A stretch of DNA of 64,000 nt from Polymorphobacter fuscus (GTDB lineage: Bacteria; Pseudomonadota; Alphaproteobacteria; Sphingomonadales; Sphingomonadaceae): contig NZ_JAATJI010000001.1 of assembly GCF_011927825.1 (NCBI RefSeq), positions 868,001-932,000 on the forward strand, read 5' to 3'. The translations under genes and the position numbers were made by a program. Under the pieces are notes generated by a model. That model was not told where the DNA came from and made no database searches. It saw only the letters and a list, made by a program, of their open reading frames with translations. Position 1 is the first letter of the stretch, and each line of letters begins with the position of its first letter. Positions 1-64,000 of the stretch are shown here, piece by piece.

Positions 1-577
1 CCACGATGCGGTTGGCGCCCTGCCGAACGATCGTCGGCTCGCGGGTGCCGAGTTCGTCGATGCGCTTGCGAATGACCTCGACTGCCTGCGCCATGGCGCT
101 GTCGATCGACGACGCGACACCGGCGTCGCTCTCGGTCAGGATGATGCGATTGCCCGCCTCCACCGTCACATCGACATCGCGCGCGCCGGTCAGGCCGGAC
201 AGCGGCCGGGTCACGGTCTTCAGCGTTTCGACGGCGGCATCGACCCGCGACGGATCGGAAATCACCAGACTCAATCGCCCGCCGGCGGTCGACATGTCGG
301 TAAAGGCGATGGCACCGCCGCTGGCCTGGCGCAGCTCGGCGCGGACCGTGTCCTCAAGGCTTTCCAGCTTGGTCTTGCGAACGTCGTCGGTGCTGGCTTC
401 CAGCATCAGATGCGAGCCGCCACGCAGATCGAGCCCAAGGCTGAGCTGGTTCGATGGCAGGAACGCCGGCAGCCGCGCCGCCTGTTCGGGAGTCAGGAAG
501 TTGGGAAAGGCGAACAGGAAGCCGATTGCGATCGTCGCCCAGATCGACCAGACCTTCCACTGCGGAAAATCGAGCAC
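1..577 (-). CDS. secD: Protein translocase subunit SecD (5' part; C-terminus outside window)
   Basis: Inner-membrane SecDF subunit that uses the proton motive force to assist late steps of Sec export. The reading frame starts at a GTG at 577-575. It opens with a hydrophobic segment containing WKVWSIWATIAIGFLFAF, then the diagnostic LGLDLRGGSHL motif of the first periplasmic region. About 192 codons are present and the gene continues past base 1. It begins 7 bases downstream of the yajC stop, the usual yajC-secD arrangement. The GTG start was chosen because it lies just after yajC and directly precedes the first membrane segment. Confidence 0.93.
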   Translation of the reverse strand, partial: MLDFPQWKVWSIWATIAIGFLFAFPNFLTPEQAARLPAFLPSNQLSLGLDLRGGSHLMLEASTDDVRKTKLESLEDTVRAELRQASGGAIAFTDMSTAGGRLSLVISDPSRVDAAVETLKTVTRPLSGLTGARDVDVTVEAGNRIILTESDAGVASSIDSAMAQAVEVIRKRIDELGTREPTIVRQGANRIV

Positions 578-584
578 GCGCGGG

Positions 585-932
585 TCAGGCCTTGGCGTCG
601 TTGGCGGCAACCGGCGCATTGCGGTCGCGCACGTCCGCCAGCGTCGATTTCAGCACCTTCAGCTTGACCGTCGGCGCCACTTCCACTTCGACCTCACCGT
701 CATCGACGCGGGTGACCTTGCCGATGATGCCGCCGCCGGTGACGACCGTATCGCCCTTTTTCACCGCTTCGATCATGGCGCGATGCGCCTTGGCGCGCTG
801 CTGCTGCGGCCGGATCATCAGGAGATAGAAGATCGCGAAAATGGCGATGTAGGGCACGAAGGCGATCAGGCTGGCCGTGGCGCCGCCGGCGGGGCCGGCA
901 GCGGCCTGGGCATAAGCCGGGGATGCGAACAT
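585..932 (-). CDS. yajC: Preprotein translocase subunit YajC
   Basis: Small membrane protein associated with SecDF. At 115 aa it has the family's usual length. An N-terminal hydrophobic helix (about residues 23-42) is followed by the conserved MIRPQQQRAKAH segment and then KKGDTVVTGGGIIGKV, the classic YajC signature. It is followed by secD with a 7-base gap and is transcribed divergently from the DUF815 ATPase gene, so its promoter should lie between about 933 and 1055. I could not pick out a convincing -35/-10 pair there. Confidence 0.96.
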   Translation of the reverse strand: MFASPAYAQAAAGPAGGATASLIAFVPYIAIFAIFYLLMIRPQQQRAKAHRAMIEAVKKGDTVVTGGGIIGKVTRVDDGEVEVEVAPTVKLKVLKSTLADVRDRNAPVAANDAKA

Positions 933-1055
933 GGAGAATGCTTTCTAGGGTCCGGGTGTCTGTCCGGATAGGACTGGTGCGCGCTCTAGCTTGTCATGGC
1001 GGTCGGTGCAATGTCGGCCTTTGCCAGCGCCGGCCGTGGCGCTACAGCCGGGACC

Positions 1056-1868
1056 ATGTCCGACCCCCTCGCCCGCATCGCCGCCGCGCTCGAACGCCTG
1101 TCGCCGCCGGCGGTCGATGGCGATCCTGCGATCGGCCATTGGTTCGTGTTCGGCGACGCCGGCCTCGCGCCTGCGCCGCAGCCGCGGTTGACTCCGCTGG
1201 CGCTCTACGCCGGAGTCGACGCCCAGCGTGCGCAGCTGGTCGAAAATGCCCGCCGCCACGCCGCCGGCCTGCCGGCGCACGACGTGCTGCTGTGGGGCGC
1301 CCGCGGCATGGGGAAAAGCTCGCTGGTCCGTGCCGTCCATGGCGATCTCGTCGCGGGCGACTTCGATGTGGCGCTGGTACAATTGGTGCAGCCCGACCTG
1401 CCGCGCCTGCCGCAGCTGTTCCGCATCCTTGCCGCCTGCCCGCGCCGCTTCACCGTATTCCTCGACGACCTTTCGCTCGACGGCGATGATGGCCGGGTCC
1501 ACGCACTGCGCTCGCTGCTCGATGGCGGCGTCATGGCGCGTCCCGACCATGTCCGGCTGGTCGTCACCTCCAACCGCCGCAACCTGGTGCCGCGGCAGAT
1601 GGCGGATCAGGACAGCGACCCGGTCAACCCGCGCGACGTCGCCGATGACCAGCTGGCACTTGCGGACCGTTTCGGCCTGCGGCTCGGCTTCCATGCCTGC
1701 GACCAGGCGCAATATCTTGCCATTTGCGCCAACTATGCGGTCGCGCATGGCCTGGCGTTCGACCCGGCGGCGGCGCTGGCCTGGGCGGCGGGGCGCGGTG
1801 CACGGTCGGGGCGGGTCGCCTGGCAATTCACGGTCGAAACCGCGGGCGCCGCCGGCGTCAAGCTCTGA
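1056..1868 (+). CDS. DUF815-family AAA ATPase
   Basis: 270-aa predicted P-loop ATPase of the DUF815 family. The Walker A motif is WGARGMGKSS and a Walker B-like segment FTVFLDDLSLD follows. VVTSNRRNLVPR fits the sensor-1 region, and a DVADDQLALADRFGLRLGF stretch typical of DUF815 follows it. The cellular role is not established. The start at 1056 (MSDPLARIAAAL) was preferred over an ATG at 996 because family homology begins around here and the extension looks non-conserved. It is divergent from yajC, a neighbourhood common in sphingomonads. Confidence 0.88.
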   Translation: MSDPLARIAAALERLSPPAVDGDPAIGHWFVFGDAGLAPAPQPRLTPLALYAGVDAQRAQLVENARRHAAGLPAHDVLLWGARGMGKSSLVRAVHGDLVAGDFDVALVQLVQPDLPRLPQLFRILAACPRRFTVFLDDLSLDGDDGRVHALRSLLDGGVMARPDHVRLVVTSNRRNLVPRQMADQDSDPVNPRDVADDQLALADRFGLRLGFHACDQAQYLAICANYAVAHGLAFDPAAALAWAAGRGARSGRVAWQFTVETAGAAGVKL

Positions 1869-1939
1869 ATCGCTCTCGACAATTGCCTGCTGCAGCGACA
1901 AACTGCCGCAAAATGCGAACGTCGGACGGGGGCTTGACC

Positions 1940-2737
1940 ATGACATTTTTCTATCGCCGGCTCGGCCTGGCGGCGGCGGCGCTGCTGGGCGGGCTGTTGT
2001 TCGCGGCGCCGGCCGCTGCGCAGACCAACAGCCGCATCCGCTGCGAATCCTGGCAGTTCCGCCCCGCCCAATGTCCGGTGCCGGGCATCGTCGATGCCAG
2101 CGTCGCCAATGTCATTGCCGGGGATTGCCGCCCGGGCAACTGGGGGTGGGACCGCAACGGCGTCTTCGTCAACAACGGCTGTCGCGCCAACTTCAACGTG
2201 GTGACCCGCGGCGGTGGCTATCCCGGTGGCGGTCGCCCCGGCGGCGGCGGTTGGGGGCCCGGCGGCGGCCGACCCGGCGCCGGCCAGGTCGTGCGCTGCG
2301 AAAGCTGGAACTTCCGCCCGGCGCGCTGCCCGATGGACACGCGCGGCGGTGTTCGCATTCAGCAGACCTTCTCGCGCGACTGCACCCAGGGCAACTGGGG
2401 CTTCGACCGCAACGGGGTCTGGGTCATCAACGGCTGCCGCGCCGATTTCGTGTCGGGCAACGGCGGTGGCGGTGGCGGTGGCGGTTGGGGCGGCGGCAAC
2501 GGCGGCGGTGGCGGCTGGGCCGGCGGCAATGGCGGTGGTGGCGGCTACCCCGGCGTCCAGATCATCGAATGCAACAGCATCAACTATCGCCCGGCACGCT
2601 GCCCGGCCGTCATCCAGTCGCGCGTCGAAATCGATCGCGTGCTCGGCGGCGAATGTATCCAGAACCGCAGCTGGGGCTTCGATGGCGGCGCCGTCTGGGT
2701 CAACAACGGCTGTCGTGCACGTTTCCGCGTCTTCTGA
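1940..2737 (+). CDS. Secreted DUF3011 protein with three repeats and glycine-rich linkers
   Basis: 265-aa exported protein. A signal peptide is clear (RR near the N-terminus, hydrophobic core, cleavage likely after APAAAQ). Three copies of the cysteine-containing DUF3011 repeat follow. Each starts CESW(Q/N)FRPA(Q/R)CP or a variant, has a central DC..G.WG.DR.GV(F/W)V motif and ends NGCRA(N/D)F. The linkers are almost pure Gly/Trp/Asn (roughly 2210-2280 and 2460-2545). The repeat is often called lectin-like, but its function is not known. The ATG at 1940 starts directly at the signal peptide; longer upstream in-frame sequence overlaps the DUF815 gene and was rejected. Confidence 0.85.
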   Translation: MTFFYRRLGLAAAALLGGLLFAAPAAAQTNSRIRCESWQFRPAQCPVPGIVDASVANVIAGDCRPGNWGWDRNGVFVNNGCRANFNVVTRGGGYPGGGRPGGGGWGPGGGRPGAGQVVRCESWNFRPARCPMDTRGGVRIQQTFSRDCTQGNWGFDRNGVWVINGCRADFVSGNGGGGGGGGWGGGNGGGGGWAGGNGGGGGYPGVQIIECNSINYRPARCPAVIQSRVEIDRVLGGECIQNRSWGFDGGAVWVNNGCRARFRVF

Positions 2738-2759
2738 TCGCAAATCCGGGGACTGATCG

Positions 2760-3635
2760 ATGCGCCGGCTGCCCAATTGTCTCGCTGCGATGGCCATGGC
2801 AATCGCCCAGATCGCGGCGACAGCGCCGGCGCTGGCACAAGCGGCTCCCACGGATCGCTGGGCACGTCCGCAGCCGGGCCGGCCAGGCCCTGGCAACGGC
2901 AACAACAATGGCGGCGGCTGGGGTGGGGGCAACCAGGGCGGGAGTTGGAACGGCGGCAACTGGAACGGTGGCAACCAGGGCGGCAACTGGGATGGCGCCT
3001 CGATCCGCTGCGAATCGCAGAATTATCGCTATCGCGAATGCCGGGCGGACACGCGCGGCGGGGTCCGCCTGACGCGGGTGCGCGGTGGTGATTGCCGCCA
3101 GGGCCACAGCTGGGGCTATCAACGCGATGTCATCTGGGTCAACCACGGCTGCCGCGCCGATTTCCAGACCCGCAACGGCGGCAATAATGGTAACAACGGC
3201 GGTGGTGGACCATCGACCGGTGCCATCATCGGCGGCGTCGCGGTCGCTGCCGGCCTCGCCGCCCTGCTTGCCGCCGGCAACAAGAAAAAAACGCCTCCGG
3301 CGCAGAACGGCACCGCCGCGCCACCGCTGCCGCAGGAACCTTTTGTTCCCCCGGCCGGCGCCACCGGTGCCCCGGCCCGGATTACCGCCAACACCGGCGA
3401 CGTCACCCCATCGGCACGGCCGTCGCTCGACACCTGCCTTCAGGAGGCAGCGCGCCAGATCGGCGCAACCGGCGGCAACGAAATCCGCCTCGATCGCCTC
3501 GACGACATTCAGCAAGGCAACGGCGGCTACCGTTTCCGCTTCCAGCTGTTCGCCATCTATCCCGACGAAAACCGCACCATCCCGGTGTTCTGCCGCGCCA
3601 CGCCGACGACATTGGTGGAACTGACCTTCGGCTGA
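2760..3635 (+). CDS. Exported DUF3011 protein with one repeat and a C-terminal domain
   Basis: 291-aa protein 22 bases after the three-repeat DUF3011 gene, so probably co-transcribed. It has a signal peptide (cleavage likely after TAPALAQ) and an Asn/Gly/Trp-rich stretch. One DUF3011 repeat follows (CESQNYRYRECRA to HGCRADF), then a hydrophobic helix (TGAIIGGVAVAAGLAALLAAG) ending in lysines that may anchor it. The C-terminal domain of about 80 residues has two Cys and ends VPVFCRATPTTLVELTFG; I do not recognise it. The pair may form a cell-surface or periplasmic assembly, which is inference. Confidence 0.83.
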   Translation: MRRLPNCLAAMAMAIAQIAATAPALAQAAPTDRWARPQPGRPGPGNGNNNGGGWGGGNQGGSWNGGNWNGGNQGGNWDGASIRCESQNYRYRECRADTRGGVRLTRVRGGDCRQGHSWGYQRDVIWVNHGCRADFQTRNGGNNGNNGGGGPSTGAIIGGVAVAAGLAALLAAGNKKKTPPAQNGTAAPPLPQEPFVPPAGATGAPARITANTGDVTPSARPSLDTCLQEAARQIGATGGNEIRLDRLDDIQQGNGGYRFRFQLFAIYPDENRTIPVFCRATPTTLVELTFG

Positions 3636-3732
3636 GCGGCCGCTGCCTCCAACGACGCAGCCCCGATGCACGGTTGCCGCCTCGCCCCCGGCCCCGCTAT
3701 GACGGACGGCAATTCCGGTCAAAGGCGTGTCG

Positions 3733-5613
3733 ATGGCGATTGTTCGTGGTTTCTGGCGGGTGCTGGTCGGGGTCAAGGATCTGCTGGTCCTCATTCTCCT
3801 GCTGCTGTTCTTCGTCGGCATCTGGTCGCTGCTCAATGGTCGTGCCCCGGCGCAGATGCCCAATGGTGCCGCCCTGGTTCTCGACATGGATGGCGCCATC
3901 GTCGACCAGGCCGCCGAACAATCGCCCTTTCAGGCGCTGACCGGCAGCGACATCGGCGCCCAGCGCGAAGTGCGCGACTATATCCGCGCCATCGACACCG
4001 CGGCCGGTGACAACCGCATCCGGGCGCTGGTTCTCGATCTCGACACCTTCGTCGGCGCCGGCCAGGCCAATCTCCAGTCGGTCGGCGCGGCGTTGCAACG
4101 CTTCCGCCGCACCGGCAAGCCGATAAACGCCTATGCCACTGCCTATACCGACGACGGCTATTACCTCGCCGCCCAGGCCGGCAAGGTCTGGCTCAACCCG
4201 CTCGGCGGCGTGCTGCTGACAGGCCCCGGCGGCAGCAACCTCTATTTCAAGGCCGCGCTCGACAAGCTCGACATCGACATCAACGTCTTCCGCGTCGGCA
4301 CCTACAAGGCCGCCGTCGAACCCTTCACCCGCACCGCGGCATCGCCCGAAGCGCGCGCCGCCGAACAGGCGCTGCTCGACACGCTCTGGCAAAGCTGGCT
4401 TGGCGATGTCCAGGCGGCGCGTCCCGGCACCGACGTGGCGGCGTTCATCGCCCAGCTGCCGCAACGCCTCGGCGCCGCCGGCGGAGACCAGGCCAAGGCC
4501 GCGCTCGACGCCAAGCTGGTCGATGTCATCGCCACCCGCGGCGCCTTCAACGACGCCATGGTCAAGCTGGTCGGCGAAGGCGAGCAGCGCCGCTTCGGCA
4601 CCTACAAGGGCGTGACGATGGATCGCTATCTCGCATCCCAGGCGTCGCTGCTCCCTTCGACGGGCGACGCTGTCGGAATCGTCTATGTCACCGGCAATAT
4701 CGTCGACGGCGAGGCGCCGCGCGGGACCGCCGGCGCCACGACCATCGCCCGCGCCGTCGCCCGCGCTGTCTCGGACAACGACGACATCAAGGCGCTGGTC
4801 GTGCGGATCGATTCCGGCGGTGGTTCGGTCCTCGCCAGCGAAGAGATTCGCCAGGCGCTGATCGATGCCAAGAAGGACGGCCTGCCCGTCGTCGCCTCCT
4901 TCGGGCCGGTCGCGGCGTCGGGCGGCTATTGGGTCGCCACCGCTGCGGACGAAATCTATGCCCAGCCGTCGACCATCACCGGCTCCATCGGCGTGTTCGC
5001 GATCATCCCCAGTTTCGATCGGGCGCTGGAGCGGATCGGCGTCGCCGCCGATGGCGTCAAGACGACGCCCTATTCCGGAGAACCCAATGTCCTGGGCGGC
5101 ATCGGACCCGAAACCCGGGTTGTCCTGCAAAGCGGGGTGGAAGATGTCTACCGCCGCTTCACCACCCTTGTCGGCGCGGCCCGCAAGCTGCCCGTGGCCC
5201 AGGTCGACAGCATCGGCCAGGGCCGGGTCTGGGCTGGGTCGACGGCGCAGCAGTTGAAGCTGGTCGATCACATGGGCGGGCTTGATGCCGCCGTCGCTGC
5301 CGCCGCGCGCCGCGCCGGGTTGAAGAACAAGCCGCGGACCATCGACATCGAGCGCCCCGGCTCACCGCTCGGTCAGCTCATCAGCGCCTTTGTCGGTCCC
5401 GGCGAAGAACAGGACCAGGTCGCGCGCGACCCCTTCGCGAAGATCGTCGCCGGCTCGCGCATGCGCCTCCTCGCCGCGATCGGGGATGTCCGTGTCATCG
5501 CCGATGGCCCCACCATGCAGGCCGCCTGCCTCGAATGCGCCGGCCAGGGCTCCCCCCGCCCGGCTGCCGCCGCGCGGACCGGAAGCTGGCTGGCCCGGCT
5601 GGCACTGCGCTGA
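3733..5613 (+). CDS. sppA: Signal peptide peptidase SppA, long (67K) type
   Basis: Membrane-anchored serine protease that degrades released signal peptides. It has an N-terminal membrane helix (about residues 13-35) and two tandem peptidase_S49 domains, as in the long enterobacterial form. The catalytic Lys is in GTYKAAVEP (about K192) in the first domain. The nucleophile Ser is in AASGGYW (about S396) in the second, followed by TITGSIGVFA. The start at ATG 3733 has an AAAGG at 3721-3725 at good spacing; an in-frame GTG at 3727 lies too close to it. A stand-alone gene followed by a terminator-like hairpin. Confidence 0.94.
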   Translation: MAIVRGFWRVLVGVKDLLVLILLLLFFVGIWSLLNGRAPAQMPNGAALVLDMDGAIVDQAAEQSPFQALTGSDIGAQREVRDYIRAIDTAAGDNRIRALVLDLDTFVGAGQANLQSVGAALQRFRRTGKPINAYATAYTDDGYYLAAQAGKVWLNPLGGVLLTGPGGSNLYFKAALDKLDIDINVFRVGTYKAAVEPFTRTAASPEARAAEQALLDTLWQSWLGDVQAARPGTDVAAFIAQLPQRLGAAGGDQAKAALDAKLVDVIATRGAFNDAMVKLVGEGEQRRFGTYKGVTMDRYLASQASLLPSTGDAVGIVYVTGNIVDGEAPRGTAGATTIARAVARAVSDNDDIKALVVRIDSGGGSVLASEEIRQALIDAKKDGLPVVASFGPVAASGGYWVATAADEIYAQPSTITGSIGVFAIIPSFDRALERIGVAADGVKTTPYSGEPNVLGGIGPETRVVLQSGVEDVYRRFTTLVGAARKLPVAQVDSIGQGRVWAGSTAQQLKLVDHMGGLDAAVAAAARRAGLKNKPRTIDIERPGSPLGQLISAFVGPGEEQDQVARDPFAKIVAGSRMRLLAAIGDVRVIADGPTMQAACLECAGQGSPRPAAAARTGSWLARLALR

Positions 5614-5795
5614 AACCTTGTCCTGCCAGCGGAAGGCGAACGCTACAGCGGTATTCGATCAGACTGGATCAAAACCGCAGGTTGTGAAGCGCGCGTCGCC
5701 AGTTTCGGTCAGAAAACACTAAATGTGAACCTGCTAGCATTGTTTTCCGATCCAGCGTGCAGTATCACAAGCGAAAGTAAGGCACCAGCTAGCAG

Positions 5796-5822
5796 TGAGG
5801 CATAAGCCTCATTATTGTTATT
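5796..5822 (+). terminator. Putative rho-independent terminator downstream of sppA
   Basis: A perfect 6-bp stem TGAGGC / GCCTCA with an ATAA loop (5796-5811) is followed by the T-rich run TTATTGTTATT. It lies about 180 bases beyond the sppA stop. The stem is short, so efficiency is uncertain. Confidence 0.5.
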
Positions 5823-6046
5823 CAAGCTGCGACGAATCTATTGTGAAGATTAACTGAACTCACAAAAAATAAAAGACGCCTGTAATGGAGCCGGATTTGC
5901 TCCTTCATCACCGATACACCCATGCTTAGCGTTGCCGACAGCCGCTTGCCAAACCGAGCCAGAATGTCCAACATACGGGGAGGTAAGATTGGGGGCAATC
6001 GGTGACAACTGCCGCAATTCCGGGGATATTAAGGCCCGAACTTTTC

Positions 6047-6072
6047 GCGGCTTTAGCTCTGTTGGCAGAGCC
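6047..6072 (+). other. tRNA D-arm-like sequence
   Basis: GCGGCTT-TA-GCTC-TGTTGGCA-GAGC-C has the spacing of the 5' end of a tRNA (acceptor strand, positions 8-9, D-stem and 8-nt D-loop with GG). No matching anticodon stem, T-arm or acceptor partner follows, and the normally invariant A14 is T. It is therefore at most a tRNA fragment and may be chance. Confidence 0.2.
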
Positions 6073-6134
6073 GGCCCCAGCACGGAAGTGGTCGGATGCT
6101 GCCACCTGCGCAAACCCGGTCGCGGAGCTTTGAG

Positions 6135-7634
6135 ATGGCCGATATCGAGGGACCCGTCCTTATCGATCCCTGGGACAAGGACGGCCTCGCGCTCGACCGG
6201 CTCGACCCGCTGCCCGCGCTGCCATTTCGATATCCCGATGGCTGGATGCGGCCGATAGAGCTGCGGATCCTATACACGCTGGCGCGCCGCAGCGCCGGAC
6301 CGGTGCTGGAGGTGGGCTCGTGGATCGGCCGCTCCAGCAGTGCTATCGCAGCCGGGCTGCGCGATGGCGTGTGCGATCCGAAGCCTGTCTACGACATCAT
6401 CGATTTCGGCCCTTGTTCGGCCGCGGAATGGCAGCAGCGCTTCGGCCAAAAGCTCAACATAGAGATGGGCGGCGGGCATGTCGCCGCGGCGGTGCTGCAT
6501 CCGGGCGGGTCGATGGCGGTGCTGATCGACAATATGCGGCGCAACGATTTGCTCGGCCACGTTACCAGTATCATCCGCGGGGATGTTCTGGAGACGCCGC
6601 TTGGGCGTCGCTACGGCATGATCTTCTGCGATGCGGTACATGGCGAGGTCGAAGCCAAGCGCACCATGCCGGCCATCGCCGCGCTCGCCGCGGAGCGCGC
6701 GCTGTTCGTGTTCGACGACGTCACTACTGAGGCCTTTGCCGACACAATCTGCAGCTACCTCAAGCCGGTGCGGCGCTTCCTGCTTTCCGGCAAGGATACC
6801 TATGGCAAGCTGCTGGTGGTCGAACACCACGCGCCGGCCGCCCCGGCCAAGCCAGCAGGCTCCGCGCCACGGCCGGTGCCATCGCTTGAGACGGCCCGCC
6901 AACGCCGCGCCGCCGCCGGCGCGATCTGGCGCGACACCTTCGCTGCTCATGGCATCGAGCGCTCCGTCATCCTCGCGAGCACCTTCCGATCGGGCAGCAC
7001 CTACGTATCGTCGCTTCTGGCTGCCAATGGCCTGCCCGGCCTAAGCCACGAACGCTTCGCCGATGCCTGGCGCCACATTGTCGATCCGCCGGGCGAGGCC
7101 TTCGGCGCTTTCCTGAACACCGCGCTGTCAGACGCGCACGGAGGCTGCTTCGCTACCAAGCTGATGTGGCCGCACCTTGCCCGACTGGCCGAGGCAACCG
7201 GCCATGGCCGGGACGAGGCTGCGGATCTCGGCGCGTTGTTCAGACCTGCGCGCTGGATCCAAGTCTGCCGGGCCGACAAGGTGGCGCAGGCCGTCTCTTT
7301 CTGGCGCGCCAAGATGACGGGCCGCTGGCAGGTCTACGCCACGGAGGCCGAGCCGGAACCTGAGTATGATTTCCTGGCCATTCGCAACGCGCTGCACGAG
7401 ATCGAGCTCGGTGACCGGCTGTGGGACGACTTCTTCGCTCGCGCCGGCATCGAACCGTTGCGCGTGACTTACGAGGCGCTAGTGGCAGACTTGCCCGGCG
7501 GCCTGTCTGAGTTGCTGAGTGCGCTCGGCCTACCGGCAGAGGTGCCGGCCGAGCGCGTTGGGCTGCGCCGCCAGCGGGACAGCTATTCCAAGGCGCTACA
7601 AGAGCGCTTCCTGGGAGATTTCTATCGTGTGTGA
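6135..7634 (+). CDS. Fusion protein: class I SAM methyltransferase plus Stf0-type sulfotransferase
   Basis: 499-aa two-domain protein. The N-terminal half (about residues 20-235) is a class I methyltransferase (Methyltransf_24-like): VLEVGSWIGRSSSAIA is motif I, and a later MIFCDAVHGE resembles motif II. After a Pro/Ala linker (about 236-265) the C-terminal half is Stf0-like. It has the PAPS-binding loop LASTFRSGSTYVSSLL, a PTKLMWPH-like ATKLMWPH motif, WIQVCRADKVAQAVSFWRAK and GRWQVY. It should transfer a sulfuryl group from PAPS to a sugar or lipid-sugar and also methylate; acceptors are unknown. The start at 6135 (MADIEG) excludes a 13-residue low-quality extension. Confidence 0.85.
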   Translation: MADIEGPVLIDPWDKDGLALDRLDPLPALPFRYPDGWMRPIELRILYTLARRSAGPVLEVGSWIGRSSSAIAAGLRDGVCDPKPVYDIIDFGPCSAAEWQQRFGQKLNIEMGGGHVAAAVLHPGGSMAVLIDNMRRNDLLGHVTSIIRGDVLETPLGRRYGMIFCDAVHGEVEAKRTMPAIAALAAERALFVFDDVTTEAFADTICSYLKPVRRFLLSGKDTYGKLLVVEHHAPAAPAKPAGSAPRPVPSLETARQRRAAAGAIWRDTFAAHGIERSVILASTFRSGSTYVSSLLAANGLPGLSHERFADAWRHIVDPPGEAFGAFLNTALSDAHGGCFATKLMWPHLARLAEATGHGRDEAADLGALFRPARWIQVCRADKVAQAVSFWRAKMTGRWQVYATEAEPEPEYDFLAIRNALHEIELGDRLWDDFFARAGIEPLRVTYEALVADLPGGLSELLSALGLPAEVPAERVGLRRQRDSYSKALQERFLGDFYRV

Positions 7635-8552
7635 GCGGAGGCGACCGCGGGGCATAGCGAGCGCAAGGCAGTGCCGCCATTTTGAACGATCAACGTCGCA
7701 AGTTCAAATGCGAGGCGTCAAAACGGATCAGGGATCGCGGCGTGAAGATGGCGCAGGCGGCGGCGCTCTGGATCTTTACAACAACGTTTGCGCAAGTGAG
7801 TCAGTGACTGTGGCGCCGATCATGGCGGGAGGTTTCCAGAGCACGGCCGGAGCAGTTGGAGGTCGGACGGCTTCACCCTGAAAGCGCAAAAATGAGAGCT
7901 GGACGCGACATTATAAGAAAGCCGCGACCTATCTTGCGAAAGAACCGGTATGAAGTTCGGGATCTTCGCGAAACATCGAGGGGGCTGGCCGATAGCATGG
8001 ATCTGCGACACACTCGATGTCTCGCCCAGCGGGTTTGACGCTTGGCTGGGCCGTGCGCCCAGTGCGCGTTCCGCAGTGACATGATACTGGGCGCCAGCGG
8101 CGCACCAGCTTCATGCCAGCTAATCCAGCCCATCCGCATATCTATAAAATCGGCAGAAGCTCAATGCCGACTTGCGTGCATCCCGATATTGCAGTCTGAA
8201 ACTACTATCTGACGACCGTGACTTCACCAGACCGATTGCCGATGGAACTCGTTTGCGTCCGATCCTGCCAGTCGGGGAGGTTTTTGGCCATAACGTATTT
8301 ACCACATTCGTTCGCCGTTGACACTGCGTAGTCCTGCAGCAATCATTACTGTCCAGCGGGGGCAATAAGCATGTGGACGGTGATTTTGCGCTCAGTCGCC
8401 GATGGTCTTCCACAACGACGCTCTCTTGCTGGTCAATGGCCGGGAACCATTCAGCCCGCGCGTTCGCGGAACGCAGGGCGCAGCGGCGGCCTTTCGCAGG
8501 CATGGCCTGACCGGGTAGTTCAGTCTGAAAGCTCTGACCTGATGGTAGCGAC
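7635..8552. other. 918-base gap carrying a decayed IS remnant and unresolved sequence
   Basis: No intact gene. About 7859-8110 is a decayed IS3-family transposase fragment (listed separately). The rest, 7635-7855 and 8110-8552, has only short frames without recognisable motifs on either strand. The last stretch before the GTG at 8553 must hold any promoter for the kps-type operon, but I see no convincing element. Confidence 0.5.
7859..8110 (+). pseudogene. Decayed IS3-family element: 3' end of orfA and 5' end of orfB
   Basis: The frame from 7859 reads EVGRLHPESAKMRAGRDII. After a one-base deletion near 7917 the next frame continues KKAATYLAKEPV and stops. Together this matches the C-terminus of IS3-family OrfA (usual pattern ENAKLR.ERDILKKAA.YFAKE). 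The stop overlaps an ATG at 7950 in ATGA fashion, as in intact IS3 elements. That ATG opens a 44-aa frame (FGIFAKHRGGWPIAWICDTL, then SGFDAWLGRAPSARS) matching the OrfB N-terminus, which ends prematurely at 8084. Similarity may continue one frame over to about 8110. No DDE catalytic core remains. Confidence 0.72.
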
Positions 8553-9821
8553 GTGACGCCCCATCGTCCGCTGCTGCTTGACGTGACGAGGCCACTTGCA
8601 CTTGCGTGGACAGGACGCAATCCGACCGGGATTGATCGGGTCTGCGATGCCTACGCACGACACTATCGGACCCGGGCTCACGCGGTCGTTCAGCATCGAG
8701 GCGTTCTTCGCGTTCTGGATGAGCCGCTATCGGACGCGATATTTGATCTGCTTGCTGAACGCGCCAGAAATTTCCGTTGGCAGCTGACGCGGTTGGCGCC
8801 GCGTATCATGCTGACCGGCGTCAAGGCAGAGCATTGCTCGGGCAAGGTCTATCTCAATGTCGGCCATACCGACTTTGACCTCCCTGGCCACTGGCGCTGG
8901 ATAAAGTCTTCCAACGTCAAAGCATATTACATGCTGCACGACTTGATTCCGGTCAAACACCCCAATCTGACGCGCCCCCATGCAGTGCGCAGGCACTCGG
9001 CCAGGGTGACATGTGCCCTGAAGAACGCGGATGGAATAATCGCCAACTCTCAGGCGACATTGACAGAATTGGCGCATTTCGCTTCGCGGCAGGCGTTGGC
9101 GATGCCGTCAGTTGTGGTTGCCCACCTTGGGGTGGATCATATCCCGCAGAAGGCGGCGCCGCCCTACGAGGCTGGCGAGCACTTTGTGTGCTTGAACACA
9201 ATCGAACCTCGAAAAAATCACCTGCTCCTGTTGCGTGTTTGGCAAAAGTTGATTGCTGCAGGCGCAGGCAATGTTCCAAGGCTGGTGTTGATCGGTCGAT
9301 GGGGTCTCCATTCCGAGAAGATACAGCAAATGTTGCGCAGCGATCCGCGCCTGAACCAACACGTCACTGTGCTGGCCAACTGCGAGGACGCCCAAACCTT
9401 CCGCTTGATACGGTCCGCGAGCGCTGTTCTCGTCCCTTCAATGGCAGAAGGCTATGGGCTGCCGTTAGCCGAAGCAATGGCACTGGGCATCCCTGTGATT
9501 GCCAGCGATCTGCCATGCTTTCGCGAAATTGGCGATGCCATACCGCTACTTGTCCCTGCGACTGACGAAGGCGCATGGCAAACAGCGATCACTGAGTTCA
9601 TGAGGAGCAAGAAAGAGGCTGCAAGGCAACGAAATTTGCTGCAGTTCCATCGGCCCAAAAGCTGGAATGAGCATTTTGGTCTGGTCGATCGACTGATCGC
9701 CGGCATCCCCTCGAGCCGCCCGGACGCAACTGGCGTCGCGACGCTGCATCGTTCCAATCCTGTTTTGAGAGCAAGCCTGCCCGTTCGGGACATACCCGAC
9801 AGACAGGCAGCGCGACAGTGA
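8553..9821 (+). CDS. GT4-family glycosyltransferase
   Basis: 422-aa predicted cytoplasmic retaining glycosyltransferase (GT-B fold, family GT4). The N-terminal half contains GRNPTGIDRV, a conserved start in sphingomonad and rhizobial polysaccharide transferases, and KAYYMLHDLIPVKHP. The C-terminal half has LNTIEPRKNHLLLLRVW and the nucleotide-sugar binding E-x7-E motif in AEGYGLPLAEAMALG. It starts with GTG at 8553 and its stop overlaps the GTG of the kpsE-like gene by four bases, so it is the first gene of the export operon. Donor and acceptor sugars cannot be told from sequence. Confidence 0.88.
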   Translation: MTPHRPLLLDVTRPLALAWTGRNPTGIDRVCDAYARHYRTRAHAVVQHRGVLRVLDEPLSDAIFDLLAERARNFRWQLTRLAPRIMLTGVKAEHCSGKVYLNVGHTDFDLPGHWRWIKSSNVKAYYMLHDLIPVKHPNLTRPHAVRRHSARVTCALKNADGIIANSQATLTELAHFASRQALAMPSVVVAHLGVDHIPQKAAPPYEAGEHFVCLNTIEPRKNHLLLLRVWQKLIAAGAGNVPRLVLIGRWGLHSEKIQQMLRSDPRLNQHVTVLANCEDAQTFRLIRSASAVLVPSMAEGYGLPLAEAMALGIPVIASDLPCFREIGDAIPLLVPATDEGAWQTAITEFMRSKKEAARQRNLLQFHRPKSWNEHFGLVDRLIAGIPSSRPDATGVATLHRSNPVLRASLPVRDIPDRQAARQ

Positions 9822-10993
9822 ACGACATGCCTATAAAGCAGGTCTTGTCGGCCACCGATGGCGGCTCGGTCGCCTTGTCTGACCCGCGACGGTCCGTGCG
9901 GCATAAACCATTCTTCATGAAACGGCTTTTTCTTGTCGCGGTCGTGCTGCCGACGTCGATAGCGGGCCTTTATTTCGGCATCTTTGCGAGCGACGTGTAC
10001 ATATCGGACTCCCATTTTGTCGTCCGCAGCCCCGCGCGTCAGGCGGACTCACCATTGGGCGTCATTCTCAGTGCAGGCGGCTTTGCGGGAGCAAGCGAAG
10101 AGTCGAGTGCAGTGCTGGAATATGTGCGATCGCGCGACGCACTCGCTCAAACCGATAGCGATGGACTGCTCACCCGGGCTTTCTCGGCGACATCGGTATC
10201 GTGGTTCGATCGTTTTGGCACCTTATTAAGAGGTAGCACTCGCGAGCACCTGTTCGATTTCTACCTCGGCAAGGTCTCGATCGAGAACGACAGTGCACTT
10301 CAGGTCACGCGCCTGGCAGTCAAGGCTTACACTGCTACGGACGCCCAGGAGATAAATCGGCGTTTGCTCGTGCAGGCAGAAAAGCTTGTCAATCGTTTGG
10401 CTGAGCGAGCCCGGGACGACGCCATAACAGTTGCTGCATCCGAAGTGCGTGATGCCCAAGCGGTTGCCAGGTCGGCGGCCCTCGCTCTGTCAAGGTTTCG
10501 CGGTCGGGAAGGGATTCTCGATCCAGCACAGGAGGCCGATGTTCGTCTCCAGATGGTGTCGAAGCTGCAGGATCAATTGGTTGCCGCACGGACCCAGCTC
10601 CAGCAGCTGCAAACCTTTACCCCACAAGCGACGCAGATCCCGTTCCTTCGCACGCGGATAAAGTCACTCGAACGCGAAATCGCCGAACAGACCGGTAGCA
10701 TCGCGGGCGGCCAAACTTCACTGTCGTTGACAGCCGTCAAATACCAACAGCTTAGGCTGGAAAACGACCTCGCTGAAAAGCGGCTCGCAGCAGCGCTTGG
10801 ATCACTTGAGGAAGCCCGCGCGGAAGCCAGGCGAAAGCGCGCCTATGTCGAGCGGATCTCCGAGCCGAGCCTGCCGGATTATCCCCGAGAGCCACGGCGG
10901 ATGAGAGGCGTGGTTGCTACCCTGCTATTGGGCCTGTTGGTGTGGGGCGTGCTGTCAGCGCTCGTCGCGGGCGTCAAAGAGCATCGCGACTGA
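9818..10993 (+). CDS. kpsE: Capsule export inner-membrane protein, KpsE/BexC/CtrB family
   Basis: 391-aa polysaccharide co-polymerase-type protein linking the ABC transporter to the outer-membrane exporter. One membrane helix lies near the N-terminus (LFLVAVVLPTSIAGLYFGIF) and another near the C-terminus (ATLLLGLLVWGVLSALVAGV). Between them is a long periplasmic domain with SDSHFVVRSPARQ and coiled-coil-prone residues about 210-340. PDYPREPRRM just before the second helix is typical of the family. It overlaps the upstream GT4 gene (GTGA) and the downstream kpsM-like gene (TGATG), so the three are translationally coupled. Confidence 0.9.
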   Translation: MNDMPIKQVLSATDGGSVALSDPRRSVRHKPFFMKRLFLVAVVLPTSIAGLYFGIFASDVYISDSHFVVRSPARQADSPLGVILSAGGFAGASEESSAVLEYVRSRDALAQTDSDGLLTRAFSATSVSWFDRFGTLLRGSTREHLFDFYLGKVSIENDSALQVTRLAVKAYTATDAQEINRRLLVQAEKLVNRLAERARDDAITVAASEVRDAQAVARSAALALSRFRGREGILDPAQEADVRLQMVSKLQDQLVAARTQLQQLQTFTPQATQIPFLRTRIKSLEREIAEQTGSIAGGQTSLSLTAVKYQQLRLENDLAEKRLAAALGSLEEARAEARRKRAYVERISEPSLPDYPREPRRMRGVVATLLLGLLVWGVLSALVAGVKEHRD

Positions 10994-11802
10994 TGGCTAG
11001 AGCTACCCCCATCGTTCGCGACGCAAGTCTTCGCCTTAGCTGGCAAGTGCAGTTGCGCGTTCTCGGTGCCCTGCTGATGCGCGAAACACTGACGCGCTAT
11101 GGGCGGCACAACATCGGGTTTCTCTGGCTGTTCGTGGAGCCCATGATCTTCACGCTTGGCGTGACTGCGCTTTGGACGCTTTCAAAGTCCGTGCATGGCA
11201 GTGACCTCCCGATCGTGGCGTTTGCCCTTACCGGCTATTCCAGTGTCTTGCTGTGGCGCAACATGCCAGGACGCTGCATTGGCGCGCTGAAGGGCAACCT
11301 GGCACTGATGTATCATCGCAACGTCAAAGTTCTCGATATTTATCTGGCACGGGTAATCTTGGAATTTGCCGGTGCGACAATGTCGTTTTCTGCGCTGGGA
11401 ACATTATTCATCAGCCTTGGCATCCTCGAGCCTCCGCAGGACTTTCTCAAGGTGGTCGCCGGCTGGTTGTTACTGGCCTGGTTCGGGGCCGCTCTAGCGA
11501 TTTTTCTTGGCGCGCTGTCGCATCGCAGCGAGCTGGTCGACAAGATCTGGCACCCCGCGGCTTATCTGCTGTTTCCGCTCTCGGGGTCTGCATTCCTCGT
11601 CGCAGCATTGCCGCAGGGCGCCCAGGAAATTGTCCTCTACATTCCTACCGTGCACGGCATTGAGCTGGTGCGCGAAGGCTGGTTCGGTGATCGCGCGCGC
11701 GCGATCTACGATCTTGGATACTTCATCCCGTTCACGCTGGTGCTTAGCGCCCTTGCAATGTTGCAAGTGCGACGGATCGCGCGCTTCGTGGTGCCGGAAT
11801 GA
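10993..11802 (+). CDS. kpsM: Polysaccharide ABC transporter permease, KpsM family
   Basis: 269-aa ABC-2 type permease that carries the glycan across the inner membrane. It has several hydrophobic helices, an N-terminal RETLTRYGRHNIGFLW motif typical of KpsM/BexB/CtrC, and a conserved HPAAYLLFPLSGSAF segment in the second half. ATG 10993 shares one base with the kpsE stop (TGATG). The longer frame from 10942 runs inside kpsE and was rejected. It overlaps the ATPase gene by four bases. Confidence 0.92.
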   Translation: MARATPIVRDASLRLSWQVQLRVLGALLMRETLTRYGRHNIGFLWLFVEPMIFTLGVTALWTLSKSVHGSDLPIVAFALTGYSSVLLWRNMPGRCIGALKGNLALMYHRNVKVLDIYLARVILEFAGATMSFSALGTLFISLGILEPPQDFLKVVAGWLLLAWFGAALAIFLGALSHRSELVDKIWHPAAYLLFPLSGSAFLVAALPQGAQEIVLYIPTVHGIELVREGWFGDRARAIYDLGYFIPFTLVLSALAMLQVRRIARFVVPE

Positions 11803-12497
11803 TCCGGGTACGCAACGTGCACAAGACATACCGAACGGGGTTTGGTACCAATCACGTTCTTGACGATGTCAGTTTTGACCTCGCCATGGGCGAAAAGCTT
11901 GGCATCCTCGGTCGCAATGGTGCGGGCAAATCAACCCTTGTGCGTTTGGTCAGCGGGGCCGAGCAGCCGAACGAAGGCTATATTGAGCGCAACATGTCCG
12001 TGTCATGGCCCCTAGCATTCGGAGGCGCTTTCCAACCGGATTTGACTGGACGCGACAATGTCCGTTTCATCAGCCGTCTTTACGACCAGGACTTCGAACG
12101 TAACTTGGCGTTCGTCAAGGACTTCGCAGAGCTTGGTCCGTATCTGCGCGAGCCCGTGCGCAGCTACTCCTCCGGCATGCGAGCGCGGCTGGCCTTCGCA
12201 ATTTCGATGATTATCGAATTCGATTGTTTCTTGATTGACGAGGTCGGTGCCGTTGGTGACGCGCGATTTCATGACCGTTGCAATTTCGAACTCTTCACCC
12301 GGCGGGCGGACCGCGCGATGATCATCATTTCGCACGATGCCGCCTATGTTCGTGATCACTGCAATCGCTTTGGCATTCTGCACGACGCCAAACTGCAACT
12401 CTACGACGATTTCGAAGTCGCTTACGCGATTTTCAAGGATTTAATCGGTTGGAAGCCACCGCCCGGGTGGCCGTTTGTGGAGCCCGCAACCGCGTGA
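11799..12497 (+). CDS. kpsT: Polysaccharide ABC transporter ATPase, KpsT family
   Basis: 232-aa ATP-binding subunit that pairs with the KpsM-like permease. Walker A is GRNGAGKST (residues 38-46), the ABC signature is YSSGMRARL, Walker B is CFLIDE and the switch His is in IIISHDA. Its size and the short C-terminus match KpsT/BexA/CtrD. These transporters lack the carbohydrate-binding C-terminal domain seen in Wzt, so export should not need a modified glycan end. It starts ATGA-overlapped with kpsM, and its stop overlaps the GTG of the next methyltransferase gene. Confidence 0.94.
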   Translation: MIRVRNVHKTYRTGFGTNHVLDDVSFDLAMGEKLGILGRNGAGKSTLVRLVSGAEQPNEGYIERNMSVSWPLAFGGAFQPDLTGRDNVRFISRLYDQDFERNLAFVKDFAELGPYLREPVRSYSSGMRARLAFAISMIIEFDCFLIDEVGAVGDARFHDRCNFELFTRRADRAMIIISHDAAYVRDHCNRFGILHDAKLQLYDDFEVAYAIFKDLIGWKPPPGWPFVEPATA

Positions 12498-13354
12498 ATA
12501 CGGTGCCCAACCCTGGCCGCCTTCGGCTTGTTGATGTTCGATCGGGAGCGTCGTCGCTCGCGTCGCCCGTCTCGCAACCTTGCAGCCAGGCCCAGATGGT
12601 CGAGCCGACCTATGCTTACTGGTGCGAGCGGATCCACGAGGTGCCGCGTTTCCACCGCAAGCAGTGGGAATTCTGCTATATTCTGCAAGCGCTCGCGCAC
12701 TACGGCGCGATGCGGCCTGGCGCGCGTGGCCTGGGTTTTGGCGTCGGCGAAGAGCCTCTGCCTGCGGTGTTGGCCGCTCATGGTGTTGCCGTGGTCGCGA
12801 CCGATCTCGAACCCATCAGGGCCCGCGAGCTGGGCTGGGTAGATACCGAACAGCACGCGCACAGCAAGGAAATGCTCAACAGTCGCAATATTTGTGAGCC
12901 GGTTGTGTTCAATCAACTTGTCGAGTTTCAGCATGCCGACATGAATAGGATCGATTGCGATTTAAGGGATTTCGATCTTTGCTGGTCGTCTTGCGCTCTC
13001 GAACATCTGGGATCTATAGAGCAAGGTTTGCGTTTTATCCAAAAATCGCTTGATTGCCTGAAACCTGGCGGCATTGCAGTACACACCACCGAATATAATT
13101 GCTATTCCGATACGGTAACACTCGACAATGATTCCACCGTGCTGTTCCGACGTAGTGACTTCATGGCACTAGCGGAGAGGCTGGGTGATGCCGGCCATAA
13201 GTTGGCGTTCAATTTTGATCTGGGCGACAAACCGCTCGATGTCCACATTGATTTGCCGCCCTATGCGCCGGACAACCATCTCAAATTGGCACTTGCCGGC
13301 TATGTCACGACGTCATTCGGCATCATCGTCCGCAAGAAGGGGATAAACGAATGA
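12494..13354 (+). CDS. SAM-dependent methyltransferase in the export operon
   Basis: 286-aa class I methyltransferase. The SAM-binding region reads GARGLGFGVGEEPLPAVLAAHG with VVATDLEP as the acidic end of strand 2. Later DLCWSSCALEHLGS and CLKPGGIAVHTTE match the motif IV and post-II regions. The GTG at 12494 overlaps the kpsT stop (GTGA); the 12449 start would lie in kpsT. Its ATGA overlap with the next gene continues the operon. Methylation of a sugar or a glycan terminus is likely, but the substrate is not shown. Confidence 0.82.
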   Translation: MNTVPNPGRLRLVDVRSGASSLASPVSQPCSQAQMVEPTYAYWCERIHEVPRFHRKQWEFCYILQALAHYGAMRPGARGLGFGVGEEPLPAVLAAHGVAVVATDLEPIRARELGWVDTEQHAHSKEMLNSRNICEPVVFNQLVEFQHADMNRIDCDLRDFDLCWSSCALEHLGSIEQGLRFIQKSLDCLKPGGIAVHTTEYNCYSDTVTLDNDSTVLFRRSDFMALAERLGDAGHKLAFNFDLGDKPLDVHIDLPPYAPDNHLKLALAGYVTTSFGIIVRKKGINE

Positions 13355-14010
13355 TCGCGCTGGGCGCCAAGAAACTGGGTCAGAGGCCCGGGCCCGACGC
13401 CGCCTCAGCTCCTGCCGGAGCGGCAACCGCCCCGGTGACACAAAACAGGACTCGTTTCGATGCGGCAACACGCGCCGAGGCAATTCACCTTGACCATATC
13501 GGAGCCGCCACAGATTCGGAGTTTCAGACCCTTGCGGCATCGGCAGACTCCGCGCGCGACGCGCGACGCTGGGCCGATGCCGAATATCATTACTGGCGGG
13601 CCCTGGAACTTTATCCGTTCCATTCAGGATATCGCATTCAATACGCCCACGTCATCAAGGAACAGGGCAAATTGGATTGGGCCGAAGTCCATTATCGCAG
13701 CGCCGTGGCCGAAGGTGCGCAGTCCAGTCTTGTTGATGAGCATTTGCTGTTTGTGGCCCAGCGCAACGGCGCAACATTTGCACGGGACAGCAAGCTCGAT
13801 CTCGAGGTGGCGCAATTTGAGGCGCCGCCGACTTTTCACGACATCCAAACGCTCGCATGGCTGTTCTGGCACCACAGCGAGATCAACGCCCATGATGCGC
13901 TCGCTGTCCTGCGCGCGTGCGCGAGCAACCGGGACGTCGCGCTGGCGATGATCCGCCATCCTCGGTTTGTCGAACACAACCGGTCGTTTCTTGAAATCAT
14001 GCGGGGGTGA
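13351..14010 (+). CDS. TPR-like protein of unknown role
   Basis: 219-aa soluble protein. After a low-complexity Pro/Ala N-terminus, residues about 65-130 form a tetratricopeptide-like pair (ARDARRWADAEYHYWRALEL, then IKEQGKLDWAEVHYRSAV). The C-terminal third is helical with no motif I recognise. Overlaps of four bases on both sides (ATGA upstream, GTGA downstream) place it in the kps operon, where it may hold glycosyltransferases or methyltransferases together. That role is inference. Confidence 0.7.
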   Translation: MIALGAKKLGQRPGPDAASAPAGAATAPVTQNRTRFDAATRAEAIHLDHIGAATDSEFQTLAASADSARDARRWADAEYHYWRALELYPFHSGYRIQYAHVIKEQGKLDWAEVHYRSAVAEGAQSSLVDEHLLFVAQRNGATFARDSKLDLEVAQFEAPPTFHDIQTLAWLFWHHSEINAHDALAVLRACASNRDVALAMIRHPRFVEHNRSFLEIMRG

Positions 14011-16250
14011 ACGTGCTCCAGCCTTTTGCATCCGCCTCGGTGATCATCAACACGTACAACCGTGGCAAATATCTTAACGATGCGATTGCTGCGCTGCGCG
14101 GCCTCGATTACCCTGAATTCGAAGTCATCGTCGTCAATGGCCCCTCGACGGATGACAGTGCGGACGTGATTGCCGGCTGGGGCGACGCGATCAAGGCGCT
14201 CGACTGCGCCGATGCCAACCTTTCGATGTCACGCAACATTGGCGTTGCCGCAGCGGCCGGTGATTTCATCTGCTTCATGGACGATGATGCCGCCCCCCAC
14301 CCGCAATGGCTCAGGCGGCTGGCCATTTCCTACCGGGATCCTGAAATAGGCGGCGTCGGCGGCTACACGCTCGACAATACCGGCGTGCGCTGGCAGGTCC
14401 GTAAGACCGTCTGCGATCGCTATGGCAATGCCCATAATGTCACCGCCTTTTTCGACGAGCGTACGCTCAATCGACCCGGCACGCCATTTTATCCCAGTTT
14501 GCTGGGCACCAACAGCTCGTTCCGCGCAAGCGCACTGAAGGCCATCGGCGGCTTTGACGAAACTTTTGCCTATCTGCTTGATGAAACCGATGTGTGCTTA
14601 AGGCTCATCGATGCCGGCTGGAAACTTGTTTATGAACCGACCGCCCTGATCTACCACCAGTTTGCCGAAAGCCATATTCGATCGAACGAAAAGGTCGCGC
14701 GTACGCTGCTGCCATCGGCTGTTTCAAAATCCTATTTCATCATGCGCCATGGTGGCCGCGCGAACATCGAAAAGGCTGCTGCAGAGATCGAGCGCTATCG
14801 CAAGGAGATTTCGGACGCGAACCGATGGCTGGCCGAAAACGGCAAGATCAGCGAGCGCCATCGGTTTTCGCTCGACGAAGATCTGGTCCAGGGGATCGCC
14901 GATGGCCAGCGTCTTGCATCGAGCCGGGGCCACAAAGTCGATGGCGACCTCGCCCCGGCACCGGCACCACCGTTCCACGCCTTCCCGCAACCGCATGTGC
15001 GGCGTATCGCCTTGGTGTCCCAAGGCTTTCCGCCTGCCAGTGAATCGGGCATCGCCCGCTGGACGGCAATGGTGGCAGCAGGTTTGGTTGCCCGCGGGCA
15101 CCATGTCCACGTCCTGACCAAGGCGGAAGGCGAGCACGAAACCGTTGTGTTTCGGGATGGCCAATGGGTGCACGCCTTGCTCCCCGACCATGAAAACGCC
15201 GCTCCGAATGTGGAGGCATATGCAATCCCGGGCAACCTCGCAGCCTGGGGAACGCGCGTCTGGCGCGAGGTGCAGTATCTCAAGTCCTTCGGGCTCGAAA
15301 TTGTCTCGTTCCCGATCTGGGACCTGGAAGGCCTGCCGCTGATCGATGATCCGGACATCCGCACATTGGTCAGTCTCCACACCACCTATGCTATGGCGCT
15401 GCCGTTCAAACCGGAATGGAACGAGCGCCCCCTCTACAAGCATCATTTCGTCGACAAGGTTATCGCTGCCGAAAAGGCATTGTTCGAACGCGCGCCGCTG
15501 CTCCTGGCAAACAGCGGGGCCATAGTTGCCGCGATCGAGGAACGCTACGCCGTTGCGATCGCCGACCGAGCGCCGATCGTCCCGCACGGCACGCCCGATC
15601 CACTCGTGACCCGCGCCGACGCCGCCCGAGCCCGTAACGTTGCCCTGCTCGCGGGCGACCGCTTGCGCGTGCTCTATGTCGGCCGGTTCGAGCCCCGCAA
15701 GGGCTTCGATATCGCCATCGACGTCGCGCAGCGGTTGCAGGGCCAGCCCTCCATAGAGATGCACTTCATCGGCGACGTCCTTGACGCAGTGCATCGCGAC
15801 ATGATCCAGCAGGCCGGTGCCGGATCGATCTTGGAAAGTGATCGCGTGCATTTCCTTGGCACCGTTGCGCGGGACGCGCTCGATGATGCCTATGTGCGGG
15901 CGGACCTGGTGCTTATGCCGAGCCGCTTCGAGTCCTTTGGACTGGTCGCCATCGAGGCTATGGCAGCGGGCCGGCCGGTGCTCGCCCTTCAGTCGGGCGG
16001 GCTTGCCGAGGTCGCAACCGCTGCCAACGGCTGCCGGAGTTGGCCCGATTCATCAGACGTCGCCGCCCACTTTACCGCGGAAATATGCGCGCTCGACGCC
16101 GATCGCGCCACACTCCATCACTGTGGTCGACAAGCGCGCGCGGCGTTTGAGGCGGCGTATTCGGTCGCCGCAATGGCCGCCGGAATCGAACAGGTCTACG
16201 AGCGCCTGCTCGGCTCCGGAGAGGCAGCACTCGAGACCACCGATGCATGA
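14007..16250 (+). CDS. Bifunctional glycosyltransferase, GT2 domain fused to GT4 domain
   Basis: 747-aa protein with two catalytic domains. Residues about 8-280 are GT2 (GT-A fold): SVIINTYNRGKYL, the metal-binding FMDDDAAP, and LLGTNSSFRASALKAIGGFDE. Residues about 330-740 are GT4 (GT-B fold): FPPASESGIARWT, YVGRFEPRKGFDIAI and the E-x7-E motif in SRFESFGLVAIEAM. It could add two successive sugars in the repeat unit, one by inversion and one by retention. The GTG start at 14007 overlaps the upstream gene by four bases. The frame is uninterrupted, so this is a true fusion. Confidence 0.88.
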   Translation: MNVLQPFASASVIINTYNRGKYLNDAIAALRGLDYPEFEVIVVNGPSTDDSADVIAGWGDAIKALDCADANLSMSRNIGVAAAAGDFICFMDDDAAPHPQWLRRLAISYRDPEIGGVGGYTLDNTGVRWQVRKTVCDRYGNAHNVTAFFDERTLNRPGTPFYPSLLGTNSSFRASALKAIGGFDETFAYLLDETDVCLRLIDAGWKLVYEPTALIYHQFAESHIRSNEKVARTLLPSAVSKSYFIMRHGGRANIEKAAAEIERYRKEISDANRWLAENGKISERHRFSLDEDLVQGIADGQRLASSRGHKVDGDLAPAPAPPFHAFPQPHVRRIALVSQGFPPASESGIARWTAMVAAGLVARGHHVHVLTKAEGEHETVVFRDGQWVHALLPDHENAAPNVEAYAIPGNLAAWGTRVWREVQYLKSFGLEIVSFPIWDLEGLPLIDDPDIRTLVSLHTTYAMALPFKPEWNERPLYKHHFVDKVIAAEKALFERAPLLLANSGAIVAAIEERYAVAIADRAPIVPHGTPDPLVTRADAARARNVALLAGDRLRVLYVGRFEPRKGFDIAIDVAQRLQGQPSIEMHFIGDVLDAVHRDMIQQAGAGSILESDRVHFLGTVARDALDDAYVRADLVLMPSRFESFGLVAIEAMAAGRPVLALQSGGLAEVATAANGCRSWPDSSDVAAHFTAEICALDADRATLHHCGRQARAAFEAAYSVAAMAAGIEQVYERLLGSGEAALETTDA

Positions 16251-16266
16251 CAGGAGGCCATGTGAC

Positions 16267-16680
16267 ATGTCGATTGAACCGCAGAGGCTGCGGGCCGCCA
16301 TCCAGCTTGTTTCAGGTTCGGCGCCCCTGGAAACTGAATGCGCTCGGCTCGGCCGGACGCTGGGGGTGATTGAAGAAGTCCTGCCCTGGCTGGTGCTTCG
16401 CTGCAATGCCTTCGAAGATGCGCCTGCATTTGCCACGAGTTTCAGCACCGAGGCAAAACGCGTCGCGCTTCCCGCGACGCGGCGACAAACGTCGCGGGTC
16501 AGCAGCGTGGCTCGCCTGAACGCAGAGCGGCACGTCGAAGCTGCGCTCGGAACTCTGATAGCGGATAATATTACACGCAGAGAAATTGCAACGGCTGCCG
16601 AGGAACAGGTCGCAACCCTTGCTGGATTAAGTGAGTATCCCGGAGTGTTATCATATATATATTATCGTAAGTTGGCCTAA
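16267..16680 (+). CDS. Hypothetical protein
   Basis: 137-aa protein of unknown function, 16 bases after the GT2-GT4 gene. The sequence is helical, with no signal peptide or membrane segment. The middle contains TRRQTSRVSSVARLNAERHV and the end is rich in aromatic residues (YPGVLSYIYYRKLA). No motif known to me is present. The ATG at 16267 was chosen because upstream in-frame sequence runs inside the GT gene. Base composition turns A+T-rich near its 3' end, where the next block starts. Confidence 0.55.
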   Translation: MSIEPQRLRAAIQLVSGSAPLETECARLGRTLGVIEEVLPWLVLRCNAFEDAPAFATSFSTEAKRVALPATRRQTSRVSSVARLNAERHVEAALGTLIADNITRREIATAAEEQVATLAGLSEYPGVLSYIYYRKLA

Positions 16681-16726
16681 TTCTAATACTTCCGCAATAT
16701 CGGTGGCTGTGATTTGGAGAACGCTG

Positions 16727-17584
16727 TTGGACATCGATCAGGAAATAAAGAGCCTCCGAAAAGAGCTTGCAGAGGTGAAGGAGTTTGCGCGGCAGACGCG
16801 TGGTCTTGTTGGACCATTCGGTGTTCCGATGCCCGATGGCTCGATGCTCACCCAGACAATACACGGATTGATATATTACATCGACCCCACAGACACGATC
16901 ATGGCACCTCAGATGATGGTGTATCGACAATGGGAGGCCGAACTCAGCTCTCTCATTGATATGCTTTTATATGACGCGACAACCTTTGTTGATGTAGGAG
17001 CCAATTTCGGATACTTCACATGCCTCGGGGCAAAAAGGCTTGCAGGTCGGCCAGGCGCCAGTGTTTTGGCAATCGAACCCAATCCGCATCTCGTTAAACT
17101 GCTACGGCGAAATTCCGAAATTAACTGGTCATTGGCTCCCATACGCGTCATCGAGGCCGCTGCAGGCGAGGAGCCAGGCAACGTCACACTGTTCGTTCCC
17201 CATGAGCACGGTGCAAACGGCGGCTTAACGAGCCGAGCAAAATCCGACAAACACAAAGTACCCATGGTCAAAATCGACGATATCATTGACGAAGGACAAT
17301 CGGTCGATGTCATGAAGATCGATGTCGAAGGACATGAGCTTCGCGTCTTGAAAGGCGCGGAATCTGTTATCGGACGAAGTCCCAATATCAAGATAATTGT
17401 TGAATGGTCTCCGGGACAAATGCGCGAAGCTGGAATTTCGCATACAGATGTCAGTGACTTTATGCAAAAAGGAGGACTTACCCCTTTTCTCGCGCGGAAA
17501 ACGATTAGCGAACCTATAAGTTGGGAGAAGTTGAACAATCTCGGATACGACAACATTCTTTTCCAAAAGAGTCCGGAGTTGTGA
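16727..17584 (+). CDS. FkbM-family methyltransferase
   Basis: About 285-aa SAM-dependent methyltransferase of the FkbM type, commonly O-methylating sugars in surface glycans. It shows FVDVGANFGYFTCL (motif I), VLAIEPNPHLVKLLRRN, and the diagnostic MKIDVEGHELRVLKGAE. The start is uncertain. A GTG at 16631 is possible but overlaps the previous gene by 50 bases and adds an unlike N-terminus; I prefer TTG 16727, which has GGAG at 16716-16719. Codon use and composition are visibly more A+T-rich than in the kps genes, suggesting separate acquisition with the following sulfotransferase. Confidence 0.8.
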   Translation: MDIDQEIKSLRKELAEVKEFARQTRGLVGPFGVPMPDGSMLTQTIHGLIYYIDPTDTIMAPQMMVYRQWEAELSSLIDMLLYDATTFVDVGANFGYFTCLGAKRLAGRPGASVLAIEPNPHLVKLLRRNSEINWSLAPIRVIEAAAGEEPGNVTLFVPHEHGANGGLTSRAKSDKHKVPMVKIDDIIDEGQSVDVMKIDVEGHELRVLKGAESVIGRSPNIKIIVEWSPGQMREAGISHTDVSDFMQKGGLTPFLARKTISEPISWEKLNNLGYDNILFQKSPEL

Positions 17585-17618
17585 CCAGAACTTGCCGATA
17601 ATGGGCTTCTAGAGTGAA

Positions 17619-18362
17619 ATGTCATATGGTTTTCACAATATGAACAAAGATGAGTTTCGCAATGTCTTTCTTAATCACGACATACACTCAAGTGTAATAG
17701 TCGCGAGCACATTCCGATCTGGCAGCACATTCGTTTCTGAGTTGCTGGCAAAAAATGGCGCTCCCGGGCTTGGTCAGGAAAGATTTAATATCATTGGTGG
17801 GGACAGTTGCCCGGATCTACGGACGTACATGTCCAATATGTTGGCGCCCTTCCGTGGTTCACAGTTTCCAACCAAGATTATGTGGCCTCATCGTAACAAT
17901 CTCGCGCGCGTCCTAGGCATAAGTCGCGCAAATTCATCACAATTTAGCGGGCTTTTTCCTGATGCAAAATGGATCCATGTTTACAGAGATGACATATTCA
18001 TGCAGGCTATTTCGATGTGGCGCGCTAAAAAATCAGGAAGATGGCATGTCTATGCGCGTGATCAATCCTCTGAACCCGCTATTGAATACGATTTCGACGC
18101 AATAGATGATTGTATTTGGGAGCTGGCTCTTCACAATCGTCTTTGGCAAGATTTTTTTACGATAAGCGGGATCGTACCGTACGAAGTAAACTATGAGGCT
18201 ATCGTAAATGACGTAAAACTGGTTCTAGTTCCGTTGTTGGACCATCTCGGGCTGGACAGTAGCAATCCCGTAATATATGTCCCGTTACGAAAGCAAGGAG
18301 ACGATTTAACGCGTGAATTCCGGGATCGGTTGATGGAAGATCTGTTTCGGATTGGTCGATAG
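17619..18362 (+). CDS. Stf0-like sulfotransferase (stand-alone)
   Basis: 247-aa PAPS-dependent sulfotransferase related to mycobacterial trehalose sulfotransferase Stf0. The 5'-phosphosulfate loop is VASTFRSGSTFVSELL (about residues 28-43). PTKIMWPH, WIHVYRDDIFMQAISMWRAK and GRWHVYARD follow, and FRDRLMEDLFRIGR ends the chain. It is a clear paralogue of the C-terminal half of the fusion protein at 6135-7634, sharing these motifs in order. A+T-rich composition matches the FkbM gene before it. It follows that gene by 34 bases and probably sulfates the exported glycan. Confidence 0.86.
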   Translation: MSYGFHNMNKDEFRNVFLNHDIHSSVIVASTFRSGSTFVSELLAKNGAPGLGQERFNIIGGDSCPDLRTYMSNMLAPFRGSQFPTKIMWPHRNNLARVLGISRANSSQFSGLFPDAKWIHVYRDDIFMQAISMWRAKKSGRWHVYARDQSSEPAIEYDFDAIDDCIWELALHNRLWQDFFTISGIVPYEVNYEAIVNDVKLVLVPLLDHLGLDSSNPVIYVPLRKQGDDLTREFRDRLMEDLFRIGR

Positions 18363-18460
18363 TCACACATTTTTTTATTTAAGTATTAAGTTTGTTGTTC
18401 GGGTCGGGCCACTGCCGCGTTAAGGTTTCGGGCGCAGGAAATAGAGCGGGGGCGTTCTCG

Positions 18461-19774
18461 ATGAGCAATGTGCTAATAGATGGTTATAATCTCGGGCTTG
18501 AGCGAGGCACTGGGGTTGCAACCTATGCGCGCAACCTCAGCCATGAGCTTAAGGCGCTCGGCCATCAAGTGTCGGTTCTGTACGGCAACAGAGCCGCGCC
18601 CTCGCGTGAAGCGCTGCTCCGAGAGATCGCCTTTTTCGACAGCAATGTCGGAGAACGTGACCGGTTTCTTGAAATCCTCGATCAGATGCACCGCGCGCTG
18701 GTGGGGCCGCTCGGCCACTTCGCTACATCGGTCCCGATCAGCGGTCAGGTCATCACCCGCGCCTTCAGCGCTCGTCTTCCGGCCTACGACCATATTCTCA
18801 ATGCCGCCGACGTCTTCAAACGGTCGCAAAGCGCCTTCAAGCTTTGGGGTTCGATGTCTACCGTTGCCGTGCCAAAGCGGCCCGATCTTGTCCATTGGAC
18901 CTATCCCGTGCCACTTCACATCAAGCGTGCGCCGAACGTCTACACGATGCACGATCTTGTGCCGCTGCGGTTGCCTTATACGACGCTTGATAAAAAGCGT
19001 ACGTATCTCAAGCTGATGCGCCACATAGCAAAATGCGCGGACCACATCGTTACCGTGTCGGAATGTTCGCGGCACGACATCATCAAAATGCTCGGCATTT
19101 CCCCCAATCGGGTTACTAACACGTACCAATCAGTTTCGATCCCGGATCGCTATGCAAACAAGGAGGAGCGCCTTGTTGCCCAGGAAGTAGAGGGGGCCAC
19201 GGGAGTGGGCTATAAAAACTACTTTCTGTTCTGGGGCTCGATCGAGCCCAAGAAAAATATCGGCCGGATGATTGAGGCCTATCTGGCGAGCGGTGTCGAT
19301 ACACCCCTTGTCATCCTTGGTGCGCAAGCATGGAAATCCGAACAGGAGCTACGGATACTCGATGACGATGTCATCCGATTTTTGACCGTAGCCGATGGCC
19401 AGATCCGGACGAAAAAGCGAGTGATCCAGCTGTCCTATGCGCCGTTCAGCCTGCTGGTCAGCCTGATACGAGGTGCTAAGGCCGCGCTGTTTCCGTCGCT
19501 ATATGAAGGCTTCGGCCTGCCTGCGCTGGAGGCAATGTTGCTCGGCACGCCGGTAATCTGCTCCAACACCGCATCATTGCCCGAGGTTGTAGGTGATGCA
19601 GCTGTGATGATCGATCCTTATGATACGGCAGCGTTGTCAGCTGCGATCTGGACCGTTGACCGGGACGCCGACTTGCGAGCAGAACTCGCATCGCGCGGCG
19701 TTCGGGAAGCTGCCCGCTTCTCGCCGGAAATCTATCGCGAAAAACTGCGGGCGCTCTATTCTCGTTTCGTCTGA
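18461..19774 (+). CDS. GT4-family glycosyltransferase
   Basis: 437-aa glycosyltransferase. The N-terminus [20 protein letters not shown] is the acceptor-side glycine loop of GT4 enzymes. [13 protein letters not shown] and [13 protein letters not shown] are typical of the linking strands, and [15 protein letters not shown] is the donor-binding E-x7-E motif. The ATG at 18461 was chosen over 18392 because homology starts at [11 protein letters not shown] gap of 98 bases with an A+T-rich start precedes it, so it may have its own promoter. Confidence 0.88.
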
Positions 19775-19797
19775 CGCTGACCCAAGGACGCCTTCAG

Positions 19798-21081
19798 ATG
19801 CCATACCTTCGGCTCCCGATGCGGCATCAACCGCTTAATGCCCCGATTCCGGGCAACGCGTGGCAAAGGCAGTTGATCCGTTGTGTTGCAATCAGCGGGA
19901 TGGCCGTGATCACACTGCTTGTCCAAAGCGGCTGCACAGCGCTGGGAGGATCGGGGCCAACGCACGCCAGCATAAAACGGCTCGACAAGGCGACTTATAC
20001 TGGTGACGATATCGCTCTGGTCAACCTGAACGGCGCCGCGCTAAAACGAATTAGCGGCTATGAGCAGTCGCGCAGTTTCGCGACGCTGCTCGGCGACAGC
20101 GAGGCGCAGGACCCGGTACTCGGCGCTGGCGACGTCCTTGATATCTCCGTATGGGAGGCGCCGCCTGCGGTCCTGTTCGGTGCCGCAGCCGAAGTCTCCG
20201 CTGCGGGTGCTGGCGCGCAAAGCCGGACCGTCATCCAGCAGGTTGTCGCGACCGATGGCGCGCTGTCGATCCCGTTCGTCGGCCGAATGGATGCCGGCGG
20301 CAAAACTCCGGCCCAGATCGAGCGCGAGATCGTGAGGCGTTTGACCGGCCGCGCGAATGATCCGCAAGCCGTCGTACGCCTGTCGCAGAACGACGCCCGC
20401 AATGTAACCGTGCTCGGCGAAGTTGCCGGCAGCCGGCGAGTGCCGATCGGCCCCCGAGGCGAACGCCTGCTCGACGTCATTGCCAGTGCCGGCGGCACGC
20501 GCCAGCCGGTTGGGCAGGTGACTGTCCAGCTGTCCCGCGGTACGGCCACGACGTCGATGGTGCTTGATCGGGTCATTCGTGATCCGCGGCAGAATATCCG
20601 GGTCAAGACCGGCGATGTCGTCACTCTGCTGTATCAGCCCTATAGCTTCATCGCGCTGGGTGCGATTGCGCGCAATGCCGAGATCCCGTTCGAGGGCGGC
20701 AAATTCTCGCTTGCTCAGGCGCTTGGCCGGACTGGCGGGCTACGCGACGATCGCGCCAATATCCAGGGTGTGTTTATCTTTCGACTTGAGGAGCCAGAAG
20801 CCGTGGACCCGGCGGGCACACTCAACGCCCGGCGAATGGAAAATGGGCGTATTCCGATAGTTTATCAGCTCAATATGAGCGATCCGACCGCATTCTTTGT
20901 AGCCCAGGATTTCGTAATGCGAGACAAGGACGTGCTCTACGTGTCAACTGCACCAGGAGCGGATCTGGCGCGATTTGTCTCAACCGTTGCCAGCATCACC
21001 TTCTCCGCAATTTCGATTGGTAATGTTCTTGGTAGCAGCTCGAACAATGCCGCGACGCCCGCGCCTAAGCCGCAGCCGTGA
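19798..21081 (+). CDS. Polysaccharide export outer-membrane protein, KpsD/BexD/Wza family
   Basis: 427-aa outer-membrane export component. The signal sequence ends in a lipobox-like VQSGC with the acceptor Cys at about residue 46, so it may be a lipoprotein. The poly-export domain carries DPVLGAGDVLDISVWEAP. SLBB-type beta-grasp repeats follow (VTVLGEVAGSRRVPI; FIALGAIARNAEIPF, then LAQALGRTGGL). It should form the channel that the KpsE-like protein connects to the KpsMT transporter. Size matches BexD/CtrA. It lies about 9 kb from kpsE, unlike the compact kps operon of enterobacteria. Confidence 0.88.
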   Translation: MPYLRLPMRHQPLNAPIPGNAWQRQLIRCVAISGMAVITLLVQSGCTALGGSGPTHASIKRLDKATYTGDDIALVNLNGAALKRISGYEQSRSFATLLGDSEAQDPVLGAGDVLDISVWEAPPAVLFGAAAEVSAAGAGAQSRTVIQQVVATDGALSIPFVGRMDAGGKTPAQIEREIVRRLTGRANDPQAVVRLSQNDARNVTVLGEVAGSRRVPIGPRGERLLDVIASAGGTRQPVGQVTVQLSRGTATTSMVLDRVIRDPRQNIRVKTGDVVTLLYQPYSFIALGAIARNAEIPFEGGKFSLAQALGRTGGLRDDRANIQGVFIFRLEEPEAVDPAGTLNARRMENGRIPIVYQLNMSDPTAFFVAQDFVMRDKDVLYVSTAPGADLARFVSTVASITFSAISIGNVLGSSSNNAATPAPKPQP

Positions 21082-21196
21082 CGCGGTGCGCAGTGGTCGC
21101 GCGCGGACGTACCGGTTCAGCCAGCTTTAAAGCCGCTATATGTGAAATGCGCTTCCTTGCGGTATCAGGTCCGCTGCCGGGTCGTGGCACCCTGCA

Positions 21197-22369
21197 ATGA
21201 GCCTCGTTTGCATCGACTGCCGCTACATCAATGGCCGGCCGAGCGGAATTGGCGAGATGATGACGGCTCTTGTCGCCCACATACCCCGACTGGCCCCAGA
21301 TTTGCGCTTCCGCCTACTGGTAAGCCCCCATGCCCCCCGGGACCTGGGTGACGCACCCAACGTTGAACGAATAACCGTGAAAGCGTCGGCGAACGGTCCT
21401 GGCACAATGTGGTGGCTGCCACGCATCGCCGACCTGGGTGGAGTGGATTTGTTTCACGCGACCTTCAACATCCTGCCTGCGGGTCTCAAAATGCCCTGCA
21501 TAACCACAATCCACGATCTGATGTGGATGCAACATCCCGAATGGTGTGATGATGGCTGGTTGCTCCCGGTTCGTCGCGCCTTCTTTCAGCACGGGATGAA
21601 GCGAGCGCTCAGCCAATCCGCCTTCATAGCCACGGTCAGCGAGGCAACGCGCGACGCCCTTATCGAGGCCCTGCCGCAAGTCGCTGCGCAGACCAAAGCC
21701 ATTCCATCCGGCGTCAGTCGTGCCTTTCGGCCTTGGCCGGTTGATCCGTCAACCCTCGCGGCGCTCGGGCTCGATCCGAAACGTCGCTTCGTGCTTATGG
21801 TCGGCCAGTCTGCGCCTTACAAGAATCATGCCAGTGCTATTCGGGGTTTTGCGATTGCTTGCGCAGAACACGAAGACGTTGACCTGCTGCTTGTCCAGAG
21901 ACAGGGGCGTCATTCAGGCTCACTACTTCAGGTGGCGGCTAGTCTAGGTATCGCAGATCGCGTCCGGATCCTGCCGGCTGTGGCCGAGGATCTATTGCTT
22001 CAACTATATGCTTCTGCCGCTGCATTGCTTCACCCATCGCTTTGTGAAGGGTTTGGCCTTCCTCTTGCTGAAGCCATGGCGTGCGGTTGCCCCGTGATCA
22101 CGAGTGATTGTTCCGCCATGCCGGAAGTAACGGGCGATGCAGCCGTTGTCGTCAACCCTCGCGACACGGCGGCCATTGCTGGCGCCATCGCGCGCGTTCT
22201 GAATGAACCCGGGTTCGCAATCGAAATGCGCAAACGTGGCTTCGCGCGCGCCGAAAGCTTGAATTGGGAACAAGCGAGCCTTGCCTACATAGGGTTGTAT
22301 CGCCGAATTCTAGCGGCCTCAACGGCCAACCCACCGCCCGCGCCGTTCTCGCTTGAACATGCTGACTGA
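21197..22369 (+). CDS. GT4-family glycosyltransferase
   Basis: 390-aa glycosyltransferase. The N-terminus CIDCRYINGRPSGIGEMM is typical of GT4 enzymes from sphingomonad gum loci. HDLMWMQHPEWCDD, ATVSEATRDALIE, LMVGQSAPYKNHASAI and CEGFGLPLAEAMACG (donor-binding E-x7-E) follow in order. It starts 115 bases after the KpsD-like gene. Which linkage it makes is unknown. Confidence 0.88.
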   Translation: MSLVCIDCRYINGRPSGIGEMMTALVAHIPRLAPDLRFRLLVSPHAPRDLGDAPNVERITVKASANGPGTMWWLPRIADLGGVDLFHATFNILPAGLKMPCITTIHDLMWMQHPEWCDDGWLLPVRRAFFQHGMKRALSQSAFIATVSEATRDALIEALPQVAAQTKAIPSGVSRAFRPWPVDPSTLAALGLDPKRRFVLMVGQSAPYKNHASAIRGFAIACAEHEDVDLLLVQRQGRHSGSLLQVAASLGIADRVRILPAVAEDLLLQLYASAAALLHPSLCEGFGLPLAEAMACGCPVITSDCSAMPEVTGDAAVVVNPRDTAAIAGAIARVLNEPGFAIEMRKRGFARAESLNWEQASLAYIGLYRRILAASTANPPPAPFSLEHAD

Positions 22370-22524
22370 TCACACCTTAAGATATGTTACTATATGCCAA
22401 CAGATGCGAGTGGATGAGGGTAAAACAACAGCGCAATCGCGGTTTCGCAATAATTAACAGATAGAAAGCCACTTCTAAATTCTTCTATTTCTACGCAAGA
22501 ATATTCTCGGTTGCCTATCGATAA

Positions 22525-22543
22525 TCCGAAAAGGACTTTCGGA
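22525..22543. promoter_or_regulatory. Inverted repeat, possible operator
   Basis: Perfect 7-bp arms TCCGAAA / TTTCGGA around a 5-base spacer, in non-coding A+T-rich DNA upstream of the small gene at 22579 and the CDP-alcohol phosphotransferase gene. It is not followed by a T-run, so it looks more like a protein-binding site than a terminator. No binding protein is assigned. Confidence 0.3.
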
Positions 22544-22578
22544 AAGCATAAAATTCGAAAAATTGGATCGATTATAGC

Positions 22579-22755
22579 ATGGTAAATCGGATTATGGTTC
22601 TGGATATGGATCTTTCTGATGATCAATCGTTTGTTTTCAGTGACATGCGCTTCCTTGCGGACATTAGACTTTTAGCGACGGTTCAGGATCTTTTTGGCTT
22701 GTCCTCTGCCCGTGTGCTGCTCCATAATGAATATACGGCGGGTCGAATCGGCTAA
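22579..22755 (+). CDS. Possible small protein (58 aa)
   Basis: An open frame of 58 codons in an otherwise empty gap. It begins MVNRIMVLDMDLSDD, continues FSDMRFLADIRLLATVQDLF and ends LHNEYTAGRIG. Residue composition is balanced and protein-like, unlike the Arg/Pro/Ala-rich shadow frames elsewhere. The start could be Met1, Met6 or Met10; none has a strong ribosome binding site. No family recognised. It may be a small regulatory or structural protein of the locus, or not expressed. Confidence 0.35.
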   Translation: MVNRIMVLDMDLSDDQSFVFSDMRFLADIRLLATVQDLFGLSSARVLLHNEYTAGRIG

Positions 22756-22819
22756 AGAAATCAATCGGGGCCTAGCAGCAGGTGACGGGAAGTTGGTGCG
22801 TCGGTCGTAGGGGGGTCAA

Positions 22820-23986
22820 TTGCCGCGCATAATTCTGGTATTTGCTTCAACGGAAACCGCTACCGCTAATGTCGCTGGGCTTCCATCGATCGCGCGCGCT
22901 GCACGCGAAGCCGATTTGGCGGCACAGCAATTTACGAATTGCTGCGACATCATCCTGGCTGTGTCAGGTAGATCTTTTCTTGATAGCTGGAGTCTTGAGG
23001 AAATTGCGCGTCTTGTGCCCGGTGTCGAAAATTGCCCGACCCTAACTGCTGATCTCGTGCCAGCACCCGGCGATCTGTGGCTTGCTGGGGAACTTCTTAC
23101 ACCGGCAGAAACGATTCTGAATTGCTTGCGGTTGAACCGGGAAGGACCGAATCGGCTGTCGTGTGTGTCGGAACCGGACAGAATTCAGTGCTTCCATGCC
23201 AAGCAAGGCCCCACTGGCCTGGCAACCTTGCTTGATGCAGCAGGAAGGGACATTGTCAGAGCAACGATAAAGTCCAGCGACGGAATCGTTTCGAGGCATT
23301 TCAATCGACCGATCTCCACGCGCATAACCCGCTTGCTATTGCCGTACAGGGCGGTCCGCCCGATCCACGCGACTGCTGCTGCTGCTCTGATCGCGTTGGC
23401 CATGTTTTATTGCCTTATTTCTGGCTCCTATGCTGGCCTGATGGCCGGTGCGATACTCTTCCATATTGCGTCAGTCATTGACGGGGTAGACGGAGAAATA
23501 GCCCGAGCCACATTTCGAACCAGCAAAATGGGAGCGACCCTCGACTCCTTGACCGACGCGATTACCAATCTCGCGTTTCTGACAGGCTTGGGACTCGGCC
23601 TTACGTATCAAGGCGCTGAAAACGCGGCGCTTACAGGAATGATAGGCTTTGCATGCCTGAGTACGGGTCTTGTGCTCCTCGGCGGAGTCGCGGCATTTTC
23701 CGGGAGACCGATAAACTTTGATGCCCTCAAATGTGTCGTAAGGCAGAGCCGTACCCAGGCGGCAAATTGGATTGTCTGGCTGACGATGCGCGACTTTCTC
23801 GCACTTACCGGTGCTTTGATGGTTGTCTTTGGGTTCGGTCAGAGATTTTTGCAACTGTTTGCGATCGGTTCCTGCTTGTGGTTGATCGCGGTTGTCGCCT
23901 TGGTAACGGTCGACTCGGCGAGCGCGCGAACTCCGATGCAGCGTCAGCTTCGATCAAGAGGCCGCGCGCACCGGTCTGGACACTGA
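22820..23986 (+). CDS. CDP-alcohol phosphotransferase-domain membrane protein
   Basis: 388-aa protein. The C-terminal half (about residues 165-385) is a CDP-alcohol phosphatidyltransferase domain with several membrane helices. It has the full catalytic motif DG-x2-AR-x8-G-x3-D-x3-D in VDGEIARA through MGATLDSLTD. The preceding SRHFNRPISTRITRLLLPY resembles the start of di-myo-inositol-phosphate-phosphate synthase domains. The N-terminal half (about 1-160) sits where those enzymes carry a nucleotidyltransferase, but no GGxGTR-type motif is visible. It begins at TTG 22820 after AGGGGGG. It may transfer a polyol phosphate to a lipid or sugar; substrate unknown. Confidence 0.8.
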   Translation: MPRIILVFASTETATANVAGLPSIARAAREADLAAQQFTNCCDIILAVSGRSFLDSWSLEEIARLVPGVENCPTLTADLVPAPGDLWLAGELLTPAETILNCLRLNREGPNRLSCVSEPDRIQCFHAKQGPTGLATLLDAAGRDIVRATIKSSDGIVSRHFNRPISTRITRLLLPYRAVRPIHATAAAALIALAMFYCLISGSYAGLMAGAILFHIASVIDGVDGEIARATFRTSKMGATLDSLTDAITNLAFLTGLGLGLTYQGAENAALTGMIGFACLSTGLVLLGGVAAFSGRPINFDALKCVVRQSRTQAANWIVWLTMRDFLALTGALMVVFGFGQRFLQLFAIGSCLWLIAVVALVTVDSASARTPMQRQLRSRGRAHRSGH

Positions 23987-24151
23987 GCTTTGCCGGATTG
24001 CGCCGCGATCGTCGACGTCATCGGACTTCCCTCGAACCGCGCCGAGTGGGCGAGTCGCAGCAGACATTCCACCGCGCCGAGAGGCTCGCTTCATGGGTTC
24101 ACGGCCTGGATCACTGACCGCCGCCAAGACGCCGGTCGAGGTCCGCGCCAA

Positions 24152-24182
24152 CCCTCGCTTGATTGCAGCCTATAAGCGAGGG
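24152..24182 (+). other. Inverted repeat in the leader of the sulfotransferase-like gene
   Basis: Arms of 9 bp (CCCTCGCTT / AAGCGAGGG) around a 13-base loop, ending 21 bases before the ATG at 24204. It could fold in the mRNA leader or terminate readthrough from the CDP-alcohol phosphotransferase gene, but there is no T-run. The 217-base gap (23987-24203) shows no other feature. Confidence 0.35.
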
Positions 24183-24203
24183 CAAGACTAGGAAGGATGC
24201 CGC

Positions 24204-25160
24204 ATGAAGGCCCGCCCCGTTTTGATCCAGACGCTGTGGCGGACAGGCGGTACCTATCTCGCCTTCCGGCTGCGCGAGGCCAATACGGCCAGCCTGTTCT
24301 ACGAACCGCTGCACGAAGATTTCTCGCGCCATCCGCGAGGGCGGTGGGACGCCTGGGCGTCAGCGGGGATGCAGCGCGAACTCGGCCATCCCGAGGCCGC
24401 TTTCCACTACCTCACCGATTTTCCGACCAATGAAGCAGGCATGGTCCCCGGCCACCAGGAATCCTTCGCCTGGCAGCCCTTTGCCCTGGCAAAAGGTGAG
24501 GAATGTCCGGCATTGGCCGGCTATCTCGAAGGCCTTGCGCAGACCGCGCCGGCGCGCGCCGTCTTCAAATTCTGTCGGGCGACGTTGCGCAGCCACTGGA
24601 TCGAGGACCTGCTGGGCGGTACCACGATCTACGTGCTGCGCGACCCGGCCGACATGGTCGCTGCCTATCGTGCGCGGCAGGCTGGCGACTATTTCTTCTC
24701 GCAGATGCTGCGCATCGTGCTGTTGAACGCCGACACGCCGGTGCTCGCCCCCGCGGCGGCGCTGTTGATCGCGCGCCATCCCGACTTGCAAGCGCTCGAC
24801 GACGACGCTCGTCGCGCCAAAACCCTCTGCCACGTCATACCGATGCCGGAGCGGATCGCGCTCGCTGCGCATTTCTGGCTGCTGTCCCTCGCTGCGCATT
24901 GCCGGGCAGACGTTCTGATGGTCGATGCCGCCGACTTCGCGCAAGCTTCCGTGCAGCAAGCCATCTCTGAAGCAACAGGCCTCGATTGCGAACTGAGCGA
25001 CGCGAGGCCGCTCGACGCCCGAGGCGGTGTCGATGTGAGCTTCGCCGATGCAGACTGGCGGGAAGCCGCCATCGGCGCCCTCGCCTGCCTTGGGAACGTC
25101 GGCCCCGTGCCTCCCGCCGCAAGGCGATACGCGCGGCTTGTTGGAGGGTTGCTGACATGA
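24204..25160 (+). CDS. Sulfotransferase-like P-loop protein
   Basis: 318-aa protein resembling sulfotransferases. LIQTLWRTGGTYLAFRLRE near the N-terminus fits the 5'-phosphosulfate binding loop. VFKFCRATLRSHWIEDLLGG followed by TIYVLRDPADMVAAYRAR fits the 3'-phosphate binding strand-helix of the PAPS site. The fold-defining motifs are there but the chain is distant from the Stf0 pair in this locus. A ribosome binding site AGGAAGG precedes the ATG at 24204. It is the last plus-strand gene of the island and the third sulfotransferase-like enzyme in it. Confidence 0.72.
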   Translation: MKARPVLIQTLWRTGGTYLAFRLREANTASLFYEPLHEDFSRHPRGRWDAWASAGMQRELGHPEAAFHYLTDFPTNEAGMVPGHQESFAWQPFALAKGEECPALAGYLEGLAQTAPARAVFKFCRATLRSHWIEDLLGGTTIYVLRDPADMVAAYRARQAGDYFFSQMLRIVLLNADTPVLAPAAALLIARHPDLQALDDDARRAKTLCHVIPMPERIALAAHFWLLSLAAHCRADVLMVDAADFAQASVQQAISEATGLDCELSDARPLDARGGVDVSFADADWREAAIGALACLGNVGPVPPAARRYARLVGGLLT

Positions 25161-25235
25161 CAGCGACTGTACGCGCGGCGGAAGAGACCCCCTGAGACCG
25201 GGCCGTGCAGGTTCTCCGGCCAGCCTGCGCTGCGT

Positions 25236-27575
25236 TCAGCGCCATTTGGCGACTCGGCGGATACGGTTTAGCTGCCCCGAATTGGCTTCGGCGAGCAGCA
25301 GCGCCTGCACCGCGGCAGCCGGCATCGGCCGATGCAAATAGAAGCCTTGGGCATAATCACAGCGCCGTGCGTAGAGATGCATGGCCTGCTCGACTGTTTC
25401 CACACCCTCGGCAATCACCTCCATGCCCAACCCCTTGGCCAGGCCGATGACGGCATCAACGATTGCTGCATCGTCGGGGTTCGTCGTGAGGTCGCAGATG
25501 AAGCTGCGATCGATCTTGATGGTATTGATCGGGAAACGTTTGAGGTGCGACAGCGCTGCGAACCCCGTGCCAAAATCGTCAAAAGCGATCTGGATCCCGG
25601 CATTGCTTAGCGTCTTTAATGTATCTGCGACCGTGTCGCTGTCCTGCCCCAGGAACACACCTTCGGTAATCTCGATCTGAAGGCGTTTGCACGGCACGCC
25701 CGCGGCCGCGAGCGTCGACAAAAGCCTTTCGCCATAATCGCTACGGCGAAGTTCCGGCGCAGCGACATTGATCGCGACATAACCGACGTCGACCCCCTCC
25801 CGCTCCCACACAGCTAGGTCGGCGACGACCTGGCGTATCATCCAGTTTCCGATCTCAACACCCAGCTCGGCATCTTGAAAGGCATCGCTGAGATCGGCTG
25901 GCAGGCTGTAGTTGCCGGCACTGTCCTGTATGCGCAGCAGGGCTTCAAAGCCGATGATCGAGCCATGATCGAGCGAAAATTGCGCTTGATAATAGGCGGC
26001 AAGGCTGCCGGCCGCCATGGCGCTTCGTACGCCATCGAAAAGCCGCCTGCGGCGGATCAACTCGGCACTGAAATCGGGCAGATAAAGCGTGGCAATGCCG
26101 CGGCCATGCCCCTTGGCGCGGTACATGGCGATATCGGCATTCTTCAACAAAGTCGCCGCGTCGGTGCCGTGATCGGGATAGACGCTGACGCCGATGCTGG
26201 CGCGGCAGTCGAGCCGAAACCCGTCCACCATCAGCGGTTCACGAAGGATCGCGACCAACCCGTCGATGCGCCGAACGATCGCTTCGTCGATGCCGCAATC
26301 GGGAATCAGAAGCGTGAATTCGTCGCCGCCCAGCCGCGCTGCGGTTTCACCATCGGCGATGAAGCATTTCAGCCGCTGTGCCACCTCCTGCAGCAGAGCG
26401 TCGCCGACGGCATGTCCGTAAACATCGTTGACGCCCTTGAAATGGTCGATATCGAGCAAGATGAGCGCCAACCTGGCCGGCGACTGGCCCTTGACGGCTG
26501 GGAAGGCCAGATGCGCCTCCAGCAGTTCCTGAAAGCGCAGACGGTTGGCGAGCCCAGTCAGAGTATCGTGGCTGACGATCCAGTTTAACCGGTCCTTCGC
26601 CCGCTTGCGTTCGTCGATATCGGTCAGCGTCCCGGAAACCGCGCGCGCAATGCCCATCCGGTCGTGCTCAACCGAAGCGCCGCGCATCAGCATCCAGCGC
26701 CAGCCGCCATCCGATGCTGCCACCCGAATCTCACATTCGTAATGGGTCACCCGTCCGCAGATATAGTCCTTCAAATGGCTTACCATCGCGTCGCGATCAT
26801 CCGGATGCACAGTACGCAGCGCATCCTCGACCAGGTGTTTTGTGATCGACGCGATGACGTCGGGCGCCCCCAGCCACAGCCGCTCCTCCGCATGCTCCCA
26901 TTCCCAGATGATGACACCCGAGCTTTCGAACGCGTTGGCAACGCGGGCCTGCAAAGCGCAGAGCTTGTCGTTGCGCTCGACAAGCGCCCGCTGTTGCTCC
27001 TTCGCTCGCCCCAACGCCGATCGCAGTTCGAGTTCGGTTACCACTTGCTCCGCGAGAGTTGACAGCAACTGCCGCTGTACGCTGGTCAGTCCCCCCTCGC
27101 GCGGTGTGTGATCCATCACGCAAAGCGTGCCAATCCGAAAACCATCGTGCGACGTTAGCGGTACGCCGACGTAGAAGCAGACACCGGGTTCGCACGTCAC
27201 CAATGGGTTGCTAGCAAAGCGGGGGTCGGTACGCGCATCAAGGACTTCGAGTGGTTCGGATTGCTGGATCGCGACGTCGCAAAAAGCGATATCGCGTTCC
27301 GTTTCGACGAGCTTGGCCAGGCCGACATTGGCCTTGAACCATTGCCGGTGTTCGTCGACCAGGCTTACCAGAGCCACCGGCGTCCCGCATATCGCCGCTG
27401 CGGCCAGCGTCAGCCGATCGAAGGCGGCCTCGGGCGGCGTGTCGAGTATATGATAGGCCCTCAGGGCACGCAGTCGTTCCGCCTCCTGGTCATTCGACAG
27501 CCGATGGCACTGAAGCTTGGGTACCTCATCGGCACTCGCCGGATCGCATGTATTTCCGCGCCACGTAAACGACAT
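25236..27575 (-). CDS. c-di-GMP turnover protein with GAF, PAS, GGDEF and EAL domains
   Basis: 779-aa cytoplasmic signalling enzyme. The order is GAF (about residues 40-195), coiled linker, PAS/PAC (about 225-335), GGDEF (about 345-505) and EAL (about 520-770). The cyclase active site reads LGGDEF. The phosphodiesterase carries EALLR, ITEGVF, DDFGTGF, KIDRSF and EGVET, so both activities could be intact. A PAS C-terminal ADGG/SDGGWRWMLMRG segment suggests sensory input. Start 27575 (MSFTW) has GGGAGGCAAGG upstream; the longer frame to 27677 lacks that support. It is convergent with the polysaccharide genes and may control glycan output or motility (inference). Confidence 0.92.
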   Translation of the reverse strand: MSFTWRGNTCDPASADEVPKLQCHRLSNDQEAERLRALRAYHILDTPPEAAFDRLTLAAAAICGTPVALVSLVDEHRQWFKANVGLAKLVETERDIAFCDVAIQQSEPLEVLDARTDPRFASNPLVTCEPGVCFYVGVPLTSHDGFRIGTLCVMDHTPREGGLTSVQRQLLSTLAEQVVTELELRSALGRAKEQQRALVERNDKLCALQARVANAFESSGVIIWEWEHAEERLWLGAPDVIASITKHLVEDALRTVHPDDRDAMVSHLKDYICGRVTHYECEIRVAASDGGWRWMLMRGASVEHDRMGIARAVSGTLTDIDERKRAKDRLNWIVSHDTLTGLANRLRFQELLEAHLAFPAVKGQSPARLALILLDIDHFKGVNDVYGHAVGDALLQEVAQRLKCFIADGETAARLGGDEFTLLIPDCGIDEAIVRRIDGLVAILREPLMVDGFRLDCRASIGVSVYPDHGTDAATLLKNADIAMYRAKGHGRGIATLYLPDFSAELIRRRRLFDGVRSAMAAGSLAAYYQAQFSLDHGSIIGFEALLRIQDSAGNYSLPADLSDAFQDAELGVEIGNWMIRQVVADLAVWEREGVDVGYVAINVAAPELRRSDYGERLLSTLAAAGVPCKRLQIEITEGVFLGQDSDTVADTLKTLSNAGIQIAFDDFGTGFAALSHLKRFPINTIKIDRSFICDLTTNPDDAAIVDAVIGLAKGLGMEVIAEGVETVEQAMHLYARRCDYAQGFYLHRPMPAAAVQALLLAEANSGQLNRIRRVAKWR

Positions 27576-27875
27576 CCTTGCCTCCCCAACCCGTCGCGGT
27601 CGACTGCCTAAAATTTCAAGTCTTGCGCCAGCAACTACGCTCAAGAAAATTTCGAGCCCTGGAACTGCCAGACTCATCTATTTGGTAGCACTTGTATTTT
27701 TTCGGGTTGTTCCTTTCTCCTTCTCAAGAGACATTTCTTTTAATTTCTGTATCTAAAGCCCTGCCCTTGGGCGAACCCCGAGATCGAAGATCCGTTTGAC
27801 TAAGGGCTTCCCGATTAAAACAGCCGAAAGGCCTGCCGTCAGCCAGTTTTTCACACGCAAATCTTCGTTGGCCTA
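27576..27875. other. 300-base A+T-rich gap between the c-di-GMP gene and the recombinase-like gene
   Basis: Should contain the promoter of the minus-strand GAF-PAS-GGDEF-EAL gene. No clear -35/-10 pair, inverted repeat or small gene was seen; only the ribosome binding site next to 27575 is evident. Confidence 0.4.
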
Positions 27876-28544
27876 TTAGACAGTCACGGATCTCTGGGTT
27901 GCCCTGGTGACGGCAGGCAACCCCTCGTCAGCATATTCCGACAGCCGCGATCGGGCACGCAGCACGCCGAGGCCGCGGTAGACCGTTGCCCTCGAAACGC
28001 CAACCTTTCTGGCAACATCCGCTGTCGACAACGCGGGATCTGCGGCCAGACACTCGATGTCCTTCAGAAGCGCTTCGGAAAGTATCGTCGGCCGGCCGCG
28101 ACGCGTTTCGCTGACGACAAAGCGTTCGATGTCACGCTCTGCGACAACCCGCCGTTCCATCTCGGCAATGGCAGCACCAATCTGGAGCACGTTACAGCCG
28201 CCTAACGCCGTGGTATCGATGCCATCCTTAATTGAAATCAGGTGGATATTCTGTCGCTTGAAGCGATCGAGCAATAAGAATAGTTGTTGTGCTGTCATGT
28301 CAAGATGGTCAAGTCTCCAAACCACGACGGTGTCATTCGGCAGCGCCAGCTCAAGTACGGAAACGAGTCCGGGTCGTTTCTTGCGCGCTGTTTCGCTCAC
28401 ATCCTGAAAGACGCAATAGCAATTCATTTCCTTCATTGCCGCAATCTGGACATCCTCATCGCAATCCAAAGATGTGACACGAACGTAGCCAATTCTTCGT
28501 GACGCTGCATCTGACTTCGTTACCAATAAATCAATGCCACTCAT
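27876..28544 (-). CDS. Serine recombinase (resolvase)-family protein with substituted catalytic residues
   Basis: 222-aa homologue of resolvase/invertase proteins: N-terminal resolvase domain (about 17-140) and a C-terminal helix-turn-helix (LSTADVARKVGVSRATVYRGL, about 175-195). The usual catalytic pattern Y-x-R-V-S reads YVRVTS here, so the nucleophile position (residue 24) is Thr. In the usual LDRLGR motif both Arg are changed (LDHLDMT, H80 and M83). The E-R of the long helix (AEMERR) is kept. Strand exchange is therefore unlikely; a DNA-binding regulator is more plausible. ATG 28544 follows a purine-rich GGGGGCGG; the frame could also start at 28562. Confidence 0.8.
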   Translation of the reverse strand: MSGIDLLVTKSDAASRRIGYVRVTSLDCDEDVQIAAMKEMNCYCVFQDVSETARKKRPGLVSVLELALPNDTVVVWRLDHLDMTAQQLFLLLDRFKRQNIHLISIKDGIDTTALGGCNVLQIGAAIAEMERRVVAERDIERFVVSETRRGRPTILSEALLKDIECLAADPALSTADVARKVGVSRATVYRGLGVLRARSRLSEYADEGLPAVTRATQRSVTV

Positions 28545-28560
28545 AACCGCCCCCAAGACC

Positions 28561-28642
28561 ACGACTATAGTGTCGTCTTCGTCTCTCGACTGCAGAACTG
28601 GTCTGCAAAGATAATTTTGCGACTGTAATCCGGATTAGTCAA
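28561..28642 (-). promoter_or_regulatory. Promoter region of the recombinase-like gene with two inverted repeats
   Basis: On the minus strand TTGACT (28642-28637) and CAAAAT (28619-28614) are 17 bases apart, giving a plausible sigma-70 type promoter with transcription starting near 28607. Directly at and after that point lie two inverted repeats: TGCAGA-n5-TCTGCA (28591-28607) and ACGAC-n6-GTCGT (28561-28576). Their place suggests operators, perhaps for the encoded protein itself. Confidence 0.45.
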
Positions 28643-28927
28643 GCGTTGAAACAAAACCGTAGTCTAGCTGTAAAATCATATAAATCTAATAATTTACCGA
28701 GAATGTCGTTTACTAGTTCATATTAAAATAATTATTGTAATCTCTCTGTTATCCTTAACTGGTCTCTAACTACGGGGTCGCGCCACTTTTGCTGGCTGGT
28801 GCAGTGGCCACGCAAGTCGCACTTTAAAATCAAGCGAGGATCTGGGGCACAGTGCAGGCAAAACCATGCCTTGGCCCGTGCTGGAATGGGTTTCGGCCAA
28901 GTTGCATCATCCCCGCAGGCCGTGAAG
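28643..28927. other. Non-coding A+T-rich stretch
   Basis: Strongly A+T-rich from about 28660 to 28760, then returning to the genome's usual composition. No gene or repeat was recognised on either strand. Confidence 0.4.
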
Positions 28928-29113
28928 TCATTGCCCATTCCTGCCGGGAATTGAGATCGACGATGCGTCCCGCAAATCGTGGATGATGCGCTTGGGGAAA
29001 AGTTGCGGGATCGCGCATGCGGCCGAAGCGCGCGCCGCCGCACGCGAGGATGGCCTGCCGTCGCTCGCAGCGATCATCGGCTCGCGCAAATCCAGCGACA
29101 AGCCTCGACCCAT
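28928..29113 (-). pseudogene. Decayed IS630-family transposase, N-terminal remnant
   Basis: A 61-codon minus-strand frame starting MGRGLSLDLREPMIAASDG, then SSRAAARASAACAI. This follows the N-terminus of IS630-type first ORFs (pattern MG.ALS.DLRERV.AA.DGG.S.RAAA.RFGVS.ASAI.W), with the RFG step lost by a small deletion and the usual Trp missing. After about 30 more codons of unrelated-looking sequence it stops at 28928. No DDE domain remains. Confidence 0.55.
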
Positions 29114-29199
29114 CCCTGCTGGCCGCATCCCGCCCTAATCCTGTATCGGACATCAGCCGGTTCGCGCTCCCGTTCAACCCGGGAACGTCGAAAGCGGCT

Positions 29200-29835
29200 C
29201 TAATCTTCGTCCCCATAGCCGGGCAATGCCACACCCTTGCCGATCGCCAGCGCCCGCAAGCCGAACCCCGCCGCCGCCCCGATGACCCCCGCCGCCGTCC
29301 GGTCCACCCCGAGCGCAACGAGCACGACATAGGTCGTCGCTCCCAGCGCTGCTGCCGACACATAGATTTCGCGCCGCATCAGGATCGACGGCTCGCCCGC
29401 CAGCACGTCGCGGATGATCCCGCCGAAACTCGCCGTCAGCACGCCCATGACGATGCAGGCCAGCGGCGGCACGCCGAATGTTTCCGCCTTTGCCGCGCCG
29501 ATAACCGCATAGGCCGCCATTCCGACCGCGTCGAACCACAGCAGCGCCGGCAACTGCCAGCGGTCGGCGCGCAACAGCCACACCGCCCCGGCCGCCGCCA
29601 GGCAGACGCCGATATAGTCGGACCGCCCGACCCAGAACACCGGCGCACCGATCAGCAGGTCGCGCAGCGTGCCACCGCCGATCCCGGTGATCGCGGCGAA
29701 AAAGGCAAAGGTGACGATGGTCTGTTTTGCCCGCGCCGCCGCCAGCGCGCCGGAGACCGCAAACACCGCGACAGCCGCCATGTCGAGCCACGACAGCAGC
29801 GGCCGGATGGATTCGAGGACCGGGGTGTCGATCAC
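29200..29835 (-). CDS. TRIC cation channel family (UPF0126) membrane protein
   Basis: 211-aa integral membrane protein made of two UPF0126/TRIC repeats. Each repeat contains a glycine-rich channel motif: GIGGGTLRDLLIG in the first and FGGIIRDVLAGEPSIL in the second. Bacterial TRIC homologues form trimeric cation channels, mainly potassium. The GTG at 29835 (after GAGGGC) gives the normal family length; the frame to 29904 adds a charged, unlike extension. It is on the same strand as and 77 bases after lpdA. Confidence 0.9.
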   Translation of the reverse strand: MIDTPVLESIRPLLSWLDMAAVAVFAVSGALAAARAKQTIVTFAFFAAITGIGGGTLRDLLIGAPVFWVGRSDYIGVCLAAAGAVWLLRADRWQLPALLWFDAVGMAAYAVIGAAKAETFGVPPLACIVMGVLTASFGGIIRDVLAGEPSILMRREIYVSAAALGATTYVVLVALGVDRTAAGVIGAAAGFGLRALAIGKGVALPGYGDED

Positions 29836-29911
29836 GGAAGTGCCCTCGCTGACTGGCCGGGCGCGACGAAGGCCGGGGCGATCACGCTCCGGCCATTGCG
29901 GCAACCCGCCA

Positions 29912-31306
29912 TCAGATGTGGATCGGCTTGCCCGTGACCGCCATCGCGGCTTCCTTCAGCGCTTCGGGGTGAGTCGGGTGGGCGTGGCACGTCAGGGCGA
30001 TGTCCTCGCTCGACGCGCCGAATTCCATGGCGATCGCGGCTTCGGCGATCATCGTCCCCGCCATCGCCCCGATGATATGGACCCCGAGCACGCGGTCGGT
30101 CGCCGCATCGGCCAGGACCTTCACGAACCCTTCGGTGTCGCGATTGGTCTTGGCGCGGCTGTTGCCGGCAAAGGGAAATTTGCCGACCTTGTAGGCGGTG
30201 CCCGCGGCCTTCAGCTCTTCCTCGGTCTTGCCCACCGTTGCCACTTCGGGGTGGGTATAGACCACCGCCGGGATGACATCATGGTTCACATAGCCGGTCA
30301 GCCCGGCGATATTGTCGGCACAGGCAAGGCCTTCGTCCTCCGCCTTGTGTGCCAGCATCGGCCCCGGCACGACATCGCCGATCGCCCAGATGCCGGGGAC
30401 TGGCGTGCTGAAGTCCTTGGCCACAATGATCCGGCCGCGATCCAGCGTCAGGCCGGTCGCCTCGATATTCAAGCCATCGGTGTTCGGCCGCCGCCCGACC
30501 GAAAGCAGCACGATATCGGCCGCAATCGTCTCGGACGCGCCGCCGGCTGCCGGCTCGATCGTCACCGCGGCCCCGGCACCGTCGCGCACGACACCCGTCA
30601 CCTTGGTCGCGGTGCGGATTTCGAAACCCTGTTTCTTCAGCACCTTGGCGAAGGCAGTTGCGACTTCGACATCCATCGCCGGCACGATCCGCTCGGCATA
30701 TTCGATGACAGTGACGCGCGCACCCAGCCGCCGCCAGACCGAACCCATTTCCAGCCCGATATAGCCGCCGCCGATCACCACCAGATGCTCGGGCACCTTA
30801 TCGAGATCGAGCGCCTCGGTCGAGGTGACGATGACTTCGCCATCGGGCACCATGCCAGGCAACAGCGCGACTTCGGATCCGGTTGCGATGATGAAATTCT
30901 TTGCCGTCAACAGGCGGTCGCCGACCTTGACCGACTTCGCGTCGACAAAGCTGGCCTCGCCTGCCACCCACTCGACCTTGTTCTTCTTGAACAGATAGGC
31001 AATGCCGTCGGTCAACTCCTTGACGGCCTTGTCTTTCTCTCCCAGCAACGCAGGCAGGTCGAGCTCGACCGAACCCAGCTTGACACCGAACTTGGCGAGC
31101 GCGCCCGACTGCGCCTCGGCATAATATTCGGACCCGTGCAGCAACGCCTTCGACGGAATGCAGCCGACGTTGAGGCATGTGCCGCCCAGCCGATCGCGCT
31201 TTTCGATGCACGCGACCTTCAGGCCATGTTGCGCCGCACGAATGGCGGCGACATAGCCGCCGGGGCCGCTGCCGATAACGACAACATCGAATTCAGGGTC
31301 AGCCAT
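29912..31306 (-). CDS. lpdA: Dihydrolipoyl dehydrogenase (E3)
   Basis: 464-aa FAD enzyme that reoxidises dihydrolipoamide in the 2-oxoglutarate dehydrogenase complex. It has the FAD-binding GSGPGGYVAAIRA and redox-active disulfide GGTCLNVGCIPSKALL. VIGGGYIGLEMGSV binds NAD and HAHPTHPEALKEA is the C-terminal active-site region with the catalytic His-Glu. ATG 31306 (MADPEF) has AAGGACG upstream. It directly follows sucB in the operon, with a 10-base gap. Confidence 0.97.
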   Translation of the reverse strand: MADPEFDVVVIGSGPGGYVAAIRAAQHGLKVACIEKRDRLGGTCLNVGCIPSKALLHGSEYYAEAQSGALAKFGVKLGSVELDLPALLGEKDKAVKELTDGIAYLFKKNKVEWVAGEASFVDAKSVKVGDRLLTAKNFIIATGSEVALLPGMVPDGEVIVTSTEALDLDKVPEHLVVIGGGYIGLEMGSVWRRLGARVTVIEYAERIVPAMDVEVATAFAKVLKKQGFEIRTATKVTGVVRDGAGAAVTIEPAAGGASETIAADIVLLSVGRRPNTDGLNIEATGLTLDRGRIIVAKDFSTPVPGIWAIGDVVPGPMLAHKAEDEGLACADNIAGLTGYVNHDVIPAVVYTHPEVATVGKTEEELKAAGTAYKVGKFPFAGNSRAKTNRDTEGFVKVLADAATDRVLGVHIIGAMAGTMIAEAAIAMEFGASSEDIALTCHAHPTHPEALKEAAMAVTGKPIHI

Positions 31307-31316
31307 CGGAACGTCC

Positions 31317-32612
31317 TTACAGGTCAATCAGCAGCCGCGCCGGATCCTCGATCGCTTCCTTGACGCGCACCAGGAAGGTCACGGCCTCGCGGCCATCGAC
31401 GACGCGGTGGTCATAGCTCAGCGCCAGATACATCATCGGGCGGATGACGATCTGCCCATCGCGCACCACCGGCCGCTCCTCGATACGGTGCAGCCCCAGA
31501 ACGCCTGACTGCGGCGTGTTGAGGATCGGCGTCGACATCAGCGAACCGAAGACCCCGCCGTTCGAAATGGTGAAATTGCCGCCCTGCAACTCCTCGATCT
31601 TCAACTGGCTGCTCTGCGCGCGCTTGCCGAAATCGCCGATGGCGAGCTCGGTCTCCGCAAACGACAGCTTGTCGGCGTTGCGCAGCACCGGCACCACCAG
31701 GCCGCCGGGGGACGACACAGCGATGCCGAGGTCGGCATAGTTGCGATAGACGAGTTCATCGCCTTCGATCGCGGCGCCGACGGCGGGAACATCGCGCAAC
31801 GCCAGCACCACCGCCTGCGAAAAGAACGACATGAAGCCCAGCCGGACCCCGTGCTTCTTTTCGAACAGATCCTTGTAGCGTGCCCGCGTCGCCATCACTG
31901 CGGTCATGTCGACATCGTTGAACGTCGTCAGCATCGCAGCCGTGTTCTGCGCTTCCTTCAGCCGGCGCGCGATGGTCTGGCGCAGCCGCGTCATCCGGAC
32001 ACGTTCCTCACGGCGCTCCTCGACCGGCGCCGCGGCTGCCACAGGGGCCGGCGCCGCAGCGGCTGCCGGCGTGGCCTTGACCCTCGCCGTTCCAGCCTCG
32101 ATCGCCGCCAGCACATCCCCCTTGGTCAGCCGGCCGTCGCGGCCCGACGCCTGGATGCTGGCGATATCGAGATTGTAGCTGTCGACCAGCGTCCGCACCG
32201 CCGGGCCCATGGCCTCCAGCGCCGCGCCGGCCGCAGGAGCCGCCGCTGCTGCCGGTGCCGCCGGCGCAGGTGACGGCGCAGGCGCGGCAGCAGGTGCCGC
32301 GGCGGGCTGGGCCGCCGGCGCCGCTACCGCGGGGGCCGGCTCGGCCTTGGCAGGCGCCGGTGCCGCCGCTTCGCCGCCGGCGTTGATGATCGCGATCCGA
32401 GCGCCCACTGCCACCGTGTCGCCGACCTTGAACAGCTGCTCGCCCATCGTCCCGGCCACCGGCGACGGCACTTCGACCGCCACCTTGTCGGTCTCCAGGC
32501 TCACGATCGGCTCGTCGGCCGCGACGGCGTCGCCGGGCTGCTTCAGCCATTGGCCGACGCTGGCCTCGCTGATCGATTCGCCAAGGGCCGGGATGATGAC
32601 GTCGGTTGCCAT
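31317..32612 (-). CDS. sucB: 2-oxoglutarate dehydrogenase E2, dihydrolipoyllysine succinyltransferase
   Basis: 431-aa core of the 2-oxoglutarate dehydrogenase complex. Residues 1-78 form one lipoyl domain ([16 protein letters not shown], with the lipoyl-lysine). A long Ala/Pro linker follows, then the peripheral subunit-binding domain ([20 protein letters not shown]). The catalytic domain contains [16 protein letters not shown] and the active-site [13 protein letters not shown] near the end. ATG 32612 is the start of the lipoyl domain. It sits 4 bases after sucA. Confidence 0.97.
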
Positions 32613-32616
32613 GATA

Positions 32617-35430
32617 TTAACCTGCGTTCTGCGATGATTTGATACCGCCACCGATGGCGGCCTTGACGTCGGATCGGGCAGCGCCGAGCGCCTCGGCGAT
32701 CAACTTTGCCTGCTCGGCATTGTGGCGGCGCAACAGCCCGGTGGCGGTGGCGGCCGCCGCGGCGCGTCCGGCATAGATCGGCCGGCGGTCGAGGGCCGTT
32801 TCGATCAGCGGCGCGACGAAAGTCCAGGCGCCGGCGTTCCTCGGCTCTTCCTGGGCCCAGACGACGTCCTCCAGCCCAGGGAAGCGCGCCGCATATTCGG
32901 CAATGACTTCGCCCGGGAAGGGATAGAGTTGCTCGACGCGCAGCAGATAGACATCGTCGCGCTCGGTCTTCTCGCGTGCCTCAAGCAGGTCGTAATAGAC
33001 CTTGCCGCTGCACAGCACCAACCGCCGGATTTTGTCCGGATCGCACGGCGCCATGTCGTCGAGGCAGCGGTGGAAGCTGGTCCCCGCGGCCATGTCCTCC
33101 AGCGCCGATGTCGCGCGCTTGTGGCGCAGCAACGACTTCGGCGTGAAGACGATCAACGGCTTGCGGAAATCGCGGAGCATCTGGCGGCGCAACAGGTGAA
33201 AATAGTTCGCCGGCGTCGTCGCATTGGCGACCTGCATATTGTCTTCGGCGCACAGCTGCAGGAACCGTTCCATCCGTGCCGAACTATGCTCGGGGCCCTG
33301 GCCTTCATAGCCGTGCGGCAGCAGCATCGTCAGGCCGTTGGCGCGCAGCCACTTGATCTCGCCCGATGCGATGAACTGGTCGATGATGGTCTGCGCGCCG
33401 TTGACGAAATCGCCGAACTGCGCCTCCCACAGCACCAGCGTCTTGGGATCGGCCGAGGCAAAGCCATATTCGAACCCCAGCACGCCGAATTCCGACAACG
33501 GGCTGTCATAGACTTCGAACTTCGGGCTGATCGACGCCAGCGGCACGTACCGATGCCCGTCCTTCTGGTCGGTCCACACCGAATGGCGCTGGCTGAACGT
33601 GCCGCGCCCCGAATCCTGGCCCGACAGGCGCACGCCATAGCCGTCCTTGAGTAGCGATCCGAACGCCAGTGCCTCGGCGGTCGCCCAGTCGATATTCTGC
33701 CCCTGCGTCAGCGCATCGTCCTTGGCATCGAGAATGCGCGCCAGCGTCCGGTGGATGGCGAACCCGTCGGGGACCGCCGTCAACGTCCGCCCGATGCCGC
33801 GCAGTTCGTCGCCCGCCACGCCGGTCACCGCGGCGCGCCGGCTGCCGATGTCCTCGCGCGGCTTGCCAAGGCCCGACCACTGGCCTTCGAACCAGTCTGC
33901 CTTGTTGGCCTTGAAGCTGGTCGCGGCTTCGAAATCGGCCTCCAGCGTCGCGGTATACTGGTCGATCGCGCCTTGCAGAAAGCCTTCGTCGACGACCCCT
34001 TCCCGCACCAGCCGCGCGGCATAGATCTCGCTGACAGCCGGATGCTTGCCGATTTCGGCATACATCAACGGCTGGGTGAAGCTCGGTTCGTCGCTCTCAT
34101 TGTGGCCGAAGCGGCGATAGCACCACATGTCGATGACGACGTCGCGGCCGAACTTCTGGCGGAACTCGGTCGCCACCTTGGTGGCAAAGGTCACCGCCTC
34201 GGGATCATCGCCGTTGACATGAAAGATCGGCGCCTGGACGATCTTGCCGACGTCGCTGGGATAGGGCGACGACCGCGCGAACTGCGGGCTGGTGGTGAAA
34301 CCGACCTGGTTGTTGACGACGAAGTGGATCGTCCCGCCGGTATTGTACCCGGTCACCCCCGAAAAGCCGAAACATTCGGCGACGATGCCCTGCCCCGCAA
34401 AGGCGGCGTCGCCGTGCAGCAGCACCGGCAGCGACTTGACATGGTGGACGTCCCCCGTGCGCGTCTGGATGGCGCGCACCTTGCCGAGAACGACCGGATC
34501 GACCGCTTCCAGATGCGACGGATTGGGCGCCAGGCTGAGATGGACGGAATTGCCGTCGAACTCGCGATCGGTGCTGGTGCCGAGGTGATATTTGACATCG
34601 CCGGACCCGTCGACATCGTCGGGATTGGCCGATCCGCCGCCGAACTCGTGAAAGATCACGCGGAAGGGCTTGCGCATGACATTGCCGAGCATGTTGAGCC
34701 GGCCACGATGCGGCATCCCGAAGACGATCTCGGTAATGCCCAGCTGGCCACCGATCTTGATGATCGATTCCATCGCCGGGATCATCGATTCCGCGCCGTC
34801 GAGCCCGAAGCGCTTGGTGCCGACATATTTGCGCCCCAGGAAGCGCTCGAAATATTCGGCCTCGACGAGCTTGTTGAGGATCGCCTTCTTGCCGTTCGAG
34901 GTGAAGTGGATCTCCTTGTCGCGCCCCTCGATCTTGTCCTGGATGAAGCGCCGCTCCTCGACATCGTTGATGTGCATATATTCCACACCGACATTGCCGC
35001 AGTAATTGGCGCGCAGGATTTCGACCAGCTCGCGGATCGTCGCCGTCTGCAGCCCCAGCGCCCCACCGATATGCACCGGGCGGTCGAGGTCGGCTTCGAA
35101 AAACCCATGATATTCGGGGGTCAGGTCGGCCGGCAGATCGCGGACCATCAGCCCGAGCGGATCGAGGTTGGCGGCGAGATGGCCGCGCACACGGTAGGTT
35201 CGGATCAGCATCAGCGCCGAGATCGAATCCTGCGCCGCTTGTGCGATCGCTTCCGGGCTGGCCCCGGCCGCAGCGGCCTTGGCCGCCGCCTTGGCCGGCG
35301 CGGTGATCAGGATGTCGCGCGCGTCGAGAGCACGGGTCAGGTCATCGCTGGCGGGAAGCGGCCAGTCATTGCGCGCCCATGACGGCCCGGCGCTGTCTTC
35401 CGCCGTCGGCAACCCAGCTTCATAATCCAT
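32617..35430 (-). CDS. sucA: 2-oxoglutarate dehydrogenase E1
   Basis: 937-aa thiamine diphosphate-dependent decarboxylase that starts the 2-oxoglutarate dehydrogenase reaction. Motifs include [15 protein letters not shown] (substrate and cofactor region), [10 protein letters not shown] (cofactor pocket), [18 protein letters not shown] and, near the C-terminus, [13 protein letters not shown]. Length fits the family. The start ATG at 35430 has GAAGAAGGACG upstream. It follows sucD after about 100 bases, so a secondary promoter in that gap is possible. Confidence 0.97.
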
Positions 35431-35531
35431 CGCGCACGTCCTTCTTCCGCCACAGGCTGATAGCCATATGGGTCCGGCGTGTCACCGCCGAAAGCCACAT
35501 GGCTGCCATGTTTTGCGAAAGGATGCGGGCC

Positions 35532-36416
35532 TCAGCCTTTCAGCAGGTCCGCCAGCGTCACGCCGAGCAGCGACGGTGACGGCGACACCACGATACCGGC
35601 GGCTTCCATCGCCGCCATCTTCGATGCCGCATCGCCCTTGCCGCCCGACACGATCGCCCCGGCATGGCCCATGCGGCGGCCGGGAGGAGCGGTGGTGCCG
35701 GCGATGAAACCGACCATCGGCTTCTTGCGACCACGGCGCGCCTCGTCCTCGAGGAACTGCGCGGCTTCTTCCTCGGCCGACCCGCCGATTTCACCGATCA
35801 TGATGATCGACTGGGTGGCGGCATCGGCCATGAACAGTTCGAGCATGTCGATGAAGTTGGTGCCGTTGACCGGATCGCCGCCGATGCCGACGGCGGTCGT
35901 CTGGCCAAGGCCCACCGCGGTGGTCTGGTGAACGGCCTCGTAGGTCAGCGTGCCCGAACGCGACACGACACCGACCGAACCCTTGGAAAAGATGTTGCCC
36001 GGCATGATGCCGATCTTGCATTCGCCCGGCGTCAGCACGCCGGGGCAGTTCGGCCCGATCAGCCGCGACCTGGAACCGGACAAGGAGCGCTTGACGCGCA
36101 CCATGTCGAGCACCGGAATGCCTTCGGTGATGCAGATGATCAGCGGCACCTCGGCGTCGATCGCCTCGCAGATCGCGTCGGCAGCACCCGCCGGCGGCAC
36201 ATAGACCACGCTGGCATCGCAATCGGTTGCGGCGCGCGCTTCATGGACGGTGTTGAACACCGGCCGGTCCAGATGCGTCTGGCCGCCCTTGCCCGGCGCC
36301 GTGCCGCCGACGACATTGGTGCCATAGGCGATCGCCGCCTCGGTATGGAACGTCCCCTGCTTGCCGGTGAAGCCCTGGGTGATGACGCGGGTGGCCGCGT
36401 TGACGAGAATGCTCAT
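35532..36416 (-). CDS. sucD: Succinyl-CoA synthetase alpha subunit
   Basis: 294-aa subunit that binds CoA and carries the phosphohistidine. Visible are [21 protein letters not shown] at the N-terminus, [10 protein letters not shown], and the active-site region [20 protein letters not shown] with the phospho-His in MGHAG. It starts 3 bases after the sucC stop, which implies coupled expression with the beta subunit. Confidence 0.98.
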
Positions 36417-36419
36417 GGT

Positions 36420-37619
36420 TCAGGCTGCCTTGTTCACTTCGGCGACGATCTTCGCCGCTGCATCGCCGAGGTCGTTGCCGGAAATGATCGGCAGACCGCT
36501 GTCGGCCAGGATCTTCTTGCCCAGTTCGACATTGGTGCCTTCCAGCCGCACGACCAGCGGCACCGACAGGTTCACTTCCTTCGCCGCGGCGATGATGCCC
36601 TCGGCGATGATGTCGCAACGCATGATGCCGCCGAAGATGTTGACGAGAATCCCCTTCACCGCCGGGTCCTTGAGGATCAGCTTGAAGGCATTGGTCACCT
36701 TCTCCTTGTCGGCGCCGCCGCCGACATCGAGGAAGTTGGCCGGCTCGGCCCCGTTGAGCTTGATGATGTCCATCGTCGCCATCGCCAGCCCGGCGCCGTT
36801 GACCAGGCAGCCGATGGTGCCGTCGAGCTTGATGAAGGCAAGGTCGTACTTCGACGCTTCGACCTCGGCGGGGTCCTCCTCGGTCAGGTCGCGCAGCGCG
36901 ACGAGATCGGGGTGGCGATACAGTGCGTTGGGATCGAAGCCGACCTTGGCGTCGAGGACCATCAGCTTGCCGTCGTCGGTGACGGCAAGCGGGTTGATCT
37001 CGATCTGCGACGCATCGGTGCCGACAAAGGCGTCGTACAGCTTGGCGGTCACGAACTCGGCCTGTTTCGCGAGGTCACCGGTCAACCCGAGCGCGGCCGC
37101 AACGGCACGGCCATGGTGCGGCATGACGCCGGTTGCCGGATCGATGGTCAGTGTCTGGATCTTTTCGGGCGTGTCATGCGCGACGGTTTCGATGTCCATG
37201 CCGCCTTCGGTGCTGACGACGAGCGAAATCCGGCCGGTCGCGCGGTCCACCAGCAGCGCCAGGTAGAATTCCTTGGCAATATCGACACCATCGGTGATGT
37301 AGAGCCGGTTGACCTGCTTGCCATGCGGTCCGGTCTGGATGGTCACCAGCGTGTTGCCGAGCATGTCGGTCGCCGCCGCCCGCACATCCTCGGCCGAACG
37401 CGCCAGCCGCACGCCGCCCTTGGCTTCGGGCGGCAGCTCGGTGAACTTGCCCTTGCCGCGCCCGCCGGCGTGGATTTGCGCCTTGACGACATAGAGCGGC
37501 CCGGGCAGCTTGCCCGCCGCAGCGACGGCCTCGTCGACAGTCAGCGCCGCAAAGCCCGCGGGCACCGGCACCCCGAATTTGGAGAGGACCTCCTTGGCCT
37601 GATATTCGTGAATGTTCAT
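36420..37619 (-). CDS. sucC: Succinyl-CoA synthetase beta subunit
   Basis: 399-aa ATP-grasp subunit converting succinyl-CoA to succinate with nucleotide phosphorylation. It has [12 protein letters not shown] at the start, [13 protein letters not shown] in the nucleotide pocket, and [17 protein letters not shown] and [16 protein letters not shown] in the C-terminal domain. Its ATG overlaps the bioB stop by four bases (ATGA). Confidence 0.98.
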
Positions 37620-38593
37620 GCGAACGCCTCCATCGGGGTCAGACCCAGCTTGTCAAAAAGCCGGGTGTCGCGATCGACCCCCGGATTTGCCGTCGTCAGC
37701 AGCCTGTCGCCGACAAAGATCGAATTTGCACCCGCCAGAAAGCACAGCGCCTGGGTTTCGTCGCTCATCGCCTCGCGGCCGGCGGACAGGCGCACCATCG
37801 ATCGCGGCATGGTGATGCGCGCCGCCGCAACGGTACGGACGAATTCGATGCCATCGACCGCCGGGGCGGCACCCGACAGGATCGCGTCGCCCAGCGGCGT
37901 GCCGGCGATCGGCACCAGGCCGTTGATCGGCACGCTGCCGGGCGGTTCCGGCAGGTTGGCAAGCGTTTCGATCAGCCCGATCCGGTCGGCCCGGCTTTCG
38001 CCCATGCCGATGATGCCGCCGCAGCAGACACCGATGCCGGCATCACGAACGCGGGCCACCGTATCGAGCCGGTCGCCCTGACTGCGCGTGGTGACGATGT
38101 CGCCATAATATTCCGGCGCGGTGTCGATATTGTGGTTGTAGTAATCAAGGCCCGCATCGGCCAGCGCTGCCGTCTGGCTGTCGCTGAGCATACCCAGCGT
38201 CATGCAGGTTTCCAGCCCGAGCGCGCGCACGCCGGCGACCATTTCGGCGAGCGCCGGCATGTCGCGATCCCTGGGGTTCTTCCACGCCGCCCCCATGCAG
38301 AAACGTGTCGCACCGCCGGCCTTGGCGCGCGCGGCCTCGGCGACAACATCGGCCACGGCCATCAGCTTTTCTGCTTTCACGCCGGTCTGGAACGCCACCG
38401 ACTGGGCACAATAGCCGCAGTTTTCGGGACAGCCACCGGTTTTGATCGACAGCAGCTGCGATTTCTGCACGCGGTTGGGATCGAAATGGGCGCGGTGCAC
38501 GGTCTGCGCCCGGAACACCAGGTCGATGAACGGCAGGTCGAACAGCGCAGCGATGTCAGCACGCGACCAGCGGGCGCGCGCCGAAATCGCCAT
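37616..38593 (-). CDS. bioB: Biotin synthase
   Basis: 325-aa radical SAM enzyme inserting sulfur into dethiobiotin. The SAM-cluster cysteines are in [10 protein letters not shown] (C55, C59, C62). [29 protein letters not shown] and the RLSAGRE motif are diagnostic of BioB; lipoyl synthase was considered and excluded because its extra N-terminal cysteine motif is absent. ATG 38593 ([10 protein letters not shown]) starts within 20 bases of the mdh stop. The stop overlaps sucC by four bases, so biotin synthase is translationally coupled to TCA-cycle genes. Confidence 0.96.
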
Positions 38594-38610
38594 ATCGGCG
38601 CCGTCTGGCA

Positions 38611-40768
<2,158 letters not shown>

Positions 40769-40773
40769 GCCGC

Positions 40774-41259
40774 TCAAACCGCCTTGCTGCCCGGCCGCAC
40801 TGCCACGCCATCGGCCTCCACGCGCGGCGGCCGCGGCACCTTGCGCATCGTGCCGGTGAACGACGCGACATTGACGCCTTCCTGCGTGACCAGCCCGCGC
40901 ACGAACAGCATCTTGCCGGTCTCCTTCAGGATCTCGCCCGATGCTTCGATCGGCTTGCCGATGATCCCCGCCGACAGGAAATCGGTGGCGCACGACAGCG
41001 TTACGGCAGCACCGTTTTCCAGCTGCCGAAAGATGAAGGCGAACATCGCCATGTCGATGAACGACATGATGCAACCGCCATGGACAAAGCCCATGCCGTT
41101 GGAATGGCGCCGGTCGGTCTCCATCCGGCATTCGACGCCGCCATTGCCGCCTTCGCGAAAATAGAAGTCACCGAGCAACGAGGCGAAGCGCCCGTCGGGC
41201 TCCCGCCGCCAGCGTGTCCAGCCCGCCAGGTCGCCTGTCTCGATCGTTTCGCGTGTCAT
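40774..41259 (-). CDS. PaaI-like hotdog-fold thioesterase
   Basis: 161-aa single hotdog domain. The active-site region reads RHSNGMGFVHGGCIMSFIDMAMFAF, as in acyl-CoA thioesterases of the PaaI/4HBT type. A typical central strand (TLSCATDFLSAGIIGKPIEASGE) follows. The substrate is not known. ATG 41259 was selected over 41322 because the extra residues match nothing. Probably co-transcribed with zapE. Confidence 0.86.
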   Translation of the reverse strand: MTRETIETGDLAGWTRWRREPDGRFASLLGDFYFREGGNGGVECRMETDRRHSNGMGFVHGGCIMSFIDMAMFAFIFRQLENGAAVTLSCATDFLSAGIIGKPIEASGEILKETGKMLFVRGLVTQEGVNVASFTGTMRKVPRPPRVEADGVAVRPGSKAV

Positions 41260-41347
41260 GGGCAGGGGATAGTGCGGTGCAGCGAATACGGCAAGCTGGC
41301 AGCGCCATGGGCTTCCCGGCAAGGCCTATGGCGGTTAGCCTGCTGCC

Positions 41348-43308
<1,961 letters not shown>

Positions 43309-43405
43309 TCACCGCGCCTGCGCAATGAATATTGCGCTGGAACGCGCGCAAGGCCATCTATCGGGCAAGCCCGGAGCAAGCAAACGCGGTTTTCGAAAAG
43401 CCGGT

Positions 43406-43430
43406 GGAACAGGCGCGGTCCGGACGCGTT
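43406..43430 (+). promoter_or_regulatory. EcfG-type general stress response promoter
   Basis: GGAAC (43406-43410), exactly 16 bases, then CGTT (43427-43430). This equals the consensus GGAAC-N16/17-CGTT recognised by the alphaproteobacterial EcfG sigma factor. It lies 40 bases before the ATG at 43470 and points at the three-gene membrane operon. Confidence 0.65.
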
Positions 43431-43469
43431 GACGTCGGCAATCCTCATGAACAACATCGAGACCTGACC

Positions 43470-43922
43470 ATGGTTGACCAACCCGCCTATGATGCCGATT
43501 TCGCCGCCGGCGACCCCGCCTTTGCCGACGAATTGTCCGGCGACATCTATCCGGCGCCGCGGTCGGCGCCGCGCCGTCCCGCCGGCAACGGCGGCAACGG
43601 CCTCGCCACCCTGGTCCAGCGCCAGTTGTTCGGCCTCGCCGGCAACAGCAAGGAACAGCTGGTCGGCAATGTCGCGGGCATCGTCGCGATCGTCCGCGAA
43701 ATCGCCAAACAGGTCGAAGGCCTCGGCTTCGAACCGCTAACGGCCTACGCCCGCCAGGCCGCCGACCTGGTCGACGACCTGCACCACAATATCGCGGAAA
43801 AGGACGTCGAGGCCCTGGTCGACGACGGCCGCGAGCTGGTGCGTGAACACCCCGAGGTCGCGGTGGTTTCGGCCGTCATCCTCGGGTTCATCGGCGCCCG
43901 GCTCTTGAAGGCCCGCACATGA
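43470..43922 (+). CDS. Small membrane-associated protein, first gene of a stress-type operon
   Basis: 150-aa protein with no firm family assignment. After a disordered, Pro/Gly-rich N-terminus it is largely helical, and it ends with a hydrophobic stretch (VAVVSAVILGFIGARLL) that could anchor it. It precedes a phage-holin-superfamily protein and a DUF3618-like protein with overlapping or near-touching ends. The same trio (here behind an EcfG-type promoter) is seen in other alphaproteobacteria and is thought to be cell-envelope stress related. ATG 43470 was chosen; the upstream frame runs through the promoter. Confidence 0.75.
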   Translation: MVDQPAYDADFAAGDPAFADELSGDIYPAPRSAPRRPAGNGGNGLATLVQRQLFGLAGNSKEQLVGNVAGIVAIVREIAKQVEGLGFEPLTAYARQAADLVDDLHHNIAEKDVEALVDDGRELVREHPEVAVVSAVILGFIGARLLKART

Positions 43923-44344
43923 TGTCGGACGGCATGGACCCTGCCGATCGCCTTCCCGTCGTGCACGAGCCGGCCCGCGAATCGCTCGTTGATCTGTTCA
44001 AGCGGCTGATCGACGACATCGTCACGCTGGTGCGCAGCGAACTGCGGCTGGCCAAGAACGAAGTCGCCGCCAGCGTTGCCGAAGCGCTCGGCAGCATCGC
44101 CGCCATCGCCGTCGGCGGGGCCCTCGCGCTGGTCGCCACATCGTGCCTGCTGGTCGCCGGGATCGCGGCACTGGCGGATCATGTCGGGCTTATCGGCGCC
44201 ACGCTGATCTTTGCCGGCGTGCTCGGCGTCGCCGCCATCGTCCTGATCGCCGGCGGCATCGCAAAATTGCGCCGGCTGGACCTTGCACCGCGCCGCGCCG
44301 CCGCCAATCTGAAGATCGACGCAGACGTGTTGAAGGGAGACTGA
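43919..44344 (+). CDS. Phage holin superfamily (Actinobacterial/YqjE-type) membrane protein
   Basis: 141-aa protein with two hydrophobic segments (about residues 58-85 and 88-112) forming a hairpin, preceded by an amphipathic helix (LVDLFKRLIDDIVTLVRSELRLAKNEV). This is typical of PF07332 membrane proteins, which despite the name are chromosomal and of unclear function. ATGATG at 43919 gives two possible starts; the first overlaps the upstream stop (ATGA). A +1 base separates it from the DUF3618-like gene. Confidence 0.82.
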   Translation: MMSDGMDPADRLPVVHEPARESLVDLFKRLIDDIVTLVRSELRLAKNEVAASVAEALGSIAAIAVGGALALVATSCLLVAGIAALADHVGLIGATLIFAGVLGVAAIVLIAGGIAKLRRLDLAPRRAAANLKIDADVLKGD

Positions 44345-44345
44345 A

Positions 44346-45029
44346 ATGGCAAGCGTTCCAAGTTCGGAACCGGCAAATGTCCGATCCGCCGCTGCGGCCG
44401 CGGACGATGCGCGCAACCGTGTCAGCGCCACGATTGACGATATCCAGGACCGTCTGAGCCCCCGCCGCATCCTGTCCGACACTGTCGAGCGCATCCAAAC
44501 CGGCAGCCGCGCCTTTGCCAGCCAGGCGGAAGATGTCGCCAAGGCGCATCCGGTCGCGATCGGTGCTGCGGTCGCGGCGCTGGGCTTGGCATTGTTTGCC
44601 CGCAACAGGCTGGCCAAGGCGACCGTCAACCTCGCCGGGGTCGATGACTATACCGACTATGACGATGGCTATGGCACTGCCGAATCGGGTGCGTTTGATG
44701 ACTTCGCACCCCGGGTCGAGTCCGTTGTTGCCGACACGCGCGAAAGCGTCGGCGCCAACCCCGGCGTTGCCATCGTCGTCGGCCTTGCCGCCGGTGCGGC
44801 GCTCGGCGCCTTGCTGCCGGTCTCCGAAACGGAGCGGCGCACACTCGGTCAGACCTCCAACCGGCTCAGTTCTGCCGCACGCGCGGCGGCCCGCGTGGCG
44901 TCCGACGAACTCGACGCCCATGGCCTCGGCCTTGGCAATGTCCGGGCCAAGGCCGGCGAGGCCACGCAAAAGGCGCGCAGTGCCGCACGATCGGCGCTCG
45001 ATGCCGCCAAGGCCGAACTCAAGAGCTGA
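44346..45029 (+). CDS. DUF3618-like membrane protein
   Basis: 227-aa protein. The N-terminus contains ARNRVSATIDDIQDRLSPRRIL, which fits DUF3618. Two short hydrophobic helices follow (PVAIGAAVAALGLALFA and PGVAIVVGLAAGAALGALL). The C-terminal third is Ala/Arg/Lys-rich and helical. Last gene of the EcfG-type operon, ending before a strong hairpin at 45073-45101. Function unknown; a role in membrane stress is inferred from promoter and neighbours. Confidence 0.76.
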   Translation: MASVPSSEPANVRSAAAAADDARNRVSATIDDIQDRLSPRRILSDTVERIQTGSRAFASQAEDVAKAHPVAIGAAVAALGLALFARNRLAKATVNLAGVDDYTDYDDGYGTAESGAFDDFAPRVESVVADTRESVGANPGVAIVVGLAAGAALGALLPVSETERRTLGQTSNRLSSAARAAARVASDELDAHGLGLGNVRAKAGEATQKARSAARSALDAAKAELKS

Positions 45030-45072
45030 ACTTCACGCGAGGTTCACGCCCCGCCGTTCATAAACATCGCAT

Positions 45073-45101
45073 ACGGCCCGGTGCCACAGGCGCCGGGCCG
45101 T
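45073..45101 (+). terminator. Strong hairpin after the stress-type operon
   Basis: ACGGCCCGG (45073-45081) pairs perfectly with CCGGGCCGT (45093-45101), and the inner bases extend the stem to about 13 pairs with an ACA loop. The following bases are CGTCTTGC, so the T-tract is poor. It acts as a likely terminator or mRNA end-protector between the DUF3618-like gene and the MlaC-like gene. Confidence 0.5.
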
Positions 45102-45121
45102 CGTCTTGCAGGAGAAACTTC

Positions 45122-45766
45122 ATGCGTATCGCCATCCTTCTCGCCGCCACGCTGCTCGCGGCACCGGTCATGACCGCCCCCGCGGCCGCCCAGGTTGCCG
45201 CCCCCGCCGCCGCCCAGGCCGGTGACCCCGCCGCCCGCGCCTTTGTCGAAAAGCTCGCCAACGACGCCTTTGCGACCCTGCGCGACAAGTCGCTGTCCAA
45301 GGCCGAAAGCCGCGACCGGTTTCGCGCCATGCTGCAGTCCAATGTTGCACTCGATGACATCGGGGCACGGCTGATCAAGCGCCAGCGCGCCACCATCACA
45401 CCGGCGCAATATGCCGCCTATCAGGCAGCCCTGCCCGACTTCGTCCTCAACGCCTATGCCGACCGGCTGTACGATTATTCGGATGCCAGCCTGAAGACGC
45501 TGCGCACCACGGCGCGCGGCAACATGACCGACGTCGCCACCCGAGTGACCCGCCCGGGCAGCCAGCCGGTTGATGCCATCTGGCAGGTCAAGAAGACGCC
45601 CGCCGGCAAATATGTCGTCAACAACCTGACCGTCCAGGGCATCAACCTGTCGCTGACGCAGGAGGCCGATTTCAACGCCTATATCCAGAAAAATGGCTTT
45701 GACGCGCTCGTCACCTTCCTCAAGACTGCCAACAGCAAATCGGCGAGCCTGCGCGCCAAAAGCTGA
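45122..45766 (+). CDS. MlaC/Ttg2D-like periplasmic phospholipid-binding protein
   Basis: 214-aa exported protein (signal peptide, cleavage about PAAAQ). The mature part follows the MlaC pattern: RDRFRAMLQSNVALDDIGARL, ITPAQYAAYQAALPDFVLNAYADRL, DAIWQVKKTPAGKYVVNNLTVQGINL and a C-terminal FLK. It should carry phospholipids between outer-membrane and inner-membrane Mla complexes. No mlaD, E or F genes are adjacent, so it probably works with components encoded elsewhere. GGAG lies upstream of the ATG. Confidence 0.88.
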   Translation: MRIAILLAATLLAAPVMTAPAAAQVAAPAAAQAGDPAARAFVEKLANDAFATLRDKSLSKAESRDRFRAMLQSNVALDDIGARLIKRQRATITPAQYAAYQAALPDFVLNAYADRLYDYSDASLKTLRTTARGNMTDVATRVTRPGSQPVDAIWQVKKTPAGKYVVNNLTVQGINLSLTQEADFNAYIQKNGFDALVTFLKTANSKSASLRAKS

Positions 45767-45777
45767 AAGGCAATGAC

Positions 45778-46341
45778 GTGAACCCGCTGATCTCCATCGC
45801 CGACACCGCCTTCGTCCATCCCAGCGCGCAGCTTTATGGCAAGGTCAATGTCGGCGATGGTGCATCGGTCTGGTGCAACGCGGTCGTGCGCAGCGAAACG
45901 GCCCATGTCGAGATCCACGAAGCCGCCAACATCCAGGACTTCGTGATGATCCACACCGACCCCGGCAAGCCGGTGGTCGTCGGTGCCTATACCAGCGTCA
46001 CCCACCACGCGACGCTGCACGGCTGCACCATCGGCGACCATTGCCTGATCGGCATCAACGCCGTTGTCTACAATGGCGCCGTGATCGGTGCAGGCTCCAT
46101 CGTCGGCCAGAATGCCTATGTGAAGGACGGCACGATCGTGCCGCCGAACTCGATCGTCGTCGGCTCGCCAGCCAAGGTGATCGCCACCCGCGACAACCGA
46201 CTGCCCAACCGCGTCAATGCCGAATTCTACCGTCTGAACGGCGCTGCCTATGCCCGCGGTGACCATAGGGCGTGGGACGGGCCGGACTTCGAAGCCTGGT
46301 TCGCCGACATGCTGAAGCGGCTCGCCAGCGAATACGCCTGA
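45778..46341 (+). CDS. Gamma carbonic anhydrase-like hexapeptide-repeat protein
   Basis: 187-aa left-handed beta-helix protein. Repeats of the I-G-D/V-G type run from about residue 10 to 140, and the metal-binding histidines expected for gamma carbonic anhydrases are present in FVMIHTD and SVTHHATLHGC. PaaY-like acyltransferase homologues share this fold, so activity cannot be fixed from sequence. It begins with GTG 45778, 11 bases after the MlaC-like stop. Confidence 0.88.
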   Translation: MNPLISIADTAFVHPSAQLYGKVNVGDGASVWCNAVVRSETAHVEIHEAANIQDFVMIHTDPGKPVVVGAYTSVTHHATLHGCTIGDHCLIGINAVVYNGAVIGAGSIVGQNAYVKDGTIVPPNSIVVGSPAKVIATRDNRLPNRVNAEFYRLNGAAYARGDHRAWDGPDFEAWFADMLKRLASEYA

Positions 46342-46385
46342 AATCGCCGTGGCATTCTGCCGCCCCTGCCGCTAAAGCCCGTTGC

Positions 46386-46598
46386 ATGAGCAAACTTCAC
46401 CTCGTCTTCGGCGGCCGCGTCAGCGATCCCCAGACCGCCGATTTCATCGAACCCGACAGGCTCGACGTCGTCGGCATCTTCCCGGACTATGCCAGCGCCG
46501 AAGCCGCCTGGCGCGCCAGTGCCCAGCGCACCGTCGACGATGCGACGATGAAATATGTCGTCGTCCACCTCCACCGGCTGCTCGAACCGCGCCCCTAA
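46386..46598 (+). CDS. DUF4170 family protein
   Basis: 70-aa protein with the DUF4170 pattern: KLHLVFGGRV at the start, DVVGIFPDYASAEAAWRA in the centre, then MKYVVVHLHRLLEP. Function unknown; the family is widespread in alphaproteobacteria. The ATG at 46386 (MSKLHLVF) is the natural start. Its 3' end overlaps the convergent hydrolase gene by four bases. Confidence 0.88.
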   Translation: MSKLHLVFGGRVSDPQTADFIEPDRLDVVGIFPDYASAEAAWRASAQRTVDDATMKYVVVHLHRLLEPRP

Positions 46599-47329
46599 AG
46601 CGCCCTGCGCAAAAGGCCGAGCATTTCTGTCCAGCCAATTTCTGCGGCCGCTGCGTCATAGACTGGGAAATCGGGCATCATCCAGCCATGCGCGGCGCCT
46701 TCATAGGTTTCGGCGCGATAGCGGACGCCGGCATCGTCGAACGCTGCCTCCAGCCGCTGCGCCATCGCCGGCGGATAGCTGCCATCGGCATCGGCGGCGG
46801 CAATATAGACCTCCGCCTCCAGCGACGGGGCATGAAGGTGCGGGCTGTCGGGCGCGTCGGTCGCCAGATTGCCGCCATGAAAGCTCGCGACGGCACCGAA
46901 ACGCCCCGGATAGCTGCCCGCCGCGGCGATCGCCATGCCGCCGCCCATGCAGAAGCCGACGGCGCCGAGCCTCCCGCCGGTGACATCCCGCCGGCCATCG
47001 AACCAGGCAAGACAGGCCGCCGTGTCGGCCGCGGCGCGGGCATTGCCGGTTGTCGCCATCAATGGCCCGATGATGGCGCGGAAATCGCCCTTGAACACCT
47101 CGTGCGGATCGAAAGGGCCATAGGGACCATGGCGATAGAACAGGTCAGGCAGCAGCACGACATGGCCCGCATCCGCCAGCCGCTGGGCCATGCCGACCAT
47201 CGCCGGCCGTATCCCACCCGCATCCATGTAGACGATGACCCCAGGCCCGCCGCCGCCGCCCGCCGGCGTCAGGACATGCGCCGGGCAATCGCCGTCGGCG
47301 GTCGCGATGGTGATCTGTTCGTGCGGCAT
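46595..47329 (-). CDS. Dienelactone hydrolase family protein
   Basis: 244-aa alpha/beta hydrolase. The nucleophile elbow is GFCMGGG, with Cys in place of Ser as in dienelactone hydrolases. An Asp-containing strand is near DADGSYPP and the catalytic His is in YEGAAHGWMMPD. The physiological substrate is unknown; many relatives are general esterases. ATG 47329 has GGGAG upstream and is preferred to 47347. Confidence 0.87.
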   Translation of the reverse strand: MPHEQITIATADGDCPAHVLTPAGGGGGPGVIVYMDAGGIRPAMVGMAQRLADAGHVVLLPDLFYRHGPYGPFDPHEVFKGDFRAIIGPLMATTGNARAAADTAACLAWFDGRRDVTGGRLGAVGFCMGGGMAIAAAGSYPGRFGAVASFHGGNLATDAPDSPHLHAPSLEAEVYIAAADADGSYPPAMAQRLEAAFDDAGVRYRAETYEGAAHGWMMPDFPVYDAAAAEIGWTEMLGLLRRAL

Positions 47330-47450
47330 GCTGCTGGCTCCCGGCATCGCAATATCCTGCCCTGCCCTGCCGCACCCGTGTCGACCTAGTCAATTCACTT
47401 GGCTGCTCTGCCCCGCCGCCGCGCCTAGTCTGCGACCGGGGAGAGACACG

Positions 47451-49016
47451 ATGGCCGCCATGAGTTTCGGGATGATCTTCGAATCCATCGCTACGGTGGT
47501 CGAACCCGACCGGCCGGCGACGATCCACGGCGATACCGTCACCAGCTGGCGCGATTTCGACCGCCGCACCGATGCCATTGCCGCTGCCACCCACGCTGCC
47601 GGGGCCGTGCCGGGGGACCGGATCGCGCATCTGATGCGCAATTCGCCCGCCTATCTCGAAACCACCGCCGCCGGGTTCAAGGCGCGCCTCGTCCATGTCA
47701 ACGTCAACTACCGCTATACCGGTGAGGAGCTGTTCTACATCCTCGACAATTCGGGCGCCGCCGTCGTCGTCTACGATGCCGAGTTCGAACCGCTCGTCTC
47801 CAGCATCCGCCACCGGCTCGACGTCCGGCTTTATCTGCAGGTCGGCGGCACGACGCCCGATTATGCGCAGGATTTCGACACGGTCGCCGAATCCGGCGCC
47901 GCGCTGCCGCCGCAGGAGCACCGGCCGGACGACATGCTGTTCATCTACACCGGCGGCACCACCGGCATGCCCAAGGGCGTGATGTGGGACCAGGGCGCCC
48001 TGTGGGAGATGATCATCGCCGGCCAATCGGTGCCGGCGCCGGCCGACCTTGCCGAACATCTCGCCAATGTCGCTGCCGGCGTCGGTCGCAACAAATCGTT
48101 GGTAATGCCGCCGCTGATGCACGGCACCGGCTTCATCATCGGAATCGCGACACTGCTGCGCGGCGGCACCGTGGTCACCCTGCCAGGCGCCAGCTTCGAT
48201 GCCGAAGCCGCTGCGCGCACCTGTGCCGATCTCGCCTGTGACTATGCCGTCATCGTCGGCGACGCGTTTGCCCGGCCGCTGGTCCACGCCCTCGATGCGG
48301 GGCACGGCAGCATCGCGTCGCTGGGGGTGATGATTTCCAGCGGCGTCATGTGGTCACCCGAGGTCAAGGCGGCGCTGCTCGCCCATGCGCCTGCGATGAT
48401 GATCGTCGATTCGCTCGGCTCGTCGGAAGGCCTGGGCCTGGGAGCGGCGGTGCAGACCGCCGCCAATGCCGGCGCGCCGACGCGCTTCATCAACGACGGC
48501 CGCACCATCGTCCTTGATGACGACATGAAGCCGATCGCGCCGGGGTCGGGCCAGATGGGTCGCATCGCGCGGGCCGGGCCGATCCCGCGCGGCTATTGGC
48601 GCGACGAAACCAAGTCGGCGACCACCTTCGTCACCGTCGATGGCGTCCGCTATTCGATCCCCGGCGACTTCGCGATTCCGGAAGCCGACGGAACGATGAC
48701 GCTGCTCGGCCGCGGCAGCCAGTGCATCAACACCTCGGGCGAAAAGGTCTTCCCCGAAGAGGTCGAGGAAACGCTGAAGACCCACCCGGCCGTCGAGGAC
48801 GCGCTGGTGTTCGGCGTCGCCGACGACAAATGGGGCCAGGCCGTCACCGCCGTCGTGGAGGCGCCGGCCGATACCGATTGCGAAGCGCTGCGCGCCCATG
48901 TCCGCACCATGCTGGCCGGCTACAAGACCCCCAAGCGCATCATCCTGTGCGAAAAAATCCCGCGTACGCCCAGCGGCAAGGCCGACTACGCCACCGCAAA
49001 AACGATGGCCCTGTAA
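47451..49016 (+). CDS. Acyl-CoA synthetase (AMP-binding enzyme)
   Basis: 521-aa adenylate-forming enzyme. The phosphate loop is FIYTGGTTGMPKGVMW. Later motifs are VDSLGSSEGLG, a hinge-like YSIPGDFA region and the C-terminal catalytic Lys in RTPSGKADY. It likely activates a fatty or aromatic acid to its CoA thioester; specificity unknown. Start ATG 47451 (MAAMSFGMIFE). It is divergent from the hydrolase gene and convergent with the flagellar operon. Confidence 0.92.
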   Translation: MAAMSFGMIFESIATVVEPDRPATIHGDTVTSWRDFDRRTDAIAAATHAAGAVPGDRIAHLMRNSPAYLETTAAGFKARLVHVNVNYRYTGEELFYILDNSGAAVVVYDAEFEPLVSSIRHRLDVRLYLQVGGTTPDYAQDFDTVAESGAALPPQEHRPDDMLFIYTGGTTGMPKGVMWDQGALWEMIIAGQSVPAPADLAEHLANVAAGVGRNKSLVMPPLMHGTGFIIGIATLLRGGTVVTLPGASFDAEAAARTCADLACDYAVIVGDAFARPLVHALDAGHGSIASLGVMISSGVMWSPEVKAALLAHAPAMMIVDSLGSSEGLGLGAAVQTAANAGAPTRFINDGRTIVLDDDMKPIAPGSGQMGRIARAGPIPRGYWRDETKSATTFVTVDGVRYSIPGDFAIPEADGTMTLLGRGSQCINTSGEKVFPEEVEETLKTHPAVEDALVFGVADDKWGQAVTAVVEAPADTDCEALRAHVRTMLAGYKTPKRIILCEKIPRTPSGKADYATAKTMAL

Positions 49017-49020
49017 GGAA

Positions 49021-49070
49021 CCTCTCCCACCGGGGGGAGGTCGGGCTCGGCGAAGCCGAGCCGGGAGAGG
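49021..49070. terminator. Nested inverted repeat between convergent genes, probable bidirectional terminator
   Basis: An outer repeat CCTCTCCC (49021-49028) / GGGAGAGG (49063-49070) encloses a hairpin GGCTCGGC-GAA-GCCGAGCC (49044-49062). It lies between the acyl-CoA synthetase stop and the fliD stop. The CCTCTCCC...GGGAGAGG pattern also resembles the short intergenic palindromes common in sphingomonad genomes, so it may be a dispersed repeat as well. Confidence 0.6.
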
Positions 49071-49101
49071 GGCGAACATCTGCCGACAGACAGCGAGGCC
49101 G

Positions 49102-50502
49102 CTACCCCCGCGACGCCGTCCACATCTTGATCTGCGTGTCGAGCTGCGTCCCCACCGCCTTCGACGCCGCCACCAACCGGTCCATCGCCGCATATTGCCG
49201 GGTCAGCGTCTCGCGATACTGGGCCAGCCGCACCTCGACCCTGGCCAGGTCCGCCGTCAGCGCATCGCGCCGCCGCGCCAGCCCCGCCGACGCCGGCGTC
49301 ACCAGCGCAGCGATCGCCTGCAGCGAATGGGGGGAGCCGAACGACGACCCCGACAAGGTTCGCATCAAGGCTTCGGCATCCCCCTGGCGCGCCGCCGGCA
49401 AGGCCGCCAGCCGCGCTTCGTCGAAGGTGATTTCTCCGGTGCGCGTGACCGACACCCCGAGGTCGCGCAGCCGCAAGCCGTTGGCGGCCGCGATCGGTGT
49501 CGCCACCAGCCCCGCCAGCCGCGCGTCGATCGCCCGTGCCGTCGCATCGCCCGCCAGCGCGCCGGCAGGGTCCGCGCCGGTCGCCCCCTTGCGATAATCC
49601 GCCACCAGTCCGCGCATGGCGCTCAGCGTCGAGGCAAAATCGCTCACCGTTGTCGCCAGCGCATCGCTATTGCGCGCCGCGCGCAATGTCACCTCCGCCG
49701 CCGGCCTGGTCAGCCGCAGCCGCACGCCGGGGATCAGATCATCGATGACATTGCTGCCGCGCGTCACCCCGATTCCATCGACGCTAAACGCGGCATCGGT
49801 TGCCACTGCCGTCATCGCCATCGCAGGATCGCCGGGGGTGGAGGCAAAGCGCGCCAGGCCAGGCGCGCCCGGCGCCTCGGCGACACTGATGACAAAGCCA
49901 TTGTCGGCGCCATCGGCGCCCTTGATCGCCAGTGTCGCGGCGCCGGCATTGCTGATGATCGTCGCCGTCACCCCGGCGCCGGCAGCGTTGATCGCATCGC
50001 GCAGCCCCGCCAGGCTGTTGTTCGCGGCCGTGATGGCGATATCCACCGCCGGCGCGGACCCGGCGGAAAAGCTGAACGCGCCGCCGCCCAGGTCGGTGCG
50101 CCGGCCGAAACCGATGGTCAGCACGCCCTCGCCCACCGGTTCGGCGGCGCTGGCCAGGGGCGCCGCCACCAGCCGCTGCCCCGCCGCCAGCGCCGTCACC
50201 GACACCGATGTGTCGAACGCCGTCGCCGGCCCGGTGCCGCGCCGCTCCACCGCGACGGCGGCGTCACTGCTCACCGGGATCAGCCCCAGGGCGCCGCCGG
50301 CGACGCGCGCCGCCAGCGATGTCGCGATGCCCTGCAGCGAGGATTGCACCTGGCCCAGCGCCGATATCCGCGCCGTCAACGCCTCCTTGCGCGCTGTCAG
50401 CGGTTTGGTCCGCGCCTCGCGGTCGGCGGTCACCAGCGTCTCGATCAACGCCTTGGTGTCGATGCCGCTGCCTGCACCCAATGTCGAAACGATCGAAGCC
50501 AT
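49102..50502 (-). CDS. fliD: Flagellar filament cap protein FliD
   Basis: 466-aa FliD. The N-terminal domain begins ASIVSTLGAGSGIDTKALIETLV, the highly conserved FliD start, followed by a QSSLQGIATSL helix. The C-terminal domain has LARVEVRLAQYRETLTRQYAAMDRLVA and ends in the helical tail. It caps the growing filament and helps flagellin fold. ATG 50502 is the family start. It is the last gene of the flagellar operon, 4 bases after flhB. No flagellin or fliS gene is in the window. Confidence 0.93.
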   Translation of the reverse strand: MASIVSTLGAGSGIDTKALIETLVTADREARTKPLTARKEALTARISALGQVQSSLQGIATSLAARVAGGALGLIPVSSDAAVAVERRGTGPATAFDTSVSVTALAAGQRLVAAPLASAAEPVGEGVLTIGFGRRTDLGGGAFSFSAGSAPAVDIAITAANNSLAGLRDAINAAGAGVTATIISNAGAATLAIKGADGADNGFVISVAEAPGAPGLARFASTPGDPAMAMTAVATDAAFSVDGIGVTRGSNVIDDLIPGVRLRLTRPAAEVTLRAARNSDALATTVSDFASTLSAMRGLVADYRKGATGADPAGALAGDATARAIDARLAGLVATPIAAANGLRLRDLGVSVTRTGEITFDEARLAALPAARQGDAEALMRTLSGSSFGSPHSLQAIAALVTPASAGLARRRDALTADLARVEVRLAQYRETLTRQYAAMDRLVAASKAVGTQLDTQIKMWTASRG

Positions 50503-50506
50503 GACC

Positions 50507-51640
50507 CTAGAACGACCCTCCCGCGCCGGGCTTGCGCCGTTGTCCCGCCGCGTCGAAATCGAACGCCGGCGGCACGAAGACCGCCGGCGCCGCTTCCTGT
50601 TCGGGCGCATCGAAACGCATCACGAACGCCAGGATGGTCGCCACCGCGCCGAACAGTTCCTCGCGCACCGGCGTGCCCAGCTTGGCGGTGAAGAACAGCG
50701 CCCGCGCCAGCCGCGGCGTCCGCACCACCGGCACGCCCAGTTCGCGCGCCACGGCAATGATCGCCTGCGCCATCTCCAGCCGGCCCTTTTCGACCACCAC
50801 CGGCGCCGCGTCGCTGCCCGGCAGATAGCGCATCGCCACGGCGAAGTGCACCGGGTTGACCACCACCACCGACGCTTCGGCCATCGTCGTCCGCATCCGC
50901 CGGCTGGCCGCCGCAAACTGCGCCCGCTTGATCGCCGCCTTCACCTCGGGTGCGCCGTCATTCTCCCGCGATTCGCGCTTCACCTCCTCCAAGGTCATGC
51001 GCAGCTTGCGCTCGCGCAGCAGCCAGGACAGTGCGCCATCGACGATCGCGATGCCCAGCATGGCCAGCGCGGCGGCGCCGGCCAGCCGCACCACGGCACC
51101 GCCGATCACCGCCAGCCCGCCGCGTTCCTCCCCGACATGCGCCAGCGCCGGCAGCAGCGGCGCCGCCACTGCCAGCGCGACGCCGCCGACCGCCAGCAGC
51201 TTCAGCACCGCCGTCGCCGCCCCCGCCAGGCCGCCGAGCGAAAAGATCCGCCCCAGCCCCGCCACCGGGCTGATGCGCTGCCACTTGGGCGCCAGCATCG
51301 CCAGCGACACGTGCCGCGTCGTCGCCAGCGACAGCCCGATTGTCACCACCGCCACCGCCGCCGCCAGCGCCGCCGGCCACAGCAACGGCACCCGGACCGC
51401 CAGCGCCGCCACCGGCACGCCATCGTTCGCAGGCATTTCGGCGCGCGCCAGGCTGTCGGCGAGATAGGCCGCCAGCGCCGCCCACAGCCCCGGTCCGGCG
51501 AGCGTCGCCGCCAGCGCCGCCACCAGCACCGCGGCCGCCGGCGCCAGCTCGCGCGGTTGCCAGACATTGCCCTGCTCGATCGCCTGCTGCCGCCGCCGCG
51601 GGGTGGCCGGTTGCGTCTTGTCGGCTTCGCTTTCGGCCAT
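50507..51640 (-). CDS. flhB: Flagellar export switch protein FlhB, with NPVH in place of NPTH
   Basis: 377-aa export-apparatus protein: four membrane helices, then a cytoplasmic domain that switches substrate specificity. The conserved start KTQPATPRRRQQAIEQG, the WKRESREND-like VKRESRENDGAPEVK, and ARELGVPVVRTPRLARALF are clear. The self-cleavage motif, normally NPTH, is NPVHFAVAMRY here. Asn and Pro, the residues that carry out cleavage, are kept. Its ATG shares one base with the fliR stop. Confidence 0.92.
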   Translation of the reverse strand: MAESEADKTQPATPRRRQQAIEQGNVWQPRELAPAAAVLVAALAATLAGPGLWAALAAYLADSLARAEMPANDGVPVAALAVRVPLLWPAALAAAVAVVTIGLSLATTRHVSLAMLAPKWQRISPVAGLGRIFSLGGLAGAATAVLKLLAVGGVALAVAAPLLPALAHVGEERGGLAVIGGAVVRLAGAAALAMLGIAIVDGALSWLLRERKLRMTLEEVKRESRENDGAPEVKAAIKRAQFAAASRRMRTTMAEASVVVVNPVHFAVAMRYLPGSDAAPVVVEKGRLEMAQAIIAVARELGVPVVRTPRLARALFFTAKLGTPVREELFGAVATILAFVMRFDAPEQEAAPAVFVPPAFDFDAAGQRRKPGAGGSF

Positions 51641-52386
51641 CAGAGCAGGCCCAGTGCCGCGTTCAGCGTCACCACCGCGCGCCCGTTCAGCCCCTCCAGC
51701 AGCATCGGCAGCGCCCAGACGAACGCCAGCAGCAAGGCCGCCGGCCCGACCGCCATCGCCCCCAATTGCGGCGCCGACCGCGTCGCCACCGCCACCAGCA
51801 GGTTGCCGAGCAGCAGCAGCCCGACCACCGGCAGCGCCAGCCGAAGGCCCCCGGCGAACATCATCGTGCCATAGGCGGCCACCCGCTCGAACGACACGGC
51901 GCCGGGCGGCATCACGCCGGTGCCGGCAACGATGCTGCCGAACAGCTGGAGATGCCCGTCGACGGACAGGAACGCCAGCCACATCAACAGCGTCCACAAC
52001 CCGCCGATGACCGACACATTGCCGCCGGCGCCGGGCACGCTGGCAAAGCCCAGCCCGACCATCTGCGCCGCCACTTCCCCCGCCAGCTGCGCCGCGCCAA
52101 AGGCCAGCGCCATTGCCAGCCCGGCGCACAGCCCGGCCAGCACCTCCCCCGGCAGCATTGCCAGCGTCAGCTCCGGCGCTTGCGGCCCGAAGGCCGTGAA
52201 CACCGACAGCGAAGCCGCCACCGCCAGCCGCGCCCGCCACGGCAGGGCCGCGCCGGCAAAATGCGGCAGCAGGGCCAACATCGCCAGCGGCCGCACTCCG
52301 GCGATGGTGAAGCGCGTCATCGCCGCCAGCCCGTCGAATTCGGGGATGCCGGTCAGGATCACCGAAGACCCTTGTTGCGAGGCCAC
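51640..52386 (-). CDS. fliR: Flagellar export protein FliR
   Basis: 248-aa membrane protein of the export gate (with FliP and FliQ). It has about six hydrophobic helices, with QMVGLGFASVPGAGGNVSVIGG and FLSVDGHLQLFGSI in the order typical for FliR. TGATG overlap with flhB. It starts 13 bases after fliQ. Confidence 0.92.
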   Translation of the reverse strand: MASQQGSSVILTGIPEFDGLAAMTRFTIAGVRPLAMLALLPHFAGAALPWRARLAVAASLSVFTAFGPQAPELTLAMLPGEVLAGLCAGLAMALAFGAAQLAGEVAAQMVGLGFASVPGAGGNVSVIGGLWTLLMWLAFLSVDGHLQLFGSIVAGTGVMPPGAVSFERVAAYGTMMFAGGLRLALPVVGLLLLGNLLVAVATRSAPQLGAMAVGPAALLLAFVWALPMLLEGLNGRAVVTLNAALGLL

Positions 52387-52399
52387 GCCGCCACCCCCG

Positions 52400-52690
52400 T
52401 CACCGGATCGCCCCCACCATGTCGAGCAGCCCGCCGGTGAGGAAATCGCCGAGCGCGCGCATCACGCCCTCCCCGGCAATCGCCATCACCGCCACCAGCG
52501 TCAGCAATTTCGGCAGGAACGACAGCGACGATTCCTGGACCGACAACACCGTCTGCACCAACCCCACCACCACCGCGACAACCAGCACCGGCACCAGGAA
52601 TGTCGCGGCGCTCTGGGTGAACAACAGCACCCCGGCACGCGCCAATGTCGCCAGCATCCGGTCGTCGGGCATGTCGGCGCCCACCATCAC
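52400..52690 (-). CDS. fliQ: Flagellar export protein FliQ
   Basis: 96-aa protein with two hydrophobic helices (AATFLVPVLVVAVVVGLVQT and LLTLVAVMAIAGEGVMRAL). QESSLSFLPKLL matches the FliQ loop (usual QIQEQTLSFIPK). It is slightly longer than usual at its N-terminus. Overlaps the fliP stop by four bases. Confidence 0.92.
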   Translation of the reverse strand: MMVGADMPDDRMLATLARAGVLLFTQSAATFLVPVLVVAVVVGLVQTVLSVQESSLSFLPKLLTLVAVMAIAGEGVMRALGDFLTGGLLDMVGAIR

Positions 52691-53367
52691 CCCGCCCCCC
52701 CGAAGCTCTTCGCCAACGACCCCAGCACCAGCGTCCAGCCATCGACCGAAACGAACAGCGCCAGCTTGACCGGCAGGCTGACGGTTGCCGGCGACACCAT
52801 CATCATCCCCAGCGACATCAGGATGCTCGACACGATCAGGTCGATGACGAGGAACGGCAGATAGACGACAAAACCGATCTGCATCGCCGTCTTCAATTCG
52901 CTTGCCACGAACGCCGGCAGCACCACCGGCAACGGCACATCGGCCGGCGTCGCGAACGGCCCTGCCCCGGCGATCTCGGCAAATTTTCGCAGGTCGGCCT
53001 CGCGCGTTTGCGTCAGCATGAACCGCTTCAACTCGTCGCCTGCCCGCCCCAGCGCCACCTCGGCGCCCATGCGGCCCGCCACCATCGGCTGATAAGCGCC
53101 ATCATGGATGCGATCGAGGCTCGGCTTCATGACGAACACCGTCATCAGCAACGCTACCCCGACGAGCAGCTGGTTGGGCGGCGACTGGCCCAGCCCCAGC
53201 GCCTGGCGCAGGATCGACAGCACGATCAGGATGCGGGTGAAACAGGTCATCATCAGCAACGCCGCCGGCAGCAGCGTCAGCGCCGACATCACCAGCAAAA
53301 TCTGGATCGACGTGGACAGGCCGGGCAGCGCCGCCGTCAGTCCCCCACCCGTCATGCCGCCGGTCAT
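52687..53367 (-). CDS. fliP: Flagellar export protein FliP
   Basis: 226-aa core of the export gate. It has LLMMTCFTRILIVLSILRQALG, PPNQLLVGVALLMT, FMLTQTREADL, PAFVASELKTAMQIGFVVYLPFLVIDLIV and a C-terminal LPVKLALFVSVDGWTLVLGSL, all diagnostic. ATG 53367 overlaps the fliO stop by four bases; the longer frame to 53520 lies inside fliO. Confidence 0.95.
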   Translation of the reverse strand: MTGGMTGGGLTAALPGLSTSIQILLVMSALTLLPAALLMMTCFTRILIVLSILRQALGLGQSPPNQLLVGVALLMTVFVMKPSLDRIHDGAYQPMVAGRMGAEVALGRAGDELKRFMLTQTREADLRKFAEIAGAGPFATPADVPLPVVLPAFVASELKTAMQIGFVVYLPFLVIDLIVSSILMSLGMMMVSPATVSLPVKLALFVSVDGWTLVLGSLAKSFGGAG

Positions 53368-53570
53368 AGCTGCATCTCCGTTTCGCCGAGCCGCACCAGC
53401 CCGGTGCGCGCCTGGCCGATCAACAACTGCCGCCCGCCGAATTCCACCACCAGCAGCCGGCTGCCCGGCCCCAGCGGCAGCGCCTGCACCACCCGCGCCG
53501 GCCCGGAGTCGCGCGGCCATTTCAGCGCGCCCGCCACTTTTGCGCGCCAGTCGGCGACCAGGGCGGTCAT
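53364..53570 (-). CDS. fliO: FliO-like protein lacking a membrane segment
   Basis: 68-aa protein in the fliO position between fliN and fliP. The core reads VVQALPLGPGSRLLVVEFGGRQLLIGQARTGLVRLGE, which matches the cytoplasmic beta-rich FliO domain (usual LGPKQRVVLVEVGGRRLLLGVT). FliO proteins normally start with a membrane helix that helps assemble FliP. Here only about 20 hydrophilic residues precede the domain. It overlaps fliN and fliP by four bases each. Confidence 0.78.
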   Translation of the reverse strand: MTALVADWRAKVAGALKWPRDSGPARVVQALPLGPGSRLLVVEFGGRQLLIGQARTGLVRLGETEMQL

Positions 53571-53863
53571 GCCAGCCCGCCCGCCACGATCTCGGTCAGC
53601 TTGACCCCGAAGCGGTCGCCGATCGACACGATTTCGCCGCGCGCGATCAGCCGATCGTTGATCAGCACATCGACCGGCTGGTCAACGCGCCGGTCGAGCG
53701 CATGGACGCTGCCTACCTGCAGTGCCAGCACCTCGCGCAGGCTCATCCGCACTGCGCCGACTTCCACCGACAACCGCACCGAAATGGCCCCGAACGCCCC
53801 CAGATCGGGCGTGGCGGAATCCATCGGCGCGCCGGTCATGGCGCCCGGGGTCATGGCATTCAT
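53567..53863 (-). CDS. fliN: Flagellar motor switch protein FliN
   Basis: 98-aa C-ring protein consisting of one SpoA domain: ISVRLSVEVGAVRMSLREVLALQVGSV, then DVLINDRLIARGEIVSIGDRFGVKLTEIV. Length fits short FliN forms. Overlaps fliM and fliO by four bases each. It should stack with FliM at the base of the switch. Confidence 0.93.
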   Translation of the reverse strand: MNAMTPGAMTGAPMDSATPDLGAFGAISVRLSVEVGAVRMSLREVLALQVGSVHALDRRVDQPVDVLINDRLIARGEIVSIGDRFGVKLTEIVAGGLA

Positions 53864-54603
53864 GCGCGTCCTCCCATGTCATCGACACCGATTCCGACGA
53901 TTTCGGCGGATTGCCCCCCGTCCGGCAGCGCGGTGACCATCGCCTTGCCGATGCGGTGGCGCCCGATGATCAGCGGCATTTCCGCGGTCGGGCTGATCGC
54001 CAGCACCTGGCCCGCCCGCAGCGGCAACAGGCTCGCCACCATCCGCACCTCGGCGGACAGTTCGACCCGGACACGCATCGGCAGCGCCAGCACAGCGCCG
54101 CCGAGCGCCGCGACAGGCAGCGGCGGCGGCACCTCGGCGCGCGCCGGCGCCAGCACCCAGGCATGGCCCTCGCAGGCGCCGCCGGCGTGGCTGCAGGCGA
54201 TCACGATGTCGAATTGGGGCAGCCGGCACGCCGCCGGCCAGGCGACGGCGGCGACATCGGCAATCACACCGGCGATCGCCGCCGCATGACGCGCCAGCGC
54301 CACCCCGCCGGCGCCACCAGCGCGCGCCGGGTCGCCGCCCAGCCGCAACGTCGCCAGCAACGCCGCCAGCACAGGCGCCACCGGTTCCAGTGCGAGGCCG
54401 TCGACGCGGACCGGCGGCCGCCCGGCGCGCACCATCGTCGGCAGGCCGAACAGCCGTGTCAGCGGCTGCTCCAGCGCCGTCAGCAACGGTCCGAAATCGC
54501 TGTCATCGTCATCGATCGCGCCGGCATGGACCGACGGCGGCCGGTACGGCTGCGCCCAAACCTCTTCCGCTACCGCCTCGGACCGGATGCGAAGCTCGCT
54601 CAT
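53860..54603 (-). CDS. fliM: FliM-like motor switch protein, short and diverged
   Basis: 247-aa protein in the fliM position, with a C-terminal SpoA-like domain (LPLRAGQVLAISPTAEMPLIIGRHRIGKAMV) and an Ala-rich middle domain. FliM is usually about 320-350 aa with an N-terminal LSQxEIDALL peptide that binds CheY-P. Here the N-terminus is MSELRIRSEAVAEEVWAQPY with no such peptide. Identity rests mostly on position between fliL and fliN. Overlaps fliL and fliN by four bases each. Confidence 0.72.
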   Translation of the reverse strand: MSELRIRSEAVAEEVWAQPYRPPSVHAGAIDDDDSDFGPLLTALEQPLTRLFGLPTMVRAGRPPVRVDGLALEPVAPVLAALLATLRLGGDPARAGGAGGVALARHAAAIAGVIADVAAVAWPAACRLPQFDIVIACSHAGGACEGHAWVLAPARAEVPPPLPVAALGGAVLALPMRVRVELSAEVRMVASLLPLRAGQVLAISPTAEMPLIIGRHRIGKAMVTALPDGGQSAEIVGIGVDDMGGRA

Positions 54604-55124
54604 TGCACGACCAGGCTGGTGAAGAACACGTCATCGATGCCACCGGACACGCCGTTCTGCTTGAGCGTTTCGTCGATGACCTGCTTCAGCCGAAGCCGCA
54701 GCCGGTCCTTGGCCTCGCGCGTTGCCACATCGGCTTCCCCGGCTTCGCCGAGCACGCCCAGGATCGCCGAAACCAGGGCAGGCTTGTGCCGGGTGATCGC
54801 GGCCGTGATCGCCGCGCCGCCGCTTTGCGAAATCGACAGCCGCACCTGCAGATAACGCCCGGTATCGGCAAGGTTGGAGGTAAACGCCTGGTCGAGCTCG
54901 ACATATTCCACTGGCGCCACCACCGGCGCCGCCGGCGCCGCGGCATGGCCACCACCGCCCAACCCCAACTGGCCCGCCGCGATCACCGCGCCGAAACCGC
55001 CCGCCGCCGCGCCGAGCGTGGCCGCGACAATGACGAGCAGCGAGCGGCCGCCGCCACCTTTCGCCCTTGCGGGCTTGCCATCGGTGCCGGGATCCGTGGC
55101 GGCAGGAGCGGGGGTCGTGGCCAT
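54600..55124 (-). CDS. fliL: Flagellar basal body-associated protein FliL
   Basis: 174-aa membrane protein: a lysine-rich N-terminus, one membrane helix (LLVIVAATLGAAAGGFGAVIAAG) and a periplasmic FliL domain (AFTSNLADTGRYLQVRLSIS, ending LRLKQVIDETLKQNGVSGGIDDVFFTSLVVQ). It stabilises the stators around the rotor. It starts 9 bases after the fliK stop and overlaps fliM. Confidence 0.92.
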   Translation of the reverse strand: MATTPAPAATDPGTDGKPARAKGGGGRSLLVIVAATLGAAAGGFGAVIAAGQLGLGGGGHAAAPAAPVVAPVEYVELDQAFTSNLADTGRYLQVRLSISQSGGAAITAAITRHKPALVSAILGVLGEAGEADVATREAKDRLRLRLKQVIDETLKQNGVSGGIDDVFFTSLVVQ

Positions 55125-55133
55125 GGTCTATCC

Positions 55134-56480
55134 TCAGGCATATCGGTCGGGGAAACGGGGGCGCGGGGCGGTGACGGCCGGGGGCGGCGGCAGAACTGCC
55201 GCAGCGAGGGGACGCGTCGCCTGCGGCGGTGCCTCGCGCTGCCCCTGCGGCAGGTTGTGCCCGAAGGCGGTGCCGCCACCGGCGCTGTTGGCTCCCGCGC
55301 CGGTCAGTTCCAGCGATTGCAGCCGCACGCCGCTGGCGGCCAGGTCGGCAACCAGTCGCGGCACCTCCGCTGCCACCAGCGGCGCCACGGCGGGTGCCAG
55401 CCCGAGCGACAGTCTAAGATCATGCGCCGTTCCCTCGATGCCGATGCGGACATCGCCGAGCCGGTCGCTCGCCACCACCATCGCGGCGGCCGGCTCCGAC
55501 GCCTCGGCGCGGGGCGCGGGCGCCGACCCATCGGCCGCGTTCGGCAGCAATGGTGCCGAAGCGAGCGACGGAAGGGCGCTTGCCGCTATCGGCTGCGACT
55601 GGGGGCCGGGGAGCAGAGGCGTATCGACCAACGTCGGATCGCTGGCAGGCCGCAGCATCGCCGCACCGTTGCGGCCTGCCGGCGCCAATGCCGGCGCCAA
55701 TGCCGGCGGTTGTGCCAGCGGCGGGGGCGCGGTCCGTACGGTGGGCGCCGTGGGCGCAACAATGGCCTCGGCCCGTTGTGCCGGCGCTGCCGCTGCGTCC
55801 GGGGCGGTCCCCGAGGCCTCCGTTTCGGCAGCGACCGGCGCGATCATGGCGTGCTGCGCCGGCATCGGACCGGCCGACGCCGCAATGGTCCCCGTTGTGC
55901 TCCCCGTCGCGTCCGCTGTTGCGCTCGGCCCGCCCGAAGGCGCTGCCACCGGGACGTCGTGCGCCTTATACGATATCAAGGCCAAGGGCGCCGGCACGAG
56001 CACCACCCCCGCATCGGCCACGGCTTCGTCGTCCAGGCGCGCCACCGGCACCTCGTCCGTCGCCGAACGCTCCGGTCGACCCACCGGCAGCGTGCGCGGC
56101 GTCGGCATGCCATCGGACCGCACGCGCGGCAGCGCCGCGGGCACCGCTGCACTCTTTTCCGGCATTGCGGCCGTCTGGCGGGGCGCGACGGCCTCGGGCG
56201 CCACGGCTTCCAAGGGCAGCCCTGCCGCCCCATCCACCAGCGGCACGATGTCCCCAGCCCTGGCGGCTGGTTCGTTCACAACGGCCGGCATCGCTGGCGA
56301 CGCCCCCGCGACGGCGGGCAGTGCCCCGCCATCCCCGGCCGGCGCCGGCTGCACCGGCGCGGCCGCCGCCAGCAGCGCCGCAAAATCCGCCACCGGCGCT
56401 GCCGGCACCACCCCGGCCGCACCCGCCGACGGCACCACCTGCCCCACCGTCGTCGCGACTAGCCCGATGTCGCTGCTCAC
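55134..56480 (-). CDS. fliK: Flagellar hook-length control protein FliK
   Basis: 448-aa protein, mostly Ala/Pro-rich and low in complexity as expected for the molecular-ruler part. The C-terminal domain (about 350-420) resembles the Flg_hook domain: VRIGIEGTAHDLRLSLG, VAAEVPRLVADLAASGVRLQSLELTG. Identity also rests on position between fliJ and fliL. It overlaps fliJ by four bases. Confidence 0.82.
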   Translation of the reverse strand: MSSDIGLVATTVGQVVPSAGAAGVVPAAPVADFAALLAAAAPVQPAPAGDGGALPAVAGASPAMPAVVNEPAARAGDIVPLVDGAAGLPLEAVAPEAVAPRQTAAMPEKSAAVPAALPRVRSDGMPTPRTLPVGRPERSATDEVPVARLDDEAVADAGVVLVPAPLALISYKAHDVPVAAPSGGPSATADATGSTTGTIAASAGPMPAQHAMIAPVAAETEASGTAPDAAAAPAQRAEAIVAPTAPTVRTAPPPLAQPPALAPALAPAGRNGAAMLRPASDPTLVDTPLLPGPQSQPIAASALPSLASAPLLPNAADGSAPAPRAEASEPAAAMVVASDRLGDVRIGIEGTAHDLRLSLGLAPAVAPLVAAEVPRLVADLAASGVRLQSLELTGAGANSAGGGTAFGHNLPQGQREAPPQATRPLAAAVLPPPPAVTAPRPRFPDRYA

Positions 56481-56839
56481 GCTTCGCCCTCCCGCTCGCA
56501 GCGGCGTGACACCGCGGCATCGACTGCCGCGCGCGCCCTGGCCAGCGCCTGCGCCAAGCGTCCCTGTTCGGCCAATGTTGCGGCCAGCCGCGCCCGGCTG
56601 TCGTCCGCCAGCGCCCCCAGCACCGCATCGCCGGCGGCCCGCGCCGACGCCGCCTGCGCCGACACCGGTCCCGGCGCGCCCGCCGGCCGCACCAGCAGCA
56701 GTTCGACCCGTTCGACCAGCGCCGCCTCCGCCCGGCGCCGCGTTTCCGCGCGCCCGGCCGCCGCCATTGCCTGCCGGGCGCGGATCTCGCGCACCCGGAT
56801 CAACCGGTCGAGCGCCTGCAGGGATCGCCGTTCGCTCAT
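56477..56839 (-). CDS. fliJ: Flagellar export chaperone FliJ-like protein
   Basis: 120-aa mostly helical, coiled-coil-prone protein between fliI and fliK, rich in Ala/Arg/Glu (LDRLIRVREIRARQAMAAAGRAE at the start). FliJ is poorly conserved in sequence; size, helix content and position support the call. ATG 56839 overlaps fliI by four bases. Confidence 0.75.
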   Translation of the reverse strand: MSERRSLQALDRLIRVREIRARQAMAAAGRAETRRRAEAALVERVELLLVRPAGAPGPVSAQAASARAAGDAVLGALADDSRARLAATLAEQGRLAQALARARAAVDAAVSRRCEREGEA

Positions 56840-58161
56840 GCCATCAGCGCCTGCAACGCCGCCTCGGCGGTGGCGAAATCGATCCGCAGCGCGCGCGGCT
56901 GGCTGCGGAAAACCTCCATGGCCGGGGCCAGTGTCAGCGCCCGGTCGAGCTCCGGGTCGCTGCCCGGCGCATAGGCGCCCATCAGTACCAGGTCGCGGTT
57001 GTCCTCGACCAGCGACGACAGCCGTCGGAACCGCGCCGCCGCAGCGAGATGCGCCGGCGTGCAGACATCGGCCATTACCCGGCTGGCCGACGCCGCCAGG
57101 TCGATGGCGGGGAACTGCCCGCGCCCGGCCAACCGCCGGCTGAGCAGGATATGCCCATCGAGAACACCGCGCGCCGCATCGACCACCGGGTCGCTGCCGC
57201 CGCTATCGCCGCCGCCGGCCTCGGCGAGTGCGGTGCAGATCGCCGTGATCGCGCCGCCGCTGCGCCGGTCGCCGCCTGCCCGCTCGACCAGCGCCGCGAT
57301 CAACCCCAGCGCCGACGCCGGATAGCCTGCCGGACCGACCGGCTCGCCGCGCGCCATGGCGATGTCGCGGGCGCCGTGCACCACCCGGCTCAGGCTGTCG
57401 AGGATCAGCAGCACGTGACGACCCTGGTCGCGAAAATGCTCGGCAATGGCAAAGGCGCTTTCGGCGCCGCGCACCCGCAGCAACGGCGCCTCGTCGGCGG
57501 GCACCGCGACCGTCACCGTTCGCGCCCGCGCCTGCCCGACCAGTTCGCGGTCGATGAAGTCGGTGATCTCGCGCCCGCGCTCACCGATCAGCGCCATCAC
57601 CACGACATCCGCCGTCGCCCAGCGCGCCATCTGCCCCAGCAGCACCGACTTGCCGACGCCGGTGCCCGCCATGATGCCGACACGCTGGCCGCGCCCCAGC
57701 GTCAACAGCCCGTCGATGGCGCGCACACCGGTGGCCAGCACCTGCGTCACCCCCAGCCGGTCCGCCGGCCCCGGCACCGGCCCGCGCAGCGATCGCCACG
57801 CCGCCGCCTGGACCGGCCCGCCGCCATCGCGCGGCCGGCCGAGACCGTCGATAACCCGCCCCAACAGGCCGTCGCCGACCGCGACCCCATCACCGTCATC
57901 ATCAACGACCACCCCCGCGCCGGGGGCGATGCCGGCCAGCGGCGACAGGCCGAGCAACAGCGCCGTCCGGTCGCGGAAGCCGATGACCTCCGCCATCTGC
58001 GCGCCCACGCCGATGCGGGCGCGGCTGCCGACATGCGCTTCGATTCCCACTGCCTCGACGACGCTGCCGTCGAACGCCGTCACCCGGCCACCGCGCCGCA
58101 CCGGCAGCACCGGCACCGACGTCGCCGCAACAAGTGCGGCAAGCGTGTCGGTCGCCGTCAT
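56836..58161 (-). CDS. fliI: Flagellum-specific ATPase FliI
   Basis: 441-aa export ATPase of the F1-like family. Walker A is GIMAGTGVGKSVLLGQMAR, Walker B is HVLLILDSLSR, with LIGERGREITDFIDREL and PPSARGYPAS-like GPAGYPASALGLIAALVERAG between. A DGHILLSRRLAGRGQFPAIDLAAS motif follows. ATG 58161 overlaps the fliH stop by four bases; the longer upstream frame lies in fliH and was rejected. Confidence 0.96.
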   Translation of the reverse strand: MTATDTLAALVAATSVPVLPVRRGGRVTAFDGSVVEAVGIEAHVGSRARIGVGAQMAEVIGFRDRTALLLGLSPLAGIAPGAGVVVDDDGDGVAVGDGLLGRVIDGLGRPRDGGGPVQAAAWRSLRGPVPGPADRLGVTQVLATGVRAIDGLLTLGRGQRVGIMAGTGVGKSVLLGQMARWATADVVVMALIGERGREITDFIDRELVGQARARTVTVAVPADEAPLLRVRGAESAFAIAEHFRDQGRHVLLILDSLSRVVHGARDIAMARGEPVGPAGYPASALGLIAALVERAGGDRRSGGAITAICTALAEAGGGDSGGSDPVVDAARGVLDGHILLSRRLAGRGQFPAIDLAASASRVMADVCTPAHLAAAARFRRLSSLVEDNRDLVLMGAYAPGSDPELDRALTLAPAMEVFRSQPRALRIDFATAEAALQALMA

Positions 58162-58712
58162 GCCAACCCCCCGATGATCGTTGCCAGCCGCGTCGACAGC
58201 CCGGCGTCGATCAGGAGATCTGGCGCCGAGACGGCAAAGGCGTCGCGCGCCATGGCCGTGTCGCCCATGGTCGCGATACTGGCCAGATATGGCTGCAGCG
58301 CCGCCAGTGTGTCCGGGTGGGCGCGCAGCACCGGGGCTTCGCCGGGGCGCACCGCCGCCAGCGCCGCCTCGACCAGCGGCACCAGCACCGACGCGCCGGA
58401 TGCAAGCTCGGCCATCAGCACCGCTTCGGCAATCTGCTGCACGAGCGCCGCAAACAGCGGCCGCAACCGGTCGGCATCGATCGCCTGCGCCGCATCCAGC
58501 GCCGCCGCAGCCGCCGCCAGCCGGTCGCGCAGCGGGGCGAGCGCCGCCGTCGCCGCGATCTCGCCGGCGGCATAGCCCGCCGCCCATCCGCCCTCGCGGA
58601 TGGCGTCGAGGTCCGGCAGCGGCGGCGCTTCCGCACGCGGCTGCAGCGCCGACAACAGGCCGGCAAGCCCGGGCGGCAGTGCGGCATCAAGCATGGGCAG
58701 CTGCGGTGTCAT
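58158..58712 (-). CDS. fliH: Flagellar assembly protein FliH-like
   Basis: 184-aa protein in the fliH position. It has a GGWAAGYAAGEIAA segment (glycine repeat region as in FliH/YscL), a long Ala/Glu helix and a C-terminal domain (VRPGEAPVLRAHPDTLAALQPYL, ending DLLIDAGLSTRLATII). It binds and regulates FliI. ATG 58712 overlaps fliG by four bases. Confidence 0.82.
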   Translation of the reverse strand: MTPQLPMLDAALPPGLAGLLSALQPRAEAPPLPDLDAIREGGWAAGYAAGEIAATAALAPLRDRLAAAAAALDAAQAIDADRLRPLFAALVQQIAEAVLMAELASGASVLVPLVEAALAAVRPGEAPVLRAHPDTLAALQPYLASIATMGDTAMARDAFAVSAPDLLIDAGLSTRLATIIGGLA

Positions 58713-59725
58713 ACATATCCGCCAGCGGCGCCGGGCATCATCAGCGCACCGCTTTCGCCCAGCCGCCGTACCACGGCGCAAATCTCGGCCTGCGCCGCTG
58801 CCACTTCATCGCGCTTCATCGGGCCACGATCGGAAAGATCGTCCTGCAGCTGCGCCGCTGCCCGGCTCGACATCGACGCGAACACCAGCGCCGTCAGCGC
58901 CGCGTCCGCACCCTTCAGCGCCACGCCCAGCAGCTGCGGATCGACTTCGCGCAGGACCAGCTGCATGTCCTTGGTCGACAGGCCGAGCAGATCGGCAAAG
59001 ACGAACTGCTGCGCCGCGATCTCGGCCGCCAGCGTGGCATCGACGCGCGCCAGCGCCTCCAGGAGCGCCTTCTGGTGCGATGATTGCTTGACCAGCCGTG
59101 CGGTGAAATCGGTGCCCGCCAAGGTCGCGTGGCGCGGCGGCTGGTCGCGCTGCTGCAACTTCGCCTCCAGATCGGCTTCCAGATCGGCGACCATCTGCGG
59201 CTGCACCGTTTTCAGCGTCGCCAGCCGCACCACCAGGTCGCTGTGCAGCGCCGTCGGCAAAGCGTCGAACACCGCCGCCGCCCGCGCTTCGGGCAGATGC
59301 GCGATGACGACGGTGATTGCCTGCGGATGTTCGTCCGCCAGCAGTGCCGCAATGCCGTCGGCATCGAGCCAGTCGAGCCCGGCAAAGCGGCGGGCGGCCG
59401 CCGGCGGGCCGATATCGTCGATGACCCGGTCCGCGCGCGGGCTGCCCAACGCCCGCGACAGCACGGCGCGCACCTGCCGCCCCTGGCTGTCGAGCGCCGA
59501 CACCCCGCGCGTGCGCGTCAGAAATTCGTCGAGAACGGCATCAATCGCCGCCGGGTCGATTTCGGCGACGGTCAGCATCGCCTCGCCGACCGCACGCACT
59601 TCCTCAGCCGCCATGCGCCGCAGCAGCTCGGCCGCCTGCGCTTCCTCGAGCAGCAGTACCAGAATGGCGCATTTCTGCGCCCCCGTCAGTCCGCTCGGCG
59701 GCGCGTCGGCAATCGTTGCGTTCAT
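58709..59725 (-). CDS. fliG: Flagellar motor switch protein FliG
   Basis: 338-aa rotor protein. N-terminal LTGAQKCAILVLLLEEAQAAELLRRM binds FliF. EHPQAITVVIAHLPEARAAAVFDALP is the middle domain. The torque helix keeps its charged residues: LREVDPQLLGVALKG, then SSRAAAQLQDDLSDRGPMKRDEV. Length and motifs are standard. Overlaps fliF and fliH by four bases each. Confidence 0.96.
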   Translation of the reverse strand: MNATIADAPPSGLTGAQKCAILVLLLEEAQAAELLRRMAAEEVRAVGEAMLTVAEIDPAAIDAVLDEFLTRTRGVSALDSQGRQVRAVLSRALGSPRADRVIDDIGPPAAARRFAGLDWLDADGIAALLADEHPQAITVVIAHLPEARAAAVFDALPTALHSDLVVRLATLKTVQPQMVADLEADLEAKLQQRDQPPRHATLAGTDFTARLVKQSSHQKALLEALARVDATLAAEIAAQQFVFADLLGLSTKDMQLVLREVDPQLLGVALKGADAALTALVFASMSSRAAAQLQDDLSDRGPMKRDEVAAAQAEICAVVRRLGESGALMMPGAAGGYV

Positions 59726-61368
59726 GACGCCGCCAGCATCTGCCGCGCCACCGCCGTCGCCCGGTCGGCGTCGTCGGAGACCAGGTCACGCGTCGCACCC
59801 AGCTTGGCGCTGTAATCGACCAGCAGCGCATGGGGCGACGGCTCTGCCGCACCGTCGGCTGCCGCTGGCTTCGCGCCGGCAGGTGCCGCGCCGCCCGCAG
59901 GCGACCCCGCCATGACGGCCGCGCCCGCCGCCAGCAGCGCCCGCCGGCTGCGCCGCCATTGCCAGATGGCGACGCCCAGCCCCAGCAGCGCCGTGCCGAC
60001 GCCGGCGAAAAGCGGCATGGAATCGGCGACGGACGCGTGTGCATACCAGGCGCGCACGGGCTCAGCCGCGACCGGCGCGAAGGCGCGCAGCTGGACCTCG
60101 ACCAGGTCGCCGCGCGCAGCGTCATAGCCGACAGCGCCGCGCACGATCCGGGTCAGCGCCGCCAAGTCTTGCGGCGCCATGCCCTTGCCCGCCGCCGCGC
60201 CGCCGCGGTCGATCACCACCGCCACCGACAGGCGGCGCAGCCGGGGCGCATCGCCCCGCGTCACCTGAACGGCCTTGCCGACCTCCCAGGCGCGATTGCT
60301 CGTCTCGCTGGTCGCAGCCGGCGGCGGCGCGGCCGGCGCCGCTCCGGCCGGCGGAGTGGTCGAAAGCTGCGCCCCGGCCGGGGCGGTGTTCGACAGCGCG
60401 CCCGGAATGCCGCGCGCCGGCAGTGTCTGCGGGTCGACCGTGCGGCTCGATTGTTCGCTGCGCACCACCGCGTCGGGGCCATAGCGCTCCGACGCCGCCT
60501 CGCTGCGGCTGAAGTCGACATCGGCCGCCACTTCGGCCGTGAATTTTCCGGCGCCGACCAGCGGCGTCAGCAGCTTGAACAGCCGCTCGCGCACCAGCCC
60601 TTCCAGCTTGACCTGATAGCCGAGCTGCGCGGCTTCGCCGGCGGTGCTGCCTGCCGACAATAGCGCCCCGGACTGGTCGACGACACTCACCCGATCCGGC
60701 GCCAGCCCCGCGACCGAGGAACTGACCAGCCAGACGATGGCGCGCACCTGCGCCTCTCCCAGGGCGCGGCCGGGGGCGAGCGTGACGAAGACCGATGCAC
60801 TGGGCGGCGCCTTGTCGCGCACGAAGACGGACGGTTCGGGGACCGCGACATGGACAGTGGCATGCTTGACGCCATCGATCGCCCGGATCGACGCCGACAG
60901 CTCGATCGCCGCCGCGCTCTGCAGCCGCGCCGCCTCGACGGCGCGCGACAGCCCCAGCGGCATGTCGCCGACCGGATCGACCGCATGCGCCGATTTCGGC
61001 AGGCCCTGCCCCGCCAGCAGGATCCGCGCCGCGGCGCTGTTGCCCGCCACGACCTCTACCGAACCGGTATCGGGGTTGATCCGCGCCTGGTAATTGCCGG
61101 CCTGCAGCGCCGTCATCACCGCTGCCTTGTCGCCATCCGACAGGTCGGCATAGAGCGGCTGCCATTGCGGCGCGCGCAGCGCGAGCCAGATCAGGACAAT
61201 CACGATCAGCGCCGCGACGCCCAGTATCGCTGGTCGCGCCCGCGCCACCGCCGGGTCGGCCCCCAGCGCCCGCAAGCGTTCGGGGACGCGGCGGACGTCG
61301 TCGCCCAGCCGCGCCAGCGCGGGCGCACCCGCCGTCGCGGCGGGCGCCAGGCTGCCGCCCTCGCTCAT
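59722..61368 (-). CDS. fliF: Flagellar MS-ring protein FliF
   Basis: 548-aa membrane ring protein. Two helices frame a large periplasmic part: ILGVAALIVIVLIWLAL near residue 50 and a C-terminal one near LFAGVGTALLGLGVAIW. WQPLYADLSDGDKAAVMTALQAGNYQARI and GLPKSAHAVDPVGDMPLGLSRAVEAARLQ are typical YscJ/FliF sequence, and ATVHVAVPEPSVFVRDKAPPSASVFVTL is diagnostic. The cytoplasmic tail ends at the fliG overlap. It starts 13 bases after fliE. Confidence 0.95.
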   Translation of the reverse strand: MSEGGSLAPAATAGAPALARLGDDVRRVPERLRALGADPAVARARPAILGVAALIVIVLIWLALRAPQWQPLYADLSDGDKAAVMTALQAGNYQARINPDTGSVEVVAGNSAAARILLAGQGLPKSAHAVDPVGDMPLGLSRAVEAARLQSAAAIELSASIRAIDGVKHATVHVAVPEPSVFVRDKAPPSASVFVTLAPGRALGEAQVRAIVWLVSSSVAGLAPDRVSVVDQSGALLSAGSTAGEAAQLGYQVKLEGLVRERLFKLLTPLVGAGKFTAEVAADVDFSRSEAASERYGPDAVVRSEQSSRTVDPQTLPARGIPGALSNTAPAGAQLSTTPPAGAAPAAPPPAATSETSNRAWEVGKAVQVTRGDAPRLRRLSVAVVIDRGGAAAGKGMAPQDLAALTRIVRGAVGYDAARGDLVEVQLRAFAPVAAEPVRAWYAHASVADSMPLFAGVGTALLGLGVAIWQWRRSRRALLAAGAAVMAGSPAGGAAPAGAKPAAADGAAEPSPHALLVDYSAKLGATRDLVSDDADRATAVARQMLAAS

Positions 61369-61381
61369 GCCGGCACTCCGC

Positions 61382-61714
61382 TCACAGCGGCATGCTCATC
61401 ACGTCCTTGTAGGCGCCGAGCAGCTTGTTGCGGACCTGCAGCGTCGCTTCGAAGGCGATCGAAGCCTTTTGCCGGGCGATCATCACCCCGGCCAGGTCCT
61501 GGCTGTCGCCGCGTTCAAACGCTGCGGACGCCGCACCGGCTTCCTCCTGGACGGCACTCACCGCCTTCAGCGCATCGGCCATTGCCGTATCGAAACGCGG
61601 TGCGGCCGCGGGCGCTGCGGCGCCGACCCCGGGCACCTGCGCCAGCGCCGGGCTGCGGGCCAGGATCTGCGCCCGCAACGCCATGACACTGCGTGTATCG
61701 ATGGGGGGCAACAT
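61382..61714 (-). CDS. fliE: Flagellar hook-basal body protein FliE
   Basis: 110-aa protein. The C-terminal region [40 protein letters not shown] is the conserved FliE signature. It joins the MS ring and rod. It starts 2 bases after the stop of the sigma-54 activator gene, so it shares that transcript. Confidence 0.94.
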
Positions 61715-61716
61715 GG

Positions 61717-62886
<1,170 letters not shown>

Positions 62887-62897
62887 GCCAGACACAA

Positions 62898-62913
62898 AGC
62901 AAGCTTCGTGCCA
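62898..62913 (-). promoter_or_regulatory. Sigma-54 (-24/-12) promoter of the flagellar operon
   Basis: On the minus strand TGGCACG-AAGC-TTGCT matches every defined base of the sigma-54 consensus TGGCACG-N4-TTGCW. The -12 position falls near 62899, so transcription should start at about 62887, one base before the ATG at 62886. No enhancer site could be pinpointed upstream. Confidence 0.75.
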
Positions 62914-63058
62914 AGCGGCCGTTATCTGCCGCTGTCCGGCAATACGTCGTGCGTGTCCTTGGACAAGGCAGCGATTATGTGGGGTGCAGCCGCCGGCCCG
63001 GCCACGGCCGTGTCAAAAAGCCGACGGCCCCTGCGTCAAGACTTTGACGGCACCCGCG

Positions 63059-64000
63059 TCAAAAAACCGACGCCAACCGATCCGTCCCTGCAACGGCGCC
63101 TTCCGTGGCTGCAATCATCGCCCCGGCGACGAGCCGGCTGCCGCGATAGGCGACCGCCGCCTGGCCCGGGGCGACCCCGAACAGCGGCGTGTCGAAGACG
63201 ATGCGGTCGCCGTACCAGCGCGCCGGCGCCGGCGCCGCCAGCGAACGCACCTTGACCATCAGCGGGCCGTCGAGCGCGCCCAGCGCGTTGCAGTCCTCGA
63301 CCCGTGCCGACGTTACCGCCAATGCCGCCCGCGGCCCGGCGACGACCCGGTTCGCCGCGGCGTCGATCCGCACGACATAAAGCGGCTCGGGCGCGCCGCC
63401 GATATCGAGCCCGCGTCGCTGCCCGACGGTAAAGCGATGGATCCCGGCATGGCGGCCGATCACCCGGCCCCCAAGATCGACGATGTCGCCGGGTGTCGCC
63501 AATTCCGGCCGCAGGCGCTCGACGATGGCGGCATAATCGCCGCCGCCGACAAAACATATGTCCTGGCTGTCGGGCTTGGCGGCCACGGCCAGGCCGAAAT
63601 GCTCCGCCGCGCGCCGCACCTCGGGCTTCGACAGGCCGCCGAGCGGGAAGCGCAGGTAATCGAGCTGCCGGCGCGTCGTCGTCCACAGGAAATAGCTCTG
63701 GTCCTTGGCCGGGTCGGCACCGCGGTGCAGTTCCGGCCCGTCACTGCCGTCGATCCGCTGGACATAATGACCGGTCAGCAACGCCGTGCAGTCGAGTTCG
63801 CGCGCCAGCGCCAGCAAATCGGTGAACTTGACGGTCTTGTTGCATTCGACGCACGGAACCGGCGTCTGCCCGCGCGCATAGCTGTCGGCAAAGGCCGTGA
63901 TGACGGCGTCGCGAAACCGCGCTTCCATGTCGATGACATAATGCGCGATGCCCAATCGTTCGGCGACGCCGCGTGCATCGCGGATATCGGCGCCGGCGCA
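63059..64000 (-). CDS. mnmA: tRNA-specific 2-thiouridylase MnmA (N-terminus outside window)
   Basis: 314 C-terminal codons of MnmA, which makes 2-thiouridine at the wobble base of Lys, Glu and Gln tRNAs. At the window edge the sequence reads [24 protein letters not shown], the start of the conserved Cys region. [34 protein letters not shown] and the catalytic-Cys motif [15 protein letters not shown] follow. [11 protein letters not shown] and an OB-like C-terminal domain complete it. The start codon lies beyond base 64000. Confidence 0.95.

Follow-up and report, generated by a model that had tools for sequence, protein, structure and literature searches.

The accessible part of PMC12220298 describes ABC-exported capsules as sharing one common Kdo-based terminus, with the Vi antigen as the exception. 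Here, we ask what glycan is made by a Kps-type locus of Polymorphobacter fuscus, and how its lipid end might be built in this genome. The window, meaning the whole stretch of DNA analysed, is 64,000 nt long (assembly GCF_011927825.1, contig NZ_JAATJI010000001.1, positions 868,001 to 932,000, forward strand), and the locus occupies window positions 6,135 to 25,160. Locus proteins were identified with Pfam and NCBIfam profiles, and comparisons drew on 199 genomes of the family, 52 of which carry a strong KpsE (13 without and 39 with PF05159).

Gene content and export machinery

The locus contains the following features:

6135..7634, +, fusion of a marginal Methyltransferase_24 domain (PF13578) and, in the C-terminal half, a Stf0 domain (PF09037, 3.6e-27); the reading frame opens at 6096
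8553..9821, +, GT4 glycosyltransferase GT4_1 (PF00534, 4.4e-19), adjoining KpsE in relatives
9818..10993, +, KpsE/PCP-3 inner-membrane export protein (TIGR01010, 5.9e-94)
10942..11802, +, KpsM ABC-2 permease (PF01061, ABC2_membrane, 2.8e-8; NF050053, 2.1e-26)
11799..12497, +, KpsT ABC ATPase (PF00005, ABC_tran, 6.8e-18)
12449..13354, +, SAM methyltransferase (PF08241, Methyltransf_11, 1.1e-6)
13351..14010, +, TPR-like protein (weak TPR match)
14007..16250, +, GT2-GT4 fusion glycosyltransferase (PF00535, 5.9e-22; PF00534, 2.1e-25)
16246..16680, +, small open reading frame without a family match (33% match in locus L068)
16631..17584, +, FkbM-family methyltransferase (PF05050, 8.7e-21; GC 0.486)
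17619..18362, +, Stf0 sulfotransferase (PF09037, 2.6e-26; 1tex, 8.5e-12; GC 0.452)
18392..19774, +, GT4 glycosyltransferase GT4_2 (PF00534, 9e-22)
19798..21081, +, KpsD/Wza-like outer-membrane export protein, OPX (PF02563, Poly_export, 9.3e-17; PF22461, SLBB, 1.7e-13)
21197..22369, +, GT4 glycosyltransferase GT4_3 (PF00534, 5.7e-28)
22820..23986, +, CDP-alcohol phosphotransferase D, IPCT-DIPPS/PIP-synthase-like (PF01066, 3.2e-9, above the cut-off)
24204..25160, +, candidate locus member with a sulfotransferase fold (predicted structure)

The gene content originally predicted was confirmed: the KpsE, KpsM, KpsT, and KpsD/Wza-like exporters have open reading frames and family matches, the four glycosyltransferase genes (8553, 14007, 18392, and 21197) all have family matches, and the three methyltransferase domains (6096, 12449, and 16631) were matched, the one at 6096 marginally because its 25.7 bits fall below the cut-off of 26.3. 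KpsE scored 315.1 bits against TIGR01010, under a curated cut-off (437.5) that none of the 199 family genomes reaches, and KpsM scored above the cut-off of ABC2_membrane and below that of NF050053. KpsM, a KpsT without a carbohydrate-binding domain (232 aa, too short for such an extension), and the presence of both PCP-3 and OPX proteins mark ABC transporter-dependent capsule export. The methyltransferase at 12449 is 55-63% identical to counterparts in L068, L125, and L132, and GT4_2 is 48-65% identical to those in L068, L125, and L128-L133; among 42 relative loci compared, only the five with D match GT4_3 at >300 bits. The TPR-like protein matches KpsT reading frames of 460-549 aa in L128-L130 and L133, where KpsT itself carries a comparable fused domain (in L128, TPR_2 lies past the end of the ABC domain). 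The original prediction had omitted this protein (13351 to 14010) and the CDP-alcohol phosphotransferase (22820 to 23986).

Sulfotransferases and sulfate supply

PF09037 scored 95.9 bits (6135 protein) and 93.1 bits (17619 protein) against a curated cut-off of 22, and both proteins match the solved Stf0 structure 1tex. Aligned with 1tex, both carry FRSGST and RxDxxxQA[IV]SxWRA, which we take to be the 5'-phosphosulfate loop and the 3'-phosphate motif for PAPS. These two genes, both inside the locus, are the entire Stf0 set of the genome. Three sulfotransferases had been claimed; two are clear, while the protein at 24204 has the fold only, with no sulfotransferase match in Pfam, NCBIfam, or PDB sequences. 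Its predicted model (pLDDT 89) has PAPS sulfotransferases as best structural matches and suggests a sulfotransferase fold, a weaker case than the two Stf0 proteins. At R-x7-S, presumably the Arg and Ser binding the 3'-phosphate in PAPS sulfotransferases, the Arg is retained and the Ser is replaced by Ala; of the 25 aligned rows, 9 (the protein's own clade) have Ala at that position and 16 have Ser.

The methyltransferase-Stf0 fusion gene (GC 0.665) lies across a gap of ~0.9 kb from the Kps genes and has eight near-full-length relatives (61-82% identical), the two named ones being from Neoroseomonas lacus and Roseomonas sp. HJA6. FkbM-Stf0 fusions are known in other proteins (P0037 and P0038). 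Stf0 was found in 20/199 family genomes, and the KpsE and KpsM of the window had no match in any of the 24 Stf0-gene regions (14-20 kb) of the 19 others; the expectation that such a product would be unusual for a sphingomonad fits these counts, although one Novosphingobium locus (L068) does combine Kps, GT2-GT4, and Stf0.

As predicted, PAPS synthesis genes are absent from the locus and supply lies elsewhere. The genome search placed one operon at C1:141-145 kb that encodes a cysNC protein (APS kinase joined to a CysN-type GTPase) and, beside it, genes that are probably cysD and cysQ by family and neighbourhood. This supply is ordinary and of a near-universal kind in the family (APS kinase in 188/199 genomes). 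The CysH of the genome has CC and CxxC pairs, presumably the mark of APS reductases, so that PAPS would not be required for cysteine synthesis.

A sulfated, methylated, ABC-exported capsule is thus the probable product; protein families, motifs, and gene fusions or neighbourhoods support it well, and the exported glycan itself would be the sulfated molecule. A precedent is the sulfated polysaccharide of Vibrio sp. KMM 8419, an NMR study whose accessible part describes kpsDMET accompanied by genes for sulfotransferases and for PAPS supply, as in P. fuscus (PMC11641403). The Vibrio cluster includes kpsS and cysNDC, whereas the P. fuscus locus has neither, and the P. fuscus sulfotransferases differ in being of Stf0 type and fused to, or adjoining, methyltransferases. 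Overall, the earlier interpretation was partly supported.

KpsC/KpsS and the CDP-alcohol phosphotransferase

KpsC/KpsS (PF05159) had zero matches across the whole genome (100% complete, 3 contigs), with no candidate even at first look, yet the same profile picks up matches down to 1.7e-4 in relatives; the other three sampled genomes of the genus are all PF05159-positive. The lack of kpsC/kpsS predicted for the locus thereby extends to the entire genome, which shows no match for the two proteins that define a Group 2 Kdo-linked capsule; no known enzyme would then be available to build the standard phosphatidylglycerol-Kdo terminus. Either a source elsewhere or a different kind of lipid anchor had been proposed; KpsC/KpsS elsewhere is excluded at PF05159 sensitivity, while a differing anchor gains a candidate enzyme in D.

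The DxxDGxxAR-x8-GxxxDxxxD motif, also cited in the accessible part of PMC9246714, is intact in D. The best NCBIfam match is NF041135 (4.3e-25, below the cut-off), and the PDB sequence match is 4mnd (3e-14). The predicted model (moderate confidence) is multi-helix and nearest to membrane CDP-OH enzymes, and therefore indicates a probable lipid acceptor. D resembles Archaeoglobus IPCT-DIPPS (4mnd) and PIP synthases (5d91 and 6h59) in motif and fold, but unlike IPCT-DIPPS it has no cytidylyltransferase domain by Pfam; L128-L131 have a separate gene for it. In the P. fuscus genome, INO1, a cytidylyltransferase-like gene, and a second CDP-OH enzyme lie together ~42 kb upstream, outside the Kps locus, and their counterparts, with D, were recognised in relatives' loci. 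The neighbourhoods in relatives (INO1 and cytidylyltransferase) and the best-family match suggest that inositol may be the alcohol used by D.

At 1e-10, D was found in 8/199 family genomes, all PF05159-negative, six of the eight hits being rows of the search profile itself. Among strong-KpsE genomes, D occurs in 7/13 without KpsC/KpsS and 0/39 with them. It sits inside the Kps locus in six genera despite altered gene order and orientation, and in five of these the D-bearing locus also holds an inositol-phosphate synthase and a second CDP-alcohol phosphotransferase. INO1 lies within 10 kb of KpsE in 6/13 KpsC/KpsS-less and 0/39 KpsC/KpsS-positive genomes; counted anywhere in the genome, it does not separate the groups (8/13 versus 14/39; p 0.12). 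A CDP-OH motif scan was positive in 8/13 KpsC/KpsS-less KpsE loci, including two (G118 and G155) with a different motif form, and in none of the 17 KpsC/KpsS-positive KpsE loci scanned (of 39). The 20 kb scanned in each of four KpsC/KpsS-less genomes with weaker KpsE and no close KpsM (G189, G087, G011, and G014) contained no CDP-OH motif. Inositol is not universal, since INO1 is missing from both G118 and G155. In the KpsM/KpsT tree, 8/9 CDP-OH rows fall in a single clade (98/98), so that the association arose about twice and is overstated by the Fisher values.

Proposed anchoring, rival readings, and known systems

We propose that a capsule-type polysaccharide would be built by the GT4 and GT2-GT4 enzymes, methylated, O-sulfated with core-pathway PAPS by two Stf0 enzymes that each have a methyltransferase partner, and exported via the KpsD-KpsE-KpsM-KpsT ABC system. 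Its lipid end would most likely be begun by CDP-alcohol phosphotransferase chemistry in place of the Kdo linker. D, an inositol-phosphate synthase, an inositol-phosphate cytidylyltransferase-like protein, and the second CDP-alcohol phosphotransferase would yield an inositol phospholipid, which GT4_3 or GT4_1 would prime before chain growth and export and which would serve as the lipid terminus. We hold this model, taken as a whole, to be tentative, at somewhat under an even chance. The wider claim is doubtful, namely, that sphingomonads have a third lipid-anchoring route for ABC-exported capsules in which the polysaccharide grows on an inositol phospholipid (perhaps ceramide-based) made by a CDP-alcohol phosphotransferase module, which would replace KpsS/KpsC and Kdo, the glycan of this strain being also sulfated and methylated.

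Phosphoinositol could instead be a chain decoration or part of the repeat unit, added through D and the inositol genes, with a terminus made otherwise (a Vi-like diacyl sugar or an undecaprenyl-based start). The IPCT-DIPPS family name denotes phosphoinositol transfer to an alcohol, and the accessible parts of two sources describe a Bacteroides capsule with a small amount of inositol, not solely lipid-linked (PMC9246714), and the Vi antigen as a known KpsC/KpsS-less export (PMC12220298). This reading is rather unlikely, given the lipid acceptor to which the moderate-confidence model of D points and the lack of any lipid acyltransferase family named by Pfam among the scanned locus proteins; nor would it predict the tie of D to KpsC/KpsS absence. 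It is likewise improbable that the glycan is an exopolysaccharide that is shed or only loosely attached and that D, a lipid gene co-inherited with the locus, has no anchoring role. The single clade would fit co-inheritance, as would a genome (G138) in which the full inositol module and a GT4 stand without any Kps match over 20 kb, and the many genomes with INO1 unlinked to Kps. However, D is kept in the Kps locus across six rearranged genera; inside the clade, G118 lacks D but has another CDP-OH enzyme adjoining KpsE, and outside it, G155 has an enzyme of the G118 motif form ~6 kb from KpsE.

An ordinary Kdo-linked group 2 capsule, with KpsC/KpsS too divergent to detect or lost from the assembly, is very improbable: the closest comparable KpsC locus, L068, does have a near-identical set of exporters and glycosyltransferases, but the complete assembly and the reach of PF05159 in relatives argue against it. 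There is also a small chance that the Stf0 enzymes act on another molecule (a glycosphingolipid or small sugar), leaving the exported polysaccharide unsulfated. The solved Stf0 is complexed with trehalose (PDB title), a Neoroseomonas lacus cassette of TPR, GT2-GT4, FkbM, and methyltransferase-Stf0 genes has no window-type Kps match within 10 kb, and no KpsE or KpsM match turned up around Stf0 in the other 19 family genomes; against this stand the placement of both Stf0 genes in the Kps locus and the recurrence of the Kps, GT2-GT4, and Stf0 set in L068.

Group 2 capsule loci (Escherichia coli and Neisseria meningitidis) likewise hold KpsM, KpsT, KpsE (PCP-3), and a KpsD-type protein, but use KpsC/KpsS and Kdo where P. 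fuscus has a CDP-alcohol phosphotransferase. Salmonella Typhi Vi antigen (VexA-E) is also ABC-exported without KpsS/KpsC, according to the accessible part of PMC12220298, but uses VexE and a diacyl-HexNAc terminus; nothing of that kind was recognised among P. fuscus locus proteins, which include a CDP-OH enzyme instead. Bacteroides/Prevotella inositol-lipid clusters (MIPS, NTP transferase, and CDP-alcohol phosphatidyltransferase) similarly bring together INO1, a MobA-like NTP transferase, and CDP-OH enzymes, but the accessible part of PMC9246714 describes no KpsMT neighbours for them, and no HAD hydrolase partner was identified here. As an independent precedent for the proposed lipid, the same part reports a Novosphingobium acidiphilum sphingolipid consistent with phosphoinositol-dihydroceramide, with no known cluster found; the present genes might supply a candidate set for such lipids.

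If CDP-alcohol chemistry replaces Kdo, the substrate end of the transporter would be more flexible than assumed, and the product would be a Gram-negative counterpart to phosphatidylinositol-anchored lipoglycans; the sulfated glycan would add to the known cases of bacterial polysaccharide sulfation. A clean comparison is offered by close KpsMT relatives with KpsC (L068, which has neither D nor a close GT4_3 over 20.7 kb) and with the CDP-alcohol enzyme (the window and its relatives).

Gene content and composition of the locus

The locus is a ~19-kb stretch of intact genes, all in one direction, with identities taken from Pfam, NCBIfam, and PDB sequence matches:

6135-7634: methyltransferase_24-Stf0 fusion, first gene of the set
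8553-9821: GT4 gene (GT4_1)
9818-12497: KpsE, KpsM, and KpsT, overlapping
Directly after KpsT in gene order: methyltransferase
13351-14010: TPR-like protein, between the methyltransferase and the GT2-GT4 fusion
After the TPR-like gene: GT2-GT4 fusion, then a small ORF, then FkbM methyltransferase
17619-18362: second Stf0, after the FkbM methyltransferase
Between the second Stf0 and the CDP-alcohol phosphotransferase: GT4 (GT4_2), then KpsD/Wza-type protein, then GT4 (GT4_3)
22820-23986: CDP-alcohol phosphotransferase (D)
24204-25160: protein without known family, last of the set

GC content was 0.584 in this stretch versus 0.675 in the remaining window, lowest in the FkbM (0.486) and Stf0 (0.452) genes and host-like in the first fusion gene (0.665) and the last gene (0.659); with these two excepted, the low GC content fits acquired DNA. 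Just past the locus is a resolvase-type recombinase gene (27876-28562, minus strand), a possible trace of the island's arrival. A 450-base gap (22370-22819; GC content, 0.438) with no convincing gene separates GT4_3 from D. Rfam and tRNA scans across the window returned no matches. A suspected IS3 transposase remnant at 7950-8084 is not claimed, since Pfam gave nothing on its 44 residues.

Sulfation genes and PAPS supply

The two Stf0 genes, the only ones in the genome, encode proteins that align with Stf0 1tex; each has the phosphosulfate-binding loop as well as the 3'-phosphate motif. The original prediction counted three sulfotransferases; these two stand, and the third, the protein at 24204, matched no family but has a P-loop sulfotransferase-like fold in its predicted structure. 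The sole PDB sequence matches of 24204, to prenyltransferases and confined to a helical stretch, were judged unrelated because of that whole-protein fold. Its homologue search, in which only the 7995 candidates sharing most words were scored, gave at least 26 proteins, of which all but the short P0049 (25) were aligned.

Each Stf0 is paired with a methyltransferase, one by fusion and the other by adjacency. The fusion has at least 8 near-full-length relatives, 61-82% identical, among 7996 scored candidates sharing most words (named relatives, Neoroseomonas lacus and Roseomonas sp. HJA6), and FkbM-Stf0 fusions were found elsewhere (P0037 and P0038). Neoroseomonas lacus holds a stand-alone cassette (L067) of TPR, GT2-GT4, FkbM, and methyltransferase-Stf0 genes in order, within 10 kb of which the window's Kps genes were unmatched.

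PAPS genes, predicted to lie outside the locus, were found as a cysD-cysNC-cysQ-type operon at 141-145 kb of contig C1 of the same genome, a candidate PAPS source. The genome's single CysH lies outside this operon; its cysteine pairs are of the APS-reductase type, so PAPS would not be needed for cysteine. APS kinase is present in 188 of the 199 family genomes compared; PAPS supply is therefore background that gives no pointer to sulfation, and it was rejected as a special trait.

Stf0 is present in 20/199 family genomes. None of 24 regions around Stf0 of 19 other genomes matched the window's KpsE/KpsM, leaving a family-wide conserved sulfated-capsule locus unsupported; the sole KpsT match among them was weak (L035, 42 bits), and one region (L052, genome G104) weakly matched the GT2-GT4, GT4, and FkbM genes. 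Novosphingobium sp. Fuku2-ISO-50 (L068) does combine these gene types: its exporters, GT4_2, GT2-GT4, and methyltransferase are nearly those of the window, and it has an Stf0, but also KpsC. L068 further contains a GH5 cellulase-like gene (10679-11878) and another P-loop-like protein (12743-13777) without Pfam/NCBIfam family, sulfotransferase-like by eye.

Missing KpsC/KpsS and a candidate replacement, CDP-alcohol enzymes

The lack of kpsC/kpsS first noted in the locus extends genome-wide: at the sensitivity of the KpsC/KpsS profile (PF05159), there is no match anywhere in the genome. PF05159 was found in 52/199 family genomes, including all three other genus members sampled (one of which, G106, has an internal stop codon in this gene). 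Strong KpsE (>140 bits, a cut set in this analysis, with a gap below down to 56 bits) occurred in 52/199 genomes, 39 with PF05159 and 13 without.

Five genomes without PF05159 (G078, G002, G180, G008, and G036; loci L128-L131 and L133) have counterparts of the window's exporters and GT4 genes, with identities to the window of 68-72% (KpsM), 71-78% (KpsT), 60-65% (GT4_2), and 49-54% (KpsD). D is in all five loci, together with another CDP-alcohol phosphotransferase and an inositol-3-phosphate synthase, in varying order and orientation (the L131 synthase matches TIGR03450 at 1e-118, below the curated cut-off). A cytidylyltransferase-like gene is also present in L128-L131, with no match found in L133. 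On a short contig of G135 (L132), synthase and cytidylyltransferase lie beside Kps genes, with D on a separate short contig. In L068, which has KpsC, D and a close GT4_3 were absent across 20.7 kb.

A profile of D, with at most 10 first-look candidates scored per genome, matched 8/199 genomes, none with PF05159; as six of these eight contributed sequences to the profile, its informative part is the absence elsewhere plus two extra finds (G135 and G138). Among strong-KpsE genomes, D was present in 7/13 without PF05159 versus 0/39 with it (Fisher, 1.3e-5), and inositol-phosphate synthase (INO1) lay ≤10 kb from KpsE in 6/13 versus 0/39 (Fisher, 8.4e-5). Using a regex written for this analysis, over stretches asymmetrical where KpsE was near a contig or region end, the CDP-alcohol phosphotransferase (CDP-OH) motif was found at 8/13 KpsE loci without PF05159 (in G118 and G155 in another form) versus 0/17 scanned loci from the 39 genomes with it (2.2e-4). 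Eleven KpsC-centred regions without KpsE contained no such motif. INO1 anywhere in the genome was dropped as a marker because it was not significant.

These P values overstate independence, since two changes explain the pattern: in a joined KpsM and KpsT tree (24 rows), eight CDP-OH rows fall in one clade (98/98), with G155 apart. The tree took 14 of the 17 PF05159-positive loci plus L068 (L076, L078, and L082 were dropped, having no KpsT match found), and L132 was labelled CDP-OH despite its D being on another contig. Against a simple rule count four genomes without PF05159 (G189, G087, G011, and G014) whose scanned 20 kb contained no CDP-OH motif, the absence of INO1 from G118 and G155, and G138 (L156), where inositol-phosphate synthase, cytidylyltransferase, two CDP-alcohol phosphotransferases, and GT4 occur together without Kps genes, possibly a stand-alone glycosyl-inositol lipid module.

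Proposed route and lipid anchor

The genes, their motifs, the lack of KpsC/KpsS at profile sensitivity, and the linkage are shown by sequence; from them we infer the substrates, step order, and anchor as follows. The chain would start on a phospholipid from CDP-alcohol chemistry, probably with inositol, and be assembled by the GT4 and GT2-GT4 glycosyltransferases; the Stf0 enzymes, using PAPS, would modify it along with their paired methyltransferases, and KpsMT would recognise the lipid-started chain for export through KpsE and KpsD. Judged from gene content, this genome has the makings of an inositol phospholipid: at C1:830792-834961 (L144 8793-12962), ~42 kb upstream of the Kps genes and 56 kb upstream of D, INO1 clusters with a cytidylyltransferase-like gene and a second CDP-OH enzyme that is intact, and the Kps locus may draw on these. 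This INO1 is the type common in the family, not that of L128-L131. Between these genes, following INO1 and adjoining the intact CDP-OH enzyme, is a 440-aa membrane-like protein without Pfam family (L144 10735-12057), by eye CDP-alcohol phosphotransferase-like with the catalytic aspartates missing. The predicted model of D is of moderate confidence (mean pLDDT, 72.7; 6 sequences) and leaves its N-terminal 140 residues unassigned; GT4_3 gave two generic GT4 matches in PDB, one titled D-inositol 3-phosphate glycosyltransferase, too unspecific for use.

The phosphatidylglycerol-Kdo terminus is the product of KpsS and KpsC, and the known system that lacks both is Vi antigen (PMC12220298). Vibrio sp. 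KMM 8419 has an ABC-exported capsule that is sulfated, with kpsDMET, sulfotransferases, and PAPS genes (PMC11641403), so a sulfated capsule here would be of a known kind; the lipid anchor would be the new element, if confirmed. Bacteroidetes inositol-lipid clusters comprise INO1, an NTP transferase, and CDP-alcohol enzymes, and Novosphingobium acidiphilum produced a lipid consistent with phosphoinositol-dihydroceramide without having a known cluster (PMC9246714). We noticed no report among the open-licence papers searched of KpsMT loci linked to inositol/CDP-alcohol enzymes in sphingomonads, which leaves absence from print unproven.

In L128-L130 and L133, the KpsT ORF (460-549 aa) continues into a TPR-like domain; the window has this domain as a gene of its own (13351-14010). 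A TPR-tailed KpsT looks unusual, and it might sense the glycan or how long it is.
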